Below, piece by piece: positions 1 to 64,000 of a DNA stretch of 64,000 nucleotides. Origin of the DNA: Knoellia remsis (lineage in GTDB: Bacteria > Actinomycetota > Actinomycetes > Actinomycetales > Dermatophilaceae). The stretch is from the NCBI RefSeq assembly GCF_003002895.1, contig NZ_PVTI01000010.1, positions 1 to 64,000 on the forward strand. Direction: 5' to 3'. Under the pieces are notes generated by a model. The model ran no database searches. It had not been told where the DNA came from and worked only from the letters and a program-made list of their open reading frames with translations. Each line of letters starts with the position of its first letter. Within the stretch, counting starts at the first letter, position 1. A program made the translations under genes and the position numbers.

Positions 1-215
1 GCGCGAGTGTCCAGGTCCCGGTGCCGGTACCCGTTGCGGCTATTGGTGCGGTCCGGGCTACGGGTGCCGTACTCGGCACCGCACACGCTATCGGCCTGCG
101 CCGACAGCAGCGCGTTGATGAACGTGGTCAGCAGATCGCGCATCAGGTCCGGGCTGGCCTGGGCGAGCTGGTCGTGCAGGAAGACGGCAGGGTCGATACT
201 GGTGTTCGCGGTCAT
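1..215 (-). CDS. IS256-family transposase, N-terminal part, cut by window edge
   Basis: Reading the minus strand from an ATG at 215 gives 71 codons open to the window edge. The product starts MTANTSIDPAVFLHDQLAQA and continues through LMRDLLTTFINALLSAQADS to a GTRSPDRTNSRNGYRHRDLD-type segment. That segment (NSRNGYR) is the usual conserved N-terminal part of IS256 mutator-type transposases, ahead of the DDE catalytic domain, which lies outside the window. It moves the element by cut-and-paste or copy-out transposition. Whether the whole copy is intact cannot be seen here. It lies 250 bp from a second, unrelated insertion sequence, so this edge of the window is a mobile-element cluster. Confidence 0.8.
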   Translation of the reverse strand, partial: MTANTSIDPAVFLHDQLAQASPDLMRDLLTTFINALLSAQADSVCGAEYGTRSPDRTNSRNGYRHRDLDTR

Positions 216-467
216 CGCGATGCTCCATTCGAGAGTGCTGTGAGAGGTTCACTCGAAGGATCACGCGGTGACCGCACCTACGTGCGTAGGGACACGCTCA
301 CCGGTGTCGTCGTACACCAACCCTATGGACTCAACTCCCTGTGGACTGTCCGCCTGGCCGATGGAGTGCAATTCGGGCCGAATCGCCACACCGCGTGGCG
401 CCCTTGTCAACGTGTTCCGTGACGATCGACTTCGGGTGGGTGGCACCAACCGTCGCCTCCATAATGC
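216..467. other. Non-coding stretch between two insertion sequences
   Basis: No convincing gene. The part nearest 215 should be the untranslated end of the IS256 element. A segment around 300-345 (GTCGTCGTACACCAACCC) resembles the terminal regions of actinobacterial IS256 elements, but I cannot place its exact terminus. The part up to 467 abuts the ISL3 left inverted repeat and matches neither the IS nor the truncated gene on the far side of the ISL3 element. Confidence 0.4.
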
Positions 468-494
468 GGCTCTTCCCAGATGAGTGTGGGGTCA
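468..494 (+). repeat. Left terminal inverted repeat of the ISL3 element
   Basis: A 27-bp sequence starting GGCTCTTCCCAGATGAGTG and ending GGGGTCA is the exact reverse complement of 1922-1948. Its inner three bases are also the stop codon of the transposase gene. Confidence 0.95.
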
Positions 495-1826
495 TAGGTT
501 GAGGCCTCCTGCGATGAGGAGCATCCGAAGCCTGTAGTTCTGGCGATTTCTGAAGCCGCGGGCGACCCTGCGGTGCAGCTCGATCAGTCCGTTCACGGCT
601 TCGGCACCGCCGTTGTTCGCGCCGCCGGTGGTGAAGTACGCGAGGAACGCCTCACGCCACTGGGCCAGCGTCCGACCGAGCCGGGCGATCTCGGGGATCG
701 GGCACGAGGCGAAGCTGGCGAGGATCTTCTCGGCGATCACGCGACCTTGGGCGTGGCTGGCCTGGTGGTAGGCGGAGCGGACCTGTTGGGCGCACTGGTA
801 GGCGACCCAGACCTCGTCGTGTCGTTCGTCCGCGGCGATCGCGGCGGCGAGCCGGGCTTGTTGTCGTTCGGTCAGGTGCTCGGCGCCGGCGTGCAGGATG
901 TTCCGGATCCGATACAGCGGGTCATTCTTGCGGCCGCGGTGGCCGTGGATCTGCTGCTGGACGCGGCGGCGGACCTCGTCGAGCGCGTGACCTGCCAACT
1001 TCACGACGTGGAAGGCGTCGAGGACGGCGACGGCGTCGGCCAGCTGGTCGTCGATCGCGTTCTTGTACCCGCGGAACGGATCCAGCGTCGCCACCTGCAC
1101 CCGCTTGCGGAACGCCTCGCCGCGGTCGCACAGCCAAGTGGCGTACGCGGGCCCGGAGCGGCCCACGACCAGGTCCAGCAGCCGCGCCCGCACGACCATC
1201 TTCTCGGGGTTCTTCGGGTCCGGGTGGCGGGTCAGGTCGACCATCCCGGTCAGCTCCTTCGGGCCGCGGCGGAGCGGGGACACGTGGTGCCACACGTGCT
1301 CGTCGACGCCCAAGGTGGTGACCCCGTCGAAGCGGGACTCATCGTTGGCGGCATCCTCGAGCAGCGGGCGGATCGAGGCCCACACCGTGTCCCACGTCGT
1401 GCCCAGCTGCCGGGCCAGCCCGTGGATCGAGGCGTGCTCGCGGCGGACCTGCTCGATCGCCCACCGGCACGCCCGGGTCGTCAGCAGCGCCCGCGGCCGC
1501 GCGACCCGCTCGTCCTGCTCAACGAACGACACACGCGGGCAGGCCGGCTCCGGGCACAGCCAGCGCCGCTTGCGCCACACCACCGTGACCGGCCGCCCGG
1601 CCGACGGGGCGTCCACCAGCCGCACCTCGAGCCGTCCGTGCCCGTGCGCCACCACCCCGCACGAGGGGCAGCCCATCACTGCTGGCTCGGACTCCACCGT
1701 CACGGTCAACGCGCCGTCCTCGTCACGGGCCACCGCAGTCACACGCAGCCCGTCCAAGCCGACAAGAAGGTCACACCGGTCGCAGTAGCCGCCCACAACT
1801 GAGCAGCACGACGTAGGCTCAGGCAC
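492..1826 (-). CDS. ISL3-family transposase
   Basis: A DDE transposase for the surrounding element, 444 residues, normal length. It has an N-terminal zinc-ribbon-like part (C53-x2-C56, C91-x4-C96), then a helix-turn-helix (IHGLARQLGTTWDTVWASI, about 134-152). The DDE catalytic domain opens with LGVDEHVWHHV (D175). Further acidic candidates are ATLDPFRG (D249), AVLDAFHVVKL (D270) and the C-terminal GGAEAVNGLIE (E409). It ends in the typical RMLLIAGGLNL. The frame is intact, so the element could still be active. The start is the GTG at 1826 or nearby; the CxxC-rich opening argues that the N-terminus is complete. Confidence 0.94.
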   Translation of the reverse strand: MPEPTSCCSVVGGYCDRCDLLVGLDGLRVTAVARDEDGALTVTVESEPAVMGCPSCGVVAHGHGRLEVRLVDAPSAGRPVTVVWRKRRWLCPEPACPRVSFVEQDERVARPRALLTTRACRWAIEQVRREHASIHGLARQLGTTWDTVWASIRPLLEDAANDESRFDGVTTLGVDEHVWHHVSPLRRGPKELTGMVDLTRHPDPKNPEKMVVRARLLDLVVGRSGPAYATWLCDRGEAFRKRVQVATLDPFRGYKNAIDDQLADAVAVLDAFHVVKLAGHALDEVRRRVQQQIHGHRGRKNDPLYRIRNILHAGAEHLTERQQARLAAAIAADERHDEVWVAYQCAQQVRSAYHQASHAQGRVIAEKILASFASCPIPEIARLGRTLAQWREAFLAYFTTGGANNGGAEAVNGLIELHRRVARGFRNRQNYRLRMLLIAGGLNL

Positions 1827-1921
1827 GTCGAGGTCCTTGAGATCAGAAGAGGTAGAAGTCCTCTGATCCTCCGGGACCTCGACCCCTTCTCAGCTCAGGC
1901 CGCAGACCCTGCGTGTCGCCC

Positions 1922-1948
1922 TGACCCCACACTCATCTGGGAAGAGCC
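1922..1948 (-). repeat. Right terminal inverted repeat of the ISL3 element
   Basis: Perfect inverted copy of 468-494. It lies at the broken 3' end of the GH15-like gene and contributes the final four residues (ALPR) and stop codon of that open frame. Confidence 0.95.
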
Positions 1949-2769
1949 TGCAACGAGGGCCCCATCGACGAGAACACCTGTCTCTCAAGACGTTTCGCCG
2001 CCTGACCGGCCGCCCAGGCCTCGGCCGGGGGAGCGTCGGCAGCATCAGCGGTGGCACGCAAGCCTGCGATCATCGGGGCGACCGTGCCCAGAGTGGTCTC
2101 CGGGACCGCGACCTCCCAGTAGTCCGGCGACGGCGGCGGCAGCTGCCAGCCGCTCCACGTCAGGTCGAGCAGGTTGCGCAGGCACTTCGACCGCAGCCCG
2201 GCCGTCGACGGCGGAAGTGACGCCGAGGACAGGGACCCGACCGCCCAGAGCACCCAGCCGCACCCGTCGGACTGTGGGCCGCGCGGCCTGTCGACCACGG
2301 GCGTGCCGTTCGGTTCGTAGCGAGCGTCGAACCCACGCTTCTTGTCGAAGGGCAGCCGCGCCATGAAGTCGACGATGAAGCTCGCTTCGCGGGTGTGTCC
2401 GGTGCGGTCCAGCGCCACCGCGACGAACGCCCCGTCGCGCGGCCAGAAGTAGTCCCAGCCCGCCGCGGGTCCCGCCACCGGCGCCAGCCCGCGCGACATC
2501 CCGCTCATCGCCTGGTTGAGGTCGAGCAGCGCGACCCGGCTCATCGGCTCCCACTCGGTGCCCTCACCCGGCACGGTGCCGCTGTCGACCCAGTCCCGCG
2601 CCGCTCTCAGCAGCTCGGGGTCGCGGGGCTCGCCGTCGGCCACCCGATAGCCCGGAGCAGTCGCCAGCTGCGGCTCGGCCCAGATGCGCTGCTCGTCCGG
2701 CCTCGAGCCACACGCGGCGAGCAGGGCGCAGCACAGCACCGCAGCCGTCGCTCGCCCTGCACCGCGCAC
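1933..2769 (-). pseudogene. GH15-like (glucoamylase-type) lipoprotein, 3' end truncated by ISL3 insertion
   Basis: The N-terminus is a lipoprotein signal (hydrophobic stretch, then LLAAC lipobox at about residues 16-20). It is followed by a six-hairpin glycosidase-type region with DLNQAMSGMSRGLAP and WDYFWPRDGAFVAVAL at about 106-121, a signature of GH15-like hydrolases. The frame runs straight into the ISL3 right end, where residues ALPR and the stop are read from the inverted repeat. About 270 residues remain, whereas such proteins are usually near 400 or more, so the C-terminal half of the barrel is missing. The product is probably non-functional. The lost part is not found on the other side of the element. 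Confidence 0.8.
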
Positions 2770-2909
2770 CCGCTACCTCCGTCGGTTGCGCCGAACCTAC
2801 TCCAGGGCCGGCACGAACACGCGCGGATACGACGAAACCCAGCGGACCGGCATACCGATCGATGCGTATGCCGGTGCGCCGGGTTCCGGTCAGCGGTCGC
2901 CGATCAGGG

Positions 2910-3773
2910 TCACATCTCCTCGTGCGTCTCCGGGTCGCCGTCGAAGAGGCGGCCGTCGGCACGACCGAGACCGCTGATGGCGTCCATCTGCTCGTCGGTC
3001 AGCGCGAACCCGAAGACGTCGAGGTTCGCACGCTGGCGCTCCGGCGTGCCCGACTTCGGCAGCGGGATCGCGCCGAGCTGGAGCTGCCAGCGCAGGATGA
3101 CCTGAGCGGGCGAAACCCCATGTGCCGCAGCGGCATCGGCGACCGGGTCGGCACCGAACGGCGCCTCCCGCTTGCCGAGCGGACTCCACGACTCGGTGCG
3201 GATCCCGAGCCGCTCGTGCTCGGCGCGCAGCTCGGCCTGCGGGAAGAGGGGGTGCAGCTCGACCTGGTTGACGACGGGCGTCACGCCGGACTCGTCGATG
3301 GTGCGGGCCAGGTGCTGGGGCGTGAAGTTCGAGACGCCGATACTGCGGACGAGCCCGCGCTCGCGGCAGTCGACGAGGGCCCGCCACGCCTCGGGGAACA
3401 GCCCGACCGACGGGTTCGGCCAGTGGATGAGGCCGACGTCGAGACGGTCGAGGCCGAGCCGCTCGAGGGAGCCCTCGACGGATGCGACGGCCTTGTCGTA
3501 GGCGTGGTCGCGACCGGGGATCTTGCTCTGGACGACGAGCTCGTCACGGTCGATGCCCTCGGCGCCGGCGCGGCGGATCGCCTCGCCGACCTCGCGCTCG
3601 TTCTCGTAGTTCACGGCCGTGTCGACGAGCCGGTAGCCGGCGGTGATGGCGGAGGTGATCGCCTCGATGCCGTCGTCGCCGCGCAGGGGATAGGTGCCGA
3701 AACCGATCGCGGGGATCGTCGTGCCGTCGTGCAGCTCGTGGGTGCGGGGCAGGTCGGGGGAGGTGGTGGCCAT
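2910..3773 (-). CDS. Aldo/keto reductase
   Basis: NADPH-dependent oxidoreductase of the AKR superfamily, 287 residues, a (beta/alpha)8 barrel. The catalytic tetrad is recognisable: Asp and Tyr in LVDTAVNYENE, Lys in VVQSKIPG, His in GLIHWPNP. The cofactor-binding segment LPKSGTPERQRANLDVFGF follows near the C-terminus. It resembles the 2,5-diketo-gluconate reductase/DkgA group; the true substrate is unknown. The ATG at 3773 (MATTSPDLPRTHELHDG) fits the family start. The same frame is open far upstream, but that extension is the shadow of the next gene. It is a single gene with no obvious operon partner. Confidence 0.9.
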   Translation of the reverse strand: MATTSPDLPRTHELHDGTTIPAIGFGTYPLRGDDGIEAITSAITAGYRLVDTAVNYENEREVGEAIRRAGAEGIDRDELVVQSKIPGRDHAYDKAVASVEGSLERLGLDRLDVGLIHWPNPSVGLFPEAWRALVDCRERGLVRSIGVSNFTPQHLARTIDESGVTPVVNQVELHPLFPQAELRAEHERLGIRTESWSPLGKREAPFGADPVADAAAAHGVSPAQVILRWQLQLGAIPLPKSGTPERQRANLDVFGFALTDEQMDAISGLGRADGRLFDGDPETHEEM

Positions 3774-3819
3774 GGCGACGACGCTACGCGCCGCGACCCG
3801 ACCCCACCACAGCCGCCGT

Positions 3820-3859
3820 GTGTGCCTGACGCAGAGGCATGTGTCTGCGTCAGGCACAC
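3820..3859 (-). terminator. Perfect 16-bp inverted repeat downstream of the metallophosphoesterase gene
   Basis: Arms GTGTGCCTGACGCAGA at 3820-3835 and its exact complement at 3844-3859 around an 8-nt loop GGCATGTG, 15 bp after the stop codon of the upstream minus-strand gene. There is no U-tract, as is common for actinobacterial hairpin terminators. Confidence 0.7.
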
Positions 3860-3874
3860 GAGGCGAGGTCTGGG

Positions 3875-4909
3875 TCAGCTCGTGTAGGGGACGCGCTCCC
3901 AGGTCAGCACCGGCAGCCCGGAGCGGACTGGGTTGACCGTGACGTCGAGCCAGTTCGTGTTGTTGCCCGACCCGTCGACGGTGACGCGGCGCAGGTCGCT
4001 CGACCCGGTGACGCCGTAGAGGTCGAGCCACGGCGAGCCCTCCGCGAGCGGCTGGTCCTCGTTGTAGGCGTGGCTGTCGCCGTTGAAGAGGTAGGTCTCC
4101 CCGTCGAAGGCGTTCGACTCGTCGATGAGCAGCTGCACGAGCGGGGTGAACTCGGAGACGTTCGACAGCGGCACGTCGTAGGTCGGGTCGAACATGTCGG
4201 CCTGGAGGAAGATCGCGACCGCCCGGTCCTGGCGACGGCGTGCGTCCGCGAACGCCTCGCGCACCGTCCGCAGGGCGCTCTCCATCCGCGCGTCCTGCTC
4301 GGCGAGCTGCTCCGGTGTCGGCGCGGTGAGCCCGAGCCCGGTCCACGGCTGGGTGCCGTCGTTGCTGCCGACGACGTGGACCGCCGCCATCGAGACGCGG
4401 TCCTCGCGCCACTGCACGTTCTCGGGGTAGCCCGCAGCGGTGTCGGCCTCGACCTTGCGGGTCTTCTCGCCGAGGGTGCGGCCGGGGTCGGGGAAGAACG
4501 TCGCGCGGACGAAGTCGAGCCGCTCGAGCGGGTTGTAGGCGCCGTTGTTGACCCGGTGGCAGTCGGTCCACTCGTTGTCGCCGGGCGTGAAGATGAACGG
4601 GCTGCTCAGGGTGTCGAGCACGTCGCGGATGTTCGTGATGTAGCTGTCCGAGCACACCGACGAGCCGCTCTTGATGTCACCGACGTGGACGGTGAACTCG
4701 GGGTCGGCGGCGTCGATCTCGTCGACCCAGCCGGGGAAGCGCGCGACCTGGTCGGCGCCGTAGGGCACGTCGCCGATCACGGCGAAATGGTTGCGGTGGG
4801 CCGTGTCCGGCAGGTCGGGGGTCGTGCCGGCCGCGGTCGCGGACGGGACCAACGCGGCGGCGAGGACGAGGGACAGGGCGGGCGCAGCGGCATACCGGAG
4901 CGTTCTCAT
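3875..4909 (-). CDS. Secreted metallophosphoesterase
   Basis: Calcineurin-like phosphoesterase, 344 residues, exported: a Sec signal peptide with cleavage expected after SATAAG near residue 27. The metal-binding blocks are visible: FAVIGDVPYG (about 42-51), VHVGDIKSG (about 75-83) and FTPGDNEWTDCHR (about 106-118), followed downstream by a His-containing FNGDSHAYNED. The family cleaves phosphomono- or diesters with a bimetal centre; the substrate here is unknown. It starts 70 bp from the divergent SRPBCC gene and ends at a strong hairpin. Confidence 0.85.
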   Translation of the reverse strand: MRTLRYAAAPALSLVLAAALVPSATAAGTTPDLPDTAHRNHFAVIGDVPYGADQVARFPGWVDEIDAADPEFTVHVGDIKSGSSVCSDSYITNIRDVLDTLSSPFIFTPGDNEWTDCHRVNNGAYNPLERLDFVRATFFPDPGRTLGEKTRKVEADTAAGYPENVQWREDRVSMAAVHVVGSNDGTQPWTGLGLTAPTPEQLAEQDARMESALRTVREAFADARRRQDRAVAIFLQADMFDPTYDVPLSNVSEFTPLVQLLIDESNAFDGETYLFNGDSHAYNEDQPLAEGSPWLDLYGVTGSSDLRRVTVDGSGNNTNWLDVTVNPVRSGLPVLTWERVPYTS

Positions 4910-4979
4910 CCCCTCACTCTCGCCGCCGCGGGTGAACGCCGGACTCCGCCGAGGTGAACCCTTGCGCGAGACTTGCCGC

Positions 4980-5423
4980 GTGGGTCGCCTGTGGAGGTTC
5001 CGTCACCGCTGGGTCGTGCCGGCTCCCGTCGCGGAGGTGTATGCCGTGTGCGCGGCGGTCGAGGACTATCCCACCTGGTGGCGGGAGGTGCGTTCGGTGG
5101 TGCGGGTCAGTGAGGACGTCGGCGATGCGCGGGTGCGCAGTCTGCTGCCGATCACCTTGCGGCTCAGGCTCGTTCGTGAGGTCGACGACCCGGCGACGGG
5201 GCGGCTGCGGGTCGGGCTGTCGGGTGACCTGACCGGGTGGGCGGAGTTCCTGCTGACGCCGGGGGGTGGCGGGACGGAGGTGGTCTTCCGGCAGGAGGTC
5301 GAGGTGACGGTGCCGGTGCTGCGACGGGTCGCGCCGGTCCTCGCCCCGCTCCTGCGCGCCAACCATTCCTGGATGATGCGCTCCTGCCGACACGGTATGC
5401 AGCGCCTGCTCGCTGACGTCTAG
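4980..5423 (+). CDS. SRPBCC-fold (polyketide cyclase/START-like) protein
   Basis: 147 residues read from a GTG at 4980 (VGRLWRFRHRWVVPAPVAEV). The helix-grip pattern is clear: the opening strand WRFRHRWVVPAPVAEVYAVC, then YPTWWREV, and a long C-terminal helix NHSWMMRSCRHGMQRLL. SRPBCC proteins bind small hydrophobic ligands in a central cavity. Nothing in the sequence identifies the ligand. The next gene begins 10 bp downstream, and its likely -10 element overlaps this gene's stop codon. The in-frame extension further upstream lies in the divergent promoter region and is not supported. Confidence 0.8.
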   Translation: MGRLWRFRHRWVVPAPVAEVYAVCAAVEDYPTWWREVRSVVRVSEDVGDARVRSLLPITLRLRLVREVDDPATGRLRVGLSGDLTGWAEFLLTPGGGGTEVVFRQEVEVTVPVLRRVAPVLAPLLRANHSWMMRSCRHGMQRLLADV

Positions 5424-5433
5424 GGTCGCCGGT
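5421..5433 (+). promoter_or_regulatory. TAGGGT -10 box, likely leaderless start of the next gene
   Basis: TAGGGT at 5421-5426 lies 7 nt before the ATG at 5434, so transcription would begin at or next to the start codon. No Shine-Dalgarno sequence is present. The box includes the stop codon TAG of the preceding gene. Confidence 0.5.
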
Positions 5434-6141
5434 ATGTCGCAGGAGCCGGAGACCAACGAGTTCGGACAGCGCGTCGGGCCGGTGGTCGAGGGCTGGACGC
5501 CCCGGCCCCCGCTCGAACCGACGACCCTCGAGGGCCGGTATGTCCGGGTCGCTCCGCTGTCCGAGGCGCACTTCTCGGACCTCTTCGCCGCGACGTGCGG
5601 ACCGGACGACGGTCCGCTGTGGACCTACCGTCCCGTCGCGAAGCCGGCCAACCTCGCCGGTCTCTGGATGCACCTCGCCGCCGCGCTCGAGGACGACGCC
5701 CAGCTCCCGTTCTCGCTCATCCCGACCGAGGGGGAGCGAGCCGGTACGGCGAGCGGCATCGCGGCATACATGCGCGTCGAGCCGCGGACGGGGCAGGCAG
5801 AGGTCGCTGGGGTCCTGCACGGGACCGGGCTGCGGCGCACACGCGCGGCGACCGAGGCGATCCACCTCCTCATGCGGCACGCGTTCGACCTCGGCTACCG
5901 GCGCTTCGAGTGGAAGTGCGACAGCCTCAACGAACCGTCGCAGCAGGCCGCTCGGCGACTCGGGTTCACCTACGAGGGGCGCTTCCGCAACCACATGGTC
6001 ACCCAGGGGCGTAGCCGCGACACCGACTGGTTCTCGGTGACGAGCGAGGAGTGGCCGGCGGTGCGGGCCGCCCACGAGGCGTGGCTCGACCCGGCCAACT
6101 TCGACGAGTCCGGGCAGCAGCGCGCGAGTCTGCGGGTCTGA
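5434..6141 (+). CDS. GNAT acetyltransferase, RimJ/RimL type
   Basis: 235 residues with the usual RimJ/RimL layout: RYVRVAPLSEAHFSDLFAA near the start, the central strand AEVAGVLHGTGLRRTRAATE (acetyl-CoA-binding loop region) and the C-terminal FEWKCDSLNEPSQQAARRLG motif. Such enzymes transfer acetyl groups to protein N-termini, amino sugars or small amines; this subgroup is unassigned. The ATG follows a TAGGGT box with no ribosome-binding site. Its 3' end faces ppa across a tandemly repeated hairpin. Confidence 0.88.
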   Translation: MSQEPETNEFGQRVGPVVEGWTPRPPLEPTTLEGRYVRVAPLSEAHFSDLFAATCGPDDGPLWTYRPVAKPANLAGLWMHLAAALEDDAQLPFSLIPTEGERAGTASGIAAYMRVEPRTGQAEVAGVLHGTGLRRTRAATEAIHLLMRHAFDLGYRRFEWKCDSLNEPSQQAARRLGFTYEGRFRNHMVTQGRSRDTDWFSVTSEEWPAVRAAHEAWLDPANFDESGQQRASLRV

Positions 6142-6145
6142 CGCC

Positions 6146-6211
6146 GCCCGGCGCAACCGGAACGGGCAATCAGTTGTGCCGGGCGCGACCGCAACGGGCA
6201 ATCAGTCGTGT
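6146..6211. terminator. Hairpin plus tandem 33-bp near-repeat between convergent genes
   Basis: GCCCGGCGCAAC at 6146-6157 pairs with GTTGTGCCGGGC at 6173-6184 (one G-U pair). The unit GCGCAACCGGAACGGGCAAT (6151 on) recurs with few changes at 6184 on. The two copies share AACGGGCAATCAGT. It sits in the 79 bp between the acetyltransferase and ppa stop codons and is probably a bidirectional terminator. Confidence 0.6.
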
Positions 6212-6220
6212 CTGTGGGGG

Positions 6221-6883
6221 TCAGGCGTCGGGGTTGTCGCTGAGCGGCTTCTCCTTGGTCGCCAGCTCCTCCTTGGCCTTGGCGGCCGCGTGGGCGTGCT
6301 CCTCCTCGGTGCGTGCCGCGGACACCTCGTTCGGGACCGACGACGCCGGCGCCGCCGACGCGTCGTGACCGGCCGGCATACGCCACCGCGCGGTGGACAC
6401 GCCCGCCTCGCGGGCGCGCTCGATGGCCTCGGTCACGGTGCGCTCGGCGTCCTCGCGGCCGGCCCAGTGGGCGCCCTCGACGGACTTGCCGGGCTCGAGG
6501 TCCTTGTAGGTCTCGAAGAAGTGCTGGATCTCCAGGCGGTCGAACTCGCTGATGTCCTCGAGCTCGGTGATGTGCGCCTTGCGCGGGTCGCCGGCCGGGA
6601 TGCAGAGGATCTTGTCGTCGCCGCCGGCCTCGTCGCGCATGTGGAACATGCCGATGGGGCGGGCGCGCACGAGACAGCCGGGCCACGTCGGCTCGTCGAG
6701 CAGGACGAGCGCGTCGAGCGGGTCGCCGTCCTCGCCGAGGCTGTCCTCGACGTAGCCGTAGTCGCTCGGGTACGCCATCGACGTGAAGAGCATCCGGTCG
6801 AGGCGGATGCGGCCCGTCTCGTGGTCCACCTCGTACTTGTTGCGGTGTCCCTTGGGGATCTCGATGGTGACGTCGAACTCCAC
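6221..6883 (-). CDS. ppa: Inorganic pyrophosphatase with C-terminal extension
   Basis: Hydrolyses pyrophosphate to phosphate, driving biosynthetic reactions in the cytoplasm. The family I signature is complete: [12 protein letters not shown] near residue 9, [20 protein letters not shown] (the DxDPLD metal site), and [13 protein letters not shown]. The body of about 160 residues matches the usual bacterial enzyme. It is followed by about 55 extra residues rich in Ala, Glu and Lys ([20 protein letters not shown]), probably a helical or disordered tail. GTG at 6883 ([12 protein letters not shown]) is chosen because the family begins there and a GAAGG lies upstream. Divergent from dacB, as in many actinobacteria. 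Confidence 0.93.
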
Positions 6884-6995
6884 GGTGGTGGCCTTCTTTC
6901 GGGTGGGAGGGGATGACCTACGCTCGAGGACCAGTCTCCCGTATGACCGGGCGGCGCACGAATCCATCAGCACGAACGACAGGGGAGCCACGCGC

Positions 6996-8441
6996 ATGCG
7001 ACGCGGAGTTGTGGCCGGACTCACAGCCGCAGTCGTCGTCGGCGTCACCGGGTACGCCGCGGCGGACGTCGCCGGGCTCGCGCCGGGCATCCTCACCTAC
7101 GACGGTGCTCCCGTCGCCGCGCCGACCCCGTCGGACTCGCCCTCCGCGACCCCGTCGTGGGCGCCGCTGCCCGCCGCGGTCGCGCCCAGCCCCACGCCGA
7201 CCCCGAGCGCACCCGTGCCCACGACCGCCGGACTGACCACGGTTCTCGCTCCGCTCGTCAAGGACCCGTGGTTCGGTCCCAGTGTCGGCGTCACCGTGCG
7301 CGACGGGCTGACCGGCGAGGAGCTGTATGCCGTGTCCGCGGACACCCCGCGCGCGCCGGCGTCCTCGACCAAGGTCCTCAGCGCCTTCGCGGTCATCCGG
7401 TCCCTCGACCTGGAGTCGCGCATGACGACCAAGGTCGTCGAGGGGGCGAAGCCCGGCGAGATCGTCCTCGTCGCCGGTGGCGACACGATGCTCGGCGAAG
7501 GCGCCTCCGACCCCTCGTCCGTCGCCGGCCACGCCGGCCTCGGGACCCTCGCCGACGAGGTCGCCGCCTCGCTGCGCGAGCAGGGCGTCACCTCGGTGAC
7601 CCTGCGGACCGACGCGACGTATGCCGCCGGGCCGCGCTTCCCGGCGAAATGGAAGCAGATCGACGCGGACGAGGGCTTCACCCAGGGCGTCGCCATGCTC
7701 GGGCGAGCCATCCAGCGCCCGAAGTACGGCACGCCATCGGTCGCCGTCGCCGAGGACTCCGTGTCAGGGGCGCTCGCGAAGCTGCTCACCGCCAAGGGCA
7801 TCGCCACGAAGGCCGTCCCGCTCGGTCCGACCGACCACGGCACCCCCGCACCCGAGGGCGCTCGCGAGCTCGGGGCCGTCGAGTCCGCGACCTACCGCGA
7901 GGTCCTCGACGTCGCCCTCAACGTCAGCGACGACGCCCTCACCGAGAACCTCGTCCGCCAGGCCATGGCCGCCAAGGGCCAGTCCCCCGCGAAGCTCACC
8001 GCCGTCCCCGCCTTCGTCAAGGCCACCCTCACCGAGGCCGGTGTCGACACAGCCGGCATGGCTACCCTCGACGCGAGCGGCCTCGCCTACGGCCAGGTCG
8101 TCAGCGCGACGACGCTCGGTGACGTCCTCGCGCTCGCCAGCAGCGGCAAGGAGCCCGACCTGCGCGACGCCATCGCCGGGCTGCCCGTCGCCGGGCTCAC
8201 CGGGACGCTCGCCAAGCGCTACCAGAGCAAGACCACGAAGGCCGCGGCCGGCATACCGCGCGCAAAAACGGGCACTCTCACCGGCATCTCGAGCCTCGCC
8301 GGCTCCACGGTGACGAAGGACGGGCGGCTGCTGACGTTCGTCGTCCTCGCCGACCGTGTGCCAGAGTCGTCGGGAACGCTCGGTGCCCGGGCGGCGTTGG
8401 ATCGGTTCGTCACCGCACTGACGCAGTGCGGCTGCCGCTAA
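6996..8441 (+). CDS. dacB: D-alanyl-D-alanine carboxypeptidase/endopeptidase, S13 (PBP4) family
   Basis: Penicillin-binding protein that trims or cuts peptidoglycan cross-links outside the membrane, 481 residues. An N-terminal signal/anchor segment (about 5-25) is followed by a Pro/Thr/Ser-rich linker (about 40-78). The active-site motifs are SxxK in [11 protein letters not shown] (S123-K126), the second motif in [12 protein letters not shown] (SDD rather than the more usual SDN/SxN), and KTG in [12 protein letters not shown] at 6996 follows an AGGGGAG ribosome site. It heads the conserved run dacB, DUF2342 protease, tilS, hpt. Confidence 0.92.
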
Positions 8442-8472
8442 ACCCGATGAACGCCCAAAGTCAGGAGAACGC

Positions 8473-9519
8473 GTGAGCACGGGCTACGTCGACTGGAACT
8501 TCGCCAAGACCACCGGCAGCACCCTCGTCCCGCCCGGTCCGAGCGTGTCCGCGGACGAGGCGGCCGCCGAGGTCGCCGCGATCCGCGCGGCCGCACGCCG
8601 GGCCCACGGGCCGGTGGCCGAGACGTCCCGGATGCAGACCCCGGACGATGCGCCCGAGGCGCTCGTCGTCGACCGGCCGACGTGGATCGCGACGAACGCC
8701 GACTCCATGGGTGCGATGCTCGGGCCGGCCTTCGACGAGATCGTCGCCAAGCGGGGCGGCACACCGAACGGCCTCGGAGCCCAGATCGGCGGCAAGGTCA
8801 CCGGCGCCGAGGCCGGTGCACTGCTGGCGTTCATGTCGACGAAGGTGCTCGGGCAGTACGACCTCGCTCCCGACGGCACGCCGGCCCTGCTCCTCGTCGC
8901 CCCGAACCTGCTCCAGGTGCAGCGCGAGCTCGACGTCGACCCCGAGGACTTCCGCGCGTGGGTGTGCATGCACGAGGAGACCCACCGCGTGCAGTTCACC
9001 GCCGTCCCGTGGCTGCGCGAGCACATGATCCGCGAGGCCCGCGCGCTCGCGACCGACATGGCGCCCGACCCCGAGCGGGTCCAGGAGCTCACGTCGCGCC
9101 TGCGCGAGAAGCTGCCCGAGCTGCTGCGCGACGGCTCCGGCGGCATCACCGACCTCGTCACGACGCCGGAGCAGCGCGAGAAGCTCGCCGAGCTCACCGC
9201 GGTCATGTCCCTGCTCGAGGGGCACGCGGACGTCGTCATGGACGACGTGGGTCCCGCTCACATCTCGACCGTCGCCGAGATCCGCAAGAAGTTCACCGAG
9301 CGCCGCAAGGGCGTCGGGGCGTTCGACAAGATCCTGCGCCGGCTCCTCGGCCTCGAGGCCAAGATGCGCCAGTACCGCGACGGCGCCGTCTTCGTCCGCG
9401 GCGTGCAGGACAAGGTCGGCGTCGACGGCTTCAACGCCGTCTGGACCTCTCCCGAGACGCTGCCGAGGCCGCTCGAGATCACCGACCCGGACGCGTGGGT
9501 CAAGCGCGTGCACGGCTGA
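8473..9519 (+). CDS. Zinc-dependent metalloprotease-like protein, DUF2342 family
   Basis: 348 residues. The zincin motif HEETH (167-171, in CMHEETHRVQFTAVPW) has the HExxH spacing and is followed by a downstream acidic segment (LLEGHADVVMDDV). This family, often labelled DUF2342 or coenzyme-F420-associated hydrolase, is almost confined to actinobacteria and is usually encoded between dacB and tilS, as here. Its physiological substrate is not established. GTG at 8473 lies 31 bp after dacB. Confidence 0.88.
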   Translation: MSTGYVDWNFAKTTGSTLVPPGPSVSADEAAAEVAAIRAAARRAHGPVAETSRMQTPDDAPEALVVDRPTWIATNADSMGAMLGPAFDEIVAKRGGTPNGLGAQIGGKVTGAEAGALLAFMSTKVLGQYDLAPDGTPALLLVAPNLLQVQRELDVDPEDFRAWVCMHEETHRVQFTAVPWLREHMIREARALATDMAPDPERVQELTSRLREKLPELLRDGSGGITDLVTTPEQREKLAELTAVMSLLEGHADVVMDDVGPAHISTVAEIRKKFTERRKGVGAFDKILRRLLGLEAKMRQYRDGAVFVRGVQDKVGVDGFNAVWTSPETLPRPLEITDPDAWVKRVHG

Positions 9520-9538
9520 GTTCCCCTCTGGCGCAACG

Positions 9539-10504
9539 GTGTCCGGACCGCATCCGTCCACGGCCAAGATCCGGTATGCCGTCCGCGCGGCGTTGTCGGA
9601 CGTCGCACCGGGCGCGGTGGTCCTGGTCGCGTGCAGTGGGGGAGGGGACTCGATGGCTTTGGCAGAGGCGGTCGCCCACGAGCAGCGGCACGCTGGGTGG
9701 CGCGGCGGGGCGGTCGTCGTCGACCACGGGCTCCAGCCCGGGTCCGACGAGGTGGCCGAGCGGGCTGCGGGGTGGGTGCGCGACCTGGGACTCGACCCGG
9801 TCGTCGTGGAGCGAGTCGTGGTGTCGCAGAACGGATTTGGGCTCGAGGCGGCTGCTCGTGATGCGCGGTATGCAGCCCTGGAGTCGGTCGCTGACCGGGT
9901 CGGGGCCGAGGTCGTGCTGCTCGGGCACACGCTCGACGACCAGGCCGAGCAGGTGCTGCTCGGCCTCGTTCGCGGGTCCGGTGCTCGCTCCCTCGCCGGC
10001 ATGCCGTCGGTGCGCGGGTTGGTACGGCGCCCGTTGCTCGGGGTGACCCGGGTCGAGTGCCGTGAGTCGCTCACGGCCGAGGGAGTCTCGTGGTGGGACG
10101 ACCCGATGAACGCGGACGAGTCCTTCACCCGGGTTCGGGCGCGGCACGCGGTGGCCGACCTCGAACGTGACCTCGGGCCGGGAGTCGCCCAGGCACTGGG
10201 GCGTTCGGCCGACCAGCTGCGCGAGGACGCCGATGCGCTCGACGCCCTGGCCGACCGGGCGGTGCGCTCCCTGGGGCCGGGTCCGTGGCCGGTCGCGGAC
10301 CTGCTCGCGTTCGACCGGGCGGTGCGCACCCGGGTGTGGCGGCGGCTGCTCACCACGGCGGGCGCGCCGGTGGGTCAGGTGAGCGCACGGCATACGGACG
10401 CCTGCGACGCCCTCCTCACCCAGTGGCACGGACAGGGCGCCGTCCACGCGCCCGGCAACCTCCGCGTCCGCCGCACCCCAGGCGCCGAGATCTCCCTCGA
10501 CTGA
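9539..10504 (+). CDS. tilS: tRNA(Ile)-lysidine synthase
   Basis: Converts C34 of the CAU-anticodon tRNA-Ile to lysidine with ATP and lysine, switching its decoding to AUA. The PP-loop SGGGDSM (33-39) is clear, followed by VVVDHGLQPGSDEVAERA and LGHTLDDQAEQVLLGLVRGS, both diagnostic. 321 residues, a short actinobacterial form with a reduced C-terminal domain. GTG at 9539. AUA codons seem rare here and many that I noticed fall inside the repeated GGCATAC heptamer, so this enzyme is needed to read them. Normally hpt follows directly; here 2.4 kb containing a marR/MFS pair intervenes. Confidence 0.94.
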   Translation: MSGPHPSTAKIRYAVRAALSDVAPGAVVLVACSGGGDSMALAEAVAHEQRHAGWRGGAVVVDHGLQPGSDEVAERAAGWVRDLGLDPVVVERVVVSQNGFGLEAAARDARYAALESVADRVGAEVVLLGHTLDDQAEQVLLGLVRGSGARSLAGMPSVRGLVRRPLLGVTRVECRESLTAEGVSWWDDPMNADESFTRVRARHAVADLERDLGPGVAQALGRSADQLREDADALDALADRAVRSLGPGPWPVADLLAFDRAVRTRVWRRLLTTAGAPVGQVSARHTDACDALLTQWHGQGAVHAPGNLRVRRTPGAEISLD

Positions 10505-10530
10505 TTGCGCACAGTTCGCATCGGTGTCTG

Positions 10531-10580
10531 ACTTCTTGCGCAGAGTTCGCACGCAGGCGTGCGAACTCTGCGCAAGAAGT
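10531..10580. terminator. Perfect 24-bp-arm palindrome, family A copy 1
   Basis: Arms at 10531-10554 (ACTTCTTGCGCAGAGTTCGC...) and 10557-10580 are exact complements with only 2 nt between. It lies between the convergent tilS and marR stops, so it should stop transcription both ways. A half copy of the sister palindrome (CTGATTGCGCACAGTTCGCA) lies just before it at 10501-10520. The sister is at 12751-12800. Confidence 0.8.
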
Positions 10581-10611
10581 CGGGGGAGGGGTGGGGCTGG
10601 TGGGACAGCGG

Positions 10612-11094
10612 TCAGGAGCTGGAGGAGTCGGCGGGGTCCGCCGGGAGGGCGGCGCAGGCCTCGAGGAAGGCGTTCGTCGACGGGGCCTCGGCCGCCTCGA
10701 CCTCGGCGCGCAGGACGCTGCGCTGGGTGGGGCGCGCCTCGGCATACCGAGCCCGGCCGGAGTCGGTGACGCGGGCGAAGACGGCGCGGCGGTCCTTCGG
10801 GCACATCTCGCGGTGGACGAGCCCGGCCTCCTCGAGCCGCCCGACGAGCCGCGACAGGGCGGACTGGGTGAGGTGCACGCGGGTGCCGAGGTCGGCCATC
10901 TTGAGCTCGGCCGGCTCGGCGACGCAGAGCGCCTCGAGGACGTTGAACTCGCTGGAGGTGAGCTCGTGCTCGCTCATGAGCGTGCGGTCGAGGGTGCAGC
11001 TGAGGCGCTGGTAGCGCTGCATGAGGTCGCGCCAGCCGGCCGCGAGCGCGTCGTCGTCGAGCGGCGTGGCGGGGGTGGTCGTGCTGCCCTTCAC
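10612..11094 (-). CDS. MarR-family transcriptional regulator
   Basis: 160 residues, winged helix-turn-helix. The DNA-binding part is ELTSSEFNVLEALC, LKMADLGTRVHLTQSALSRL (recognition helix) and the wing MCPKDRRAVFARVTDSGRA. MarR proteins usually repress a divergent transporter and release DNA on binding a phenolic or drug-like ligand. That fits the MFS exporter starting 87 bp away in the opposite direction. GTG at 11094 (VKGSTTTP) is the most likely start; longer readings run into the shared promoter. Confidence 0.88.
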   Translation of the reverse strand: MKGSTTTPATPLDDDALAAGWRDLMQRYQRLSCTLDRTLMSEHELTSSEFNVLEALCVAEPAELKMADLGTRVHLTQSALSRLVGRLEEAGLVHREMCPKDRRAVFARVTDSGRARYAEARPTQRSVLRAEVEAAEAPSTNAFLEACAALPADPADSSSS

Positions 11095-11181
11095 GCGTCG
11101 CACCCTATCAGATGCGGGTGAATCAGTTGTTTCCTCATTATTTGCTTGCGCATTGAATGCAGATGCATGAGAGTAGGCGGC
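11095..11181. promoter_or_regulatory. Shared marR/MFS promoter region, candidate MarR operator
   Basis: This 87-bp divergent region has a locally AT-rich core (TTTCCTCATTATTTGCTTGC) unlike its surroundings. It holds the perfect inverted repeat GCATT-G-AATGC at 11150-11160 and a second half-site ATGCAT just after. MarR dimers usually bind such 16-20 bp palindromes over both promoters. The exact operator is inferred. Confidence 0.5.
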
Positions 11182-12735
11182 ATGGCATCCACCAGTGCTC
11201 CACCCGACCTCGACTCCGACAGCCGCGACCTCCGCGACCGTCCCGATCTGCACGACCGCCCCGGCCAGGCCGATGCGTCCGACCACCTCGTCGTCGACGA
11301 GGGCACGCCGTGGACCTCCCGGGTCTGGCTGCTCGTCTTCGTCCTCGGCGCCGTCCTCTTCCTCGACGGTCTCGACCTGTCGATGATCGGGGTCGCCCTC
11401 CCCGAGACCCGCGCAGCGCTCGACCTCGACCCGTCGGCGGCCCAGTGGCTCATCTCCGGCTACATCCTCGGCTACGGCGGCTTCCTCCTGCTCGGAGGGA
11501 GGGCGTGCGACCTCATCGGTCGCCGGCAGGTCTTCCTCGCGGCCGTCCTCGTCTTCGGCGTCGCCTCCGTCGTGAGCGCCCTCGTCGACGTCGGCTCCCT
11601 CGTCGTCCTGCTGCGCTTCGTCAAGGGCGTCGCCGCGGCGTTCACGGTCCCGGCGGGCCTGTCGATCATCACGACGACCTTCGCCGAAGGAGCCGCACGC
11701 AACCGGGCCTTCTCGATCTACACCGTGTGCGGCGCGAGCGGCTTCTCGCTCGGCCTCGTCGCCGGCGGGCTGCTCACCGAGATCTCGTGGCGTGCGGCGC
11801 TGTTCTTCCCCGGCCCGGTGGCGCTCGCGCTCTTCGCCCTCGGCTGGAAGGTCATCCCGCACTCGGTCTCGGATGCGTTCTCGCTCAGGCGTGTCGACGT
11901 CGCCGGTGCCCTGACCTCGACGCTCGCCCTGCTCCTTCTCGTCCTCACCGTCGTCCGCGCGCCGGAGGCCGGCTGGGGTGCCCCGGTGTCGCTGGCCGGC
12001 TTCGCGGGTGCGGCACTGCTCATGACGGCCTTCGTCGTCATCGAGCTGCGCCACCCGCACCCGCTCGTGCGCCTGGGCATCCTCCGCTCGCCCGAGCTCG
12101 TCCACGCGAACCTCGCGGGGCTCGTGATGTTCGGCGGGTATGCCGCGTTCCAGTTCCTCGTCTCGCTCTACCTCCAGGAGCAGCTCGGGTGGTCGGCGAT
12201 CGGTATGGCGCTCGGTTTCCTCCCCGCGGGCCTCATCGTCCTCGGGTCGGCGCTGCGCATCGACCGGCTGCTCAACCGGGCCGACACCCGCGTCCTCGTC
12301 GCGGCCGGGCTCACCTCGTTCAGCCTCGCCTACGGATGGTTCCTCCTCGCCCGACCCGAGCAGTCATACGTCCGTTTCCTCCTGCCGACGATGGTGCTGC
12401 TCGGCATCGGCTTCGCGATCCTCTTCCCGGCGGTCAACGCGCAGGCGACCGCAGGCGTCGCGGACCACGAGCAGGGGCTGGCGTCAGGACTGCTCAACAC
12501 CTTCATCCAGGTCGGGGGAGCACTCATGATCGCGGTCGTCACGGCGATCACCGCGACGGCCGGTGCCGGTCGCGCGGCCGACCCGACGCGCCTGCCTCCG
12601 GGCATGGTGCCCTCGATCGCCGTCGTCATCACCCTCACTGTCGCGGGTCTCCTCGGGACCCTCGTCCTCCTCGGTCGCCGGCCGCGCGTGGTCACAGGGG
12701 ACGCGCCGGTCCCGGCCGAGGTGACCCGGAGCTGA
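11182..12735 (+). CDS. MFS drug exporter, DHA2 (14-TM) type
   Basis: 517-residue inner-membrane proton antiporter. A charged N-terminal tail of about 55 residues leads into TM1 (VWLLVFVLGAVLFLDGLDLS). The family motif A region GGRACDLIGRRQVFLAAVLV follows TM2, and about 14 hydrophobic segments can be traced. The DHA2 group (EmrB/QacA-like) exports aromatic drugs and dyes; the substrate here is unknown. ATG at 11182 follows GAGTAGGCGG; an in-frame ATG 15 bp upstream is possible. Divergent from the MarR gene, which probably controls it. The pair is bracketed by related palindromes at 10531 and 12751. Confidence 0.9.
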   Translation: MASTSAPPDLDSDSRDLRDRPDLHDRPGQADASDHLVVDEGTPWTSRVWLLVFVLGAVLFLDGLDLSMIGVALPETRAALDLDPSAAQWLISGYILGYGGFLLLGGRACDLIGRRQVFLAAVLVFGVASVVSALVDVGSLVVLLRFVKGVAAAFTVPAGLSIITTTFAEGAARNRAFSIYTVCGASGFSLGLVAGGLLTEISWRAALFFPGPVALALFALGWKVIPHSVSDAFSLRRVDVAGALTSTLALLLLVLTVVRAPEAGWGAPVSLAGFAGAALLMTAFVVIELRHPHPLVRLGILRSPELVHANLAGLVMFGGYAAFQFLVSLYLQEQLGWSAIGMALGFLPAGLIVLGSALRIDRLLNRADTRVLVAAGLTSFSLAYGWFLLARPEQSYVRFLLPTMVLLGIGFAILFPAVNAQATAGVADHEQGLASGLLNTFIQVGGALMIAVVTAITATAGAGRAADPTRLPPGMVPSIAVVITLTVAGLLGTLVLLGRRPRVVTGDAPVPAEVTRS

Positions 12736-12750
12736 CCAGTCCTGCTGACC

Positions 12751-12800
12751 ACTGATTGCGCACAGTTCGCACGCTCGCGTGCGAACTGTGCGCAATCAGT
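12751..12800 (+). terminator. Perfect 24-bp-arm palindrome, family A copy 2
   Basis: Arms 12751-12774 (ACTGATTGCGCACAGTTCGC...) and 12777-12800 are exact complements with 2 nt between. Its arm differs from the palindrome at 10531-10580 by only about four bases, and each change is matched in the opposite arm. It lies 15 bp after the MFS stop codon. Confidence 0.8.
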
Positions 12801-12817
12801 GGCAGGTCCGGGTGTCC

Positions 12818-12860
12818 GCCGGATGGTCGGGTCCGGTTGACTAGGACCCGACCATCCGGC
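12818..12860 (+). terminator. Second hairpin after the MFS gene, 17-bp perfect stem
   Basis: GCCGGATGGTCGGGTCC at 12818-12834 pairs exactly with 12844-12860 around a 9-nt loop GGTTGACTA. It stands between the family A palindrome and hpt. It could be a second terminator or an element in the hpt leader. Confidence 0.65.
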
Positions 12861-12913
12861 ACGTCGGCGCACCGCCCCGACCGCTGCCGGCCAGCAGACC
12901 AGGAGGGTGCACC

Positions 12914-13465
12914 GTGGACTCGTCCCACATGGGAGCCGACCTCGAGCGGGTGCTCGTGAGCGAGACCGAGATCGAGACCAGGCTCGGCGAGCTCGCCGAG
13001 GAGATCGCGAAGGAGTACGAAGGCAAGGACCTGCTCCTCGTCGGCGTCCTCAAGGGAGCGGTCATGGTCATGGCCGACCTCATGCGCGCCCTGCCGATGA
13101 CGGCGCCGGTCGACTGGATGGCGGTCTCGTCCTACGGCTCCGGGACGAAGAGCTCCGGCGTCGTGCGCATCCTCAAGGACCTCGACGCCGACATCTCCGG
13201 CAAGCACGTCCTCATCGTCGAGGACATCGTCGACTCCGGCCTGACGCTCTCGTGGATCAAGGCCAACCTCGAGTCCCGCAACCCGGCGTCCGTCGAGATC
13301 TGCACGCTGCTGCGCAAGCCCGACGCGGCCAAGGTCGAGGTCGACGTCAAGTGGGTCGGCTTCGACATCCCCAACGAGTTCGTCGTCGGCTACGGCCTCG
13401 ACTACGCCGAGCAGTACCGCGGACTGCGCCAGGTCGGCACGCTCGCACCGCACGTCTACAGCTGA
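12914..13465 (+). CDS. hpt: Hypoxanthine phosphoribosyltransferase
   Basis: Salvages hypoxanthine (and guanine) to IMP/GMP using PRPP. 183 residues, normal length. The PRPP motif VEDIVDSGLT is at 102-111, with LVGVLKGAVMVMADL, SSYGSGTKSSG (flexible loop) and VKWVGFDIPNEFVVGYGLDY near the C-terminus. GTG at 12914 follows an AGGAGGGTG-like ribosome site. In most actinobacteria ftsH comes next; here about 10 kb of other genes have been inserted. Confidence 0.95.
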   Translation: MDSSHMGADLERVLVSETEIETRLGELAEEIAKEYEGKDLLLVGVLKGAVMVMADLMRALPMTAPVDWMAVSSYGSGTKSSGVVRILKDLDADISGKHVLIVEDIVDSGLTLSWIKANLESRNPASVEICTLLRKPDAAKVEVDVKWVGFDIPNEFVVGYGLDYAEQYRGLRQVGTLAPHVYS

Positions 13466-13499
13466 GGCGAGCGGCCGGCATACGCCCGCCCGCTGATCC

Positions 13500-13590
13500 C
13501 AACTTTCCCGCCCCATGGCGGAACCTTGGGTGAGGGAGGGCTACCGAAGTGGGGCGTGACTCAACGTTCCCGCATGGGGCGGGAAAGTTG
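13500..13590 (+). terminator. Long hairpin after hpt, family C copy 1
   Basis: Arms CAACTTTCCCGCCCCAT (13500-13516) and its exact complement (13574-13590) enclose 57 bp that can partly pair (GCGGAACC with GTTCCCGC). The outer arm plus GGAACCTTG reappears, inverted, at 52893-52975. Confidence 0.65.
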
Positions 13591-13596
13591 ACCAGG

Positions 13597-13644
13597 AGAG
13601 ATTTTCGAAAATCTCTTGTTTATTCGTCAATCATGAGCCATGCT
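13597..13644 (+). promoter_or_regulatory. Operator-like palindrome next to the catabolic operon promoter
   Basis: A perfect 20-bp palindrome AGAGATTTTCGAAAATCTCT at 13597-13616 is strikingly AT-rich for this genome. It touches a plausible promoter: TTGTTT at 13616-13621, 17-bp spacing, CATGCT at 13639-13644. It is a good candidate operator for the regulator of the operon starting at 13676. The GntR protein encoded at 22516 is the nearest candidate, which is inference only. Confidence 0.6.
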
Positions 13645-13675
13645 GGTCGGCACACGCACCCAAAGGAGGGTCGAG

Positions 13676-14449
13676 ATGCCGGCACAGCGCAGTGGCGGAA
13701 CGAGTGCAGACCTCCGCGAGAGCGGGGAACCCAAGCCGCTCGAAGACCAGCACGTGGTCATCGTCGGAGGCACCCAGGGACTGGGCCTCGAGATCGCGAG
13801 AGCGGCGGCGGCGCGCGGACAGCGCGTGACGGTCGCGGGCCGCGACGCGGAGAAGGCCGAGAAGGCCGCCGCGGACATCGGGATCGACGCGGTCGCAGGG
13901 ATCTGCGACCTCACCGACTGGAGCTCGCTCGAGCGCTTCTTCGACGGGGTGGACACCATCGACCACCTCATCCTCGCGGCACTCGACCGGGACCAGAACG
14001 ACATCAAGGACTTCCGTCCGGACGACGCCGCGAAGACGTCGCTCATGAAGAACGTCGGGTATGCCGCGAGCGTGCACTATGCGTTGCCGAAGCTCGACCC
14101 CGGCGGGTCGGTCCTCATGTTCAGCGGCCTGTCGATGTGGCGGCCGATGCCCGGCTCGACGACCATCTCGATGGCCAACGCCGGCGTCGTCGGCCTCGCC
14201 AACTCGCTCGCCGTGCAGATCGCGCCGGTGCGGGTCAACGTCATCACCCCCGGCGTCGTCATGGGGACGCTCGCCGTCGACGAGGCGGACCCGGTGCGGG
14301 CCGAGCAGTACGAGCGGTTGCGCCAGCGGACTCCGGGCAAGCGCCTGCCCCAGACGGCCGACATCGTCAGCGCGGCGTTCGCGCTCACCGACAACCCGGG
14401 CATCAACGCGTCGAACCTCGTCGTCGACGCGGCGATGCACCTCAGCTGA
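13676..14449 (+). CDS. Short-chain dehydrogenase/reductase
   Basis: 257 residues. The NAD(P) Rossmann motif is VVIVGGTQGLGLEIARAAAA (TGxxxGxG-like, GGTQGLG). The usual catalytic Tyr-x3-Lys is not clear: the region after the strand SVLMFSGLSMWRPMPGSTTI reads SMANAGVVGLANSLAVQIAP, with no Tyr/Lys pair. It may therefore be an atypical or non-catalytic SDR. ATG at 13676 is supported by AAAGGAGGG five bases upstream. It is the first gene of the catabolic operon, 43 bp ahead of the DoxX-type gene. Confidence 0.82.
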   Translation: MPAQRSGGTSADLRESGEPKPLEDQHVVIVGGTQGLGLEIARAAAARGQRVTVAGRDAEKAEKAAADIGIDAVAGICDLTDWSSLERFFDGVDTIDHLILAALDRDQNDIKDFRPDDAAKTSLMKNVGYAASVHYALPKLDPGGSVLMFSGLSMWRPMPGSTTISMANAGVVGLANSLAVQIAPVRVNVITPGVVMGTLAVDEADPVRAEQYERLRQRTPGKRLPQTADIVSAAFALTDNPGINASNLVVDAAMHLS

Positions 14450-14492
14450 GCCACCGGCTCGCGCAGCCCATCCAGCTCACGAAGGAGTGACC

Positions 14493-15017
14493 ATGGAGAC
14501 CAGCACCGACCTCGGACTGCTCGTCCTCCGCCTCGTCATCGGCGGCCTCATCCTCGCCCACGGCTCGCAGAAGGCGTTCGGCGCGTTCGGGGGCATGGGA
14601 CCCGAGGGCACCGCGCCCCTCTTCGAGACGTGGGGCTTCCGGCCCGGACGCAGCCGGGTCCTGCTCGCGGCGGCGACGGAGATCACCGGCGCCACGCTGC
14701 TCGTCCTCGGCCTGCTCACCCCGCTCGGTGCCGCGATGATCCTCGGCACCCTGCTCGTCGCCGCGTCCGTCAACGCCGACAAGGGCCTCTGGGCCGTCAA
14801 GGGCGGCTACGAGCTACCGCTGCTCTACGCCCTCGTCGCCGGTGCCCTCGCCTTCACCGGGCCCGGGCGCATATCGCTCGACCACGCGTTCGGGCTCACC
14901 CGCTCCTGGACGCCCGTCACGGGAGTCGTCGCGGTCGTGGTCGGCGCGCTCGCGGCATATGCCTTCATCGCCTCGTCCCGGCGCGCCCGGGCACTCACCC
15001 CTCAGGAGACCGCATGA
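14493..15017 (+). CDS. DoxX-family membrane protein
   Basis: 174 residues with four predicted membrane helices (about 6-24, 54-74, 76-94, 105-122) and a further one near the C-terminus. The family opening LRLVIGGLILAHGSQKAFG and FRPGRSRVLLAAATEITGAT are typical of DoxX. Members are linked to oxidative or thiol stress and often lie beside aromatic-degradation or redox genes; biochemical activity is not settled. A GAAGGAG ribosome site precedes the ATG. It overlaps the next gene by ATGA. Confidence 0.85.
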   Translation: METSTDLGLLVLRLVIGGLILAHGSQKAFGAFGGMGPEGTAPLFETWGFRPGRSRVLLAAATEITGATLLVLGLLTPLGAAMILGTLLVAASVNADKGLWAVKGGYELPLLYALVAGALAFTGPGRISLDHAFGLTRSWTPVTGVVAVVVGALAAYAFIASSRRARALTPQETA

Positions 15018-15463
15018 CCACCATGACCGACGGCGAGCGCAAGGCCGTCGCCCTCGACTACCTGATGCGGCTCGACCGCGGCGAGGACTTCTTCGAGCTC
15101 TTCGACGACAACATCGAGTTCATGTTCCCCAAGGTGGGGGTCGTGCGCGGGATCGACGCGACGAAGGAGGCCTTCGGCAGGGTTGCCTCGCTGCTCCAGG
15201 GCATCACCCACGACGGCGCGTACTTCAACTACGTCGTGAACGGCGACACCGTCGTCGTCGAGGGCACCTCCTCCGGCACCACGGCCGACGGCGTCGAGTT
15301 CCGCGCCGGTGTCACCCACGCCGGCCGGTTCTGCGACGTCCTCGAGGTCCGCGACGGCAGGATCCACCGGCTCTTCGTCTACCTCGACCCGGACTACGCC
15401 GGGGCCGACACCGAGCGCTACCCGTGGCTGCGTGAGGGTGCCACGGTGGAGGTGGCGTCATGA
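15014..15463 (+). CDS. SnoaL-like/NTF2-fold protein
   Basis: 149 residues. The NTF2-like cone fold is suggested by DYLMRLDRGEDFFELFDDNI, VEFMFPK-type strand, GIDATKEAFGRVASLLQGIT and the C-terminal strands FCDVLEVRDGRIHRLFVYLDPDY. SnoaL-like proteins act as small isomerases/cyclases or binding proteins for ring compounds, suiting an aromatic pathway. Both ends overlap the neighbouring genes by 4 bp, so translation is coupled. Confidence 0.8.
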   Translation: MTTMTDGERKAVALDYLMRLDRGEDFFELFDDNIEFMFPKVGVVRGIDATKEAFGRVASLLQGITHDGAYFNYVVNGDTVVVEGTSSGTTADGVEFRAGVTHAGRFCDVLEVRDGRIHRLFVYLDPDYAGADTERYPWLREGATVEVAS

Positions 15464-17253
15464 GTGCCACCACCAACATCACCACCAACGCTGCCACTGA
15501 GAACGGCCCCGACCTCACGACCGACGTCCTCGTCGTTGGTGCCGGACCGGCCGGCCTCGCGATGGCGGCCCTCCTCGCCCGACACGGCGTCGACGCGATC
15601 ACCGTGACGAAGTACCCCGGCACGGCGCATTCGCCGCGCGCGCACATCACCAACTCCCGCACGGTCGAGGTCTTCCGCGACCTCGGCATCGAGGACCAGG
15701 TCCGCGAGGTCGCGACGGTCAACGAGCTCATGGGACACAACGTGTGGATGACGAGCTTCGCGGGCGAGGAGCTCGCCCGGCTGCTCACTTGGGGCAGCGG
15801 CCCCGAGCGTCGAAGCGAGTACGAGCTCGCCAGCCCGTCGAGCATGTGCAACATCCCGCAGCACATCCTCGAGCCCGAGCTGCTGCGCGCCGCAACGCGA
15901 CTCGGCGCGGACATCCGCTTCTCCACCGAGCTCGAGCACATCGCCCAGGATGCCGACGGCGTCACCGCCCGGGTCCGTCAGCGCGACACCGGCGTGAACC
16001 AGACGATCCGCGCCACGTATGTCGTCGGCGCCGACGGTGGCCGCTCGACGGTCGCCCAGAACCTCGGGTTCGACTTCACCGGCGAGTCCGGCCTCGGCGC
16101 AGCCGTGAACGTCTGGCTTGAGGCCGACCTCACGGCCTACACGGAGCACCGGCCCGGGACGCTCTACTTCGCGAGCCAGCCGGGCAACGACTACTGGGTC
16201 GGCTCGGGCACGTGGATCTGCGTCAAGCCCTGGACCGAGTGGGTGCTGCTCTTCATGTACGACCCGAGCCAGGGCGAGCCAGACCTGTCCGAGGCGGCGG
16301 TCATCGAGCGGGCGCGCACGACCATCGGCGACCCCGACGTCGACGTGACCATCAAGTCGGTCAGCACGTGGTCGATCAACCACGTCGTCGCGGACCGGTT
16401 CCGCGAGGGTCGCGCGTTCCTCGTCGGCGATGCCGCCCACCGGCACCCGCCGGCCAACGGCCTCGGCACGAACACCTCGATCCAGGACTCGTTCAACCTC
16501 GCGTGGAAGCTCGCCTACGTCCTCCAGGGCGCGGCCGGGCCTGAGCTGCTCGACTCGTATGACGCCGAGCGCCAGCCCGTCGGCAAGCAGGTCGTCGACC
16601 GCGCGATGCAGTCGGTCAAGGACATGCTGCCGATCAGCCAGGCCTTCGGCTTCGGGCCGGGGCAGAGCGACGAGGAGGGCGCCGCGGCCCTCGACGGGCT
16701 GCATGCACCAGGTGCCGAGGGTGAGCAGCGACGCCGTGACCTGGCGGCCGCGGTGCAGCTGCAGAACTACCAGTTCAACGCTCTCGGGGTCGAGATCGAC
16801 CAGCGCTACACCTCCGGGGCGGTCCTCGACGACGGCACGCCCTGGCCGACGCCCGACCGTGACCCGGAGCTGCACCACCACCCGACGACGCATCCCGGCG
16901 CGCGCCTGCCGCACGCCTGGCTCGAGCGCGACCGCGAGGCGGTCTCGACACTCGACCTCACCGGGAACGGCGGGTTCGCCGTCCTCACCGGGCCGGGCGG
17001 CCAGCCCTGGGTCGACGCGGCGGAGAAGCTCGCCGAGACCCTCGACGTGCCGCTGAGCGCCCACGTCATCGGTCACGGCCAGCATGCCGACGTCCTCGGC
17101 CGCTGGGCCCTCTTGCGCGAGATAGAGGACAGCGGTGTGCTGCTCGTACGCCCCGACCACCACGTCGCGTGGCGTGCCGCGAGTCTCACCGACAACCCGA
17201 CCGGCGACCTCGAGGCGGCCCTGCGCCACGTCCTCGACCGCCAATCCACCTGA
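15460..17253 (+). CDS. FAD-dependent aromatic hydroxylase (TfdB/PheA-like)
   Basis: 597-residue flavin monooxygenase. The FAD dinucleotide motif GAGPAGLAMAALLARHG is at 28-44. HITNSRTVEVFRDLGIE is diagnostic of the chlorophenol/phenol hydroxylase group. The second flavin motif is FLVGDAAHRHPPANGLGTNT, followed by SIQDSFNLAWKLAYVLQG, and a thioredoxin-like C-terminal domain covers about 430-590. Such enzymes hydroxylate a phenol ortho to OH using NAD(P)H and O2, producing a catechol. That fits the downstream ring-cleavage dioxygenase. The actual phenol is unknown. Starts by ATGA overlap. Confidence 0.88.
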   Translation: MSATTNITTNAATENGPDLTTDVLVVGAGPAGLAMAALLARHGVDAITVTKYPGTAHSPRAHITNSRTVEVFRDLGIEDQVREVATVNELMGHNVWMTSFAGEELARLLTWGSGPERRSEYELASPSSMCNIPQHILEPELLRAATRLGADIRFSTELEHIAQDADGVTARVRQRDTGVNQTIRATYVVGADGGRSTVAQNLGFDFTGESGLGAAVNVWLEADLTAYTEHRPGTLYFASQPGNDYWVGSGTWICVKPWTEWVLLFMYDPSQGEPDLSEAAVIERARTTIGDPDVDVTIKSVSTWSINHVVADRFREGRAFLVGDAAHRHPPANGLGTNTSIQDSFNLAWKLAYVLQGAAGPELLDSYDAERQPVGKQVVDRAMQSVKDMLPISQAFGFGPGQSDEEGAAALDGLHAPGAEGEQRRRDLAAAVQLQNYQFNALGVEIDQRYTSGAVLDDGTPWPTPDRDPELHHHPTTHPGARLPHAWLERDREAVSTLDLTGNGGFAVLTGPGGQPWVDAAEKLAETLDVPLSAHVIGHGQHADVLGRWALLREIEDSGVLLVRPDHHVAWRAASLTDNPTGDLEAALRHVLDRQST

Positions 17254-17287
17254 ACGACAACGCAACCCACACGACAGGGAGAGCACC

Positions 17288-18235
17288 ATGAGACTCGCCA
17301 ACCTCGACGGCCGCGCCGTCCTCATCAGCCCTGACGGCTCCGACCCCACCGCCGCAGTCGACGTCCACAAGGTGAGCGACGGCCGCTTCGGCCCCGAGCT
17401 CGAGAGCGTGTATGCCGCGTGGCCGGCCTTCGCGGCGTGGGTCGCCTCCGCGGCCCAGTCGATCGCCGACGCCGAGTCGGAGCCGGTCGACCCGGCCCGC
17501 CTCGGCGCCCCGTCACCGAGCCCGCGACAGATCGTCGCGATCGGCCTCAACTACCAGGCCCACGCCGACGAGTCCGGGTTCGACGCCCCGAGCGGGCTGC
17601 CACCCGTCTTCCCGAAGTTCGTCTCGAGCCTCACCGGCCCGGTGACGACGGTGACGCTGCCCGAGGGCGGCAACACCGACTGGGAGGTCGAGCTCGTCGC
17701 CGTCATCGGTCGCGAGACGAGCAACGTCACCGAGGACGAGGCCTGGGACCACGTTGCCGGCCTCACCCTCGGACAGGACCTCTCCGAACGGGTCATCCAG
17801 CTCGCCGGCCCGGCGCCGCAGTTCGGCCTCGGCAAGTCCTACCCCGGTTTCGCCCCGACCGGGCCGTGGCTCGTCACGACCGACGAGCTCGCCGACCGCG
17901 ACAACGTCTCCCTCACGGCCACGCTCGACGGCGAGGTCGTCCAGGAGGGTTCCACGAGCAACCTCATCGTCCCCGTCGCGCGCCTCGTCGCCGAGCTGTC
18001 CAAGGTCATCACCCTCTACCCCGGCGACCTGCTCTTCACCGGCACCCCGGAGGGCGTCGGCCTCGGCCGCAAGCCCCAGAGGTTCATCCAGCCCGGCCAG
18101 GTCCTCGTGAGCCGGGCCGAAGGCATCGGCGAGCTCCGCCAGGAGTTCGTCGCGCAGGGCGCGACCAGCACCGCGACCAACGCCGCGACCAGCGCCGCGA
18201 CCAGCGCGGACGGCTCGGAAGGAGGCCAGTCATGA
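17288..18235 (+). CDS. Fumarylacetoacetate hydrolase-family protein
   Basis: 315 residues. The FAH core is clear: IVAIGLNYQAHADESG, PPVFPKFVSSLTGP, the metal-binding acidic run NTDWEVELVAVIGRE (E-x-E), GLTLGQDLSERVIQ, and FTGTPEGVGLGRKP. The family hydrolyses or decarboxylates ring-fission products such as 2-hydroxy-dienoates and acylpyruvates, so it should act after the dioxygenase. The last 25 residues are a repetitive Ala/Thr/Ser tail encoded by a 12-bp tandem repeat, outside the domain. ATG 34 bp after the hydroxylase, with CAGGGAGAGC upstream. Confidence 0.88.
   Translation: MRLANLDGRAVLISPDGSDPTAAVDVHKVSDGRFGPELESVYAAWPAFAAWVASAAQSIADAESEPVDPARLGAPSPSPRQIVAIGLNYQAHADESGFDAPSGLPPVFPKFVSSLTGPVTTVTLPEGGNTDWEVELVAVIGRETSNVTEDEAWDHVAGLTLGQDLSERVIQLAGPAPQFGLGKSYPGFAPTGPWLVTTDELADRDNVSLTATLDGEVVQEGSTSNLIVPVARLVAELSKVITLYPGDLLFTGTPEGVGLGRKPQRFIQPGQVLVSRAEGIGELRQEFVAQGATSTATNAATSAATSADGSEGGQS
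18161..18208 (+). repeat. 12-bp tandem repeat in the FAH gene tail
   Basis: Four units of GCGACCARCRCC encode the tail ATSTATNAATSAATSA. It is in frame and probably expands or contracts without breaking the gene. Confidence 0.7.
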
Positions 18236-19158
18236 GCCTGCACGGACTGAGCCACGTCGTCATGGGCGTCCCCAACGTCGCCGAGACGCAGGCCTACTAC
18301 ACCGACTTCGGCCTGACCCAGGGCGCCGACGGCGGCTTCTCGACCCTTGACGGCGGCGAGCAGCTGCGCGTCGTCTCGGCCCCGCGCCGCCGGCTCGTCG
18401 AGCTCGGCGTCATGGCGGACGACGCCGACGACCTGGCTCGGATCGCCCTCTCCCTCAAGGCCATCGGCGTCACCCCGAACCTCGACGCCGACGGCGCCAC
18501 GCTCACCGCCACCGAGCCCGTCGGCGGCTTCGACGTGCGCGTCACCGTCCGTCCGCGCATCACCCAGGACCCCGAACCGGCAACCCCCTACAACGGCCCG
18601 GGACGGATCGACCGGCACGGGCGTGCCCCCGGCATACTGCGCGACACCCCGGTGCGACCGCGTCGGCTGGGTCACGCAGTTGCCGGCACGACGGACCTCA
18701 CGGCGACGATGCGGTTCTTCGTCGAGGGGCTCGGGTTCAAGGTCTCGGACCACATCGGTGACAAGGGCGCGTTCCTGCGCTGCTCCACCGACCACCACAA
18801 CTTCCTCGCGCTGCAGTCACCGGTGAACTACCTGCACCACACCAGCTGGCAGGTCAACGACATCGACGACGTCGGGCGGGGCGCGTTCTCGATGCTCGAG
18901 GGCAACCCGGAGCGGCACGTCTGGGGCCTCGGCCGTCACCACGCCGGCTCGAACTTCTTCTGGTACCTCAAGGACCCGGCCGGCAACTTCTCGGAGTACT
19001 TCTCGGACATGGACACCATCCCCGAGGACGAGATCTGGGAGCCGGAGGTGCTCGAGGGTGCCCAGGGCCTGTTCAACTGGGGCCCGCCGCCCCCGCCGTC
19101 CTTCCTCTCGCCCGAGGACCTCGCCGGACTCATGACCGGGGCGCACAGCTCGGCGTGA
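18232..19158 (+). CDS. Extradiol-type ring-cleavage dioxygenase (VOC superfamily)
   Basis: 308 residues, two paired-beta domains. The N-terminal domain starts LHGLSHVVMGVPNVAETQAY. The C-terminal domain holds the likely Fe(II) ligands H148 (RRLGHAVAG), H202 or H203 (NYLHHTSWQV) and E255 (GNFSEYFSD), spaced as in type I extradiol dioxygenases. It probably opens a catechol ring meta to the diol, making the substrate for the FAH-type hydrolase. The start overlaps that gene by ATGA. The substrate is unknown; a 2,3-dihydroxybiphenyl-like or alkylcatechol substrate is only a guess. Confidence 0.85.
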   Translation: MSLHGLSHVVMGVPNVAETQAYYTDFGLTQGADGGFSTLDGGEQLRVVSAPRRRLVELGVMADDADDLARIALSLKAIGVTPNLDADGATLTATEPVGGFDVRVTVRPRITQDPEPATPYNGPGRIDRHGRAPGILRDTPVRPRRLGHAVAGTTDLTATMRFFVEGLGFKVSDHIGDKGAFLRCSTDHHNFLALQSPVNYLHHTSWQVNDIDDVGRGAFSMLEGNPERHVWGLGRHHAGSNFFWYLKDPAGNFSEYFSDMDTIPEDEIWEPEVLEGAQGLFNWGPPPPPSFLSPEDLAGLMTGAHSSA

Positions 19159-19165
19159 GAGGTCC

Positions 19166-19178
19166 TAGGCTCACGACT
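19166..19178 (+). promoter_or_regulatory. TAGGCT -10 box, likely leaderless ppsR promoter
   Basis: TAGGCT at 19166-19171, 7 nt before the GTG at 19179, with no ribosome site. ppsR may thus be transcribed separately from the catabolic genes that end 20 bp upstream. Confidence 0.45.
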
Positions 19179-20093
19179 GTGTCGACGGAGCGCGAGGAGT
19201 CTGCGGGCGAGGACCGTATGCCGTCCGCTCCCGCCGGGAGCGGCGGTGCCGGCATGCCGTCCGCTCCCGAAGGCGGCGTGACTCCCGTCTTCTTCGTGGC
19301 CGGCGGTACGGGCATCTCGGCCGAGACGCTGGGCAACCTCATGCTCCAGCAGTTCCCGTCGCTGACGTTCTCGCGGCGCAAGATCCCGTTCATCAAGACG
19401 GTCGAGCACATGCGTCGGGTCGTCGCTGAGATCGACGCAGCGCACACCGACGAGGTGACGCCGCTCGTCTTCTCCACCGTGTCCGACGAGGAGCTGCGCA
19501 AGGAGCTGTTGCGCACGACGTGTGCCGTCATCGACCTCTTCGGCCCGCCGCTCGACGACGTCGAGCGGGTGCTGCACGTCAACGCCACCCATGGCGGCAC
19601 GGACTCGCTGCACGGAGTCGGGGACACCAGCCGCTATGACGCCCGGATGAAGGCGATCGAGTACGCGATGGAGCACGACGACGGGGCGAGCCTGCGCAAC
19701 CTCGAGGGGGCCGACCTCATCCTCGTCGCGCCGTCGCGCTGCGGGAAGACGCCGACGTCGATGTACCTCGCGCTCCAGCACGGCCTCAAGGTGGCGAACT
19801 ACCCGCTCGTCGAGGAGGACTTCGAGACGGCGGAGCTGCCGCGTCCGATCCGCGAGCTGTCCGACCGCTGCTTCGGGCTCCTGTCGACCGCCGCCCGGCT
19901 GAGCCAGGTGCGCGGCGAGCGCCGGCCCGGGTCGCGCTACGCGAGCCTCGCGCAGTGCAGCTACGAGCTGCGGCGGGCCGAGGCGCTGTATCGCGCGCAC
20001 CGGATCCCGTCGATCAACTCCGCGAAGATGTCGGTGGAGGAGATGGCCGCCGTCATCATGCAGAGCGCCCACCTGTCCCGTCTGTCGAGCTGA
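19179..20093 (+). CDS. ppsR: Pyruvate, water dikinase regulatory protein (PSRP)
   Basis: Bifunctional ADP-dependent kinase/phosphate-dependent phosphorylase that switches PEP synthase off and on by (de)phosphorylating a Thr next to its catalytic His. The DUF299 family core is present: [41 protein letters not shown]-type segment, the P-loop-like [16 protein letters not shown], and [16 protein letters not shown]. 304 residues; the first 40 are a low-complexity lead containing two GTATGCC/GCATGCC-type motifs (MPSAP twice), so a later start is possible. The target gene ppsA follows 14 bp downstream. Confidence 0.92.
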
Positions 20094-20107
20094 ACAAAGG
20101 AAAAGCC

Positions 20108-22515
<2,408 letters not shown>

Positions 22516-22519
<4 letters not shown>

Positions 22520-23190
22520 CGACCCAGACCCGCCGTGCCCGGGCGAACACCGACGACGTCCACGCGCGACTGCGTGCCGAGGTGCTCGCCGGGACCTACG
22601 AGCCGGGGGAGCGGCTGAAGTTCGCGCCGCTGTGCGAGCGGTTCGGCGCGAGCGCGAGCGTCATGCGCGAAGCCCTGTCCCGGCTTGCCGAGCAGGGTCT
22701 CGTCACTTCTGAGCCCAACGTCGGGTTCTCGGTGATGACGGTCTCGCTCGACGACCTGCGCGACCTCACGGCGACCCGGATCGACCTCGAGACCCTGGCC
22801 CTGCGCGAGGCCATCGCGTGTGGCGGCGTCGAGTGGGAGTCCGCCCTCGTCGCGGCGCTGCACCGGCTGGATCGCACGCCGATGCTCACCACCGATCTGC
22901 CCGTGCGGATCTCGGACGAGTGGGAGGAGGCGCACACCGCCTTCCACGAGGCCCTGCTCGCGGGGTGCGAGCGGCCGCGGCTCCTCGGCATCACGTGCGC
23001 CCTGCGCGACGCGGCCTCGCTCTACCGCCGCTGGTCGCAGCGGGGTGAGCCGGACCGTGACGTCGCCGCCGAGCACCGCGCCATCGCCGAGGCCACGCTG
23101 GCCCGCGACGCCGACGCGGCCACCGAGGCCCTGCGCGCCCACTTTCAGCACACCACCGACATCCTCGCCGCCAGCCTCCCATCGCACTAG
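22516..23190 (+). CDS. GntR-family regulator, FadR/FCD type
   Basis: 224 residues. Winged helix at the N-terminus ([20 protein letters not shown], then [19 protein letters not shown]), and an all-helical FCD ligand domain whose metal-binding His residues are suggested by [11 protein letters not shown] and [14 protein letters not shown] regulators bind carboxylic acids and usually repress nearby catabolic operons. The gene overlaps ppsA by GTGA and closes the inserted cluster, so it is the best candidate to control the palindrome at 13597. The effector is unknown. Confidence 0.87.
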
Positions 23191-23192
23191 GC

Positions 23193-23269
23193 GGCTCGCG
23201 AGCCACCGTGTGCCTCGCGAGCCGGAACGGCTTGCGAGCGACGGCCCGGCTCGCGAGCCGTTGTGTGCC
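23193..23269. repeat. Repeated palindromic GGCTCGCGAGCC units upstream of ftsH
   Basis: The palindrome GGCTCGCGAGCC occurs at 23193-23204 and 23248-23259, each followed by a matching tail (ACCGTGTGCC and GTTGTGTGCC). Degenerate copies (CCTCGCGAGCCGG, GGCTTGCGAGCG) lie between. It probably folds as a terminator after the GntR gene. The remaining bases to ftsH (23270-23466) contain two GGCATAC heptamers at 23302 and 23317 and no gene. Confidence 0.6.
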
Positions 23270-23466
23270 GGAGGGCGTCACCACGCGAGGCGAGCGGACG
23301 GCATACGGAACACACGGCATACGACGCTCGTTGAGCCACTCAGACGCGGCCCGCACCTGACCTCCAGCGACGGGTAGCGTGTCCCTGTGCACTCGGGGCG
23401 CGCGAGCGTACCCGTAGTTGAGCTCGTTGATCAGGAGGACGTGGGGCTCCCGCCCCCTTCACATTC

Positions 23467-25590
23467 ATGGATGCCAAGCGCGTTTTCAAGACCCCACTGT
23501 TCTGGGTCCTCGCGGTCATCGCGATCACCGTCGTCATGTTCTCGTTCGGGGGCGACGGCGGCTACGCGACGATCGACACCGCCAAGGCGGAGAAGCTGAT
23601 CACCGACAAAAAAGTCGCCAAGGCCGAGTTCACGAGCGACAACGTCCTCAACCTCGACCTCAAGGACGGGCAGACGTTCAGCGACGAGCAGGCGGGCGTC
23701 AAGGGCGCCGACAAGGTGCGCGCCGAGTTCGTCGACGCCCGCGCCGAGCAGCTCGTGCAGCTCGTCGACGAGAACCCGCCGACCGACGGCTACAACGACA
23801 AGCGCGAGACCCAGAACCCGTTCTGGACCCTCTTCATCAGCATCTTCCCGATCCTGCTGCTCGTCGGCCTCTTCTGGTTCATGATGAGCCAGGCCCAGGG
23901 CGGCGGCTCGCGCGTCATGCAGTTCGGCAAGTCCCGCGCCAAGCTCGCGAGCAAGGACACCCCCAAGGTCACCTTCGCCGACGTCGCCGGCGCCGACGAG
24001 GCCGTCCAGGAGCTGCACGAGATCAAGGAGTTCCTCTCCGACCCGGCGAAGTTCCTCGCCGTCGGCGCCAAGATCCCCAAGGGCGTCCTGCTGTATGGCC
24101 CGCCCGGTACCGGCAAGACCCTGCTCGCCCGTGCTGTGGCCGGGGAGGCGGGCGTGCCGTTCTACTCGATCTCCGGCTCGGACTTCGTCGAGATGTTCGT
24201 CGGTGTCGGCGCCTCGCGTGTCCGTGACCTCTTCGAGCAGGCCAAGGCCAACGCGCCGGCCATCGTCTTCGTCGACGAGATCGACGCCGTCGGCCGTCAC
24301 CGCGGCGCCGGCCTCGGCGGTGGCCACGACGAGCGCGAGCAGACGCTCAACCAGCTCCTCGTCGAGATGGACGGCTTCGACGTCAAGACCAACGTCATCC
24401 TCATCGCGGCGACCAACCGCCCCGACATCCTCGACCCGGCCCTCCTCCGGCCCGGCCGCTTCGACCGGCAGATCGCCGTCGAGGCCCCCGACATGCTCGG
24501 CCGCCACCGCATCCTCGAGGTGCACGCCCAGGGCAAGCCGATGGCTGCCGGCGTCGACCTGCTCGCCGTCGCCCGCCGCACGCCGGGCTTCACCGGTGCC
24601 GACCTCGCGAACGTCCTCAACGAGGCCGCCCTGCTCACCGCGCGCAGCGACAAGAAGCTCATCGACGACGCCACCCTCGACGAGGCCATCGACCGCGTCA
24701 TCGCCGGCCCGCAGAAGCGCACCCGCATCATGTCGGCCAAGGAACGCAAGATCACGGCATACCACGAAGGCGGTCACGCCCTCGTCGCCGCCGCGATGAA
24801 CCACACCGACCCCGTCACCAAGGTGACGATCCTCCCGCGTGGTCGCGCGCTCGGCTACACGATGGTCATGCCGCTCGACGACAAGTACTCGACGACGCGC
24901 AACGAGATCCTCGACCAGCTCGCCTACGCCCTCGGCGGCCGCGTCGCGGAGGAGATCATTTTCCACGACCCGACGACCGGCGCCGCCAACGACATCGAGA
25001 AGGCCACCGGCATGGCCCGCAAGATGGTCACCGAGTACGGCATGAGCGAGCGGGTCGGTGCCATCAAGCTCGGCCAGAGCCAGGGCGAGGTCTTCCTCGG
25101 CCGCGACATGGGCCACCAGCGCGACTACTCCGAGCACATCGCCGGGCTCGTCGACGACGAGGTCCGCAAGCTCATCGAGGCCGCCCACGACGAGGCGTGG
25201 CACGTCATCAACGACAACCGCCAGATCCTCGACCGGCTCGTCCTCGAGCTGCTCGAGAAGGAGACCCTCAACGCCAAGGAACTCGAGGAGATCTTCGCCG
25301 ACATCATCAAGCGGCCGCTGCGCCCGACGTGGCTCTCCAGCGAGCACCGCGGCATCAGCGACAAGCCGCCGGTCCTCACCCCGGCCGAGCAGGCCGCCCT
25401 GAACGGGCACGACCCGTCGGGTGCGCCGGCTGGCGCCCACGTCAACGAGGGCGACCCGGCCACGACCGCCGCGATCGACAAGGCCGCGACCGACGGCGCC
25501 AGCCCGCTGGCCGAGGTCGACGAGGAGCACCCGCCGACCGAGGTCATCGAGGTGCCCGAGGGCGGACGGGTCGACCCCGATGGCAACTGA
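23467..25590 (+). CDS. ftsH: ATP-dependent membrane zinc protease FtsH
   Basis: Membrane-anchored AAA+ protease that degrades unassembled and regulatory membrane or cytosolic proteins. 707 residues. TM1 about 11-27, a periplasmic domain to about 118, TM2 about 119-141. Walker A GPPGTGKT at 211-218, Walker B IVFVDEID at 266-273, the second region of homology [20 protein letters not shown], and the zinc motif HEGGH at 433-437. The C-terminal roughly 75 residues are an acidic, Ala/Pro-rich tail (from about [11 protein letters not shown]) typical of actinobacteria. ATG at 23467; the only strong AGGAGG lies about 30 nt upstream, so the start is a little uncertain. folE overlaps its end by 11 bp. 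Confidence 0.95.
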
Positions 25591-26230
25591 CGGCGCCGCA
25601 GTCGACGGGCGCACCTTCGACGGCGTCCTCCCCAAGGAGGCCGACTCGCTCCCCGCACGGGTCGTCGACCACGAGCGGGCCGCCGCCGCGGTGCGCGAGT
25701 ACCTCATCGCGATCGGTGAGGACCCCGACCGCGAGGGTCTGCGCGACACCCCGGACCGCGTCGCGCGCGCCGCGACCCAGCTGTATGCCGGCCTGTCGCA
25801 GTCCCCGGAGGACGTCCTGTCCGCGCGGTTCTCCATCGACCACGAAGAGCTCATCATCGTGCGCGACATCGAGATCTTCTCGACGTGCGAGCACCACCTG
25901 CTGCCCTTCCACGGCGTCGCCCACGTCGGCTACATCCCCGCGACCGACGGCACCGTGACCGGTCTGTCGAAGCTCGCCCGCCTCGTCGACGTCTTCGCCC
26001 GCCGCCCGCAGGTGCAGGAGCGCATCACCACCCAGGTCGCCGACGCGCTCGTGGAGCACCTCGGCGTCCAGGGCGTCATTGTCGTCGTCGAGGCCGAGCA
26101 CCTCTGCATGTCCATGCGTGGGGTCCACAAGCCCGGCTCCCGCACGATCACCTCGGCCGTCCGCGGCCAGCTGCGCAACCCCGCCACCCGGGCAGAGGCG
26201 ATGTCGCTGCTGCTCGGCGGCAAGCGGTGA
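25580..26230 (+). CDS. folE: GTP cyclohydrolase I
   Basis: First step of folate synthesis, GTP to 7,8-dihydroneopterin triphosphate. 216 residues. Key blocks: [12 protein letters not shown], the zinc-binding [12 protein letters not shown] (Cys-x2-His), [20 protein letters not shown], and [17 protein letters not shown] with the second zinc Cys. The start at 25580 lies inside ftsH (11-bp overlap), so translation is coupled and the fol genes are probably read with ftsH. A 30-residue N-terminal extension before the domain is normal here. Confidence 0.96.
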
Positions 26231-26260
26231 GCGGCTCGCAACCATCGTGAGCGCCCCGCG

Positions 26261-27163
26261 GTGACGCACCTCATCGAGCGACTTCCGGTCGGCGGCGGTC
26301 ACACCGGTCGCCCACTCGTCATGGGCGTCGTCAATGTCACGCCGGACTCGTTCAGCGACGGTGGCGAGTGGTTCGAGCCGGAGGCGGCGATCACGCACGG
26401 GCGTGACCTCGTCGCCGCCGGGGCCCACCTCGTCGACGTCGGCGGCGAGTCCACCAGGCCCGGTGCCGAGCGTCCGCCGGTCGAGGAGGAGCTGCGCCGC
26501 GTCGTGCCCGTCGTGCGCGCGCTCGCTGCCGAGGGCGCGGTCGTCTCCATCGACACGATGCGCGCCTCGGTCGCGGCCGCTGCGCTCGAGGCCGGTGCCG
26601 CGCTCGTCAACGACGTCAGCGGGGGCCTCGCGGACGGTGAGATGGCACCGCTCGTCGCGCAGGCCGGCATACCGTTCATCGTCATGCACTGGCGCGGGCA
26701 CAGCGTCGACATGCAGTCGCGCGCGGTCTACGGCGACGTCGTCACCGAGGTCTGCGTCGAGCTGCGGGAGCGGGTGGAGGCGTTGCGGGAGAATGGAGTT
26801 CGCGACGCGCAGTTGATCCTCGACCCGGGCTTCGGGTTCGCCAAGACGGCCGAGCACAACTGGCAGCTGCTCGCCCGCCTCGACGAGGTCGTCGCGCTCG
26901 GGCTGCCGGTGCTCGTCGGCACGTCGCGCAAGACGTTCCTCGGCCGCGTCGGTCGCGCTGAGGGTGACGAGCTGCGGCCCCCGGTCGAGCGGGACCTGCT
27001 CACCGCGGTGACGTCGTTCCATGCCGCGCGGGCCGGGGCGTGGGCCGTGCGCGTCCACGACGTGCCGTCGACGATGGAGGCGCTCGCCGTCGCCGACGCC
27101 CTCCGCGATGCGGACCGCGACCTAACTGTCGAGAAGCACGACAAGGAGCACGAGCAGCAGTGA
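26261..27163 (+). CDS. folP: Dihydropteroate synthase
   Basis: Joins para-aminobenzoate to the pterin pyrophosphate; the sulfonamide target. 300 residues, TIM barrel. Signatures: MGVVNVTPDSFSDGGEWFEP, HLVDVGGESTRPGAERP, ALVNDVSGGLADGEMAP, LDPGFGFAKTAEHNWQLLAR and GTSRKTFLGRVGR. GTG at 26261. Its last bases overlap the folB-folK start by GTGA. Confidence 0.96.
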   Translation: MTHLIERLPVGGGHTGRPLVMGVVNVTPDSFSDGGEWFEPEAAITHGRDLVAAGAHLVDVGGESTRPGAERPPVEEELRRVVPVVRALAAEGAVVSIDTMRASVAAAALEAGAALVNDVSGGLADGEMAPLVAQAGIPFIVMHWRGHSVDMQSRAVYGDVVTEVCVELRERVEALRENGVRDAQLILDPGFGFAKTAEHNWQLLARLDEVVALGLPVLVGTSRKTFLGRVGRAEGDELRPPVERDLLTAVTSFHAARAGAWAVRVHDVPSTMEALAVADALRDADRDLTVEKHDKEHEQQ

Positions 27164-28044
27164 GCGACCGCATCACCCTCAAGGGCGTCTCGGCCACGGG
27201 CCACCACGGCGTCCTCGACTTCGAGAAGCGCGACGGGCAGACCTTCGTCGTCGACGTCGTCATGCAGGTGGACCTCGCTCCCGCCGGCACGAGCGACGAC
27301 CTCACCGACACGGTCAACTACGCCGAGGTCGCGGGCGACATCGTCGAACTCATCGAGGGCGAGCCGCTCGACCTCATCGAGGCGCTCGGCGACCGGATCG
27401 CGGCCAAGGTCCTCACCCGCCCGCTCGTCGAGTACGTCGAGGTCACGGTGCACAAGCCCCAAGCGCCGGTCGGCCACCCGTTCACCGACGTCGCCGTCAC
27501 CGTCGAGCGGGCCCGCGACACCCCCGTCGTCGTCGCCATCGGCTCCAACCTCGGCGAGTCGCTCGAGACGATCCAGACCGCCGTGAGTGCCCTGTGGCTC
27601 GCGCTCGACCTCAAGTCCGCCTCGCGCGTCTACGAGACGACACCCGTCGGCGGCCCGGCCCAGGGCACCTACCTCAACGCCGTCGTCACCGGCACGACCT
27701 CCCTCTCGCCGCAGCACCTGCTGCGCACGCTGCAGGACATCGAGCTCGACCACGGCCGCGAGCGCAAGGAGCGCTGGGGTCCGCGCACGCTCGACCTCGA
27801 CCTCATCCAGTACGGCGACCCCGTCTTCGACACCGACGTCCGCCTCTCGACCGAGGCCCTCACCCTGCCGCACCCGCGGGCGCACGAGCGCGCGTTCGTC
27901 CTCGTGCCGTGGGCCGACGCCGACCCCGAGGCGACCCTGCGCGTCGACGGCACGGTCCGCCGCGTCGCCGACCTCGTCGCCGAGGTCAGCCGCGAAGGCG
28001 TGGCGCTCGGCCCGGACGTCGACCTGCTCGAGGACGGGTGGTGA
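27160..28044 (+). CDS. folBK: Fused dihydroneopterin aldolase / HPPK
   Basis: One 294-residue protein carries two consecutive folate enzymes. Residues about 1-120 are FolB (ISL-type start ITLKGVSATGHHGVLDFEKR, DTVNYAEVAGDIVELIEG, and the VEVTVHKPQAPVGHPFTDVA strand). Residues about 127-290 are FolK (VVVAIGSNLGESLETIQTAV, SRVYETTPVGGPAQGTYLNA, and the ATP/pterin site GPRTLDLDLIQYGD). The fusion channels dihydroneopterin to the pyrophosphorylated pterin used by FolP upstream. The linker is short (ERARDT). Starts by 4-bp overlap with folP. Confidence 0.94.
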   Translation: MSDRITLKGVSATGHHGVLDFEKRDGQTFVVDVVMQVDLAPAGTSDDLTDTVNYAEVAGDIVELIEGEPLDLIEALGDRIAAKVLTRPLVEYVEVTVHKPQAPVGHPFTDVAVTVERARDTPVVVAIGSNLGESLETIQTAVSALWLALDLKSASRVYETTPVGGPAQGTYLNAVVTGTTSLSPQHLLRTLQDIELDHGRERKERWGPRTLDLDLIQYGDPVFDTDVRLSTEALTLPHPRAHERAFVLVPWADADPEATLRVDGTVRRVADLVAEVSREGVALGPDVDLLEDGW

Positions 28045-28048
28045 CGTC

Positions 28049-28519
28049 ATGGTGAGCGGGCCCGGTGTCCGGCCGCGCGTCGCCCTGCTCGTCGCCCTCG
28101 TCGTCGGCGGCGCGTCATGGGTGCTGTGGCACTTCGTCACCCGCGGCGGCACGCTCGTCCCACGACCGTCGTGGCTCGCCGCGATCCTGCTCGTCGCGAT
28201 GGCGGCGTTCGTCGCCGGGTTCGCGTGGCCGGTGCGCGCCTACCTACGCGGCACTTCGACCCGACGCCTCGACCCGCTGCGCGCCGCTCGCGTCGTCGTC
28301 CTCGCGCAGGCGGCCGTCCTCACCGGGTCGGCCGCCGCCGGCTGGTATGCCGGCCAGCTCGCCGTCGCGTTGTCCGACACCTCCCTCGTCGCGAACCACG
28401 ACCGTTCGTGGCGACTTGCGGTCCTCGTGGCCTCGGCCGTGGTCCTTGTCGGCGCCGGTCTCGTGGCCCAGCGCTGGTGCCGCGTCGACCCACCCACCGA
28501 CGACGACAGCAACGTGTAG
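28049..28519 (+). CDS. DUF3180 membrane protein
   Basis: 156 residues with four predicted membrane helices (about 11-27, 42-62, 84-106, 127-144) and a charged C-terminus. DUF3180 proteins are actinobacterial, of unknown function, and are usually encoded right after folK, as here (4 bp downstream). ATG at 28049. Confidence 0.85.
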   Translation: MVSGPGVRPRVALLVALVVGGASWVLWHFVTRGGTLVPRPSWLAAILLVAMAAFVAGFAWPVRAYLRGTSTRRLDPLRAARVVVLAQAAVLTGSAAAGWYAGQLAVALSDTSLVANHDRSWRLAVLVASAVVLVGAGLVAQRWCRVDPPTDDDSNV

Positions 28520-28529
28520 TCGTTTGGTA

Positions 28530-28540
28530 TACGCTAAGGG
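28530..28540 (+). promoter_or_regulatory. TACGCT -10 box before a short leader ORF
   Basis: TACGCT at 28530-28535, inside TTTGGTATACGCTAAGG, lies 5 nt before a GTG at 28541, giving a leaderless arrangement. GTATAC is itself a 6-bp palindrome and could be part of an operator for the ribbon-helix-helix protein below. Confidence 0.4.
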
Positions 28541-28651
28541 GTGAACCGCCTCGACCCTGATCTGCTCGGCTCCGAGCCGTTCGAGGCCTCGCGTCCACCT
28601 ACCGGAGGGACCGAGATGAGTACCTACCGGAGGGATGGAGATGAGTACTGA
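28541..28651 (+). CDS. Possible 36-residue leader peptide
   Basis: GTG at 28541 opens a frame beginning VNRLDPDLLGSEPFEASRPP and ending in the segment MSTYRRDGDEY, with stop at 28649-28651. It covers both the first copy of the duplicated start region and the ATG of the next gene, ending 9 bp past that ATG. If translated, it would couple translation to, or interfere with, the downstream RHH gene. No family is recognised and it may not be expressed. Confidence 0.3.
   Translation: MNRLDPDLLGSEPFEASRPPTGGTEMSTYRRDGDEY
28598..28647 (+). repeat. 25-bp tandem duplication of ribosome site plus start codon
   Basis: CCTACCGGAGGGA..GAGATGAGTA occurs twice back to back (28598-28622, 28623-28647) with two mismatches. 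Each copy has a GGAGGGA ribosome site and an ATG. The first ATG (28616) leads to a stop after 11 codons; the second (28641) opens the RHH gene. Confidence 0.85.
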
Positions 28652-28874
28652 GAAGCTGACACCGGACGAGGAGTACGCCTTCTACTCCCGACCCGAGAAT
28701 CAGGAGCCGCAGGGTCAGCCGCGGCGCCGCGGGAAGGGGTTGAGCTCTCCGATCCCGGTGCGGTTCACCCCCGAACAGCTCGACGCCATCAAGCGAAGGG
28801 CCGAGGCGGACGACCGGTCCGTATCGGCGTGGATTCGCCGGGCGGTGGAGCACGAGCTTGATCGCCCCGCCTGA
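28641..28874 (+). CDS. Ribbon-helix-helix (CopG-like) DNA-binding protein
   Basis: 77 residues. The C-terminal half is an RHH fold: strand PIPVRFTPEQ, helix LDAIKRRAEADD, then RSVSAWIRRAVEHELDRP. The N-terminal half is charged and Gln/Arg-rich. RHH dimers bind operator palindromes and are often antitoxins, but no toxin gene lies next to it. ATG at 28641 has GGAGGGATGGAG just upstream; a start two codons earlier (MEMST) is possible. Confidence 0.75.
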   Translation: MSTEKLTPDEEYAFYSRPENQEPQGQPRRRGKGLSSPIPVRFTPEQLDAIKRRAEADDRSVSAWIRRAVEHELDRPA

Positions 28875-28894
28875 CCCTGCCCTCGCGCGCAGGG
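28875..28894 (+). terminator. Small hairpin directly after the RHH gene
   Basis: CCCTGC at 28875-28880 and GCAGGG at 28889-28894 form a 6-bp stem with an 8-nt loop, beginning the base after the stop codon. Weak. Confidence 0.35.
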
Positions 28895-29001
28895 AACGTT
28901 CAGGGTTCTCCCGGCTCCCTGTCGGGCGGGCACGAGAAGGTGAGGCGTCGGCGCACGGCGCGCGGACGGCATACCGGAACCTCTGACGGAGAAGACCACT
29001 C

Positions 29002-29706
29002 GTGAACCGCAACGTCAAGATCACCGCCATCCTCACCAGCGTCATCGCGATCGCCGCTCTCGTCGTCGGTGTGGTTCTGCTGCGGCCCGGCTCGGGCGAC
29101 GACGGCGCCGACGCCGCCGCGAAGGGCGGCAACGGCGAGAACGTCACGATCCCGACTGCGCCCGCGCCGGCCGACCCGCAGGCGCTGCGGCCCGACACCT
29201 ATCGCCTGAGCACCGCGCCGAACGACAAGGTCAACCTCGTCGAGTTCCTCGACTTCGAGTGCGAGGCGTGCGGCGCTCTCTACCCGCTCATGGAGGAGCT
29301 GCGGACGAAGTACGACGGCAAGGTGACCTTCGGCATCCGCTACTTCCCGATCACGTCGCACTTCAACGCCGAGCGGGCCGCGCGCGCCGTCGAGGCCGCC
29401 GCCCAGCAGGGTGAGGTCGAGGCGATGTACAAGAAGATGTACGACACCCAGAAGCAGTGGGCCGAGCAGCAGGAGCCCAAGGACGACCTCTTCCGCAGCT
29501 ACGCCGAGGAGATCGGGCTCGACATGAAGGCCTACGACAAGGCGTACACCTCGCAGCAGACCCTCGACCGCATCGCCAAGGACGTCGCCGAGGGCAAGGC
29601 ACTCGGAGTGCAGGGCACGCCGACGCTCTTCCTCAACGGCAAGAAGCTGGAGCCGAAGTCCGGCCAGGACCTCGTCGCCGCCATCGACAAGGCGCTCGCA
29701 CAGTGA
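29002..29706 (+). CDS. Membrane-anchored DsbA-like thiol-disulfide oxidoreductase
   Basis: 234 residues. Single N-terminal membrane anchor (about 8-27), then a thioredoxin-fold domain outside the membrane with active site C87-E-A-C90 (LDFECEACGALYP) and cis-Pro loop VQGTPTLFLNG. The insertion between them is helical, as in DsbA. It probably introduces disulfides into secreted proteins and is reoxidised by the VKOR homologue encoded immediately downstream, an arrangement known from mycobacteria. GTG at 29002. Overlaps the VKOR gene by GTGA. Confidence 0.92.
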   Translation: MNRNVKITAILTSVIAIAALVVGVVLLRPGSGDDGADAAAKGGNGENVTIPTAPAPADPQALRPDTYRLSTAPNDKVNLVEFLDFECEACGALYPLMEELRTKYDGKVTFGIRYFPITSHFNAERAARAVEAAAQQGEVEAMYKKMYDTQKQWAEQQEPKDDLFRSYAEEIGLDMKAYDKAYTSQQTLDRIAKDVAEGKALGVQGTPTLFLNGKKLEPKSGQDLVAAIDKALAQ

Positions 29707-30368
29707 CGACCGTCTCGCCGAAGGCCGCGGGGGACGCCGGGTCGGTCCCGGACACGGTCCCGGAGCCGGCGTCGTCGGGCACGGCGGCCGGGACCGTCCC
29801 CGGTCAGCGGCTTCTCGGGTGGGTGTTGACCGTATGCGGATCCGTCGGTCTCGTCGCCGCGTTCGTCCTCATGGTCGAGAAGCTGCGGCTGCTCACCAAC
29901 CCGTTCTACGTCCCGTCGTGCTCGCTCAGCGAGGCGGTCAACTGCACGGCCGTCATGCAGTCCGATCAGGCGACGGTCTTCGGGTTCCCGAACCCGTTGC
30001 TCGGGCTGGCGGGGTTCGCCGTGGTGGTGACGGTCGGCGTGGTGCTGCTCACCGGCGCTGGGCGAGAGCTGCCGGGGTGGTTCTGGCTCGGGCTCCAGGC
30101 GGGGGTGACCTTCGGGGTCGTCTTCGTCACCTGGCTGATGACGCAGACGCTCTTCTCGATCCGGGCGATCTGCCCCTACTGCGTCGTCGTCTGGGTCGTC
30201 ACGATCATCGCGTTCTGCTTCGTCACGGCCGCCAACGCCGTGGCCGGGCGCTTCGGAGCGGGCCTGGCGCGGGCCGTGCCCGCGGGCGTGGTCGTGCCCG
30301 CCGGCGTCGCGGCGATCTGGCTGGTCACGATCGGTGTGCTCTCCGTGGCGGTCGCCAGCGGCTGGTGA
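29703..30368 (+). CDS. VKOR-family quinone-linked disulfide oxidase
   Basis: 221-residue integral membrane protein. The loop Cys pair is C73/C81 (PSCSLSEAVNC) and the membrane active site is C157-P-Y-C160 (AICPYCVVVW). Conserved SxVFGFPNPLLGL is the family quinone-site neighbourhood. It passes electrons from the DsbA-like partner to menaquinone/ubiquinone, replacing DsbB in actinobacteria. Four to five membrane helices. The gene is translationally coupled to its partner. Confidence 0.93.
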   Translation: MTTVSPKAAGDAGSVPDTVPEPASSGTAAGTVPGQRLLGWVLTVCGSVGLVAAFVLMVEKLRLLTNPFYVPSCSLSEAVNCTAVMQSDQATVFGFPNPLLGLAGFAVVVTVGVVLLTGAGRELPGWFWLGLQAGVTFGVVFVTWLMTQTLFSIRAICPYCVVVWVVTIIAFCFVTAANAVAGRFGAGLARAVPAGVVVPAGVAAIWLVTIGVLSVAVASGW

Positions 30369-30376
30369 CCCGGCTC

Positions 30377-30411
30377 CGTCCCGAAGTCACCCAATTGGAC
30401 GCTTGGGGACG
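30377..30411. terminator. Family B hairpin between convergent VKOR and sortase genes
   Basis: The 35-bp CGTCCCGAAGTCACCCAATT... GGGGACG has ends CGTCCC and GGGGACG that pair, with AAG/CTT inside and CCAATTGG at the centre. Nearly the same sequence, reverse-complemented, with three differences, stands at 42946-42980, also between convergent genes. Confidence 0.65.
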
Positions 30412-31158
30412 TCAGACGGGGTCGGCCCAGACGACCCAGTTGCCCTTGTAGTGCCCGCCCTGGATCGGTGTCGTCGGGTCGCAGGTGATGAGGCGGAGGA
30501 CGGGGTTCGGGTTGTCGGCGTCCCAGATCGAGTCGTCCTGGGGGACGGCCTTCTTGGAGAGCGCCTTGGACTTCGTCACCGTGAAGGCGGCGTTCTCACC
30601 GCTGCTGTAGACGACAGTGACGCGGTCTCCGGTGCGCACGGACGTGAGCTTGCCGAACGTGTCGAGGGTGATGTTGCCGTTATTGCGGCGGTTGATGTGG
30701 CCGGCGAGGATCGCCGCGCCCGGCCAGCCGGGCTTGGCCCAGCCTGCCTCGGCGTACCAGCCGGCGACGCCGAACGGGGGAGCGAGCACGCCCTTGTCGT
30801 CGAGCCTGCTCGGGATGAGCTTGGCGTCGACGAGGGTGCGGTTTCCGCTGACGACGACCACCCGGTTCGGTTTGCCGCTCGGGCTGCGCGTGGGCGCTCC
30901 GAAGGTCGGCGGCTTGGCGCTGCCGCGGGACTTCCCGGCGGCGGTGCCCGCTGGCGGCTTGGCCTTCGCCGAGGATGCGGAGGGTCCGGCGGTCGTCGCG
31001 CCGGAAGCCTGGGCGTCCTGGGGGTTGGTGAAGCTGCCGAAGAGCAGACCGGCGACGAGCAGCACCGCGCAGACGGCGACCGTCGCGAGCAGCGCGGCAT
31101 CACGGGGGTTCGACGTCAGGCGTCGAAGCTCCCTGCGGAGGTCAGCGACGAGCTGCAC
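30412..31158 (-). CDS. Class F-like sortase, catalytic Arg apparently replaced
   Basis: 248 residues from GTG at 31158 (an in-frame GTG at 31188 is also possible). One membrane anchor (AALLATVAVCAVLLVAGLLF), a Ser/Ala/Pro/Lys linker, then a sortase barrel starting RVVVVSGNRTLVDAKLIPS. The His is in AILAGHINRRN and the Cys in LRLITCDP. The usual Arg about 12 residues after Cys is not present: that stretch reads GGHYKGNWVVW, with Lys at the expected place. Sortases attach surface proteins to the wall. The gene overlaps the end of the surface-protein gene by 17 bp, so the two are probably a pair. Activity is uncertain. Confidence 0.82.
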   Translation of the reverse strand: MQLVADLRRELRRLTSNPRDAALLATVAVCAVLLVAGLLFGSFTNPQDAQASGATTAGPSASSAKAKPPAGTAAGKSRGSAKPPTFGAPTRSPSGKPNRVVVVSGNRTLVDAKLIPSRLDDKGVLAPPFGVAGWYAEAGWAKPGWPGAAILAGHINRRNNGNITLDTFGKLTSVRTGDRVTVVYSSGENAAFTVTKSKALSKKAVPQDDSIWDADNPNPVLRLITCDPTTPIQGGHYKGNWVVWADPV

Positions 31159-32173
31159 TGCGGCGACGAGCCATGCCCGCCGCTCCACCGATGACGAGGG
31201 TCGCGCCGAACGCCACCGCGGCGTAGGGCAGCGCGGACGGCGTCGTCGGCTGGGCGGCGTCGGTCTGGACGACGACGGGACGGACCGGGCCGCTGCCGCT
31301 GCCGGCCGCACCGACGACGCGGACGGTGTCGATCGTCGCGTCCTGTCCGTCGTTCAGCGCGCAGTCGATGCCGATGGCCAGATTGTCGTCCTCGTTGATC
31401 GCGTAGAGCGTGAGGTCACCGGCCTCGTAGGAATAGGTTCCCGGCCCACCAACCTCGAGGGCTTCGTCGGCCTCGCCCTTGCCGGAGACGATGACGCCAC
31501 CGCCGTCCTCGCCGAACGAGTCGAAGTCGATGGCGGCGTTGATCTCCTGGTCGGTCTCGGGCACGCCGCCGTAGAGGTCGAGCCCGCCGATGGCCACGGG
31601 GAAGACGGCATCGGGAATCTGGTCGTTGATCTGCGGGGTGAGGAAGATCTTGGCCGTGACCGGGTCGAGGGTGACCTCGGAGTTCGCCGGGGCGGTCGCC
31701 CCGTCGGCGATGGCGCTGTCGAAGACTGCGGTGATCGGCAGGTTGGCACCGAGCTGATCAAGGATCGGCGTGATCGGATCCGTGGCGGCGCTCGACGTCG
31801 TGCCGGGGGTGTCGGTTGGTGCGGCGGACCCGCCCGGAAGCTGCTCGGTTATGGCATCGAGTGGACCCGTCGCTGTGGCATCCGGGGTCGCATCACCCGA
31901 GGGCGCGGCGCTGGTCGGCGCACTTGTCGGGGCTGGCGTTGCGTTCTCGGCTGCCTTGCGGAGCTGCTCGAGGGCATCTTCTGCAGAACCCGCGTCCAAC
32001 GGAAGCTGACCGAGCAGGTCGCTGAGGCCCACGCCGGCAACCTTGAGGGAGAAGACGTCGCAGGTGTACTTCAGCTGGGTGCTCTCGGCCTGGGCGGGAG
32101 CTGCGGAACCGACCGCGACGACGGAGACGGCGAGGGCGCCGAGGCAGACACGACGGGCGAAGGAAGTCGACAT
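31142..32173 (-). CDS. Secreted surface protein with membrane-anchor tail
   Basis: 343 residues. Sec signal peptide (cleavage near APAQA-ES, about 29), a first segment starting STQLKYTCDVFSLKV, a Thr/Ser/Ala/Pro-rich linker (about 75-125), then a beta-rich domain (PITAVFDSAIADGATAPANS, YSYEAGDLTLYAINEDDNLA). The C-terminus is a hydrophobic segment (PYAAVAFGATLVIGGAAG) followed by RRRSAARR, like a cell-wall sorting tail, but no LPxTG is seen; the nearest is SALPYAA. The sortase gene next door suggests it is the substrate. ATG at 32173 preferred; GTG at 32182 is possible. Domain function unknown. Confidence 0.75.
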   Translation of the reverse strand: MSTSFARRVCLGALAVSVVAVGSAAPAQAESTQLKYTCDVFSLKVAGVGLSDLLGQLPLDAGSAEDALEQLRKAAENATPAPTSAPTSAAPSGDATPDATATGPLDAITEQLPGGSAAPTDTPGTTSSAATDPITPILDQLGANLPITAVFDSAIADGATAPANSEVTLDPVTAKIFLTPQINDQIPDAVFPVAIGGLDLYGGVPETDQEINAAIDFDSFGEDGGGVIVSGKGEADEALEVGGPGTYSYEAGDLTLYAINEDDNLAIGIDCALNDGQDATIDTVRVVGAAGSGSGPVRPVVVQTDAAQPTTPSALPYAAVAFGATLVIGGAAGMARRRSAARR

Positions 32174-32336
32174 TGACGTCACGCTTTCAGGGGTGGCAGG
32201 AGCCGGAGGAGAATCGGGCTACCCGCGGAATCTAGCGCGCCGCGGGCCGGCGCGCCATACCCCGAGGTAACTTCGTGACACGCGTCTCGCTCGACGAGCA
32301 CAGGGCGCTGACCTGCGGGGACGCGGACCGAGGCGT

Positions 32337-33518
32337 CTACTTGTCGATGTCGCCGACGACGAAGAACATCGACCCGAGGATCGCGACCATGTCCGAGACG
32401 AGCGTTCCGGGCAGCAGCTCGGTGAGCACCTGGACGTTGTTGAACGACGCCGACCGCAGCTTGAGCCGCCACGGCGTCTTCTCGCCGCGCGAGACGAGGA
32501 AGTAGCCGTTGAACCCCAGCGGGTTCTCCGTCGCGACATAGGTCTCGCCCTCGGGCACCTTGAGCACCTTGGGCAGGCGCTGGTTCACCGGCCCCGGCGT
32601 CATCGACCCCAGCACCGACAGGCAGTGCTCGACGAGGTCGAGGCTGACGTGCACCTGCTCGAGCAGCACCTCGAGGCGGGCGAGACAGTCGCCCTCGGTG
32701 CGGGTCACGACCCGGCCGGGCCCCCCGGGACCGAACAGGCCGGCATACGCGAGGTACGGCGCGTCGCGCCGCAGGTCCACGTCGAGTCCGGAGGCGCGCG
32801 CGATCGGACCGGAGACGCCGTATGCCTGCACGGTCGCCTCGTCGAGAACGCCCACCCCGCGGGTGCGGCCGGCGAGGATCTCGTTGCCGACGATCATCGA
32901 CTCGAGGTCCGGCAGCCGCCGCCGCACCGCCTGCACGGCATCGTCGACGCGGCCGAGCCAGCCCGCGGGCACGTCCTCCTTGAGGCCGCCGACGCGGTTG
33001 AACATGTAGTGCATCCGCCCGCCCGACGCCTCCTCCATGACCGCCTGGAGCTCCTCGCGCTCGCGGAACGCATAGAAGACCGGCGTGATCGCGCCGAGCT
33101 CGAGCGGGTAGGAGCCGAGGAACATGAGGTGGTTGAGGACCCGGTTGAGCTCGGCGAGCAGCGTGCGCAGCCACACCGCGCGCTCGGGCACCTCCATGCC
33201 GAGCATCTCCTCGACGGCGAGGACGACACCGAGCTCGTTGCCGAAGGCGCTGAGCCAGTCGTGGCGGTTCGCCAGGACGATGATCTGGCGGTAGTCGCGC
33301 ACCTCGAAGAGCTTCTCCGCGCCGCGGTGCATGTAGCCGATGATCGGCTCGGCAGCCACGATGCGCTCGCCGTCGAGGGTGAGCCGCAGTCGCAGGACGC
33401 CGTGGGTCGCCGGGTGCTGCGGGCCGATGTTGAGGACCATGTCGGCCGTGGCGAGCCCGCCCGCGCCGACGGTGACGGTGCTCTGCGTGAGCGGTGTCGT
33501 CTCGGTCGGGTCGGGCAT
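32337..33518 (-). CDS. Solitary NuoD-like protein (complex I 49-kDa subunit homologue)
   Basis: 393 residues, homologous over full length to NADH dehydrogenase subunit [80 protein letters not shown]. No other nuo gene is nearby. By alignment with the bovine subunit from memory, R65 matches the dimethylated Arg85 and H39 matches quinone-site His59. Quinone-site Tyr108 is Trp (W88, NRHDWLS) and Asp160 is Glu (PLELGA). The C-terminus ends [12 protein letters not shown] rather than the usual GS(L/I)DIVxGEVDR. It may be a paralogue with altered or lost quinone chemistry. A methyltransferase gene of the NDUFAF7 type lies 32 bp upstream. Confidence 0.85.
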
Positions 33519-33550
33519 GGGTTCGAGTATGCCGGGTCAGGGCGGGGTGG

Positions 33551-34489
33551 TCAGTGCCGGTTGATCGCCCAGTGGAACCCGCCGAGGCCGCGGCCGTCGG
33601 TGAGGGCGTGCAGTGTCGACGCCCGGCTGAAGTCGGCGACGTAGCCGAGCGGGTCCGTCGTGGCGCGCGCATGGTCGGGTGTCGCGGCGGCCAGGCCGAG
33701 ACGGTGGACGAGTTCACGCTGGGTGACGACCTCGTCAGCGCCGAGTGAGTCCATCGCGACGTGCGCGGTGAGGTCCGTGGTGCCGTCCGGTCGCGGGTCG
33801 GTCACCATCCCTTGTCGGTATGCCGTGAGCGTGCCGTGCGCAGGCCGGCTCACCTTGGTGTGGCCGTAGTCCGCGGCGATGGTGACCCCGGTTCGGTTGC
33901 GGGAGAGGAGGTTTCGCCAGGCATCGTCGCGCTGTCGGCCGACCTCGACTCGGTCGCCCGGGGTGGCTGCGGGCCACCACGCGTCGGCCCAGTTGCGGTC
34001 GGCGCCGGTGACCTCGTCGCCCAGCTGCTCGTGTCCGTCGTCGTCGACGAGGACCTCCCGCAGCGTGCCGTGGTCGTCGACCTGCGCGACGGTGCACGGG
34101 ACGACGTCGAGCCACTCGTGGGCGAGGACGAGGGCGTCGAGGTCGCGCAGCTCGTCGGGGAGGTCGGGACCGCCGGGGGAGCGGAGCCAGTCGATGTCCG
34201 CGGCCAGCTGGGCCGGGCGGTCGACGACGTCGACCCCGAGGAGCTCGAGGTCGGGCCGTTGCTCGTGGAGGTGGCCCAGCAGCTCGCCGCGCCCGCACGC
34301 GACGTCGACCACCCGGCACACGCCCGCCTCCTCCGCGAGACGCGCGACGACCTCAGCGAGGACCACGCCGAGCGGGCCGTGGGTCGAGGTCGTGAAGTGC
34401 CCGGCCGGCCCCTCGCCCCGGCGGTAGAACCCGCCGGGTCCGTAGAGCGCGTCCTGCCACGCCTCCCGCCACGTCCTCACCGGCTCCAT
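33551..34489 (-). CDS. SAM-dependent methyltransferase, MidA/NDUFAF7 (COG1565) type
   Basis: 312 residues. Opening WREAWQDALYGPGGFYRRGE and GHFTTSTHGPLGVVLAEVV match the family hallmark (ALYxPxxGYY...GDFxTSP). SAM-binding motif I is VVDVACGRGELLGHL, with DALVLAHEWLDVVPC (family xANExLDALP) and TIAADYGH later. Mitochondrial NDUFAF7 dimethylates an Arg of the NuoD homologue NDUFS2. Here the probable substrate gene is directly downstream, separated by 32 bp. ATG at 34489; its ribosome site lies in one arm of a perfect hairpin. Confidence 0.85.
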   Translation of the reverse strand: MEPVRTWREAWQDALYGPGGFYRRGEGPAGHFTTSTHGPLGVVLAEVVARLAEEAGVCRVVDVACGRGELLGHLHEQRPDLELLGVDVVDRPAQLAADIDWLRSPGGPDLPDELRDLDALVLAHEWLDVVPCTVAQVDDHGTLREVLVDDDGHEQLGDEVTGADRNWADAWWPAATPGDRVEVGRQRDDAWRNLLSRNRTGVTIAADYGHTKVSRPAHGTLTAYRQGMVTDPRPDGTTDLTAHVAMDSLGADEVVTQRELVHRLGLAAATPDHARATTDPLGYVADFSRASTLHALTDGRGLGGFHWAINRH

Positions 34490-34519
34490 CCTGCCTTGTC
34501 CGCCACCGGACAAGGCAGG
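34490..34519 (-). promoter_or_regulatory. 13-bp perfect hairpin holding the methyltransferase ribosome site
   Basis: CCTGCCTTGTCCG (34490-34502) and CGGACAAGGCAGG (34507-34519) are exact complements around CCAC. On the minus strand the 3' arm ends right at the ATG at 34489 and contains the only Shine-Dalgarno-like AAGGCAGG. The RNA hairpin could hide it; alternatively the DNA palindrome is an operator. Confidence 0.55.
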
Positions 34520-34602
34520 CGCTCGACGGGCGCGTGGGGCTGCGCCGGACTAGCGTGGACATCCCGGAGAGCACCGGACACCGTCGTTCGTGAGGAGCAC
34601 CC

Positions 34603-36537
34603 GTGAAGACCCGACTCATCGCCCTGGTGGGCGCGCTCGCCATCGGTCCCGCGGGTCTCGCCGCGACGGCAACCATGGCCCCGGCCACGGCGGCCGCACC
34701 CTCCGGGACCGCGACGGCGCCGGCCGCCGCGACAGCCAGCGCACCGGCATACGAGCTGGTCGACGGTGTCACCGCCCCCATCTACGACTACGCGAAGGCC
34801 ATCCGCGAGACGGTCTGGGTCGACGCGCCCGACCTCGACGGCGACGGCAAGGGCGAACGCATCGCGACCGACATCGTCCGTCCGCGCGAGCTCGACGGTG
34901 TCGGCAGGGTCCCGATCATCATGGACGCGAGCCCCTACTACCTGAGCCTCGGGCGCGGCAACGAGGGCGAGTTCAAAACCTATGACGCACAAGGCAATCC
35001 GCTGAAGATGCCCCTGGCGTACGACAACTTCTTCGTGCCCCGCGGGTACGCGTTCGTGGCACCGGACATGGCCGGGACGGGGCGATCGACGGGCTGCACC
35101 GACGAGGGTGGGCGCTCCGACATCGAGTCCGTCAAGGTCGTCGTCGAGTGGCTCGCCGGCAAGGGCACCGCGACCGATCGCGACGGCAACCCGGTCAGCG
35201 CCACGTGGAGCACCGGCAAGACCGGCATGATCGGCAAGTCCTACGACGGCACCCTCGCCAACGGTGTCGCGGCGACCGGTGCCGAGGGCCTGACGACGAT
35301 CGTGCCCGTCGCGGCGATCAGCTCGTGGTACGACTACAACCGCTGGCAGGGGGTCCCGAAGTCGTACAACTACCCGACGAGCCTGTCCCGCACGATCGCC
35401 CGCAACCGGACCGTGGTCACGGACTGCTCCGAGCGGCTGGACTGGATGGCCGCGAACGACGGTGACGAGACGGGCGAGTACACCGACTTCTGGGCCGAGC
35501 GCGACTACCGCGAGGGCACCTTCTACGACGCGTCGAAGGTCAAGGCCAGCGCGCTCATCGTCCACGGCCTGCAGGACAACAACGTCAAGACGCCGAACTT
35601 CTCGAAGTGGTGGGAGGCGCTGGGCGAGCAGGGTGTCGAGCGCAAGCTCTTCCTCACCCGGCTCGGCCACGTCGACCCGTTCGACAGCGACCGCGAGCGC
35701 TGGACCGGCATCCTGCAGCGGTGGTTCGACCACCAGCTGCTCGGCATCGACAACGGCATCGACCGCGAGCCGGCGGTGAGTGTCGAGGTCGCGCCGAACC
35801 GGTGGAGCGAGTCGCGCACGTGGCCGATCAGCTCGGCCCGCACGCAGACGCTGCAGCCGCAGGCCGGCGGCACGTTGGCGCTCGGCGCCAAGGGCAGCGG
35901 CACGGCGATGTTCACGAACCAGCCGGCGCTCACCGAGTCCGCGGCGGTGATGCCGGGCGCCAACTCCGGCCGGCTGCTCTTCACGACCGGGACGCTCAAG
36001 AAGGAGCTGCGGCTCTCCGGCACCGCCACCGTCGACCTCGGAATCAGCCACACGGCGCCGACGGGTCAGGTGAGCGTCTCCCTCGTCGACTACGGCGAGG
36101 CCGACCGCGTGCTCTCCACCGGCGACGGGGCCCAGACCCTCACCACCGAGAGCTGCTGGGGTGAGAGCACGTCCTATGACGATGCCTGCTACAAGGACGT
36201 CACCCGCCGCATCGGGTCCACGCCCCTGCAGGTGCTGGCCCGAGGATGGGCGCGGCTGGGCGGCGCCGGCTCGCACCAGGTGACGGTCGAGCTGATGGCC
36301 AACGACGTCGTCATCCCGGCCGGTCACCAGCTCGGGCTCGTCGTACGCGCCGCCGACCGCAGCTGGGTCGTCACGCTCGACAACCAGCCCACGCCCTACA
36401 CGGTCGACCTCGCCGCAACGCGGGTGAACCTCCCGGTGTCGGGCTCCATGTCCGGCATGACGCGAGGCGCTCTCACGGTCCGGCCGCTGCCGGCTGGCAC
36501 CACGGCGCAGGCCGACCCGAACGCCGTCCCGCGCTGA
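34603..36537 (+). CDS. Secreted Xaa-Pro dipeptidyl-peptidase (S15/CocE family)
   Basis: 644 residues with a Sec signal (about 1-32) and an Ala/Thr-rich spacer. Alpha/beta hydrolase domain with oxyanion-hole region PIIMDASPYYLSLGRGNEG, nucleophile Ser in GMIGKSYDGTLANG (GxSYxG), Asp in LIVHGLQDNNVKTPN, His in LTRLGHVDPFD. The C-terminal part (about 400-640) is the jelly-roll lid. Cleaves Xaa-Pro dipeptides or acyl esters outside the cell. GTG at 34603 has GAGGAG upstream; a TAGCGT -10 box lies at 34551. Confidence 0.9.
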   Translation: MKTRLIALVGALAIGPAGLAATATMAPATAAAPSGTATAPAAATASAPAYELVDGVTAPIYDYAKAIRETVWVDAPDLDGDGKGERIATDIVRPRELDGVGRVPIIMDASPYYLSLGRGNEGEFKTYDAQGNPLKMPLAYDNFFVPRGYAFVAPDMAGTGRSTGCTDEGGRSDIESVKVVVEWLAGKGTATDRDGNPVSATWSTGKTGMIGKSYDGTLANGVAATGAEGLTTIVPVAAISSWYDYNRWQGVPKSYNYPTSLSRTIARNRTVVTDCSERLDWMAANDGDETGEYTDFWAERDYREGTFYDASKVKASALIVHGLQDNNVKTPNFSKWWEALGEQGVERKLFLTRLGHVDPFDSDRERWTGILQRWFDHQLLGIDNGIDREPAVSVEVAPNRWSESRTWPISSARTQTLQPQAGGTLALGAKGSGTAMFTNQPALTESAAVMPGANSGRLLFTTGTLKKELRLSGTATVDLGISHTAPTGQVSVSLVDYGEADRVLSTGDGAQTLTTESCWGESTSYDDACYKDVTRRIGSTPLQVLARGWARLGGAGSHQVTVELMANDVVIPAGHQLGLVVRAADRSWVVTLDNQPTPYTVDLAATRVNLPVSGSMSGMTRGALTVRPLPAGTTAQADPNAVPR

Positions 36538-36548
36538 CCTTTGCTGCT

Positions 36549-36636
36549 GACTCGTCCCTCCCCTGGTGACTTGTCCCTCCATCAAGGGGCGACTCACCCA
36601 GAAAGGGACGACTCGCCCAGCAAGGGACGGGAGGGA
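36549..36636 (+). terminator. Cluster of inverted GTCCC/GGGAC motifs after the peptidase gene
   Basis: CTCGTCCCTCCCCTGG and CTGGTGACTTGTCCCT on the left face AAGGGACGACTCGCCCAG and CAAGGGACGGGAGGG on the right, separated by ATCAAGGGGC. Several imperfect stems are possible; probable terminator with internal duplication. Confidence 0.5.
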
Positions 36637-36707
36637 AATGTGGTCGCGAAGCGTCCGGTGGGAGCCGCACACTGGTGGGCGCCCGTGTCCCGACCCCGGA
36701 AGTACTC

Positions 36708-37220
36708 GTGCAGCCCCTCACCGAGCAAGAGATCCGCGCCAGCTTCGTCAACGCGTCCAAGCGGGAGGTGGCGCAGGCATCGCTGCCCGACCTCGGCGCC
36801 CTCGACTGGAATCGGCTCGAGTACCTCGGCTGGCGCGACGCCAAACGTCCGCTCGGGTATGCCGTGGTCGAGGTCGACGGGGTCGCGCGCGGCGTCATCC
36901 TGCGCACCGCGCCTCCGCCCGCGGCACTGGCCGGGCGTCGGCGTCGTGCCATCTGCGCGTGGTGCGAGGACCCGGTCGAGACCGAGGACGTGACGCTCCA
37001 GGTGGCCAAGCGGGCCGGAGCCGCGGGCCGCAAGGGTGACACGATCGGAACCCTCATCTGCACGGCATACGGCTGCTCGGACAACGTGCGGCGCAAGCCG
37101 ACCTTCTCCGAGCTCGGGTCGGACGACCCGGCGGATCGCGAGCGGTTCGTCGAGCGTCGGATCGCCGGCCTGCGGGAGCGCTCGTCCGGCTTCGTCGCGC
37201 AGGTTCTCGGGACCGCCTGA
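36708..37220 (+). CDS. FBP-domain protein with C-terminal treble-clef zinc finger (EF-G binding)
   Basis: 170 residues from GTG at 36708 (VQPLTEQEIRASFVNASKRE), with GGAAG upstream; a longer form from 36675 is possible. N-terminal helical part (about 1-45), then LEYLGWRDAKRPLGYAVVEV. The zinc finger uses ICAWCED (Cys-x2-Cys) and CTAYGCSDNVRRKPT. This architecture is that of FusB-like proteins, which bind elongation factor G and can release it from fusidic acid. The role in this organism is unproven. Confidence 0.82.
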   Translation: MQPLTEQEIRASFVNASKREVAQASLPDLGALDWNRLEYLGWRDAKRPLGYAVVEVDGVARGVILRTAPPPAALAGRRRRAICAWCEDPVETEDVTLQVAKRAGAAGRKGDTIGTLICTAYGCSDNVRRKPTFSELGSDDPADRERFVERRIAGLRERSSGFVAQVLGTA

Positions 37221-37257
37221 CCCGCCCGCTGCGCGGTGTCGCACCTTAGATTGGTGT

Positions 37258-37268
37258 TACACTTTGGC
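37258..37268 (+). promoter_or_regulatory. TACACT -10 box, leaderless vapB promoter
   Basis: TACACT at 37258-37263 in the AT-rich TTAGATTGGTGTTACACTTT, 5 nt before the ATG at 37269. Antitoxin operators usually overlap such promoters. Confidence 0.5.
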
Positions 37269-37538
37269 ATGCCCACGACGAAGCCGCGTCACGCCGTGAC
37301 GGAGACCCCCGAGGTCGCCGCCGCGCTCGAGGTCGCCGCCCGCCGCTGGCCGGAGGATCGCGACCGCCCCGCACGGTTGCTGCGCCATCTCATCGAGGAG
37401 GGGCGCCGAAGCGTTGCGCCCTCCGTCGAGACCCGAGCCGCCGCCCGCCGCGAGGCGGCCCGACGCCTCAGCGGCAAGTACGAGGGGATGTTCGGACCGA
37501 GCTACCTCGACGACCTCCGGGGCGAGTGGCCCGAATGA
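37269..37538 (+). CDS. VapB-like antitoxin
   Basis: 89 residues, no recognised family beyond context. Basic N-terminus (MPTTKPRHAVTETPEV), a helical middle (AAALEVAARRWPEDRD, ARLLRHLIEEGRRS) resembling an RHH or helical DNA-binding part, and a C-terminal stretch ending YLDDLRGEWPE suited to wrapping the toxin. It overlaps the PIN toxin by ATGA, the standard antitoxin-toxin order. ATG at 37269 preferred because of the tight promoter. Confidence 0.75.
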   Translation: MPTTKPRHAVTETPEVAAALEVAARRWPEDRDRPARLLRHLIEEGRRSVAPSVETRAAARREAARRLSGKYEGMFGPSYLDDLRGEWPE

Positions 37539-37918
37539 TCGTCCTGGACGCGGGCGTCCTCATCGCGTTCTTCGACCCCACCGATGCGCGCCACGACGCT
37601 GCGGCAGAGCTCGTGATCGGCGCGGGCGGAGAACTCGTGATGAGCCCGCTCAATCTCGCCGAGGTCCTCGTCCGCGCCGCGCAGGTCGGCCGGGCAGCCG
37701 AGATGCATGACGATGTCCGTGCGTTGGGCGTGCGAGTCGTCGCGCTGCCGGACGACGCGCCGGGCAGGCTCGCGGAGCTGCGGGCGCGGTCCGGTCTCAG
37801 GATGCCCGACTGCTGTGTCCTGCTCACGGCGCAGCAGGTGGAGGGACAGGTGGCGACGTTCGATGCCCGGCTGGGCCGAGGTGCGGCAACGGTCGGAGTA
37901 TCGACGTTCCACGACTGA
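37535..37918 (+). CDS. VapC-type PIN-domain ribonuclease toxin
   Basis: 127 residues. PIN acidic residues: D in IVLDAGVLIAFFDP (about 5), E in LAEVLVRAAQ (about 42), D in RMPDCCVLLTAQ (about 90) and D in VATFDARLGRG (about 108). Such toxins cut RNA, often tRNA or rRNA, when the antitoxin is lost. Typical length, intact frame, partner directly upstream. Confidence 0.88.
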   Translation: MIVLDAGVLIAFFDPTDARHDAAAELVIGAGGELVMSPLNLAEVLVRAAQVGRAAEMHDDVRALGVRVVALPDDAPGRLAELRARSGLRMPDCCVLLTAQQVEGQVATFDARLGRGAATVGVSTFHD

Positions 37919-37937
37919 AGGGCGCGCGCGCTCTCGA

Positions 37938-37949
37938 TAGGTTGGCCAC
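37938..37949 (+). promoter_or_regulatory. TAGGTT -10 box, leaderless start of the pan/nad operon
   Basis: TAGGTT at 37938-37943, 6 nt before GTG 37950; no ribosome site. Likely the promoter of the five-gene cluster. Confidence 0.5.
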
Positions 37950-38879
37950 GTGACTTCAGGTGAGCACCCGGCGCGACTGTCGATCGGCGTCATCGGCGCC
38001 GGCCGTGTCGGTGCCGTTCTCGGTGCCGCGCTCGCCCGCGCGGGACACCGGATCCAGGCCGCGTATGCCGTGAGCGACGAGAGTCGTGAGCGCGCGGCCG
38101 CGCTGTTGCCGGGTGTGCCGGTCAAGGACGTGCCCGACGTCATCGACGGCGCCGACCTCGTCCTGCTCGCCGTGCCCGACGACGCCCTGCCCGACCTCGT
38201 CCGGGGTCTCGCCGCGACGCGGACCTGGCAGGCCGGACAGATCGTCGTGCACACCTCGGGCCGCTACGGCGCGGACGTCCTGCGCCCGGCGCTCGCCGCG
38301 CACATCCTGCCGCTCGCCATCCACCCGGCGATGACCTTCACGGGGACGGCGATCGACCTCGGTCGGCTCGAGGAGTGCGCGTTCGGCGTGACCGGCCCGG
38401 ATGCGCTGCGGCCCATGGCTGAAGCCCTCGTCGTCGAGATGGGCGGTGAGCCGGTATGGGTCGCCGAAGGCGACCGGGCGGCATACCACGCAGCGCTGGC
38501 GCACGGCTCGAACCACCTCGTCACGCTCGTCGCCGAGGCGATGGACGTGCTCAGCGCTGCCGGCGTGGAGCAGCCCAGACGCGTCCTCGGCCCGCTCGTC
38601 CACGCGGCGCTCGACAACGCCCTGCGCATGGGTGACGCGGCCCTCACCGGCCCCGTCGCCCGCGGCGACGTGAGTACGGTGGCCACGCACCTTCGTGAGC
38701 TCGACCGGGTCTCACCCGAGATCCGGTCGACCTATGTCGCCCTCGCGCGAGCCACGGCGGTGCGTGCGCTCGAGAGTGGGCGGCTCGCGCCGACCACTGC
38801 CGAGCCCCTGCTCGACGCGCTCGCCGACCCAGGTCGACCCGACCGCGGCCGGCCCGACCCACAGGAGCCCCGATCGTGA
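37950..38879 (+). CDS. Rossmann-like/DUF2520 protein, possible ketopantoate reductase
   Basis: 309 residues. N-terminal NAD(P)-binding fold IGVIGAGRVGAVLGAALARA, then VLLAVPDDALPDLV, LPLAIHPAMTFTGTAIDLGR and a helical C-terminal domain (HHLV-type SNHLVTLVAEAMDVL, GDVSTVATHLREL). The same two-domain family has been linked to an alternative ketopantoate reductase (PanG) in other bacteria; I recall this only generally. Its overlap with panC (GTGA) supports a pantothenate role, since no panE is seen here. Substrate not proven. Confidence 0.82.
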   Translation: MTSGEHPARLSIGVIGAGRVGAVLGAALARAGHRIQAAYAVSDESRERAAALLPGVPVKDVPDVIDGADLVLLAVPDDALPDLVRGLAATRTWQAGQIVVHTSGRYGADVLRPALAAHILPLAIHPAMTFTGTAIDLGRLEECAFGVTGPDALRPMAEALVVEMGGEPVWVAEGDRAAYHAALAHGSNHLVTLVAEAMDVLSAAGVEQPRRVLGPLVHAALDNALRMGDAALTGPVARGDVSTVATHLRELDRVSPEIRSTYVALARATAVRALESGRLAPTTAEPLLDALADPGRPDRGRPDPQEPRS

Positions 38880-39793
38880 CCGAATCCCGTTCTGCGACAC
38901 CGGCCGTCGCGAGCACCCGCGACGAGCTGCGCGCCGCCCGGGCCGACCTCGAGGGGACCGACATCGCCGTCGTCATGACGATGGGCGCCCTGCACGAAGG
39001 GCACGCCCGGCTCATCCGCGAGGCCCGCGAGGCGGCGCAGCACGTCATCCTCACGATCTTCCTCAACCCGCTCCAGTTCGGGCCCAAGGAGGACCTGTCC
39101 CGCTACCCGCGCACCTTCGACGACGACATGCGCATCGCGACCGAGGAGGGTGTCGACATCGTCTTCGCGCCGACGCCGGACGTCGTCTACCCCGATGGAG
39201 ACCCGGGCGTGCGCGTGTCCGCCGGACCGCTCGGTGACGTCCTCGAGGGCAAGTCCCGCCCCGGCCACTTCGACGGCGTCCTCACGGTCGTCGGCAAGCT
39301 GCTCCACCTCACCGGTGCGAGCCGGGCGTTCTTCGGGCAGAAGGACGCCCAGCAGCTCCTCCTCATCCGCCGGATGGTGCGCGACCTCGACTTCCCCGTC
39401 GACATCGTCTCCGTCCCCACCGTCCGCGAGGACGACGGACTCGCCCTGAGCAGCCGCAACACCTACCTCACCGAGTCCGACCGCGAGGTGGCCCTCTGCC
39501 TCAGCCGCGCGCTCGCCAAGGGAGCCGACGCCGCGGCATACGGTCCGTCGGCGATCCGGCGAGCCGCCCGCGAGGTCCTCGTCGACGAACCCCTCGCACT
39601 TGTCGACTACCTCGTCCTCGTCCACCCGAGCACGCTCCAGGACGTGCCGGAGTGGTACCGCGGCGAGGCGCTGCTCGCCGTCGCGGCCCGTGTCGGCACG
39701 ACCCGGCTCATCGACAACACCCCGATCCTCGTCGGGCCGGGCGGTGGGAGACTCGACGTGTTCAGTCAGCCCGACCCAGGAGCTCGCTCGTGA
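38876..39793 (+). CDS. panC: Pantothenate synthetase
   Basis: Condenses pantoate with beta-alanine using ATP. 305 residues, normal length. Signatures: [20 protein letters not shown] (HxGH), [60 protein letters not shown] (QxDxQQ) and [16 protein letters not shown]. Overlaps both neighbours by about 3-4 bp, so the cluster is translationally coupled. panB is not in the window. Confidence 0.96.
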
Positions 39794-40218
39794 TGTACCG
39801 CTACATGCTGCACAGCAAGATCCACCGCGCGACCGTCACGCAGGCCGACCTGCACTACGTCGGTTCGCTGACGATCGACATGGACCTCATGGAGGCCGCG
39901 GATCTCCTGCCGGGACAGCAGGTCGACGTCGTCGACGTCGACAACGGCAACCGCCTCACGACCTACGCCATCGAGGGCGAGCGCGGCTCGGGCATCCTCT
40001 GCATCAACGGCGCGGCAGCCCGGCTCATCAGCCCCGGCGACACCGTCATCATCATCGCCTACGCCTCGATGTCCGACGACGACGCGCGCAGCCACGACCC
40101 GCACGTCGTCTTCGTCGACAAGGACAACAAGATCGTCGAGGTCGGTGACGACGGCGGCGACGTGCCCGAGGGTTTCGGCCTCAAGACGTCGGCGGTCACG
40201 AAGCGTTCGCACGGGTGA
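39793..40218 (+). CDS. panD: Aspartate 1-decarboxylase
   Basis: Makes beta-alanine from aspartate for pantothenate. Pyruvoyl enzyme that self-cleaves. Starting at ATG 39793 ([20 protein letters not shown]) puts the cleavage site HYVGSLTID at exactly G24-S25, which fixes the start. Catalytic region and [20 protein letters not shown] present. 141 residues, slightly longer than usual because of an acidic C-terminal tail. Competes with the next gene product, NadB, for aspartate. Confidence 0.96.
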
Positions 40219-42029
40219 GCGAGGAGTCGTATGCCGTCCGCCCCGGTCCCGGGGCGACGTCGCCGGGAGTGCCGGGGCCACGCATCCCGCGCATCCCGCG
40301 CGCGCTCGCGGCACCCGCGCCCGGCTGGACGACGAGCGCCGACGTCATCGTCGTGGGGTCCGGGATCGCCGGGCTGACCTGTGCGCTGCGGCTGCGTGAG
40401 CGCGTCGACCGGGTGCTGCTCGTGACGAAAACCGTTCTCGACGAAGGGTCGACGGCGTGGGCCCAGGGCGGCATCGCCGCGGCGCTGCACCCGGAGGACT
40501 CGCCCCAGGAGCACCTCGAGGACACTCTCGTCGCCGGGGTCGGGCTGTGCGACCGCGCGGCCGTCGAGGCGCTCGTCACCGAGGGTCCGAAGCGGGTCCG
40601 CCAGCTCGTCGCGCTCGGTGCCGAGTTCGACCGGGACGCCGACGGCGAGATCAAGCTGACCCGAGAGGGCGGCCACCACCGCGACCGCATCGCGCACGCT
40701 GGTGGGGACGCGACCGGTCGGGAGATCTCGCGCGCGCTCATCGCGGCGCTGAACCGGGTCATCGACGACCCGGGCATCGAGGTCGTCGAGCACGCCCTCG
40801 TCGTCGACCTGCTCACGACGACCGACGGGGGCGCGACCGACGGCGCCACCGACGACGGCGCGACCGGTGACGGCGCGACCGACGACGGCGCGACCAGCGC
40901 CGAGCGGGTCCACGGCGTGACCCTCCACGTCATCGGTGAGGGACAGCTCGACGGCGTGGGGGCGGCATACGCGCGTGCGGTCGTCCTCGCGACCGGCGGC
41001 CTCGGCCAGATCTACACGTCGACGACGAACCCGCCCGTCGCCACCGGCGACGGCATGGCTGCGGCGCTGCGCGCGGGCGCGCGAATCACCGACCTCGAGT
41101 TCGTGCAGTTCCACCCGACGGTGCTCTTCCTCGGCGAGGGCTCGACCGGGCAGCAGCCGCTCATCTCGGAGGCGGTGCGTGGTGAGGGCGCCTTCCTCGT
41201 CGACGCCGACGGGCGCCGGATCATGGAGGGCCGCCACGAGCTCGCCGACCTCGCGCCCCGGGACGTCGTCGCCCGCGCCATCCTCGACACGATGCGCGAG
41301 CAGGACACCGACCACGTCTTCCTCGATGCGCGCCACCTCGGGGCGGAGTTCCTGCAGGAGCGGTTCCCGTCGATCGTCGCGTCGTGCCGCTCGCTCGGGT
41401 TCGACCCCGCGACCCAGCTGCTCCCGGTGGCGCCGGCCCAGCACTACGCCTCGGGCGGTGTCGAGACCGACCTGCGCGGGCGGACGTCGCTGCCGGGTCT
41501 CTATGCCTGTGGCGAGTGCTCGTGCACCGGCGTCCACGGTGCCAACCGGCTCGCGTCGAACAGCCTGCTCGAGGGCCTCGTCTTCGCGGCGCGCATCGCG
41601 TCGGACATCCCGGCGAGGATCGCCGCGGGTGAGCTCGGCGAGGTCGTCGTCCCGGAGTCACCGGAGCGGGCCGGCACGGACAAGGCGCTGCTCGACTCGT
41701 CGCGCCGGCTCGACGTGCAGCGGGCCATGACCGCCGGCTCGGGTCCAGTGCGCTCGCGCGAGTCGACGGCCGCGACGGCCACGGCCCTCGGCGACCTCGC
41801 CACGCTGCCGCCGTCGAAGGCCGAGCCCGGCCCGAAGACCTGGGAGACGACGAACCTGCTGCACCTCGGCCAGGTCCTCACTGAGCTCGCCGCCCGGCGG
41901 GAGGAGACCCGAGGCGGGCACGTCCGCAGCGACTTCCCCGACCGCGACGACACCCGCTGGCTCGCCCGACAGAGCGTCGTCGTCGCGCCCGACCGCACCC
42001 TCACCGTGACCGAAAGGCGTATGCCGTGA
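40215..42029 (+). CDS. nadB: L-aspartate oxidase
   Basis: Oxidises aspartate to iminoaspartate with FAD, the first step of NAD synthesis. 604 residues, longer than the usual 540. Motifs: [19 protein letters not shown] (about 44-62), [90 protein letters not shown]. An in-frame minisatellite inserts about 25 Asp/Gly/Ala/Thr residues near position 205. The partner quinolinate synthase gene nadA is not adjacent. Overlaps panD and nadC by 4 bp each. Confidence 0.95.
40824..40897 (+). repeat. In-frame 15-bp-type minisatellite in nadB
   Basis: Degenerate repeats built on GACGGCGCGACC encode a run of [20 protein letters not shown]. It lies in a surface region between conserved blocks and absent from the family consensus as I know it. 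Confidence 0.7.
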
Positions 42030-42934
42030 GCGCACCTTCTCGCCCCTCATCGCCCGCCGGCGACCTGCGGTTCCCAGTCGAGGATGCGCGCCGGGTCATC
42101 ACCGGAGCCCTCGACGAGGACCTCGGCGGACTGGACGGCGTCGACGTGACGACGACGGCGACGATCCCCGAGAGCCAGGTGACGTCGGCAGCGGTCGTGG
42201 CGCGCGAGCCCGGAGTCGTCGCCGGGGTCGAGGTCATCGCGCTGACCCTCGACGAGGTCGCCCGCAGGCTCGGTGCCGAGCCGGTGACGGTCAGTGGAGT
42301 CGTCGCGGACGGCACCCGGGTCGCGCGTGGTGACATCGTCGCGGAGCTCTCCGGCTCGACGCAGGTCACCCTCGTCGCCGAACGCACGCTGCTCAACATC
42401 ATCAGCCGGCTCTCCGGTGTTGCGACGCACACCCGGCGCTGGGCCGACGAGCTCGAGGGCTCCGGCGCGACGGTGCTCGACACCCGCAAGACGACGCCGG
42501 GCCTGCGTGCCCTGGAGAAGTTCGCCGTCCGCGCGGGCGGAGGGACCAACAAGCGCATGGGCCTCTACGACGTCGCGATGATCAAGGACAACCACAAGCT
42601 CGCCGCCGGAAGTCTCGCGGCGGCATACGACGCCGTCCGCTCGCGCTTCCCCGACGTGCCGGTCCAGGTCGAGGTGACCACGACGGAGGAGGCGCTCGAG
42701 TCCGTCGCGGCCGGTGCGCGGTTCCTGCTGTGCGACAACATGTCGACGCAGCTGCTGCGCACGACGGTCGAGGCGGTGCGGGTGACGGGGGAGAGCGTCG
42801 AGATCGAGGCGACCGGCGGGCTGACGCTCGAGGTGGCCGCGGCCTACGCGGCGACCGGTGTCGACTACCTCAGCGTCGGCGGGCTGACCCACTCGAGCCC
42901 GATCCTCGACCTCGCCCTCGACCTGCGCCCCTGA
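42026..42934 (+). CDS. nadC: Nicotinate-nucleotide pyrophosphorylase (quinolinate phosphoribosyltransferase)
   Basis: Converts quinolinate and PRPP to nicotinate mononucleotide, CO2 and PPi. 302 residues. Blocks: ALDEDLGGLDGVDVTTTATI, ERTLLNIISRLSGVATHTRR, VLDTRKTTPGLRALEKFAVR, GGGTNKRMGLYDVAMIKDNH and VEIEATGGLTLEVAAAYAAT. GTG at 42026 lies in a GTATGCCGTGAG segment overlapping nadB. Followed by the family B hairpin. Confidence 0.96.
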   Translation: MSAPSRPSSPAGDLRFPVEDARRVITGALDEDLGGLDGVDVTTTATIPESQVTSAAVVAREPGVVAGVEVIALTLDEVARRLGAEPVTVSGVVADGTRVARGDIVAELSGSTQVTLVAERTLLNIISRLSGVATHTRRWADELEGSGATVLDTRKTTPGLRALEKFAVRAGGGTNKRMGLYDVAMIKDNHKLAAGSLAAAYDAVRSRFPDVPVQVEVTTTEEALESVAAGARFLLCDNMSTQLLRTTVEAVRVTGESVEIEATGGLTLEVAAAYAATGVDYLSVGGLTHSSPILDLALDLRP

Positions 42935-42945
42935 GGATCCGCATC

Positions 42946-42980
42946 CGTCCCCAACCGTCCAATTGGGTGAGCTCGGGACG
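42946..42980. terminator. Family B hairpin between nadC and the convergent gene
   Basis: CGTCCCCAACC...CCAATTGG...GGGACG. The reverse complement differs from 30377-30411 at only three positions. It lies 12 bp after nadC and 7 bp before the stop of the opposing gene. Confidence 0.65.
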
Positions 42981-42986
42981 CAGCGG

Positions 42987-43802
42987 TCAGTGGCCCTTGC
43001 GGGTCGCGGGGGTGCCTGCCTCGACGGTCGCGGGGTGGACGAAGAGCGGCAGCAGCCGGCGCGACCCCGGGGTTCGCAGCGCCTTGACCGCGGCAAGGTG
43101 CGCCTCGCAACGGACGACGAGCTCGTCGTACGCGTCCTTGCCCATCAGCTCGACGAGCTCGGCCCGGTTGCTGCGATACACCGGCTCGGCGCCCACGTGC
43201 GCCTCGGGGTTGCCCGAGCAGTACCAGTCGAGGTCGTGCCCGCCCGGCCCCCAGCCGCGCCGGTCGTACTCGCCGATCGTCACCTCGAGGTAGCTCGACC
43301 CGTCCTGCTCCTCGACGGTCCGGAACGTGCGCCGCGTGGGCAGCTGCCAGCACACGTCGGGCTTCTGGGTGTGCGGCTCGGCGCCGGTGAGGACCGCGTG
43401 CTGGTGCAGGGCGCAGCCGGCGCCGGCGGGGAAGCCGGGTCGGTTGAGGAAGATGCACGCCCCGTCGACGACGCGGGTCTTGCGCTCGCCGTCCTCGAGC
43501 TCGGTCCAGTGCGCGACCTTGGCAGGGTTCTTCTTGTCGGGGCGCAGCTGCCACTCGTCCTCGCCGAGTTCCTCGACGACGGCGGCGACACGGGCGAGGT
43601 CGTCCTCGTCGGAGAAGTGGGCCCCGAGCGTGCAGCAGCCGTCGTCGGGACGCTCGGCATAGATGCCCTGGCACCCCGACCCGAAGATGCACGTCCACCG
43701 CGACGTGAGCCAGGTGAGGTCGCAGCGGAACCGCTGCCTCGCGTCCGCGGGGTCGGTGAACTCGACCCACGTGCGGGGGATGTCGAGTGGAGTCTCGGGC
43801 AC
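42987..43802 (-). CDS. Cysteine-rich conserved protein (possible YkgJ-like metal cluster)
   Basis: 271 residues, not confidently assigned. A Cys cluster near the N-terminus ([20 protein letters not shown], then [12 protein letters not shown]) plus [20 protein letters not shown] and [12 protein letters not shown] resembles proteins that hold a zinc or iron-sulfur centre. [16 protein letters not shown] follows. Widely seen as hypothetical in actinobacteria. GTG at 43802 is 6 nt after a TAGGGT box on the same strand, suggesting a leaderless message. Confidence 0.75.
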
Positions 43803-43814
43803 CGAGTCACCCTA
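43803..43814 (-). promoter_or_regulatory. TAGGGT -10 box for the Cys-rich gene
   Basis: TAGGGT (minus strand, 43814-43809), 6 nt before the GTG at 43802. It lies across the end of the upstream minus-strand gene, whose stop is 43807-43809. Confidence 0.45.
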
Positions 43815-44370
43815 TGTTGTCGGTCGCGCCTTCGTCAGTGCCACCAGCGCGTATGCCGTCCCGGTGGCGACCGTTGCGCTGCGCACCCCGGTGCCGCATC
43901 ACCGCTGTGACGACGAGGGCGAGCACGCCGAGCGCGGCCACGGCCCAGTTGCCCCGGGTCAGCTCGTCCGTGGCGTCGAACCACCGGACGGGGCGAGCGT
44001 GGTCGGGGGCGGACGGGTCGCCGGCGTTGCCGAGCTCGTTGACGCCCATCCACCCGAGCAGCGCGGTCGGTGCCAGCAGGAGGGCCAGCCCGAGCCGTGA
44101 ACCGCGCAGAATCGCCCAGGCGGACCAGACCAGGACCGGCACGGTGCCGGTGAGGAGCACCATGCCGGCCTCGATCCGATCGGCCCGGGTCGAGATCTCG
44201 CCGAAGAGCGGTGCGGTGGTCCAGATCGCGGCCCACGCGTCCCACGCGAGCAGCATGAGGCCGAGCACCACGACGGCCGCGGTGACCGGCCACACCGGTG
44301 CACGCCGGTGTGCCGGCTGGTCGGGCGCCGGTGGTTCGGCGGCCGTACTCATCGCTCCGACGCGCTCCAT
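43807..44370 (-). CDS. Four-TM membrane protein, unknown function
   Basis: 187 residues, no family recognised. Four hydrophobic helices can be traced ([80 protein letters not shown]), with a basic tail. ATG at 44370 ([14 protein letters not shown]) or the in-frame ATG at 44352. Ends 5 bp before the next minus-strand start. Nothing else indicates a role. Confidence 0.7.
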
Positions 44371-44438
44371 GACCGCATCATCGCGCGCCCGTGCACTGTG
44401 GTGCCTGAGCATGCGTACTCGGGCGCACCGGGCACCGG

Positions 44439-44451
44439 TAGGTTTGGCGGC
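44439..44451 (+). promoter_or_regulatory. TAGGTT -10 box, leaderless ppx promoter
   Basis: TAGGTT at 44439-44444, 7 nt before the ATG at 44452. No ribosome site. Probably drives ppx and the two overlapping genes downstream. Confidence 0.5.
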
Positions 44452-45378
44452 ATGCGGCTCGGAGTCATCGACGTGGGTTCCAACACGGTCCACCTCCTCG
44501 TCGTCGACGCGCACACCGGGGCCCAGCCGCTGTCGGCCACGTCGCACAAGCGTGAGCTCCGCCTCTCCGAGCACGTCACGGACGACGGCAACATCAGCGA
44601 GCGCGGACGCTCCCAGCTCGTCGAGTTCGTCGCCGAGTGCCTCACCGTCGCCGAGGACCAGGGCGTCGAGGACCTCATGGGCTTCGTCACGAGCGCCATC
44701 CGCGAGGCCCCGAACGGTGACGACGTCCTCGCCGAGGTCAAGGACCGCACCGGGGTCATCCTCGACGTGCTCTCCGGTGAGGACGAGGCGCGCCTCACCT
44801 TCCTCGCCGCTCGCCGCTGGTTCGGCTGGTCGGCCGGCACCTTGCTCGTCGCCGACATCGGAGGCGGCTCCCTCGAGATCGCCCAGGGCATGGACGAGGA
44901 CCCTGACGTCGCGATCTCGCTCCCGCTCGGCGCCGGCCGGGTGACCCGCGACCACCTCCCGGGCGACCCGCCCGGCCTCGCCGCGGTCCGCGAGACCCGC
45001 AAGCTCGTCCGTGCCTCCATCGCGCGCGAGCTGCGCCCACTCGCGAAGGCGGGGGCACCCGACCGAATGGTCGGCACGTCCAAGACGATGCGGTCGCTCG
45101 CCCGTATCACCGGGGCGGCGCCCAGCTCCGAAGGCATGTATGCCGCACGCTTCCTCGAGCGCGCCGCTCTCGACGACGTCCTCCCGCGGATCGCGAAAAT
45201 GCCTGTGGCGCAACGCAGCTCACTTCCTGGCGTCTCCGAATCGCGCGCCCATCAGCTGCTCGCGGGAGGGATCGTCGTGTCGGCGACGATGGACCTGCTC
45301 GGCGTCGACCGTCTCGAGATCTGCCCGTGGGCGCTGCGCGAGGGGCTCATCCTGCGCCGCCTCGACGGAATGCACTGA
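44452..45378 (+). CDS. ppx: Ppx/GppA-type exopolyphosphatase
   Basis: 308 residues, the short actinobacterial form. ASKHA-fold ATPase motifs: [20 protein letters not shown] at the start, the second loop [19 protein letters not shown], and [16 protein letters not shown]. The family cleaves terminal phosphate from polyphosphate or (p)ppGpp. The C-terminal [20 protein letters not shown] and [18 protein letters not shown] are typical. Overlaps the next gene (TGATG). Confidence 0.9.
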
Positions 45379-46214
45379 TGGGTCGAGGTCAGAGTTCCGC
45401 CGTGGTCGTCCCCGACATCCCCGTCGCCCTGTCGACCGCATCGGTGTACCCCGAGAACTGTGCCGCAGCCTTCCAGCACGCCGCGCGGCTGGGGTACGAC
45501 GCCGTCGAGGTCATGGTGTGGACCGACCCGGTGACCCAAGAGGCCGGTGCGCTGCAGGCGCTCTCCGAGCTGCACGGCATACCGATCGTCTCGGTCCACG
45601 CGCCGACCCTGCTCATCAGCCAGCGGATCTTCGGGGTCGAGCCGTGGGGCAAGATCGACCGCTCGCTCGAGCTCGCCGCGGAGGTGGGCGCCGACACGGT
45701 CGTGCTGCACCCGCCGTTCCGGTGGCAGAAGGACTACGCGCTCGGCTTCACCGACGGCATCGCGACGCGAGAGCACGACACGGGGATCACCCTCGCCGTC
45801 GAGAACATGTACCCCTGGCGCGTCGGCGGACGCGAAGTCGAGGCCTACCTGCCGCACTGGGACCCGGTGGCGCAGCCCTACGACCACGTGACCCTCGACC
45901 TGTCGCACACGGCGACGGCCGGCTCCGACGCCCTCGCCATGGTCGAGGCACTCGGCCCGCGGCTCGCGCACCTGCACCTCGCCGACGGGTTGGGGTCGAT
46001 GAAGGACGAACACCTCATCCCGGGCCGTGGGTCCCAACCCTGTGCCGAGGTGTTGGATGCATTGGTAGACAACGATTTTGGAGGTTCAGTGGTCGTCGAA
46101 GTGTCCACCCGACGGATGTCCGTCGAGCAGCGTGAGCTCGCCCTCGCAGAGGCGCTCGCGTTCTGTCGACTGCACCTTGCGTCAGCGAGCGAGTCGCAGC
46201 GGGGGGAGTCCTGA
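45378..46214 (+). CDS. Sugar phosphate isomerase/epimerase-like TIM barrel
   Basis: 278 residues of the AP-endonuclease 2/xylose isomerase-like fold: VALSTASVYPENCAAAFQHA, LGYDAVEVMVW, IVSVHAPTLL, ADTVVLHPPFRWQ, ITLAVENMYPW (metal-binding Glu) and LAHLHLADGLG (His-x-His region). Substrate unknown. Commonly placed between ppx and proline dehydrogenase in actinobacteria. Stop/start overlaps on both sides imply an operon ppx, this gene, tetR. Confidence 0.85.
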   Translation: MGRGQSSAVVVPDIPVALSTASVYPENCAAAFQHAARLGYDAVEVMVWTDPVTQEAGALQALSELHGIPIVSVHAPTLLISQRIFGVEPWGKIDRSLELAAEVGADTVVLHPPFRWQKDYALGFTDGIATREHDTGITLAVENMYPWRVGGREVEAYLPHWDPVAQPYDHVTLDLSHTATAGSDALAMVEALGPRLAHLHLADGLGSMKDEHLIPGRGSQPCAEVLDALVDNDFGGSVVVEVSTRRMSVEQRELALAEALAFCRLHLASASESQRGES

Positions 46215-46837
46215 TGGCGGGACCGCGCGGACGGCGACCCGCAGGTGAGGACACGCGCGCGGACATCCTGGCGGCGGCACGCGCCGAGTTCTCCCGCCGC
46301 GGCTACGAGGGGGCGTCACTGCGCGCCATCGCCCGCGCGGCAGGTGTGGACCCGAAGCTCGTGCACCACTACTTCGCGACCAAGGGCGAGCTCTTCGGCG
46401 CCATGGTCGACATCCCACCGGACCCGCACATCTTCGCCGACACGATCCTGTTCGCACCCCTGGAGGAGCTGGGCGAGATGCTCGTGCGGCTCTTCGTGGC
46501 GACGTGGGACCCGCAAGCCGGTCGGGAGCGGTTCGCAGCGATGTTCGCCGCCGCCGCCGCGAACGAGGAGCAGGCCGAGTTCGTGCGCGAGTTCATGCGC
46601 CGAGCGGTGTTCGTCAACGTCATGAAGCGGCTCGAAGCGGAGGGCCTCGGCGGCAGTGTCAACGGGTCGCCGGCGCTGCCGGTCCGGGCCTCGCTCGCCC
46701 TGTCGCAGCTCGTCGGCATGGGGGTGCTGCGGTACGTGGTGCGTCAGCCGACTCTTGCCGCCATGTCGGAGGATGAGCTCGTCGCCAGCTTGGCGCCGAT
46801 CGTCCAGGAGCACCTCGTCCCGCGGCCTCCTGTCTAG
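46214..46837 (+). CDS. TetR-family regulator
   Basis: 207 residues. N-terminal HTH: TRADILAAARAEFSRRGYEG, SLRAIARAAGVDPKLVHHYF, ATKGELFGAMVD. The C-terminal ligand domain matches the TetR_C group in proteins annotated as AcrR-like. ATG overlaps the preceding stop. Target genes are unknown; it may control its own operon or the proline genes downstream. Confidence 0.88.
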   Translation: MAGPRGRRPAGEDTRADILAAARAEFSRRGYEGASLRAIARAAGVDPKLVHHYFATKGELFGAMVDIPPDPHIFADTILFAPLEELGEMLVRLFVATWDPQAGRERFAAMFAAAAANEEQAEFVREFMRRAVFVNVMKRLEAEGLGGSVNGSPALPVRASLALSQLVGMGVLRYVVRQPTLAAMSEDELVASLAPIVQEHLVPRPPV

Positions 46838-46918
46838 GTGCGCGCACGCCCCCGCAACCGCTCCGCCTGCGCTCAGGTCACAGGGTGAGCGGGCGGCATA
46901 CGCATCTCCCACAACGAC

Positions 46919-46931
46919 TACCCTGCTGGGC
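46919..46931 (+). promoter_or_regulatory. TACCCT -10 box, leaderless proline dehydrogenase promoter
   Basis: TACCCT at 46919-46924, 7 nt before the GTG at 46932. The preceding 80 bp hold a GGCATAC heptamer at 46897. Confidence 0.5.
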
Positions 46932-47882
46932 GTGAATGCCTCGGACGTGCTGCGATCAAGCCTTCTTGCCCTCTCGGACGCGACGGTGGTGCGTGACACC
47001 ATCGAGAAGGCCCCGGTGAGCCGGGCCGTCGTCCACCGCTACGTCCCCGGCACGGACGTCGCCGACGCGGTCGGGGCCGCCGCGGAGCTGCGCGCGACGA
47101 ACCGCATGGTCACGATCGACTACCTCGGCGAGGACACTCTCGACGCCGGTCAGGCCGCGCACACCGTCGACACCTACGTCGGCCTGCTGCGCGCTCTCGC
47201 CGACAAGGAGCTCTCCCAGTTCGGCGCCGCCGAGGTCAGCGTCAAGCTCAGCGCCGTCGGCCAGGCCCTCCCGAACGACGGCGAGAAGATCGCGCTCGAC
47301 AACGCGCGCCGCATCTGCGAGGCCGCCAAGGAGGCCGACACCACGGTCACCCTCGACATGGAGGACCACACGACGACCGACTCGACGCTGTCGATCCTCG
47401 CCGAGCTGCGCCAGGACTTCCCCGACACCGGCGCCGTCCTCCAGTCCTACCTGCACCGCACCGAACAGGACTGTCGCGACCTCGCCACCGCCGGCAGCCG
47501 CGTCCGCCTCTGCAAGGGCGCCTACAAGGAGCCCGCGTCCGTCGCCTACCAGGACTCCGAGGACGTCGACCTCTCCTACGTCCGTTGCCTCAAGATCCTC
47601 ATGGCCGGCGAGGGCTACCCGATGATCGCGAGCCACGACCCCCGCCTCATCGACATCGCCCGGGCCCTCGCGAGCCGCCACGGCCGCGAGCCCGACTCCT
47701 ACGAGTTCCAGATGCTCTACGGCATCCGCACCGACGAGCAGACCCGCATCGCCGACCGCGGCCACCAGATGCGCGTCTACGTGCCCTTCGGTGAGGAGTG
47801 GTACGGCTACCTCATGCGCCGCATGGCCGAGCGCCCCGCCAACCTGCAGTTCTTCCTGCGCAGTCTCGTCACCAAGGGCTGA
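46932..47882 (+). CDS. Proline dehydrogenase
   Basis: FAD enzyme oxidising proline to pyrroline-5-carboxylate, monofunctional, 316 residues. Barrel signatures: RMVTIDYLGEDTLDAGQ, AEVSVKLSAVGQAL, TTVTLDMEDHTTTDSTLSIL, GAVLQSYLHRTEQDCRDL, RVRLCKGAYKEPASVAYQ, MIASHDPRLI, and the C-terminal RVYVPFGEEWYGYLMRRMAE. GTG at 46932 with a leaderless-type promoter. The last 11 codons (FFLRSLVTKG-stop) are imperfectly duplicated 60 bp downstream inside the terminator. Next gene proC makes proline from the same intermediate. Confidence 0.93.
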   Translation: MNASDVLRSSLLALSDATVVRDTIEKAPVSRAVVHRYVPGTDVADAVGAAAELRATNRMVTIDYLGEDTLDAGQAAHTVDTYVGLLRALADKELSQFGAAEVSVKLSAVGQALPNDGEKIALDNARRICEAAKEADTTVTLDMEDHTTTDSTLSILAELRQDFPDTGAVLQSYLHRTEQDCRDLATAGSRVRLCKGAYKEPASVAYQDSEDVDLSYVRCLKILMAGEGYPMIASHDPRLIDIARALASRHGREPDSYEFQMLYGIRTDEQTRIADRGHQMRVYVPFGEEWYGYLMRRMAERPANLQFFLRSLVTKG

Positions 47883-47914
47883 GTGCCGCGGGAGTCCGCT
47901 TCACCGAGGTCTTC

Positions 47915-47947
47915 CTGCGCTCCTTGGTCACCAAGGGCTGAGCGCAG
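47915..47947 (+). terminator. Hairpin that reuses the proline dehydrogenase 3' end
   Basis: CTGCGCT-CCTTGGT-C-ACCAAGG-GCTG-AGCGCAG: a 14-bp stem with a small bulge. The region 47908-47942 also reads EVFLRSLVTKG-stop in frame, echoing the gene's own end (47850-47882) with synonymous codon changes that permit pairing. Confidence 0.65.
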
Positions 47948-47965
47948 CCGAACCAAGGTCTGAGT

Positions 47966-48064
47966 GGGCCGACGGACATGCAATGGCCGGGGGAAGTCCG
48001 GGTCCCGCCCCGGGGGCATGCTCGACACCATGGCTCTCGGCTCCCATTGCACGTCCGTCGGGCC
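47966..48064. repeat. Long inverted repeat between proline dehydrogenase and proC
   Basis: GGGCCGACGGACATGCAATG at 47966 on pairs with the complement at 48044-48064 with about two mismatches, loop of 57 nt containing GGGGGAAGTCCGGGTCCCGC and CCATGGCTC. Probably a second terminator or a decayed element; no gene inside. Confidence 0.6.
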
Positions 48065-48130
48065 GCCACGGAGGATGCGCACCCGGCATACGCGCGTGAA
48101 ACGCACGTGAAGGCGCCCATCGCGAGGGCA

Positions 48131-48143
48131 TAGTCTCCTGCGC
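48131..48143 (+). promoter_or_regulatory. TAGTCT -10 box, leaderless proC promoter
   Basis: TAGTCT at 48131-48136, 7 nt before ATG 48144; no ribosome site. Confidence 0.5.
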
Positions 48144-48944
48144 ATGGGAACGGTTGCGATCTTCGGTGCCGGCGTCATGGGCGAGACCCTCCTCTCGGGG
48201 CTGCTGCGGTCCGGGCGCCCGGCCGACGAGCTCGTCATCACCGAGCGCCGGCCCGAGCGCGCCGCCGAGCTCACCGAGAAGTACGCCGTCAGGACCGTGA
48301 GCAACGTCGAGGCCGCCGAGGCCGCCGACACCCTCGTGCTCGTCGTCAAGCCCCAGGACATGGCCGCGCTCCTCGACGAGATCGGCCCGCACGTCACCGG
48401 AGACAACCTCGTCGTCAGCCTCGCCGCCGGCATCACGACCGAGTTCATCGAGTCGCACCTGCCTGAGGGGCGTTCGGTCGTGCGGGTCATGCCCAACACG
48501 CCGGCTCTCGTCGACCAAGGCATGGCGGCCCTCAGCCCCGGCAGGCACTGCCTGCCCGACCAGCTCGACCACGCCCGCGAGCTGCTCGCCGCCACCGGCA
48601 AGGTGACCGAGGTCCCCGAGAAGCTGCAGGACGCGGTCACCGCGATCTCCGGCAGCGGGCCAGCATACATCTTCTATGTCGTCGAGGCGATGATCGAGGC
48701 CGGTGTCGTCCTCGGGATGCCGCGCGCGACCGCGACCGAGCTCGTCACCCAGACGCTCTACGGCGCGGCGACGATGCTGCGCGAGACCGGCCAGCACCCG
48801 ACCGTCCTGCGCGAGCAGGTGACCTCTCCCGGCGGTACGACCGCGGCCGCGCTGCGCGAGCTCGACGACCACAAGGTGCGGGCGGCGTTCGTCAGCGCGA
48901 TGGAGGCCGCGGCGGTCCGATCGCGCGAGCTCTCCGGTGGCTGA
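48144..48944 (+). CDS. proC: Pyrroline-5-carboxylate reductase
   Basis: Last step of proline synthesis, NAD(P)H-dependent. 266 residues. Rossmann start VAIFGAGVMGETLLSGLLRS, LVVSLAAGITTEFIESHLPE, VVRVMPNTPALVDQGMAALS, AITAISGSGPAYIFYVVEAM-type segment and the signature EQVTSPGGTTAAALRELDDH. Leaderless ATG. Overlaps the acetyltransferase start by 8 bp. Confidence 0.96.
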   Translation: MGTVAIFGAGVMGETLLSGLLRSGRPADELVITERRPERAAELTEKYAVRTVSNVEAAEAADTLVLVVKPQDMAALLDEIGPHVTGDNLVVSLAAGITTEFIESHLPEGRSVVRVMPNTPALVDQGMAALSPGRHCLPDQLDHARELLAATGKVTEVPEKLQDAVTAISGSGPAYIFYVVEAMIEAGVVLGMPRATATELVTQTLYGAATMLRETGQHPTVLREQVTSPGGTTAAALRELDDHKVRAAFVSAMEAAAVRSRELSGG

Positions 48945-49455
48945 GGCAGCGGCGGCGCTGTCGGACCCCGCGGCGCGGGTCGAGCGGGCCACCGAGGCGA
49001 CGCTGCGCACCTACCGCGACGTGCGACTCGCCTCGCTCCTCGACACTCCGCGTGCCTTCGCCAACTCGTATGCCGTGAGCGCGGCCTACGACGACGCCAC
49101 CTGGCGCGCTCGACTCACGACGTCGCAGATCTGGCTCGCCTTTGTGGGTGATCGCCCGGTGGGCACGGTCTCGCTCTGGCACGCCGACGACCAGCCGGCC
49201 GACGAGACCTACCTCATCGGCATGTGGGTGTCAGCATCGGTGCGCGGCAAGGGAATTGGCGACCTGTTGGTCGGTGCGGCGCTCGACCAGGCACGCGCGG
49301 ACGGGTTCGCCCGGGTCCTCCTCGACGTCGCCGAGGAGAACGTGCCGGCGCAGCGGCTCTACGAGCGCCACGGCTTCGCGCGGACGGGCACGACGTGGCT
49401 CAACCCGCAGGACGACGGGATCCTCGAGATCGGGTATGCCGTCCCGATCACGTGA
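48937..49455 (+). CDS. GNAT acetyltransferase
   Basis: 172 residues. Acetyl-CoA motif A: YLIGMWVSASVRGKGIGDLL (RGKGIG, the Q/RxxGxG/A signature), then ARVLLDVAEENVPAQRLYER and HGFARTGTTWLN. Acceptor unknown. GTG at 48937 inside the end of proC, so co-translated with it. A second GNAT gene with similar N-terminal wording (RLTALRESPEAFV versus RLASLLDTPRAFA) follows 118 bp on. Confidence 0.87.
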   Translation: MAEAAAALSDPAARVERATEATLRTYRDVRLASLLDTPRAFANSYAVSAAYDDATWRARLTTSQIWLAFVGDRPVGTVSLWHADDQPADETYLIGMWVSASVRGKGIGDLLVGAALDQARADGFARVLLDVAEENVPAQRLYERHGFARTGTTWLNPQDDGILEIGYAVPIT

Positions 49456-49572
49456 CGTCGTCGGGCCTGTTCTCGAGGCCCCGCCAGGCATCCCCGCAGG
49501 TCAGCGCTGCCCGGGTCCAGTGGGGGAGACCCCGGGTTGCCGCGTGCGCGAGGGGTCGGGAACAGTGGGGGC

Positions 49573-50100
49573 ATGAGCGAGATCAGCGTGCGCCCTCTGG
49601 GCGAGGAGGACTGGCAGCAGTACCGGGACACCCGGCTGACCGCTCTGCGGGAGTCACCCGAGGCGTTCGTCGCGACAGCCGACGAGGAGGACGCCTATGA
49701 CGAGGACTTCTGGCGGCTGCGGATGAACCGCTCGGCCCGACTGCTCGCCGAGCAGGACGGTCGCGCTCTCGGCATTGCCAGTGTGGGCCGCTCGAGCGAC
49801 GACGAACCGCAGGTCTCCGAGCTGTTCGGTCTCTGGGTCACGCCCGAGGCCCGGGGCAGCGGGGTGGCGACAGAACTCGTGCGCGCCGGTGCCAACCTCG
49901 CCCGCCAGCGCGGCCAGAAACAGCTCGTCTACTGGGTCGGCAGCGACAACGGGCGGGCCGTCGCGTTCGCGAGCGGGTTCGGGTTCCGGCCCACCGCGGA
50001 ACGCCGGCCCATGCGGGTCAAGAGCGACGACGACGAGGACGAGGTGGCCATGGTGCTGCCCCTCGGCGGCGACCGCGGGTCCGTCCCGACCGACTTCTGA
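49573..50100 (+). CDS. GNAT acetyltransferase, second copy
   Basis: 175 residues from ATG 49573. Acetyl-CoA site LFGLWVTPEARGSGVATELV (ARGSGV), followed by LVYWVGSDNGRAVAFASGFG. Its layout parallels the previous acetyltransferase, suggesting an old tandem duplication, but identity is modest. Acidic patch KSDDDEDEVAMVLPL near the C-terminus. Acceptor unknown. Confidence 0.85.
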   Translation: MSEISVRPLGEEDWQQYRDTRLTALRESPEAFVATADEEDAYDEDFWRLRMNRSARLLAEQDGRALGIASVGRSSDDEPQVSELFGLWVTPEARGSGVATELVRAGANLARQRGQKQLVYWVGSDNGRAVAFASGFGFRPTAERRPMRVKSDDDEDEVAMVLPLGGDRGSVPTDF

Positions 50101-50123
50101 GCTTCTGCGCGCGGCGCGACGAC

Positions 50124-50789
50124 TCAGGGGCGGGCGGCGAGGCGCTCGAGCAGCTCGCTCGGGCCGCTGACGATGAGCGTGTCGTGCGCGGACACCTTCG
50201 TCGACGGCACGGCATACGTGAAGTCCTCGCCGGGTGACTTCACCCCGACGACCGTCACGCCGTACTTGCTGCGGATGGCGCTCTGCTCGAGCGTGAAGCC
50301 GATGGTCTCCGTCGGGGGGCGCATCTTGACGATGGCGAACCCGTCGTCGAACTCGATGTAGTCCTGGAGCTTGCCACCGACGAGGTGCGCGACGCGGCGG
50401 CCGGTGTCGGCCTCGGGCCGGACGATGTGCTGGACACCGATGCGGTCGAGGATGCGGGCGTGCTCAGGGGACATCGCCTTGGCCCAGATCGTCGGGACTC
50501 CCGCGTCGACGAGGTTGGCGGACGCGAGGACGGACGCCTCGATGGACGAGCCCACCCCGACCACAGCGATCTTGAAGCGCGAGACCTTCGCGTCGCGAAT
50601 GACCGTCGGGTCGCTCGCGTCCCCGTGGATGATGGAGGTGAGCCGGCCGAGGAACTTCTCCGCGAGGAAGCCGTCCTTCTCGATCGCCACGACGCGGTGC
50701 CCCAGGCGGCGCAGCTCCAGGGCGGCGGCACCGCCGAAGCGGCCGAGACCCACGACAAGGACGTCGAGGTCGCTGTTCTTCGCGGGCAC
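50124..50789 (-). CDS. trkA: TrkA/KtrA-type potassium-uptake regulator (RCK)
   Basis: 221 residues. RCK-N domain LDVLVVGLGRFGGAAALELR (nucleotide-binding GxGRFG), then LTSIIHGDASDPTVIRDAKV and SVLASANLVDAGVPTIWAKA; the RCK-C domain covers about 140-220. As a ring it gates a Trk/Ktr channel in response to ATP/ADP or NAD. GTG at 50789 is fixed by an AGGAGG ribosome site. No TrkH/KtrB channel gene is adjacent on either side. Confidence 0.9.
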   Translation of the reverse strand: MPAKNSDLDVLVVGLGRFGGAAALELRRLGHRVVAIEKDGFLAEKFLGRLTSIIHGDASDPTVIRDAKVSRFKIAVVGVGSSIEASVLASANLVDAGVPTIWAKAMSPEHARILDRIGVQHIVRPEADTGRRVAHLVGGKLQDYIEFDDGFAIVKMRPPTETIGFTLEQSAIRSKYGVTVVGVKSPGEDFTYAVPSTKVSAHDTLIVSGPSELLERLAARP

Positions 50790-50882
50790 GCTGCCTCCTG
50801 GTGGGCACGGTGAGAAGCCGGTGGTCGGCGTCGGCGAGTCTGCTGTCCGGACGAGGCTAACGCCACCACCGGGGGTGCGAGG

Positions 50883-50895
50883 TAGCGTGCCGGGC
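50883..50895 (+). promoter_or_regulatory. TAGCGT -10 box, leaderless acuC promoter
   Basis: TAGCGT at 50883-50888, 7 nt before the ATG at 50896; no ribosome site between. Confidence 0.45.
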
Positions 50896-52086
50896 ATGGC
50901 TCACCGCACGCGCCTCGTCTGGGACGACGGGTTCCTGGCCTACAACTTCGGCCCGACCCACCCGATGGGACCCGTGCGGCTCGACCTCACGACGCGACTG
51001 GCCCGCTCGCTCGGCGTGCTCGATACCGTCGACATCGTCAGCCCCGAGGTCGCGAGCGACGAGCTCCTCGCGACGGTGCACGACGCCGACTACGTCGCAG
51101 CGGTCAAGGCCGCATCGGCCGACCCCGAGCAGGCCGATCTGCGGCGCGGGCTCGGCACCGAGGACGACCCGGCCTTCGAGGGGATGCACGAGGCGAGTGC
51201 CCGGATCGTCCAGGGCACCGTCGACCTCTGCGACGCGGTGTGGAGCGGCGAGATCGACCACGGGGTGAACTACTGCGGCGGACTGCACCACGCGATGCCG
51301 ACCCACGCCTCGGGCTTCTGCATCTACAACGACATCGCTGCCGGCATCCAGCGCCTTCTCGACAACGGCGCCGAGCGGGTCGCCTACATCGACGTCGATG
51401 TCCACCACGGCGACGGCGTTGAGCGGATCTTCTGGAACGACCCGCGCGTCCTCACCGTCTCGGTGCACGAGTCGGGCCGGGCGCTCTTCCCGGGCACCGG
51501 GTGGCCGGGTGACATCGGCGGCCCTGACGCCCGCGGCACCGCCGTCAACGTGGCGCTGCCTCCGGGCACGGGCGACTCGGCGTGGCTCCGGGCGATCGAG
51601 TCCGTCGCGCACCCGCTCGTCGGTGCGTTCAAGCCCGACGTCCTCGTGACCCAGCACGGCTGCGACAGCCACCGTCAGGACCCACTCGCGCACCTCTCGA
51701 TCTCCCTCGACGCCCAGCGCCGGGCCCACGAGGGCCTGCACCGCCTCGCCCACGAGCAGACCGACGGCCGGTGGGTCGCGCTGGGTGGTGGCGGCTACGA
51801 GCTCGTCGATGTCGTCCCGCGGTCGTGGACCCACCTCACCGCCATCGCCGCGCACACGCCCGTCCCCCCGCAGACGCCGGTGCCGCAGGAGTGGCGAGAC
51901 CACGTCGAGCGAATCTTCGGCCGCAGCGGTCCCGAGCGCATGGGCGACCTGCCCGAGAGCGACCTGCCCATCTGGGTCCGGCCGTGGGCGATGGGCTACA
52001 ACCCGGACGACCCGGTGGACGAGGCGATCCTCGCGACCCGGCAGGCGGCCTTCCCCCACCACGGCCTCGACGCCTGGTTCGAGTGA
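50896..52086 (+). CDS. acuC: AcuC-type protein deacetylase (histone deacetylase family)
   Basis: 396 residues. Zinc hydrolase motifs: YCGGLHHAMPTHASGFCIYN (His pair), YIDVDVHHGDGVERIFW (zinc Asp/His), TQHGCDSHRQDPLAH (zinc Asp) and GGGGYELVDV (catalytic Tyr). Class I-like enzymes remove acetyl groups from lysines; AcuC of Bacillus reactivates acetyl-CoA synthetase. Here no acetoin genes are present. Two acetyltransferase genes lie 2 kb away, on the same strand, which may or may not be meaningful. Confidence 0.92.
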   Translation: MAHRTRLVWDDGFLAYNFGPTHPMGPVRLDLTTRLARSLGVLDTVDIVSPEVASDELLATVHDADYVAAVKAASADPEQADLRRGLGTEDDPAFEGMHEASARIVQGTVDLCDAVWSGEIDHGVNYCGGLHHAMPTHASGFCIYNDIAAGIQRLLDNGAERVAYIDVDVHHGDGVERIFWNDPRVLTVSVHESGRALFPGTGWPGDIGGPDARGTAVNVALPPGTGDSAWLRAIESVAHPLVGAFKPDVLVTQHGCDSHRQDPLAHLSISLDAQRRAHEGLHRLAHEQTDGRWVALGGGGYELVDVVPRSWTHLTAIAAHTPVPPQTPVPQEWRDHVERIFGRSGPERMGDLPESDLPIWVRPWAMGYNPDDPVDEAILATRQAAFPHHGLDAWFE

Positions 52087-52259
52087 GGTCCCGGTGGGGG
52101 AAATCTCCCCACTGACCCGCGTGTCGGCTGGACGCAGAACAATTCCCCGCCCAACGACTTCCCCAATCGTCACATCAGCCCCTATGGTTGCTTCTTGCAC
52201 GCCGTAGATGCCCGCCGGTGGGGAAGCCGGCGATACGCGTGTGCAGAAGTCGAGGTGAC

Positions 52260-52457
52260 ATGTCTCAGGAACGGCTTGGCGAAGTACGGTTTCTCACCGT
52301 TGCCGAGGTGGCCTCGATCATGCGCGTGTCGAAGATGACCGTCTATCGCATGGTGCATGGGGGCGAGCTCCCGGCCGTGCGCGTCGGGCGGTCGTTCCGG
52401 GTTCCCGAGGACGAGGTGCAGAAGTACCTCCGGGAGTCCTACATGGGCACCGCGTGA
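52260..52457 (+). CDS. bldC: BldC, MerR-like DNA-binding developmental regulator
   Basis: 65 residues, very close to Streptomyces BldC: RFLTVAEVASIMRVSKMTVY, RMVHGGELPAVRVGRSFRVP, EDEVQKYLRESY. Winged HTH that binds direct repeats head-to-tail. In Streptomyces it delays sporulation; it is also conserved in non-sporulating actinobacteria such as this probable host, with an unknown role. ATG at 52260 follows GTCGAGGTGAC. The 173 bp upstream (52087-52259) carries a small GTGGGG...CCCCAC hairpin at 52094-52112 and no gene. Confidence 0.95.
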   Translation: MSQERLGEVRFLTVAEVASIMRVSKMTVYRMVHGGELPAVRVGRSFRVPEDEVQKYLRESYMGTA

Positions 52458-52502
52458 GCGACGCACCGGCGTAGTCGCTCCGGCGACGACAGCCACACCA
52501 TT

Positions 52503-52538
52503 CGACGAGGGTCGGACCACACGGTCCGGCCCTCGTCG
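52503..52538 (+). terminator. Strong bldC terminator hairpin
   Basis: CGACGAGGGTCGGACC (52503-52518) pairs with GGTCCGGCCCTCGTCG (52523-52538), 16 bp with one G-U, loop ACAC. No U-tract. Confidence 0.8.
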
Positions 52539-52706
52539 CATGCCGAGGGACCGCTCGTCCGCTTCCGCACCCGGACCCGTTTGGGCAGGTGGCAGCGCCG
52601 CCGGTAGGGTTGCCCTTCGACACACGCGCGCCGGTCGGCCGCGCAGGCCGGCCCGCAGCTGCGGGTCCACCGTCATTCGATGTTCTCAACCAGCAAGGAC
52701 TGCTCC

Positions 52707-52805
52707 ATGGGTTCCGTGATCAAGAAGCGCCGCAAGCGCATGGCGAAGAAGAAGCACCGCAAGCTGCTCCGCAAGACCCGCCACCAGCGTCGCAACAAGA
52801 AGTGA
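52707..52805 (+). CDS. Small ribosomal protein bS22 (AURKAIP1/COX24-domain)
   Basis: A 32-codon gene: MGSVIKKRRKRMAKKKHRKL then LRKTRHQRRNKK and stop at 52803-52805. Nearly half the residues are Lys or Arg. The sequence is the actinobacterial bS22, a small-subunit protein found near the decoding region in mycobacterial ribosomes and homologous to mitochondrial AURKAIP1. AAGGAC lies 10 nt upstream of the ATG; a TAGGGT box lies about 100 bp upstream near 52603. Position between bldC and the epimerase gene is conserved in actinobacteria. Confidence 0.93.
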   Translation: MGSVIKKRRKRMAKKKHRKLLRKTRHQRRNKK

Positions 52806-52892
52806 CGCCGCGCTGACGCGCTGATGACCGCGACTCTCACCTTCGGGTGTGGGTCGCGTTCGTCTTTCCGGTATGCCGTTCGCTCGCCCACC

Positions 52893-52975
52893 GAGGGAGC
52901 GGAACCTTGCCTCGGGTGCAACTTCGGAAGTCGCATCCGACGCAAGGTTCCCTCATGGGGCGGGAAAGTTGGGGT
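52893..52975. terminator. Long nested hairpin after bS22, family C copy 2
   Basis: GGAACCTTGC (52901-52910) pairs with GCAAGGTTCC (52942-52951), an inner TCGGGTGC/GCATCCGA stem follows, and ACTTCGGAAGT caps it. The flank CATGGGGCGGGAAAGTTG (to 52972) is the same as the right arm of the hpt hairpin at 13574-13590. Confidence 0.7.
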
Positions 52976-53062
52976 GACCGCTGTCGCCAAGCGGTGACCG
53001 GAGCACCCGGGGCGAAGTAGGGTCGGGGCGTTGGAGGCAGTCGCAACGTGAGGGAGGCCCGG

Positions 53063-54106
53063 GTGGGTCAGGTCGTGCTCGTGACGGGGGTGTCCCGCTA
53101 CCTCGGCGGGGTGCTCGCTCGACGGCTCGCCGCCAGTCCGGACGTGGAGCGGGTCATCGGGGTCGACGTCATCCCGCCGCCGCGCGACCTCGGCGAGGCC
53201 GAGTTCATCCGCGCCGACATCCGCAACCCGATGATCGGCAAGGTCATCGCCCAGGGCGACGTCGACACCGTCGTGCACGCGAACGTCATTGCCACTCCCA
53301 CCTTCGCCGGCGGACGCACGCCGCAGAAGGAGATCAACGTCATCGGCACGATGCAGCTGCTCGCGGCGTGCCAGAAGTCCGAGACGGTCCGGCGGCTCGT
53401 CGTGAAGTCGACCGCCGCGGTCTACGGCTCGACCCCGCGTGACCCGGCGATGTTCACCGAGGAGATGACGGCCAAGCGGCTGCCGGCGTCCGGCTTCGGC
53501 AAGGACTCGATCGAGGTCGAAGGCTATGTGCGCGGTTTCGCTCGACGCCGGCCCGACATCGACATCCTCACGCTGCGCTTCGCGAACATCATCGGGCCGC
53601 GGATCCGCACCTCGATCACGGACTACTTCAACCTCCCTGTCATCCCGGTGCCGCTCGGGCACGACGCGCGGATGCAGTTCGTCCACGAGGAGGACGCGAT
53701 CAGTGCGCTCCTGCGCGGCGTCACCGGCGGAGCGGACGGCGTCGTCAACGTCGCGGGTGACGGCGTGCTCACCGTCATGCAGGCCGCCGCGATCGTGCGG
53801 CGACCGTTCGTCATGGTGCCGATGGCGGCGGCCGGGCCGATCGCGCAGATGGGCAAGCGGCTCGGGCTCGTCGACTTCAGTGCCGACCAGATGTCATTCC
53901 TCGCCTTCGGCCGCGGCATGGACACGACGGCGATGCGCGAGGTGCTCGGCTTCAGCCCGACGTACTCGACGCGCGCGGCGTTCGAGGACTTCGCCCGGAC
54001 GGTGAGCCCGGTCGTGCCGTCACTCGATGCGGTGACCGGGGCCGTGGGCGGCGTCGTGGGGACGGCGCAGCAACTCGTCGGGCGTGCAACGAAGGGGGTT
54101 CGCTGA
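53063..54106 (+). CDS. NAD-dependent epimerase/dehydratase-family protein
   Basis: 347 residues (extended SDR). NAD motif VLVTGVSRYLGGVLARRLAA (GxxxxLGG variant of GxxGxxG), then VERVIGVDVIPP, VVKSTAAVYGSTP; the usual Tyr-x3-Lys is not obvious, FGKDSIEVEGYVRGFAR standing there instead. A C-terminal region of small hydrophobic and Gly residues (SLDAVTGAVGGVVGTAQQLV) may be amphipathic. GTG at 53063 has AGGGAGG upstream; GTG 53048 is also possible. Paired (TGATG overlap) with the acyltransferase, as in other actinobacteria. Substrate unknown. Confidence 0.82.
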   Translation: MGQVVLVTGVSRYLGGVLARRLAASPDVERVIGVDVIPPPRDLGEAEFIRADIRNPMIGKVIAQGDVDTVVHANVIATPTFAGGRTPQKEINVIGTMQLLAACQKSETVRRLVVKSTAAVYGSTPRDPAMFTEEMTAKRLPASGFGKDSIEVEGYVRGFARRRPDIDILTLRFANIIGPRIRTSITDYFNLPVIPVPLGHDARMQFVHEEDAISALLRGVTGGADGVVNVAGDGVLTVMQAAAIVRRPFVMVPMAAAGPIAQMGKRLGLVDFSADQMSFLAFGRGMDTTAMREVLGFSPTYSTRAAFEDFARTVSPVVPSLDAVTGAVGGVVGTAQQLVGRATKGVR

Positions 54107-55716
54107 TGGCGACAAAGAACACGGCCGCGAAGTCGTCGACGACGAAGAAGGCGACGACGAAGGCGACCGCGAAGAAGGCGACTCCGAAGAAGCCGACCGC
54201 GAAGAAGCCGATGACGAAGGCGACCGCGAAGACGGCGACGACGAAGGCGACCGCGAAGAAGACGGCCGCCAGGAAGACGACGCCGAAGAAGGCTGCTCCG
54301 AAGCCGGACGCCACCCGCCGCAACGCCCCGGCCAAGAAGGACCCGACGGGCCGCCCGTCCTCGGTCGCGGCGGGTGCCGCTCGCGCGTCCGGTGAGCGGG
54401 CTCGTCGTCGCGCCACGCCCCTCCTGACCGCTGCGGTGGAGTCGGCGGCGACGAGCTCGGCACAGGCGACGCCACCGGCACCTGCCACCTCGTCGACGAC
54501 CTCCTCGACGGCAGCCACGAAGGCGGCCACCGCGGCGGTGAAGGCCGGCGCCCCCGGCAAGACCTCCGCGACGACGACGGCTCCGGCCGGCGGACGCGGA
54601 GCGCACCGCCCCCGACCCAACCCCCGCTCCGAGGCGTCGTCGAAGGCGACCCGGCAGGCCGGCATACGACCGCAGAGCCCGCGGGCGAAGCGCAAGGCGG
54701 ACGAGGCGGCCCGACGGCACCTGCGGGTCGCGCCGCCGCCCGCGCCCACCCCGCCGGCGCCGGACCCCACGGCGACCCAGACCGACATGGCCCTGCCCGT
54801 GCCCGGCATCGAGGAGCTGCTGTCGGCCTCGATCGCGGCGATGCGGATGGCCGCCCAGGGAGCGGGGTTCTCGCCCGAGGAGGTCGAGCGCCGGATCGCG
54901 GCGACGCTGGCGTTCATCCGCCGCCGCATCGAGGGCGACTACTCGGTCGACGAGTTCGGCTACGACGAGCATTTCGCCGAGAACGTCATCTTCCCGCTGT
55001 TGCGGCCGCTCTACCGGAAGTGGTTCCGGGTCGAGGTGCGCGGGCTGGAGAACATCCCCGACGAGGGTGGCGCCCTCATCGTCAGCAACCACTCGGGCAC
55101 CATCGCCATCGACTCGCTCATGGTGGCGCAAGCCATCCACGACGAACACCCGAAGCACCGGGTGATGCGCGCGCTCGGCGCCGACCTCGTCTTCCAGACG
55201 CCGTTCGTCGGGGCGTTCGCGCGGCGCGGCGGCTCGACGCTGGCCACGAACGCCGACGTCGACCGGCTCTTCGCCCAGGGCGAGCTCGTCGGCGTCTTCC
55301 CAGAGGGGTTCAAGGGCGTCGGCAAGCCGTTCAAGGAGCGCTACAAGCTGCAGCGGTTCGGTCGCGGTGGCTTTGTGTCGGCGGCCCTCAAGGCCGGGGT
55401 GCCGATCATCCCGACGTCGGTCGTCGGCGCGGAGGAGATCGCGCCGATGATCGGCAACATGAAGACGGTGGCGCGGCTGTTGGGCGTGCCGTATGCGCCC
55501 ATCACGCCCACCTTCCCGCTGCTCGGGCCGCTGGGGCTCATCCCGCTGCCGAGCAAGTGGATCATCGAGTTCGGTGCGCCGATCGAGACAGCGTCGCACG
55601 GCGAGGGCGCGTCGGAGGACCCGATGCTCGTCTTCGACCTCACCGACCAGGTGCGCGAGACGATCCAGCAGACGTTGTACTCGCTGCTCATGCAGCGTCG
55701 CTCGGTCTTCTTCTGA
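54106..55716 (+). CDS. Lysophospholipid acyltransferase with histone-H1-like N-terminal tail
   Basis: 536 residues in two unlike halves. Residues about 1-80 are Lys/Ala/Thr/Pro repeats of the KKATxKATAKK kind; about 80-225 are Ala/Pro/Arg-rich linker. From about 285 is a PlsC-type acyltransferase: IVSNHSGTIAID (H329-x6-D336, longer than the classical HX4D), LVGVFPEGFKGVGKPFKERY, and GVPIIPTSVVGAEEI. No strong membrane helix. Such acyltransferases add a fatty acid to lysophosphatidate or a related lipid. The basic tail could bind nucleic acid or acidic lipids. Confidence 0.85.
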   Translation: MATKNTAAKSSTTKKATTKATAKKATPKKPTAKKPMTKATAKTATTKATAKKTAARKTTPKKAAPKPDATRRNAPAKKDPTGRPSSVAAGAARASGERARRRATPLLTAAVESAATSSAQATPPAPATSSTTSSTAATKAATAAVKAGAPGKTSATTTAPAGGRGAHRPRPNPRSEASSKATRQAGIRPQSPRAKRKADEAARRHLRVAPPPAPTPPAPDPTATQTDMALPVPGIEELLSASIAAMRMAAQGAGFSPEEVERRIAATLAFIRRRIEGDYSVDEFGYDEHFAENVIFPLLRPLYRKWFRVEVRGLENIPDEGGALIVSNHSGTIAIDSLMVAQAIHDEHPKHRVMRALGADLVFQTPFVGAFARRGGSTLATNADVDRLFAQGELVGVFPEGFKGVGKPFKERYKLQRFGRGGFVSAALKAGVPIIPTSVVGAEEIAPMIGNMKTVARLLGVPYAPITPTFPLLGPLGLIPLPSKWIIEFGAPIETASHGEGASEDPMLVFDLTDQVRETIQQTLYSLLMQRRSVFF

Positions 55717-55726
55717 GGTGCTGCGT

Positions 55727-56053
55727 ATGCCGTCCGCTCCCGACCCGCTGTCGCCGGCCTCCGCAGGCGCGTCGCCGACACGGCCGCTCGGGTCGCCGCC
55801 GGAGGAGGGCGAGCCCCGGGTGACGCTCATCGGGAAACCGGGCTGCCACCTGTGTGACAACGCGCGCGCGGTCATCGCGGCGGTGACGGCGGAGCTGGGG
55901 GAGTCGTTCACAGAGGTCTCGATCCTCGACCACCAGGACCTCAGGGAGCGCTACGCCGAGGAGATCCCGGTCACACTCGTCGACGGCCGCCAGCACGACT
56001 ACTGGCGCGTCGACGCCGACCGCCTCCGCGCGGCCCTGCGTCGACCGAACTGA
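55727..56053 (+). CDS. Glutaredoxin-like (DUF836) thiol protein
   Basis: 108 residues from ATG 55727 (MPSAPDPLSP). A thioredoxin-like domain begins at about 33: RVTLIGKPGCHLCDNARAVI with a C-x2-C site, ending EEIPVTLVDGRQHDYWRVDA (cis-Pro). Family members are commonly encoded just before rex, as here. The first 30 residues are low-complexity and contain the repeated GTATGCCGTCCGCTC motif, so the true start may differ (GTG 55718 possible). Confidence 0.82.
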   Translation: MPSAPDPLSPASAGASPTRPLGSPPEEGEPRVTLIGKPGCHLCDNARAVIAAVTAELGESFTEVSILDHQDLRERYAEEIPVTLVDGRQHDYWRVDADRLRAALRRPN

Positions 56054-56172
56054 CCCGCGACGGCTCTCCGGAAGCGGAGGCGGAAGTCGGCGGGGCGTGA
56101 CGGAGCGCTCGCGCGCGGCGTGGAGCCGAGCGTGGCGGGGGCGAGTTCGCACGGTGCCAACTCGCCCCTCTG

Positions 56173-56280
56173 GAGAGGTGCCTTTGCTCCCGCATACGGG
56201 AGCAAACAACGCCATTTGCTCCGGCATACGGGAGCAAACAACGCCATTTGCTCCGAGGGGGTGGAGCAAAGGCACCTCTC
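56173..56280. repeat. 108-bp nested palindrome with two tandem hairpin units
   Basis: An 18-bp perfect outer stem, GAGAGGTGCCTTTGCTCC (56173-56190) with its complement (56263-56280), encloses two 32-33-bp direct repeats. Each unit contains TTTGCTCC-C/GGCATAC-GGGAGCAAA, a smaller palindrome with GCATAC in its loop. It sits between the glutaredoxin-like gene and rex. Confidence 0.8.
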
Positions 56281-56465
56281 GGGCGGGGGTTGGGTTCGAG
56301 GTGCCCGGGGAACGAGCCGAAGCATGACGCGCCCCCTTCCGTCCCGCGCTGCCGCCGCCGTCTCCGGCGCCGCCTTTGGTCGACCTCCCGGGGGAAGAAA
56401 CGGGGAGCGCCGCGTGCTTGTACCAGATGCCGGTCAGGTGGGGGCCACAGCCCCCTCCTGCGACT
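56281..56465. other. Non-coding stretch upstream of the rex operator
   Basis: Nothing recognised. GC-rich with runs such as CCGCCGCCGTCTCCGGCGCC and GGTGGGGGCCACAGCCCCC, which may pair locally. The 56054-56172 stretch before the nested palindrome also lacks a gene. Confidence 0.5.
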
Positions 56466-56494
56466 TTGTGCATCGCTTCACAAGTGCGTACCCT
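56466..56494 (+). promoter_or_regulatory. Rex operator overlapping the rex promoter
   Basis: TTGTGCATCGCTTCACAA (56466-56483) matches the Rex-operator pattern TTGTGn7TCACAA exactly. Its first six bases would be the -35 box; TACCCT at 56489-56494 is the -10 after 17 bp. Bound Rex would block RNA polymerase, so rex and the hem genes behind it are probably autorepressed until NADH rises. Confidence 0.85.
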
Positions 56495-56536
56495 GAATCG
56501 AGCACCACCATCTCCAGACAAGGAGTCGAAGGCCAC

Positions 56537-57217
56537 GTGTCCGCCGACGTCGCAGCCCGCCGGGGAATCCCCGACGCGTCAGTGGCTCGACTTCCGGTGT
56601 ACCTCCAGGCCCTCACCAGCCTCGCCGAACGCGGCATCACCAACGTCAGTTCCGAGGAGCTCGCCGCCGCCGCCGGTGTCAGCTCGGCCAAGCTCCGCAA
56701 GGACCTCTCGCACCTCGGCTCCTACGGCGTGCGTGGTGTCGGCTATGAGGTCGACCGCCTCGCCTTCGAGATCTCGACCGCTCTCGGGCTCACCCAGGAC
56801 TGGCCCGTCGCGATCATCGGCATGGGCAACCTCGGCCGCGCGCTCGCGGCATACAGCGGCTTCGCCACGCGCGGGTTCAACGTCGTCGCCGTCCTCGACC
56901 ACGACGAGAGCATCGTCGGCACCGTCGTCGCCGACCACGCGGTGCGACCCATGAGCGACCTCGACACCCTCGTGCGCGAGGACAAGCTCGCCATCGGCGT
57001 CATCGCCACCCCGGCCGACTCCGCGCAGGACGTCGCCGACCGTCTCGTCGCCGCCGGCGTCCGCTCGATCCTCAACTTCGCCCCCTGCGTCCTCGACGTC
57101 CCCGATGACGTCGTCGTGCGCAAGGTCGACATGTCCACCGAGCTGCAGATCCTCGCCTTCCACGAGCAGCGCCGCTCCGGCGAGCTCGACCTCACCGACG
57201 AGGAGGTGGCCCTGTGA
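56537..57217 (+). CDS. rex: Redox-sensing repressor Rex
   Basis: 226 residues. N-terminal winged helix (RLPVYLQALTSLAERGITNV, SSAKLRKDLSHLGSYGVRGV) and a Rossmann NADH domain (PVAIIGMGNLGRALAAYSGF, FNVVAVLDHD, GVIATPADSAQDVADRLVAA). Binds its operator when NAD is high and lets go on NADH binding, as under low respiration. GTG at 56537 with AAGGAG 12 nt upstream. hemA overlaps by GTGA. Confidence 0.95.
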   Translation: MSADVAARRGIPDASVARLPVYLQALTSLAERGITNVSSEELAAAAGVSSAKLRKDLSHLGSYGVRGVGYEVDRLAFEISTALGLTQDWPVAIIGMGNLGRALAAYSGFATRGFNVVAVLDHDESIVGTVVADHAVRPMSDLDTLVREDKLAIGVIATPADSAQDVADRLVAAGVRSILNFAPCVLDVPDDVVVRKVDMSTELQILAFHEQRRSGELDLTDEEVAL

Positions 57218-58560
57218 GCCTGCTCGTCCTCGGCCTCTCCCACCACGGCGCGCCCATCGAGCTCCTCGAGGCCGCCGCGCTCGACGTGGCCGCCCGTGGC
57301 CGCCTCGAGGCGGCAGCCGTCGCCTCCGAGCACGTCGTCGAGTCCGTCGTCGTCTCCACGTGCAACCGCACCGAGGTGTATGCCGAGGGCCTCACCTTCC
57401 ACGGAGCCCTCGCCGACGTCTCCGAGGCCCTCGCGTCCGCGACGGGTGTGCCGCTCGCCGAGCTCCAGCCGCACCTCTACGTCCACTACGAGGACCGGGG
57501 CATTGCCCACGCGTTCAGCGTCGCCGCGGGTCTCGACTCGATGGCCGTCGGCGAGGCCCAGATCCTCGGTCAGCTGCGCGAGTCGCTGAGCCGGGCCCAG
57601 CGTCGTGGCCATGTCGGTCCTGCGCTGAACACTCTTCTGCAGCAAGCACTTCGGGTCGGCAAGCGAGTCCACACCGAGACCGCGATCGACGACGTGAGCC
57701 GGTCCCTCGTCGGTGCCGGTCTCGGCGTCGCCACCGGGGTCGTCGGCCCCATCGAGAGTGCCCACGTCCTCGTCATCGGCGCCGGTGGGATGGGCGCCCT
57801 CGCGGCGACCACGGCCCACCAGGCCGGCGCCGCGAGCGTCACCGTCGTCAACCGTGGCGCGGCCCGTGCCGAGCGTCTCGCCGAACGCGTCGCCGGCACC
57901 GCCCGCGCGTGGGACGAGCGCGTCGCCGCGCTCGCCGACGCCGACATCGTCATCTCGAGCACCGGCGCCACCGGCGTCGTCGTCACCGAGGCGGACGTCT
58001 CGTATGCCGCCCAGTCACGCGGCGGCCGTCCGCAGCTCTACCTCGACCTCGCCCTCCCGCACGATGTCGACCTCGCCGTCGCGAACCTCGACGGCGTCAC
58101 CCGCGTCGGGCTCGCCGAGCTGGGCGAGCTGCTCAGCACCGCAGGCGACCTGCCGCAGGTCGACGAGGCGCGCGACATCGTCACGGGCGAGGTCGCGGCA
58201 TACCTCACCGAGCGCTCCAGCGAGGCCGTCGCGCCCACCGTGGCCGCCCTGCGCACCCGCGCGAAGGAGGTCGTCGACGACGAGATGGCCCGGCTCGAGC
58301 GCCGCACGCCGGGTCTCGCCGACGCCGACCGCGCCGAGGTCCAGCGCGCCGTCCACCGCATCGTCGAGAAGCTGCTCCACGCCCCGACCGTGCGGGTCAA
58401 GGAGATGGCCCAGGCGGGACAGGGCGGCAGCTACGCGAAGGCCCTGAGTGAGCTCTTCGACCTCGACCCGCGTGAGGTGCGCGTCGTGTCGACGCCGCCC
58501 GTCATCCCCGTCTCGACGCCGCCCGTCATCCCCGTCACCGACGAGGAGGAGGGCCGATGA
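57214..58560 (+). CDS. hemA: Glutamyl-tRNA reductase
   Basis: First committed step of C5-pathway tetrapyrrole synthesis, making glutamate-1-semialdehyde from Glu-tRNA. 448 residues. Catalytic Cys in [40 protein letters not shown] fold [20 protein letters not shown], and the dimerisation helix near [20 protein letters not shown]. The C-terminus carries an exact-type duplication (STPPVIPV twice) from a 24-bp repeat at 58486-58533. Coupled to rex and hemC by 4-bp overlaps. Confidence 0.96.
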
Positions 58561-59618
58561 GCGAGCGCACCCTCCGCCTCGGCACCCGCCGCTCCGCCCT
58601 CGCGACGACCCAGTCGACGTGGGTGGCCGACCGGCTCCGCGGGCTCGGCCACGACGTCGAGCTCGTCGAGATCACGACCGAGGGTGACCGCGACCGCACC
58701 ACGCCGCTCGCGAGCCTCGGCGGCACCGGCGTCTTCGTCTCGGCTCTGCGCGAGGCCCTGCGCGTCGGCCGGGTCGACCTCGCCGTGCACTCCCTCAAGG
58801 ACCTCCCCACGACCCCCGAGGACGACCTCGTCGTCGCGGCGATCCCCTCTCGTGAGGACCCGCGCGACGCCCTCGTCGCCCGCGACGGCCTCACTCTCGG
58901 CGAGCTCCCGGCCGGCTCGACCGTGGGCACCGGCTCCCCGCGCCGCCGCGCCCAGCTCGAGGCGCTCGGGCTCGGCCTCGAGGTGCGCGACCTGCGCGGC
59001 AACGTCGACACCCGCCTCGGCAAGGTCACGGGCGGTGACCTCGACGCCGTCGTCCTCGCCCGCGCCGGACTGGCGCGTCTCGGCCGCACCGACGTCATCA
59101 CCGAGGTCATCGACCCGCTCCAGATGCTGCCGGCCCCCGGGCAGGGCGCCCTCGCGGTCGAGGTCCTCGCCTCCGGCGACCCGACCGTCCGCGACGCCGT
59201 CGCCGCCCTCGACGACGCCGACACCCGCGCCTGCGTCACCGCCGAGCGGGCCGTGCTCGCCGAGCTCGAGGCCGGGTGCTCCGCGCCGATCGGAGCGCTC
59301 GCCGAGATCGTCCTCGGTGAGGACGGCGACGAGCTGTCGCTGCGCGCGGTCGTCGCCGCGACCGACGGCAGTGCCGACCTGCGCCGGTCCCTCACCGGTG
59401 ACCCCGCCGACGCCGAGGCGCTCGGGCGCTCCCTTGCCCGGCTGCTCCTCGAGGACGGCGCCGCGGACCTCGCGCCCGACCTCGGCACTCCCGCGGGTGC
59501 GCCCGCAACAACCGTCGCAGGTGCGCCCGCGCGACAACCCAGCGGTGCCGGCATACCGGCCCCCACAGAACCTGCTGCCCAGACCGTCCCACCCAACGCC
59601 CCGGAGCGTGACCAGTGA
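58557..59618 (+). CDS. hemC: Porphobilinogen deaminase (hydroxymethylbilane synthase)
   Basis: 353 residues. Builds the linear tetrapyrrole on a dipyrromethane cofactor attached to Cys in [13 protein letters not shown]. Conserved [40 protein letters not shown] (catalytic Asp in the loop region), [20 protein letters not shown] and [16 protein letters not shown] Pro/Ala/Thr-rich tail of about 35 residues follows the last domain. Overlaps hemA and hemDX by 4 bp. Confidence 0.96.
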
Positions 59619-61240
59619 GCACCACCCGATCCACCACGACCCGCAACGCGTCGCGCACTCCCGCGCGCGTCGCCTTCGTCGGCGCAGGCCCCGGGGACGC
59701 CGGCCTGCTGACCGTGCGGGCCAGCGAGTACCTCGCCGAGGCCGACGCGGTCGTCATCGACCAGGTCGCCCGTGAGGACGTCGTCGCGCGCCACGCCAAG
59801 GAGGGTGTCGAGGTCGTCGACGCCGGGCACGGCGAGCACGGCCAGCGTCTCACCCACGCCTCGCGCGCCAAGCTCATCGTCAAGGCGGCCAAGGCCCACC
59901 CGCGCGGCCTCGTCGTCCGGCTCATGGACGGCGACCCGGCGACGTTCAACGGGCTCGCCGAGGAGGCCGCCGCCTGCGTCAAGGCCGGCGTGCCCTTCGA
60001 GGTCGTGCCGGGCGTGAGCTCGGTCAGCGCCGTCCCGGCCTACGCCGGTGTGCCGCTCACGACGACGAGCTCGCGCGGCATCCACGTCATCACTGCCGGC
60101 GAGAAGCTCAAGGACGTCGCCGTCGCCACCGACCCGACCGTCACCGTCGTCGTCCTCGGCCAGCCCGAGACCCTCGTCCCCGCCCTCGAGAACCTCCGCG
60201 ACGCCGGCCGCGCCGGCGACACCCCCGTCGCGATCACCGAGCGGGGCACGACCGTCCAGCAGGTGACCGTCACGACGACCCTCGCCGAGGTCGCCAAGGC
60301 CGCGAAGTCGATGCAGTTCCCGGCCCTCGCCGTCGTCGGTGACACGGTGAACCTGCGCGAGTCGCTGTCCTGGTTCGAGACCAAGCCGCTCTTCGGCTGG
60401 AACGTCCTCGTGCCCCGCACCAAGGACCAGTCCGGGCCGATGGTGCGCCGGCTCGAGCGCTTCGGCGCCCGGGCCACGACCGTCCCGACGATCTCGGTCG
60501 AGCCGCCGCGCACCCCCCAGCAGATCGAGCGCGCCGTCAAGGGCCTCGTCACCGGCCGCTACGAGTGGGTCGGCTTCACGTCGGTCAACGCCGTCAAGGC
60601 GATCCGCGAGAAGTTCGAGGAGTTCGGCCTCGACGCCCGCTCGTTCGCCGGTCTCAAGGTCGCTGCCGTCGGCGGCGTCACCGCGGACGCGCTGCGGGCC
60701 TGGGGCATCAACCCCGACCTCGTGCCCGAGGGCGAGCAGTCCGCCCAGGGCCTGCTCGAGGAGTGGCCGCCCTTCGACGAGCTGCTCGACCCGATCAACC
60801 GGGTCTTCCTGCCGCGCGCCGACATCGCCACCGAGACGCTCGTCGCCGGCCTGCAGGAGATGGGCTGGGAGGTCGACGACGTCACCGCGTACCGCACCGT
60901 GCGCGCCGCCCCGCCGGCCGCCGAGATCCGCGACGCCATCAAGAGCGGCAGCTTCGACGCGGTCGTCTTCACGTCGAGCTCGACCGTGCGCAACCTCGTC
61001 GGCATCGCCGGCAAGCCGCACCCGTCGACCGTCATCGCGTGCATCGGCCCGGCCACGGCCAAGACCGCCGAGGAGTCCGGCCTGCGGGTCGACGTCCTTG
61101 CGCCGGAGCCGTCCTCGGACGAGCTCGTCGACGCCCTCGCCGACCACGGCCGGGCGCTCGCGCTCACCGCGGCCGAGGCCGGCGAGAGCGCCGTGCGCCC
61201 GAGCCAGAAGCGTCCGGCGGCCCGTCGGCGCGCGAAGTGA
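59615..61240 (+). CDS. Fused uroporphyrinogen-III C-methyltransferase / uroporphyrinogen-III synthase
   Basis: 541 residues. The N-terminal half (about 18-255) is a SUMT/CobA-type methylase: [60 protein letters not shown]. The C-terminal half (about 262-515) is Hem[56 protein letters not shown] and [17 protein letters not shown]. It closes the ring and can divert uroporphyrinogen III to siroheme/cobalamin. This fusion is typical of actinobacteria (hemDX/cobA-hemD). Basic C-terminal tail. Overlaps both neighbours. Confidence 0.94.
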
Positions 61241-62214
61241 CCCGGCTGTCGCACCGTCCGCGCCGGCTGCGCCAGTCGGCGGCGGTGCGGCGCCTCGTCG
61301 CCGAGACCCGGCTACACCCGGCCGACCTGGTCCTGCCCGTCTTCGTGCGGGAGGGCATCGACGCTCCGGAGCCGATCGAGGCGATGCCGGGCGTCGTCCA
61401 GCACACACTCGACTCGCTCGTCGAGGAGGCCCGGCGCTGCGTCGAGGCCGGCCTTGGCGGGATCATGGTCTTCGGGGTCCCCACGGACGACCACAAGGAC
61501 GCGGTGGGATCCCACGCGGACGCCGCGGACGGCATACTCAACGTCGCGCTGCGAGCGGTCCGCGACGCGGTCGGTGACGACCTCGTCGTCATGTCGGACC
61601 TCTGCCTCGACGAGTTCACCGACCACGGCCACTGCGGCGTCCTCGACGACGAGGGTCGGGTCGACAACGATGCGACCCTCGAGCGGTATGCCGCGATGGG
61701 CCTCGCGCAGGCGCGCGCCGGTGCGCACGTGCTCGGCCTCAGCGGGATGATGGACGGCCAGGTCGGCTACGTGCGCGAGGCGCTCGACGAGGCCGGCTTC
61801 ACCGACACCATCGTGCTCGCGTATGCCGCGAAGTACACCTCCGCGCTCTACGGCCCCTTCCGCGAGGCGGTGCAGTCGTCGCTGCAGGGCGACCGGGCGA
61901 CCTACCAGCAGGACCCGGCGAACGCGGTCGAGGCGCAGCGCGAGATCGAGCTCGACCTCGCCGAGGGCGCCGACATGGTCATGGTCAAGCCGGCACAGCC
62001 GCACCTCGACATCATCGCCCTCGCGGCAGAGATTTCGACGGTGCCGGTCGCGGCCTACCAGATCTCGGGGGAGTACGCCCAGATCAAGGCGGCTGCCGAG
62101 CGCGGCTGGATCGACGGCGACCGGGCCGTGATGGAGTCGCTGCTGCACATCAAGCGGGCCGGGGCGCAGGTCATCCTGACCTACAGCGCCCTCGACGTCG
62201 CCCCCCACCTCTGA
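61237..62214 (+). CDS. hemB: Delta-aminolevulinic acid dehydratase (porphobilinogen synthase)
   Basis: Joins two 5-aminolevulinates into porphobilinogen. 325 residues. Schiff-base lysines in VLAYAAKYTSALYGPFREA and DMVMVKPAQPHLDI. The metal site reads SDLCLDEFTDHGHCGVLDDE, a mixture of Cys and Asp/Glu at the positions that are all-Cys in zinc enzymes. GTG at 61237 overlaps hemDX. The gene ends before a 25-bp palindrome. Confidence 0.96.
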   Translation: MTRLSHRPRRLRQSAAVRRLVAETRLHPADLVLPVFVREGIDAPEPIEAMPGVVQHTLDSLVEEARRCVEAGLGGIMVFGVPTDDHKDAVGSHADAADGILNVALRAVRDAVGDDLVVMSDLCLDEFTDHGHCGVLDDEGRVDNDATLERYAAMGLAQARAGAHVLGLSGMMDGQVGYVREALDEAGFTDTIVLAYAAKYTSALYGPFREAVQSSLQGDRATYQQDPANAVEAQREIELDLAEGADMVMVKPAQPHLDIIALAAEISTVPVAAYQISGEYAQIKAAAERGWIDGDRAVMESLLHIKRAGAQVILTYSALDVAPHL

Positions 62215-62246
62215 GCGCGCCGGCAGCGGCCCGGCCGGAACAAGCC

Positions 62247-62321
62247 GTCGAGAGTAGGCAGTCGAGAGTAGACAAAAGCAGGGATTCGCTGGCGCGATCC
62301 CTGCTTTTGTCTACTCTCGAC
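62247..62321. terminator. 25-bp perfect palindrome between convergent hemB and yceI
   Basis: Arms 62261-62285 (GTCGAGAGTAGACAAAAGCA then GGGAT) and 62297-62321 are exact complements; loop TCGCTGGCGCG. A partial copy GTCGAGAGTAGGCA precedes it at 62247-62260, like the half copy before the tilS palindrome. Bidirectional terminator. Confidence 0.8.
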
Positions 62322-62339
62322 GGCCGTGGAGGCCGGGGT

Positions 62340-62882
62340 TCAGGCCTGCTTGGCCAGCTGGACGTCGATGGTGATGGTGATCTTGTCGGAGACGAGCACG
62401 CCGCCGCCCTCGACCGCGGCGTTCCAGGTGAGGCCCCAGTCCTTGCGGTTCACGGTCGCGGTGGCCTCGAAGCCGGCCTTGGTGTTGCCCCACGGGTCCT
62501 GGCCGACGCCACCGAACTCGACGTCGAACGTCACGGGCTTGGTGACGTCGCGGATGGTGAGGTCGCCGGTGAGCTTCTCGCCGTCGAAGGACGTCGAGCG
62601 GAAGGTCATGGTCGGCCACTGCTCGGCGTCGAAGAAGTCGCCGCTCCGGAGGTGGTTGTCGCGGTCCTCGGAGCCGGTGTTGACCGAGGCGATCTGGGCG
62701 GTGACCTCGACGGTGGACTTCGTGATGTCCTCGGCGGCCTGGACGGTGCCCTCGACCTCGGTGAAGGTGCCGCGCACCTTGCTCACCATGAGGTGACGGG
62801 CGACGAAGCCGACCTCGGTGTGGGCGGGGTCGACGGCCCAGGTGCCGGCGGGGAGCTGGGTGGTCGTGGGGGTGGCGCTCAT
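62340..62882 (-). CDS. YceI-family lipocalin-like protein
   Basis: 180 residues, lipocalin-like beta barrel that binds isoprenoid or amide lipids: LPAGTWAVDPAHTEVGFVAR, HLMVSKVRGTFTEVEGTV, LRSGDFFDAEQWPTMTFRST, LTIRDVTKPVTFDVEF. No signal peptide, so a cytoplasmic form, as often in actinobacteria. ATG at 62882 follows CAAGGAG. Divergent from a MarR gene that may control it. Confidence 0.9.
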   Translation of the reverse strand: MSATPTTTQLPAGTWAVDPAHTEVGFVARHLMVSKVRGTFTEVEGTVQAAEDITKSTVEVTAQIASVNTGSEDRDNHLRSGDFFDAEQWPTMTFRSTSFDGEKLTGDLTIRDVTKPVTFDVEFGGVGQDPWGNTKAGFEATATVNRKDWGLTWNAAVEGGGVLVSDKITITIDVQLAKQA

Positions 62883-62913
62883 GGGAAAACTCCTTGGGTG
62901 AGTGGTGCAGGGG

Positions 62914-62942
62914 TGGGTACGCATCCGGTACGGCTCGTCCAA
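62914..62942 (-). promoter_or_regulatory. Candidate yceI promoter
   Basis: On the minus strand, TTGGAC (62942-62937), 17-bp spacer, TACCCA (62919-62914), 32 bp ahead of the ATG. Next to it (62960-62995) is an unusually AT-rich stretch, TCGTAGATTTTTCAACAATT, a likely binding area for the divergent MarR protein. Confidence 0.5.
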
Positions 62943-63043
62943 CGAGCGGTCCGCAGCCCATCATTCCCGATTTCGTAGATTTTTCAACAATTAGCCCACG
63001 GTCCGATTCGCTGTGGGCCCCGGTCGAGGCGCGGGACAACGGT

Positions 63044-63055
63044 TACCATGCCAAG
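63044..63055 (+). promoter_or_regulatory. TACCAT -10 box, leaderless marR promoter
   Basis: TACCAT at 63044-63049, 6 nt before the GTG at 63056. Confidence 0.45.
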
Positions 63056-63550
63056 GTGGCCGCGGAGGAGGTTCCAGCGACCCGCTGGCTGACGGACGAC
63101 GAACAACAGGCTTGGCGGGCGTACCTGCGTGCCCACCGTGAGCTCCAGGTCGCGCTCGACGACGACCTCGCCGAGTTCGGGATGAGCCTCCCGGAGTACG
63201 AGTTGCTGTCGATGCTGTCCGAGCAGGAGGGCGGTCGGGCGCGCATGTCGGTGCTCGCCGACCTCGTCGTCCAGAGCCGCAGCCGGGTGACGCACACGGC
63301 CAAGCGCCTCGAGGACCGCGGGTGGGTTCGCCGCGAGCGCACCCCGGAGGACGGCCGCGGAGTCGCCATCGCGCTCACGCCCGCCGGCCGCCGCACCATC
63401 GAGGCCGCCGCCCCCGTGCACGTCGCGTCGGTGCGCCGCAACTTCATCGACCTCCTGACGCTCGAGCAGGTGCAGTGCCTCCACGACGCGTTCGCTGAAG
63501 TGCGGGCCCATCTCGTCCCCGGGGCCCGGGCCGACGACGTCATCGTCTGA
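63056..63550 (+). CDS. MarR-family regulator beside yceI
   Basis: 164 residues from GTG 63056 ([20 protein letters not shown]). Winged helix: [40 protein letters not shown] (recognition helix), wing [18 protein letters not shown]. Divergent MarR/yceI pairs are frequent in actinobacteria, so yceI is the likely target. Ligand unknown. Confidence 0.88.
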
Positions 63551-63566
63551 CGGCGACAATGGACGC

Positions 63567-64000
63567 ATGACGTCCAGCCCCTCCCCGAGCACCCACCCCG
63601 GCACCACCGACGCCCCCGCCTCCGCCGCCCTCCTCGAGCGGGCCGCCCGAGTCATCCCGGGTGCAGTGAACTCGCCGGTGCGCGCCTTCCGCGCCGTCGG
63701 AGGGACGCCGCGGTTCATCCGCGAGGCGAAGGGTCCGTGGCTGACCGATGCCGACGGCCGTCGCTACGTCGACCTGCTGTGCTCGTGGGGCCCGATGATC
63801 CTCGGCCACGCGCACCCCGACGTCCTCGCCGCCGTCGACGAGGCCGCCCGCCGCGGCTTCTCCTTCGGGACGCCGAGCGAGAACGAGGTGCTGCTCGCCG
63901 AGGAGATCGTCGACCGCATCGAGCCGCTCGAGCAGGTGCGCCTCGTCTCGTCCGGCACCGAGGCGACGATGAGCGCGGTCCGCCTCGCGCGCGGCGTCAC
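63567..64000 (+). CDS. hemL: Glutamate-1-semialdehyde 2,1-aminomutase, N-terminal part
   Basis: Runs off the window end; 144 codons seen. PLP enzyme turning glutamate semialdehyde into 5-aminolevulinate, the step between HemA and HemB. Recognised by [59 protein letters not shown] and [20 protein letters not shown]. The catalytic Lys lies beyond the window. ATG 63567, 6 nt after GACAAT, possibly leaderless. Confidence 0.95.

What the first reader, a model, noticed from the sequence alone, without database searches (positions are those of the whole stretch)
1..64000. Heptamer GGCATAC/GTATGCC is strongly over-represented and overrides codon choice
Seen directly: I count roughly sixty copies by eye across the window, about one per kb, split almost evenly between the two orientations, in genes on both strands and between genes (for example 2849, 2868, 5037, 7325, 9574, 13478, 20433, 23302, 23317, 28970, 40965, 49435, 56223, 61823). 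If GC is near 70%, a composition-only estimate is about six. In coding DNA it appears in every frame and each frame needs a codon rare in this genome: TAT-GCC (Tyr-Ala), GGC-ATA (Gly-Ile), GCG-GCA-TAC (Ala-Ala-Tyr). A longer form, GTATGCCGTCCGCTC, recurs (19216, 55725, partly 9574, 40228, 52871) and its complement GAGCGGACGGCATACG lies before ftsH at about 23290. Density, lack of strand bias and cost in codons recall DNA-uptake or repair-type genome signals, or a methylation/restriction or nucleoid-protein site. Which one is unknown.
Basis: partly seen in the sequence, partly recalled or inferred. Interest (0 to 1): 0.8.

Follow-up and report, generated by a model that had tools for sequence, protein, structure and literature searches.

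The report
Genome-wide DNA tag in Knoellia bacteria
A soil bacterium close to Knoellia carries the same eight-letter DNA word thousands of times, evenly spaced and kept by evolution, and several related bacteria carry slightly altered versions; it most resembles the self-recognition tags that some unrelated bacteria use to choose which DNA to take up.

Summary
The heptamer is part of an octamer, CGGCATAC: 61 of 62 heptamers in the window, and 3277 copies in the 3.57 Mb genome of a Knoellia-like actinobacterium. In a 484 kb sample 485 are seen against 12 expected; with protein and codon usage held, coding DNA has 329 against 16.5. The word is three times denser between genes, gains a 10-bp upstream consensus there, is evenly spaced without strand bias, and is kept at many orthologous sites in six relatives. 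It is abundant in 106 of 186 genomes of the family; some others carry a one-base variant instead (CCGCATAC, CGGCATCC, CGGCGTAC). Same-orientation copies avoid each other within about 1 kb and opposite ones do not, so the site seems polar. The genome has ComEA, ComEC and a Tad/Flp locus, but no RecC match. Best reading: a DNA-uptake-type self signal with dialects, unreported for Actinobacteria in the papers searched. Main rival: a Chi-like recombination signal for an AdnAB-type enzyme. Uptake is untested, no receptor is identified, methylation was not testable, and some lineages with the same machinery show no such word. Composition or codon bias alone is excluded.

The parts
2848..2855 (+). 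CGGCATAC, intergenic; arm of an inverted pair with 2866
2866..2873 (-). CGGCATAC, intergenic; second arm of the inverted pair
4888..4895 (+). CGGCATAC, coding
5039..5046 (-). CGGCATAC, gene edge
5762..5769 (+). CGGCATAC, coding
6374..6381 (+). CGGCATAC, coding
7325..7332 (-). CGGCATAC, coding
7619..7626 (-). CGGCATAC, coding
8249..8256 (+). CGGCATAC, coding
9574..9581 (-). CGGCATAC, intergenic, extended form
10388..10395 (+). CGGCATAC, coding
10740..10747 (+). CGGCATAC, coding
12138..12145 (-). CGGCATAC, coding
13476..13483 (+). CGGCATAC, intergenic, extended form
14059..14066 (-). CGGCATAC, coding
17410..17417 (-). CGGCATAC, coding
18630..18637 (+). CGGCATAC, coding
19216..19223 (-). CGGCATAC, intergenic, extended form GAGCGGACGGCATAC
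20433..20440 (+). CGGCATAC, coding
21514..21521 (+). CGGCATAC, coding
21763..21770 (-). CGGCATAC, coding
23299..23306 (+). CGGCATAC, intergenic before ftsH, extended form; direct pair with 23315
23315..23322 (+). CGGCATAC, intergenic before ftsH; identical in 6 of 6 relatives
24755..24762 (+). CGGCATAC, coding (ftsH); kept in 0 of 6 relatives
25783..25790 (-). CGGCATAC, coding; kept in 6 of 6 relatives
26665..26672 (+). CGGCATAC, coding; kept in 5 of 6
28345..28352 (-). CGGCATAC, coding; kept in 6 of 6
28967..28974 (+). CGGCATAC, intergenic, extended form
32741..32748 (+). CGGCATAC, coding; kept in 2 of 6
32820..32826 (-). GGCATAC preceded by A: the only heptamer that is not an octamer
33527..33534 (-). 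CGGCATAC, intergenic; kept in 6 of 6
33818..33825 (-). CGGCATAC, coding; kept in 6 of 6
34745..34752 (+). CGGCATAC, coding
36857..36864 (-). CGGCATAC, coding; kept in 0 of 4 aligned
37063..37070 (+). CGGCATAC, coding; kept in 0 of 4 aligned
38063..38070 (-). CGGCATAC, coding; kept in 6 of 6
38479..38486 (+). CGGCATAC, coding; kept in 0 of 6
39534..39541 (+). CGGCATAC, coding; kept in 5 of 6
40229..40236 (-). CGGCATAC, coding, extended form; kept in 1 of 1 aligned
40963..40970 (+). CGGCATAC, coding; kept in 1 of 6
42019..42026 (-). CGGCATAC, coding; kept in 6 of 6
42621..42628 (+). CGGCATAC, coding; kept in 6 of 6
43851..43858 (-). CGGCATAC, coding
45138..45145 (-). CGGCATAC, coding; kept in 6 of 6
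45575..45582 (+). CGGCATAC, coding; kept in 5 of 6
46894..46901 (+). CGGCATAC, intergenic, extended form
48084..48091 (+). CGGCATAC, intergenic; kept in 2 of 2 aligned
49068..49075 (-). CGGCATAC, coding; kept in 6 of 6
49434..49441 (-). CGGCATAC, coding; kept in 2 of 5 aligned
50210..50217 (+). CGGCATAC, coding; kept in 5 of 6
52871..52878 (-). CGGCATAC, intergenic, extended form; kept in 4 of 5 aligned
54660..54667 (+). CGGCATAC, coding; kept in 5 of 6
55725..55732 (-). CGGCATAC, intergenic, extended form; kept in 6 of 6
56222..56229 (+). CGGCATAC, intergenic, inside a short repeat
56847..56854 (+). CGGCATAC, coding; kept in 3 of 6
57378..57385 (-). CGGCATAC, coding; kept in 1 of 6
58002..58009 (-). 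CGGCATAC, coding; kept in 0 of 4 aligned
58196..58203 (+). CGGCATAC, coding; kept in 2 of 6
59549..59556 (+). CGGCATAC, coding
61530..61537 (+). CGGCATAC, coding; kept in 0 of 5 aligned
61686..61693 (-). CGGCATAC, coding; kept in 0 of 5 aligned
61821..61828 (-). CGGCATAC, coding; kept in 5 of 5 aligned

Best explanation
CGGCATAC is a genome-wide self-recognition signal of the DNA-uptake-sequence kind. A protein of the transformation machine (inferred: a minor pilin of the Tad/Flp pilus, or ComEA) binds double-stranded DNA bearing the octamer with a footprint reaching about 10 bp upstream; tagged fragments are taken up and recombined more often than untagged ones, so copies that arise by point mutation are spread and repaired by recombination until they lie about 1 per kb. 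Because same-strand copies repel each other within about 1 kb and opposite ones do not, handling of the bound DNA is probably directional. Shown here: abundance, sharpness, spacing, polarity of spacing, conservation, dialects, presence of comEA, comEC and tad genes. Inferred: uptake, the receptor, the drive.
For: 3277 copies in 3.57 Mb, close to the ~1,000 bp USS spacing of H. influenzae (PMC7811141, passages). 485 seen against 11.9 expected; 24 one-mismatch words 356 against 366. Intergenic 2.33 per kb against coding 0.78; upstream consensus in intergenic sites. Inverted close pairs, several in palindromic stems, as reported for USS pairs. No strand bias: 246 to 239 overall, 78 to 79 over 160 kb of one contig. 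Under-dispersed: variance/mean in 10 kb bins 0.37, lowest of 2000 simulations 0.47. Orthologous sites keep the word in 90 of 153 coding and 24 of 25 intergenic aligned cells, random 8-mers 28-35%. TAT is kept in 57 of 68 same-residue cells inside the word against 34 of 73 outside, GCA 24 of 48 against 35 of 180. Dialects by whole-genome counts and samples, like the eight DUS dialects of Neisseriaceae (PMC3630211, passages). comEA (SLBB and HHH domains) and comEC (Competence domain) side by side, and a tad locus, in the own genome; Micrococcus luteus needs ComEC and tad genes for transformation (PMC4322843, passages).
Against: No uptake or transformation data. ComEC and TadA also occur in G160, where no word was found, and ComEC in further lineages without a word, so the machinery does not predict the word. 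Same-orientation repulsion is not predicted by orientation-free uptake as reported for H. influenzae (PMC1939737, passages), and is weak or absent in two of three dialect genomes tested and between two intergenic sites (15 to 17). No gene was found that tracks the dialects. One-mismatch words are not in excess, though mutational decay should leave some. CGNCGTAC tops another order, wider than any uptake signal I know of.
Confidence: 0.48

Rival explanations
1. Chi-like recombination signal: a helicase-nuclease (AdnAB or a relative) resecting a broken end halts degradation at the word when it meets it in the right orientation, so each strand needs its own copy about every kb.
For: In the own genome same-orientation pairs are depleted at 100-1000 bp (g 0.42-0.57) while opposite pairs are near chance (g 0.89-1.07); neighbours 100 bp or more apart: 251 opposite, 153 same. 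The word persists across genera with small changes, and a related word tops another order. [quoted passage not shown]
Against: RecC has no match in 9 of 9 Knoellia genomes. No strand bias along the chromosome, which Chi of E. coli has (recalled). A 10-bp flanking consensus and hairpin pairs do not fit a short word read on one strand. About 20-fold (coding) to 75-fold (non-coding) enrichment is above what I recall for Chi. Some sampled genomes show no such word. AdnAB and AddAB genes were not searched.
Confidence: 0.28
2. Site of another chromosome-wide DNA-binding or DNA-modifying protein, such as a nucleoid or strand-marking factor or a methyltransferase that marks self DNA.
For: Even spacing, conservation and intergenic extension would fit a binding protein. 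The word is non-palindromic, so a one-strand mark could explain polarity (inference).
Against: 297 of 327 coding copies are read in a frame that uses TAT, GCA or ATA, which are minor codons. Restriction systems select against their sites rather than for them (recalled), and one word is abundant in 30 of 53 genera.
Confidence: 0.17
3. By-product of composition, codon-pair bias or repeats.
For: Some copies sit in 66-68 bp tandem repeats.
Against: Codon-preserving and Markov nulls fail by 20-75 fold; copies lie in coding and intergenic DNA in both orientations; flanks differ between copies.
Confidence: 0.01

Closest known systems
DNA uptake sequences (DUS) of Neisseriaceae
   Same: About 1 per kb, both orientations, one-base dialects between genera, inverted pairs
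   Different: 8-bp core, actinobacterial (Gram-positive) host, Tad/Flp locus instead of a type IV pilus with ComP (PilM matches 7 of 186 family genomes and not the own one), uptake untested, same-strand repulsion
Uptake signal sequences (USS) of Pasteurellaceae
   Same: ~1 kb spacing, core plus flanking consensus, fewer in coding DNA, inverted pairs
   Different: No intragenic position bias here where one is reported for Pasteurellaceae (PMC2346458, part 1 of 3 of the text); other word, other phylum
Chi recombination hotspots (RecBCD/AddAB)
   Same: Octamer, over-represented, orientation-specific spacing
   Different: No RecC match in the genus, no chromosomal strand bias, extended flanks
HIP1 octamer of cyanobacteria (recalled)
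   Same: Highly iterated octamer across a clade
   Different: HIP1 (GCGATCGC) is palindromic; this word is not

Membership tests
DNA uptake sequence (DUS/USS) | Extreme over-representation at about 1 per kb | tested here: met
   3277 in 3.57 Mb; 485 against 11.9 expected in 484 kb
DNA uptake sequence (DUS/USS) | Both orientations equal along the chromosome, even spacing | tested here: met
DNA uptake sequence (DUS/USS) | Inverted pairs forming hairpins | tested here: met
   28 of 60 pairs closer than 80 bp are inverted, several within palindromic stems by eye; no preference for convergent gene ends was seen: 16 sites in 7.7 kb convergent, 97 in 34.9 kb co-directional, 23 in 17.3 kb divergent
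DNA uptake sequence (DUS/USS) | Natural-transformation machinery in the genome | tested here: met
   comEA and comEC on contig C37, tad locus on C9 (TadE, TadF-like and TadB just under the Pfam cut-offs); DprA not searched
DNA uptake sequence (DUS/USS) | Tagged DNA is taken up preferentially | not testable with these tools
   needs uptake or transformation assays
DNA uptake sequence (DUS/USS) | A receptor whose variation follows the dialects | tested here: inconclusive
   small tad proteins of 10 loci (one cut short) read by eye, no pattern claimed
DNA uptake sequence (DUS/USS) | Orientation of the site does not matter | tested here: inconclusive
   spacing here depends on orientation; whether DUS or USS spacing does too was not tested
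Chi (RecBCD) | RecC in the genome | tested here: not met
   PF04257 matches 0 of 9 Knoellia genomes, 89 of 186 in the family
Chi (RecBCD) | Leading-strand orientation bias | tested here: not met
   246 to 239, heterogeneity chi2 8.1 on 22 df; replication direction of the contigs is not known
Chi (AddAB/AdnAB) | Enzyme responds to the word in one orientation | not testable with these tools
   AddAB and AdnAB genes were not searched
KOPS-like polar chromosome signals | Orientation skew along the chromosome | tested here: not met
HIP1-type palindrome | Palindromic octamer | tested here: not met
   CGGCATAC is not its own reverse complement (read from the sequence)
Restriction-modification site | Methylation at the word | not testable with these tools
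   no long-read signal data

The most novel reading that the evidence does not exclude
Actinobacteria use an uptake-type self-recognition code, ancestral form CGNCGTAC, of which CGGCATAC is the dialect of the Knoellia family; the code is read directionally, one strand at a time, so that each strand is tagged independently about every 1-2 kb.
Probability: 0.3. Interest if true: 0.95.

Novelty: new variant of a known kind. Interest (0 to 1): 0.85.

Why it matters
Uptake signals are described for two Gram-negative families, Pasteurellaceae and Neisseriaceae, in the papers seen here (passages of PMC7811141, which include its summary, and of PMC1939737, together with its abstract start). A family of dialects in Gram-positive Actinobacteria would be an independent origin of self-tagged DNA exchange, would predict barriers to recombination between genera, and would give a practical handle for transforming these bacteria. 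The orientation-specific spacing is a testable clue that the reader of the tag works with a polarity. If it is Chi-like instead, it would answer the open question whether AdnAB-type enzymes obey a Chi word.

Tried and rejected
Type IV pili as the uptake machine: PilM matches only 7 of 186 genomes and not the own one. Loss of ComEC as the reason for lacking the word: ComEC matches in 180 of 186 genomes, and frame breaks were seen in one genome with another dialect (G083) and one with the main word (G015). T2SSE ATPase number as a correlate: 185 of 186 genomes match, no pattern by eye. RecC as a correlate: 51 of 122 genomes with a known word and 38 of 64 without one have it (from the tables and the G178 sample; the Janibacter word is not counted as known). 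Maximum-order Markov was not used as a test, because it contains the word itself. Intragenic position bias as the cause of alternation: none. Viral DNA: 35 stretches of viral contigs hold the 15-mer GAGCGGACGGCATAC; the octamer occurs at most 3 times in any of them; the Tetrasphaera phage TJE1 has 2 octamers in 49 kb. Plasmids: only a ComEC search, best identity 43.5%.

Limits: genes were called by a simple script of mine, not a published caller. Word searches in 40-100 kb samples have little power (the sample of G022 missed its 1359 copies of CGGCGTAC), and my gene caller did poorly in G019, G027 and G030. Relatives share ancestry, so cells are not independent. The eight loci and twelve were picked after one search had shown enrichment; one search repeats with all 14 Nocardioidaceae, Nocardioides and Kribbella loci in hand.


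Full report
What is there. The window has 62 GGCATAC/GTATGCC (33 +, 29 -) against 1.87 in shuffles and 3.55 by an order-2 Markov model; 61 of the 62 are CGGCATAC. The window is C10:1-64000 of a 3.57 Mb, 62-contig genome. Its ComEC matches named Knoellia records at 71-76% and falls inside the Knoellia clade of a 54-row tree, so the organism is a Knoellia or very near it (phylum Actinomycetota, order Micrococcales, family Intrasporangiaceae in NCBI's taxonomy; Dermatophilaceae in GTDB, recalled). The genome holds 1655+1622 CGGCATAC against 162+114 for the word read backwards.

More than chance. In a 484 kb sample of the genome (window, contig C37, 160 kb of C1, twelve 20 kb stretches) there are 485 octamers against 11.9 expected (order 2); the 24 one-mismatch words together number 356 against 366, so the word is sharp. 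With protein sequence and codon usage held, coding DNA has 329 against 16.5; non-coding DNA has 151 against 2.0 by order 2; it is the top octamer. Outside the word TAT is 8.6% of Tyr codons; 146 of 345 TAT and 34 of 55 ATA codons lie inside it.

Anatomy. Density is 2.33 per kb between genes and 0.78 within. Of 327 coding copies, 158 run with the gene and 169 against it; position inside genes is flat. Of 60 pairs closer than 80 bp, 28 are inverted, several inside palindromic stems; some direct pairs come from 66-68 bp tandem repeats. Flanking preferences differ between genera, e.g. +1 is C in 77% of 30 sites of G141 and L060 but G in 76% of 29 sites of g4.

Spacing and polarity. Copies are under-dispersed (variance/mean in 10 kb bins 0.37; 2000 simulations mean 1.20, minimum 0.47). 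No stretch of the own genome departs strongly from balanced orientation (chi2 8.1, 22 df). Yet neighbours tend to alternate: for neighbours 100 bp or more apart 251 opposite, 153 same (p 1.2e-6). Same-orientation pairs are at 0.57, 0.42 and 0.57 of expectation at 100-300, 300-600 and 600-1000 bp, opposite pairs at 1.07, 0.89 and 1.03; pairs under 100 bp are in excess in both classes (1.55 and 1.46). The same is seen in six Knoellia relatives (231 to 94; shared ancestry), in 28 stretches of other genera (185 to 119, p 1.8e-4), and in G178 with its own word (54 to 23). It is weak or absent in G088 (52 to 35, p 0.09), G033 (19 to 14) and for CGAAGGGG in G092 (47 to 29, p 0.05); for the looser word CGNCGTAC four sets of dialect genomes lean the same way (92 to 65, 58 to 45, 69 to 50, 53 to 34). 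Of six control words in the own genome five have more same than opposite neighbours and one is even (54 to 59). The effect fades beyond 2 kb (30 to 24) and is not seen between two intergenic sites (17 to 15).

Maintenance. About 29-31 kb of the window aligns to each of six Knoellia genomes (83-86% identity). The word is kept in 90 of 153 aligned coding cells and 24 of 25 intergenic ones; random 8-mers in 28-35%. The commonest difference by eye is at position 5, synonymous where the codon is GCA or TAT. Given the same amino acid, TAT is kept in 57 of 68 cells inside the word and 34 of 73 outside; GCA 24 of 48 and 35 of 180; ATA 15 of 20 inside and 6 of 6 outside, too few to compare.

Distribution and dialects. 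In the family (186 genomes, 53 genera) 106 genomes of 30 genera have 400 copies or more (from the table); in the order sample none of 362 genomes of 19 other families exceeds about 180. Several genomes poor in CGGCATAC carry a sister word, at 0.2-0.9 per kb. By whole-genome count: CCGCATAC in 4 of 4 genomes of g13 (511-1204 copies); CGGCGTAC in 3 of 3 of g34 (2111-4185), 3 of 3 of g3 (785-2618), and in G020, G021, G022, G023 and G083 (1125-2529); G146 has 1011 of it beside 836 CGGCATAC. By samples with the codon-preserving null: CGGCATCC in G178 (coding 65 against 11.2, non-coding 20 against 0.8), CGGCGTAC in G088 (96 against 15.8; 18 against 1.4), CCGCATAC in G033 (35 against 3.8; 5 against 0.2), each the top word; CGCCGTAC in G083 (45 against 11.4; 12 against 0.7) is second to CGAGCAGC there. 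G082 has CCGCATCG on top, but only in coding DNA (82 against 15.9; non-coding 3 against 1.2), so I do not count it. Janibacter-clade genomes have an unrelated word, CGAAGGGG or GAAGGGGG. G160, G184, G009, G029, G046, G095 and G098 show no clear word in 40-100 kb; G160 has 526 CGGCGTAC against 102 for its reversal, but no excess in the sample. On the ComEC tree the word state changes at least 8 times; Phycicoccus is nested inside word-bearing lineages and has none found (quick tree, 16 of 51 branches weak).

Beyond the family. In 245 kb from all 14 Nocardioidaceae, Nocardioides and Kribbella loci in hand (order Propionibacteriales for Nocardioidaceae) the four most enriched octamers are CGTCGTAC, CGGCGTAC, CGACGTAC and CGCCGTAC, i.e. 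CGNCGTAC (about 3-fold in coding DNA; the eight loci gave the same). It is not on top in Actinopolymorpha, Paractinoplanes with Micromonospora, Kineosporia or Sphaerisporangium. Twelve non-family loci show no alternation (163 same, 174 opposite), so common function is a conjecture.

Machinery. In the own genome a gene with SLBB and HHH domains (comEA) precedes comEC (Competence and lactamase-B domains). A tad locus has TadA (T2SSE), two T2SSF proteins (one under the Pfam cut-off), a 45-aa Flp-like DUF4244 protein, and TadE-like and Tad-like proteins just under the cut-offs; the first gene is called CpaE-like from its place only. ComEC matches in 180 of 186 family genomes, T2SSE in 185, PilM in 7, RecC in 89 but in 0 of 9 Knoellia. 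In Micrococcus luteus ComEC and genes of two tad clusters are required for transformation (PMC4322843, passages). The small tad proteins gave no visible dialect pattern.

Interpretation. The profile matches uptake signals in most points, and dialects are the strongest parallel (PMC3630211, passages). The polarity does not follow from orientation-free uptake (PMC1939737, passages) and fits either directional processing at the uptake site or a Chi-like signal. I therefore put uptake at 0.48, Chi-like at 0.28, other binding or modification at 0.17.

Print. Full-text searches for the words and for uptake sequences with actinobacterial or family terms listed no paper that describes this motif or an uptake sequence in Actinobacteria, judged from titles and abstract starts; the library holds open-licence papers only.

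Noticed in passing
L033 13248-13400, L037 47-200, L038 287-440 (own genome): 66-68 bp tandem repeats that each carry one CGGCATAC and the stretch TCACCCAATTGGACG; TCACCCAATT is itself among the most enriched 10-mers of the sample (27 copies).
   Followed up: no
window 56203-56250: The site at 56222 lies between two copies of AACAACGCCATTT, a short direct repeat with an inverted GCTCC/GGAGC around the motif.
   Followed up: no
L027, L142, L162-L165 (G092), L023, L170-L173 (G065), L070 (Marihabitans): Janibacter-clade genomes lack CGGCATAC but carry CGAAGGGG about 0.5-0.8 times per kb, about 4 per kb between genes in G092, without strand bias.
   Followed up: partly
L090, L092, L096, L098, L099, L101, L105, L110, L114, L115, L120, L121, L127, L129: CGNCGTAC words are the four most enriched octamers in Nocardioidaceae, Nocardioides and Kribbella loci.
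   Followed up: partly
L038 3295-13837 (own genome): A 10.5 kb stretch without the motif and with lower GC (0.669) holds genes unknown to me, one PIN-like by eye, perhaps an acquired island.
   Followed up: no
G016 in genus g4: G016 lacks the word and has RecC, while its four sisters have the word and no RecC match; over the family RecC is in 38 of 64 genomes without a known word and 51 of 122 with one.
   Followed up: partly
L021 (G083), L013 (G015): comEC aligns in two frames, a possible break or sequencing error.
   Followed up: no
L066 and L083: Mixed words: CGGCATTC 14 beside CGGCATAC 8 in L066; CGTCATAC 7 beside CGGCATAC 12 in L083, perhaps dialects in transition.
   Followed up: no
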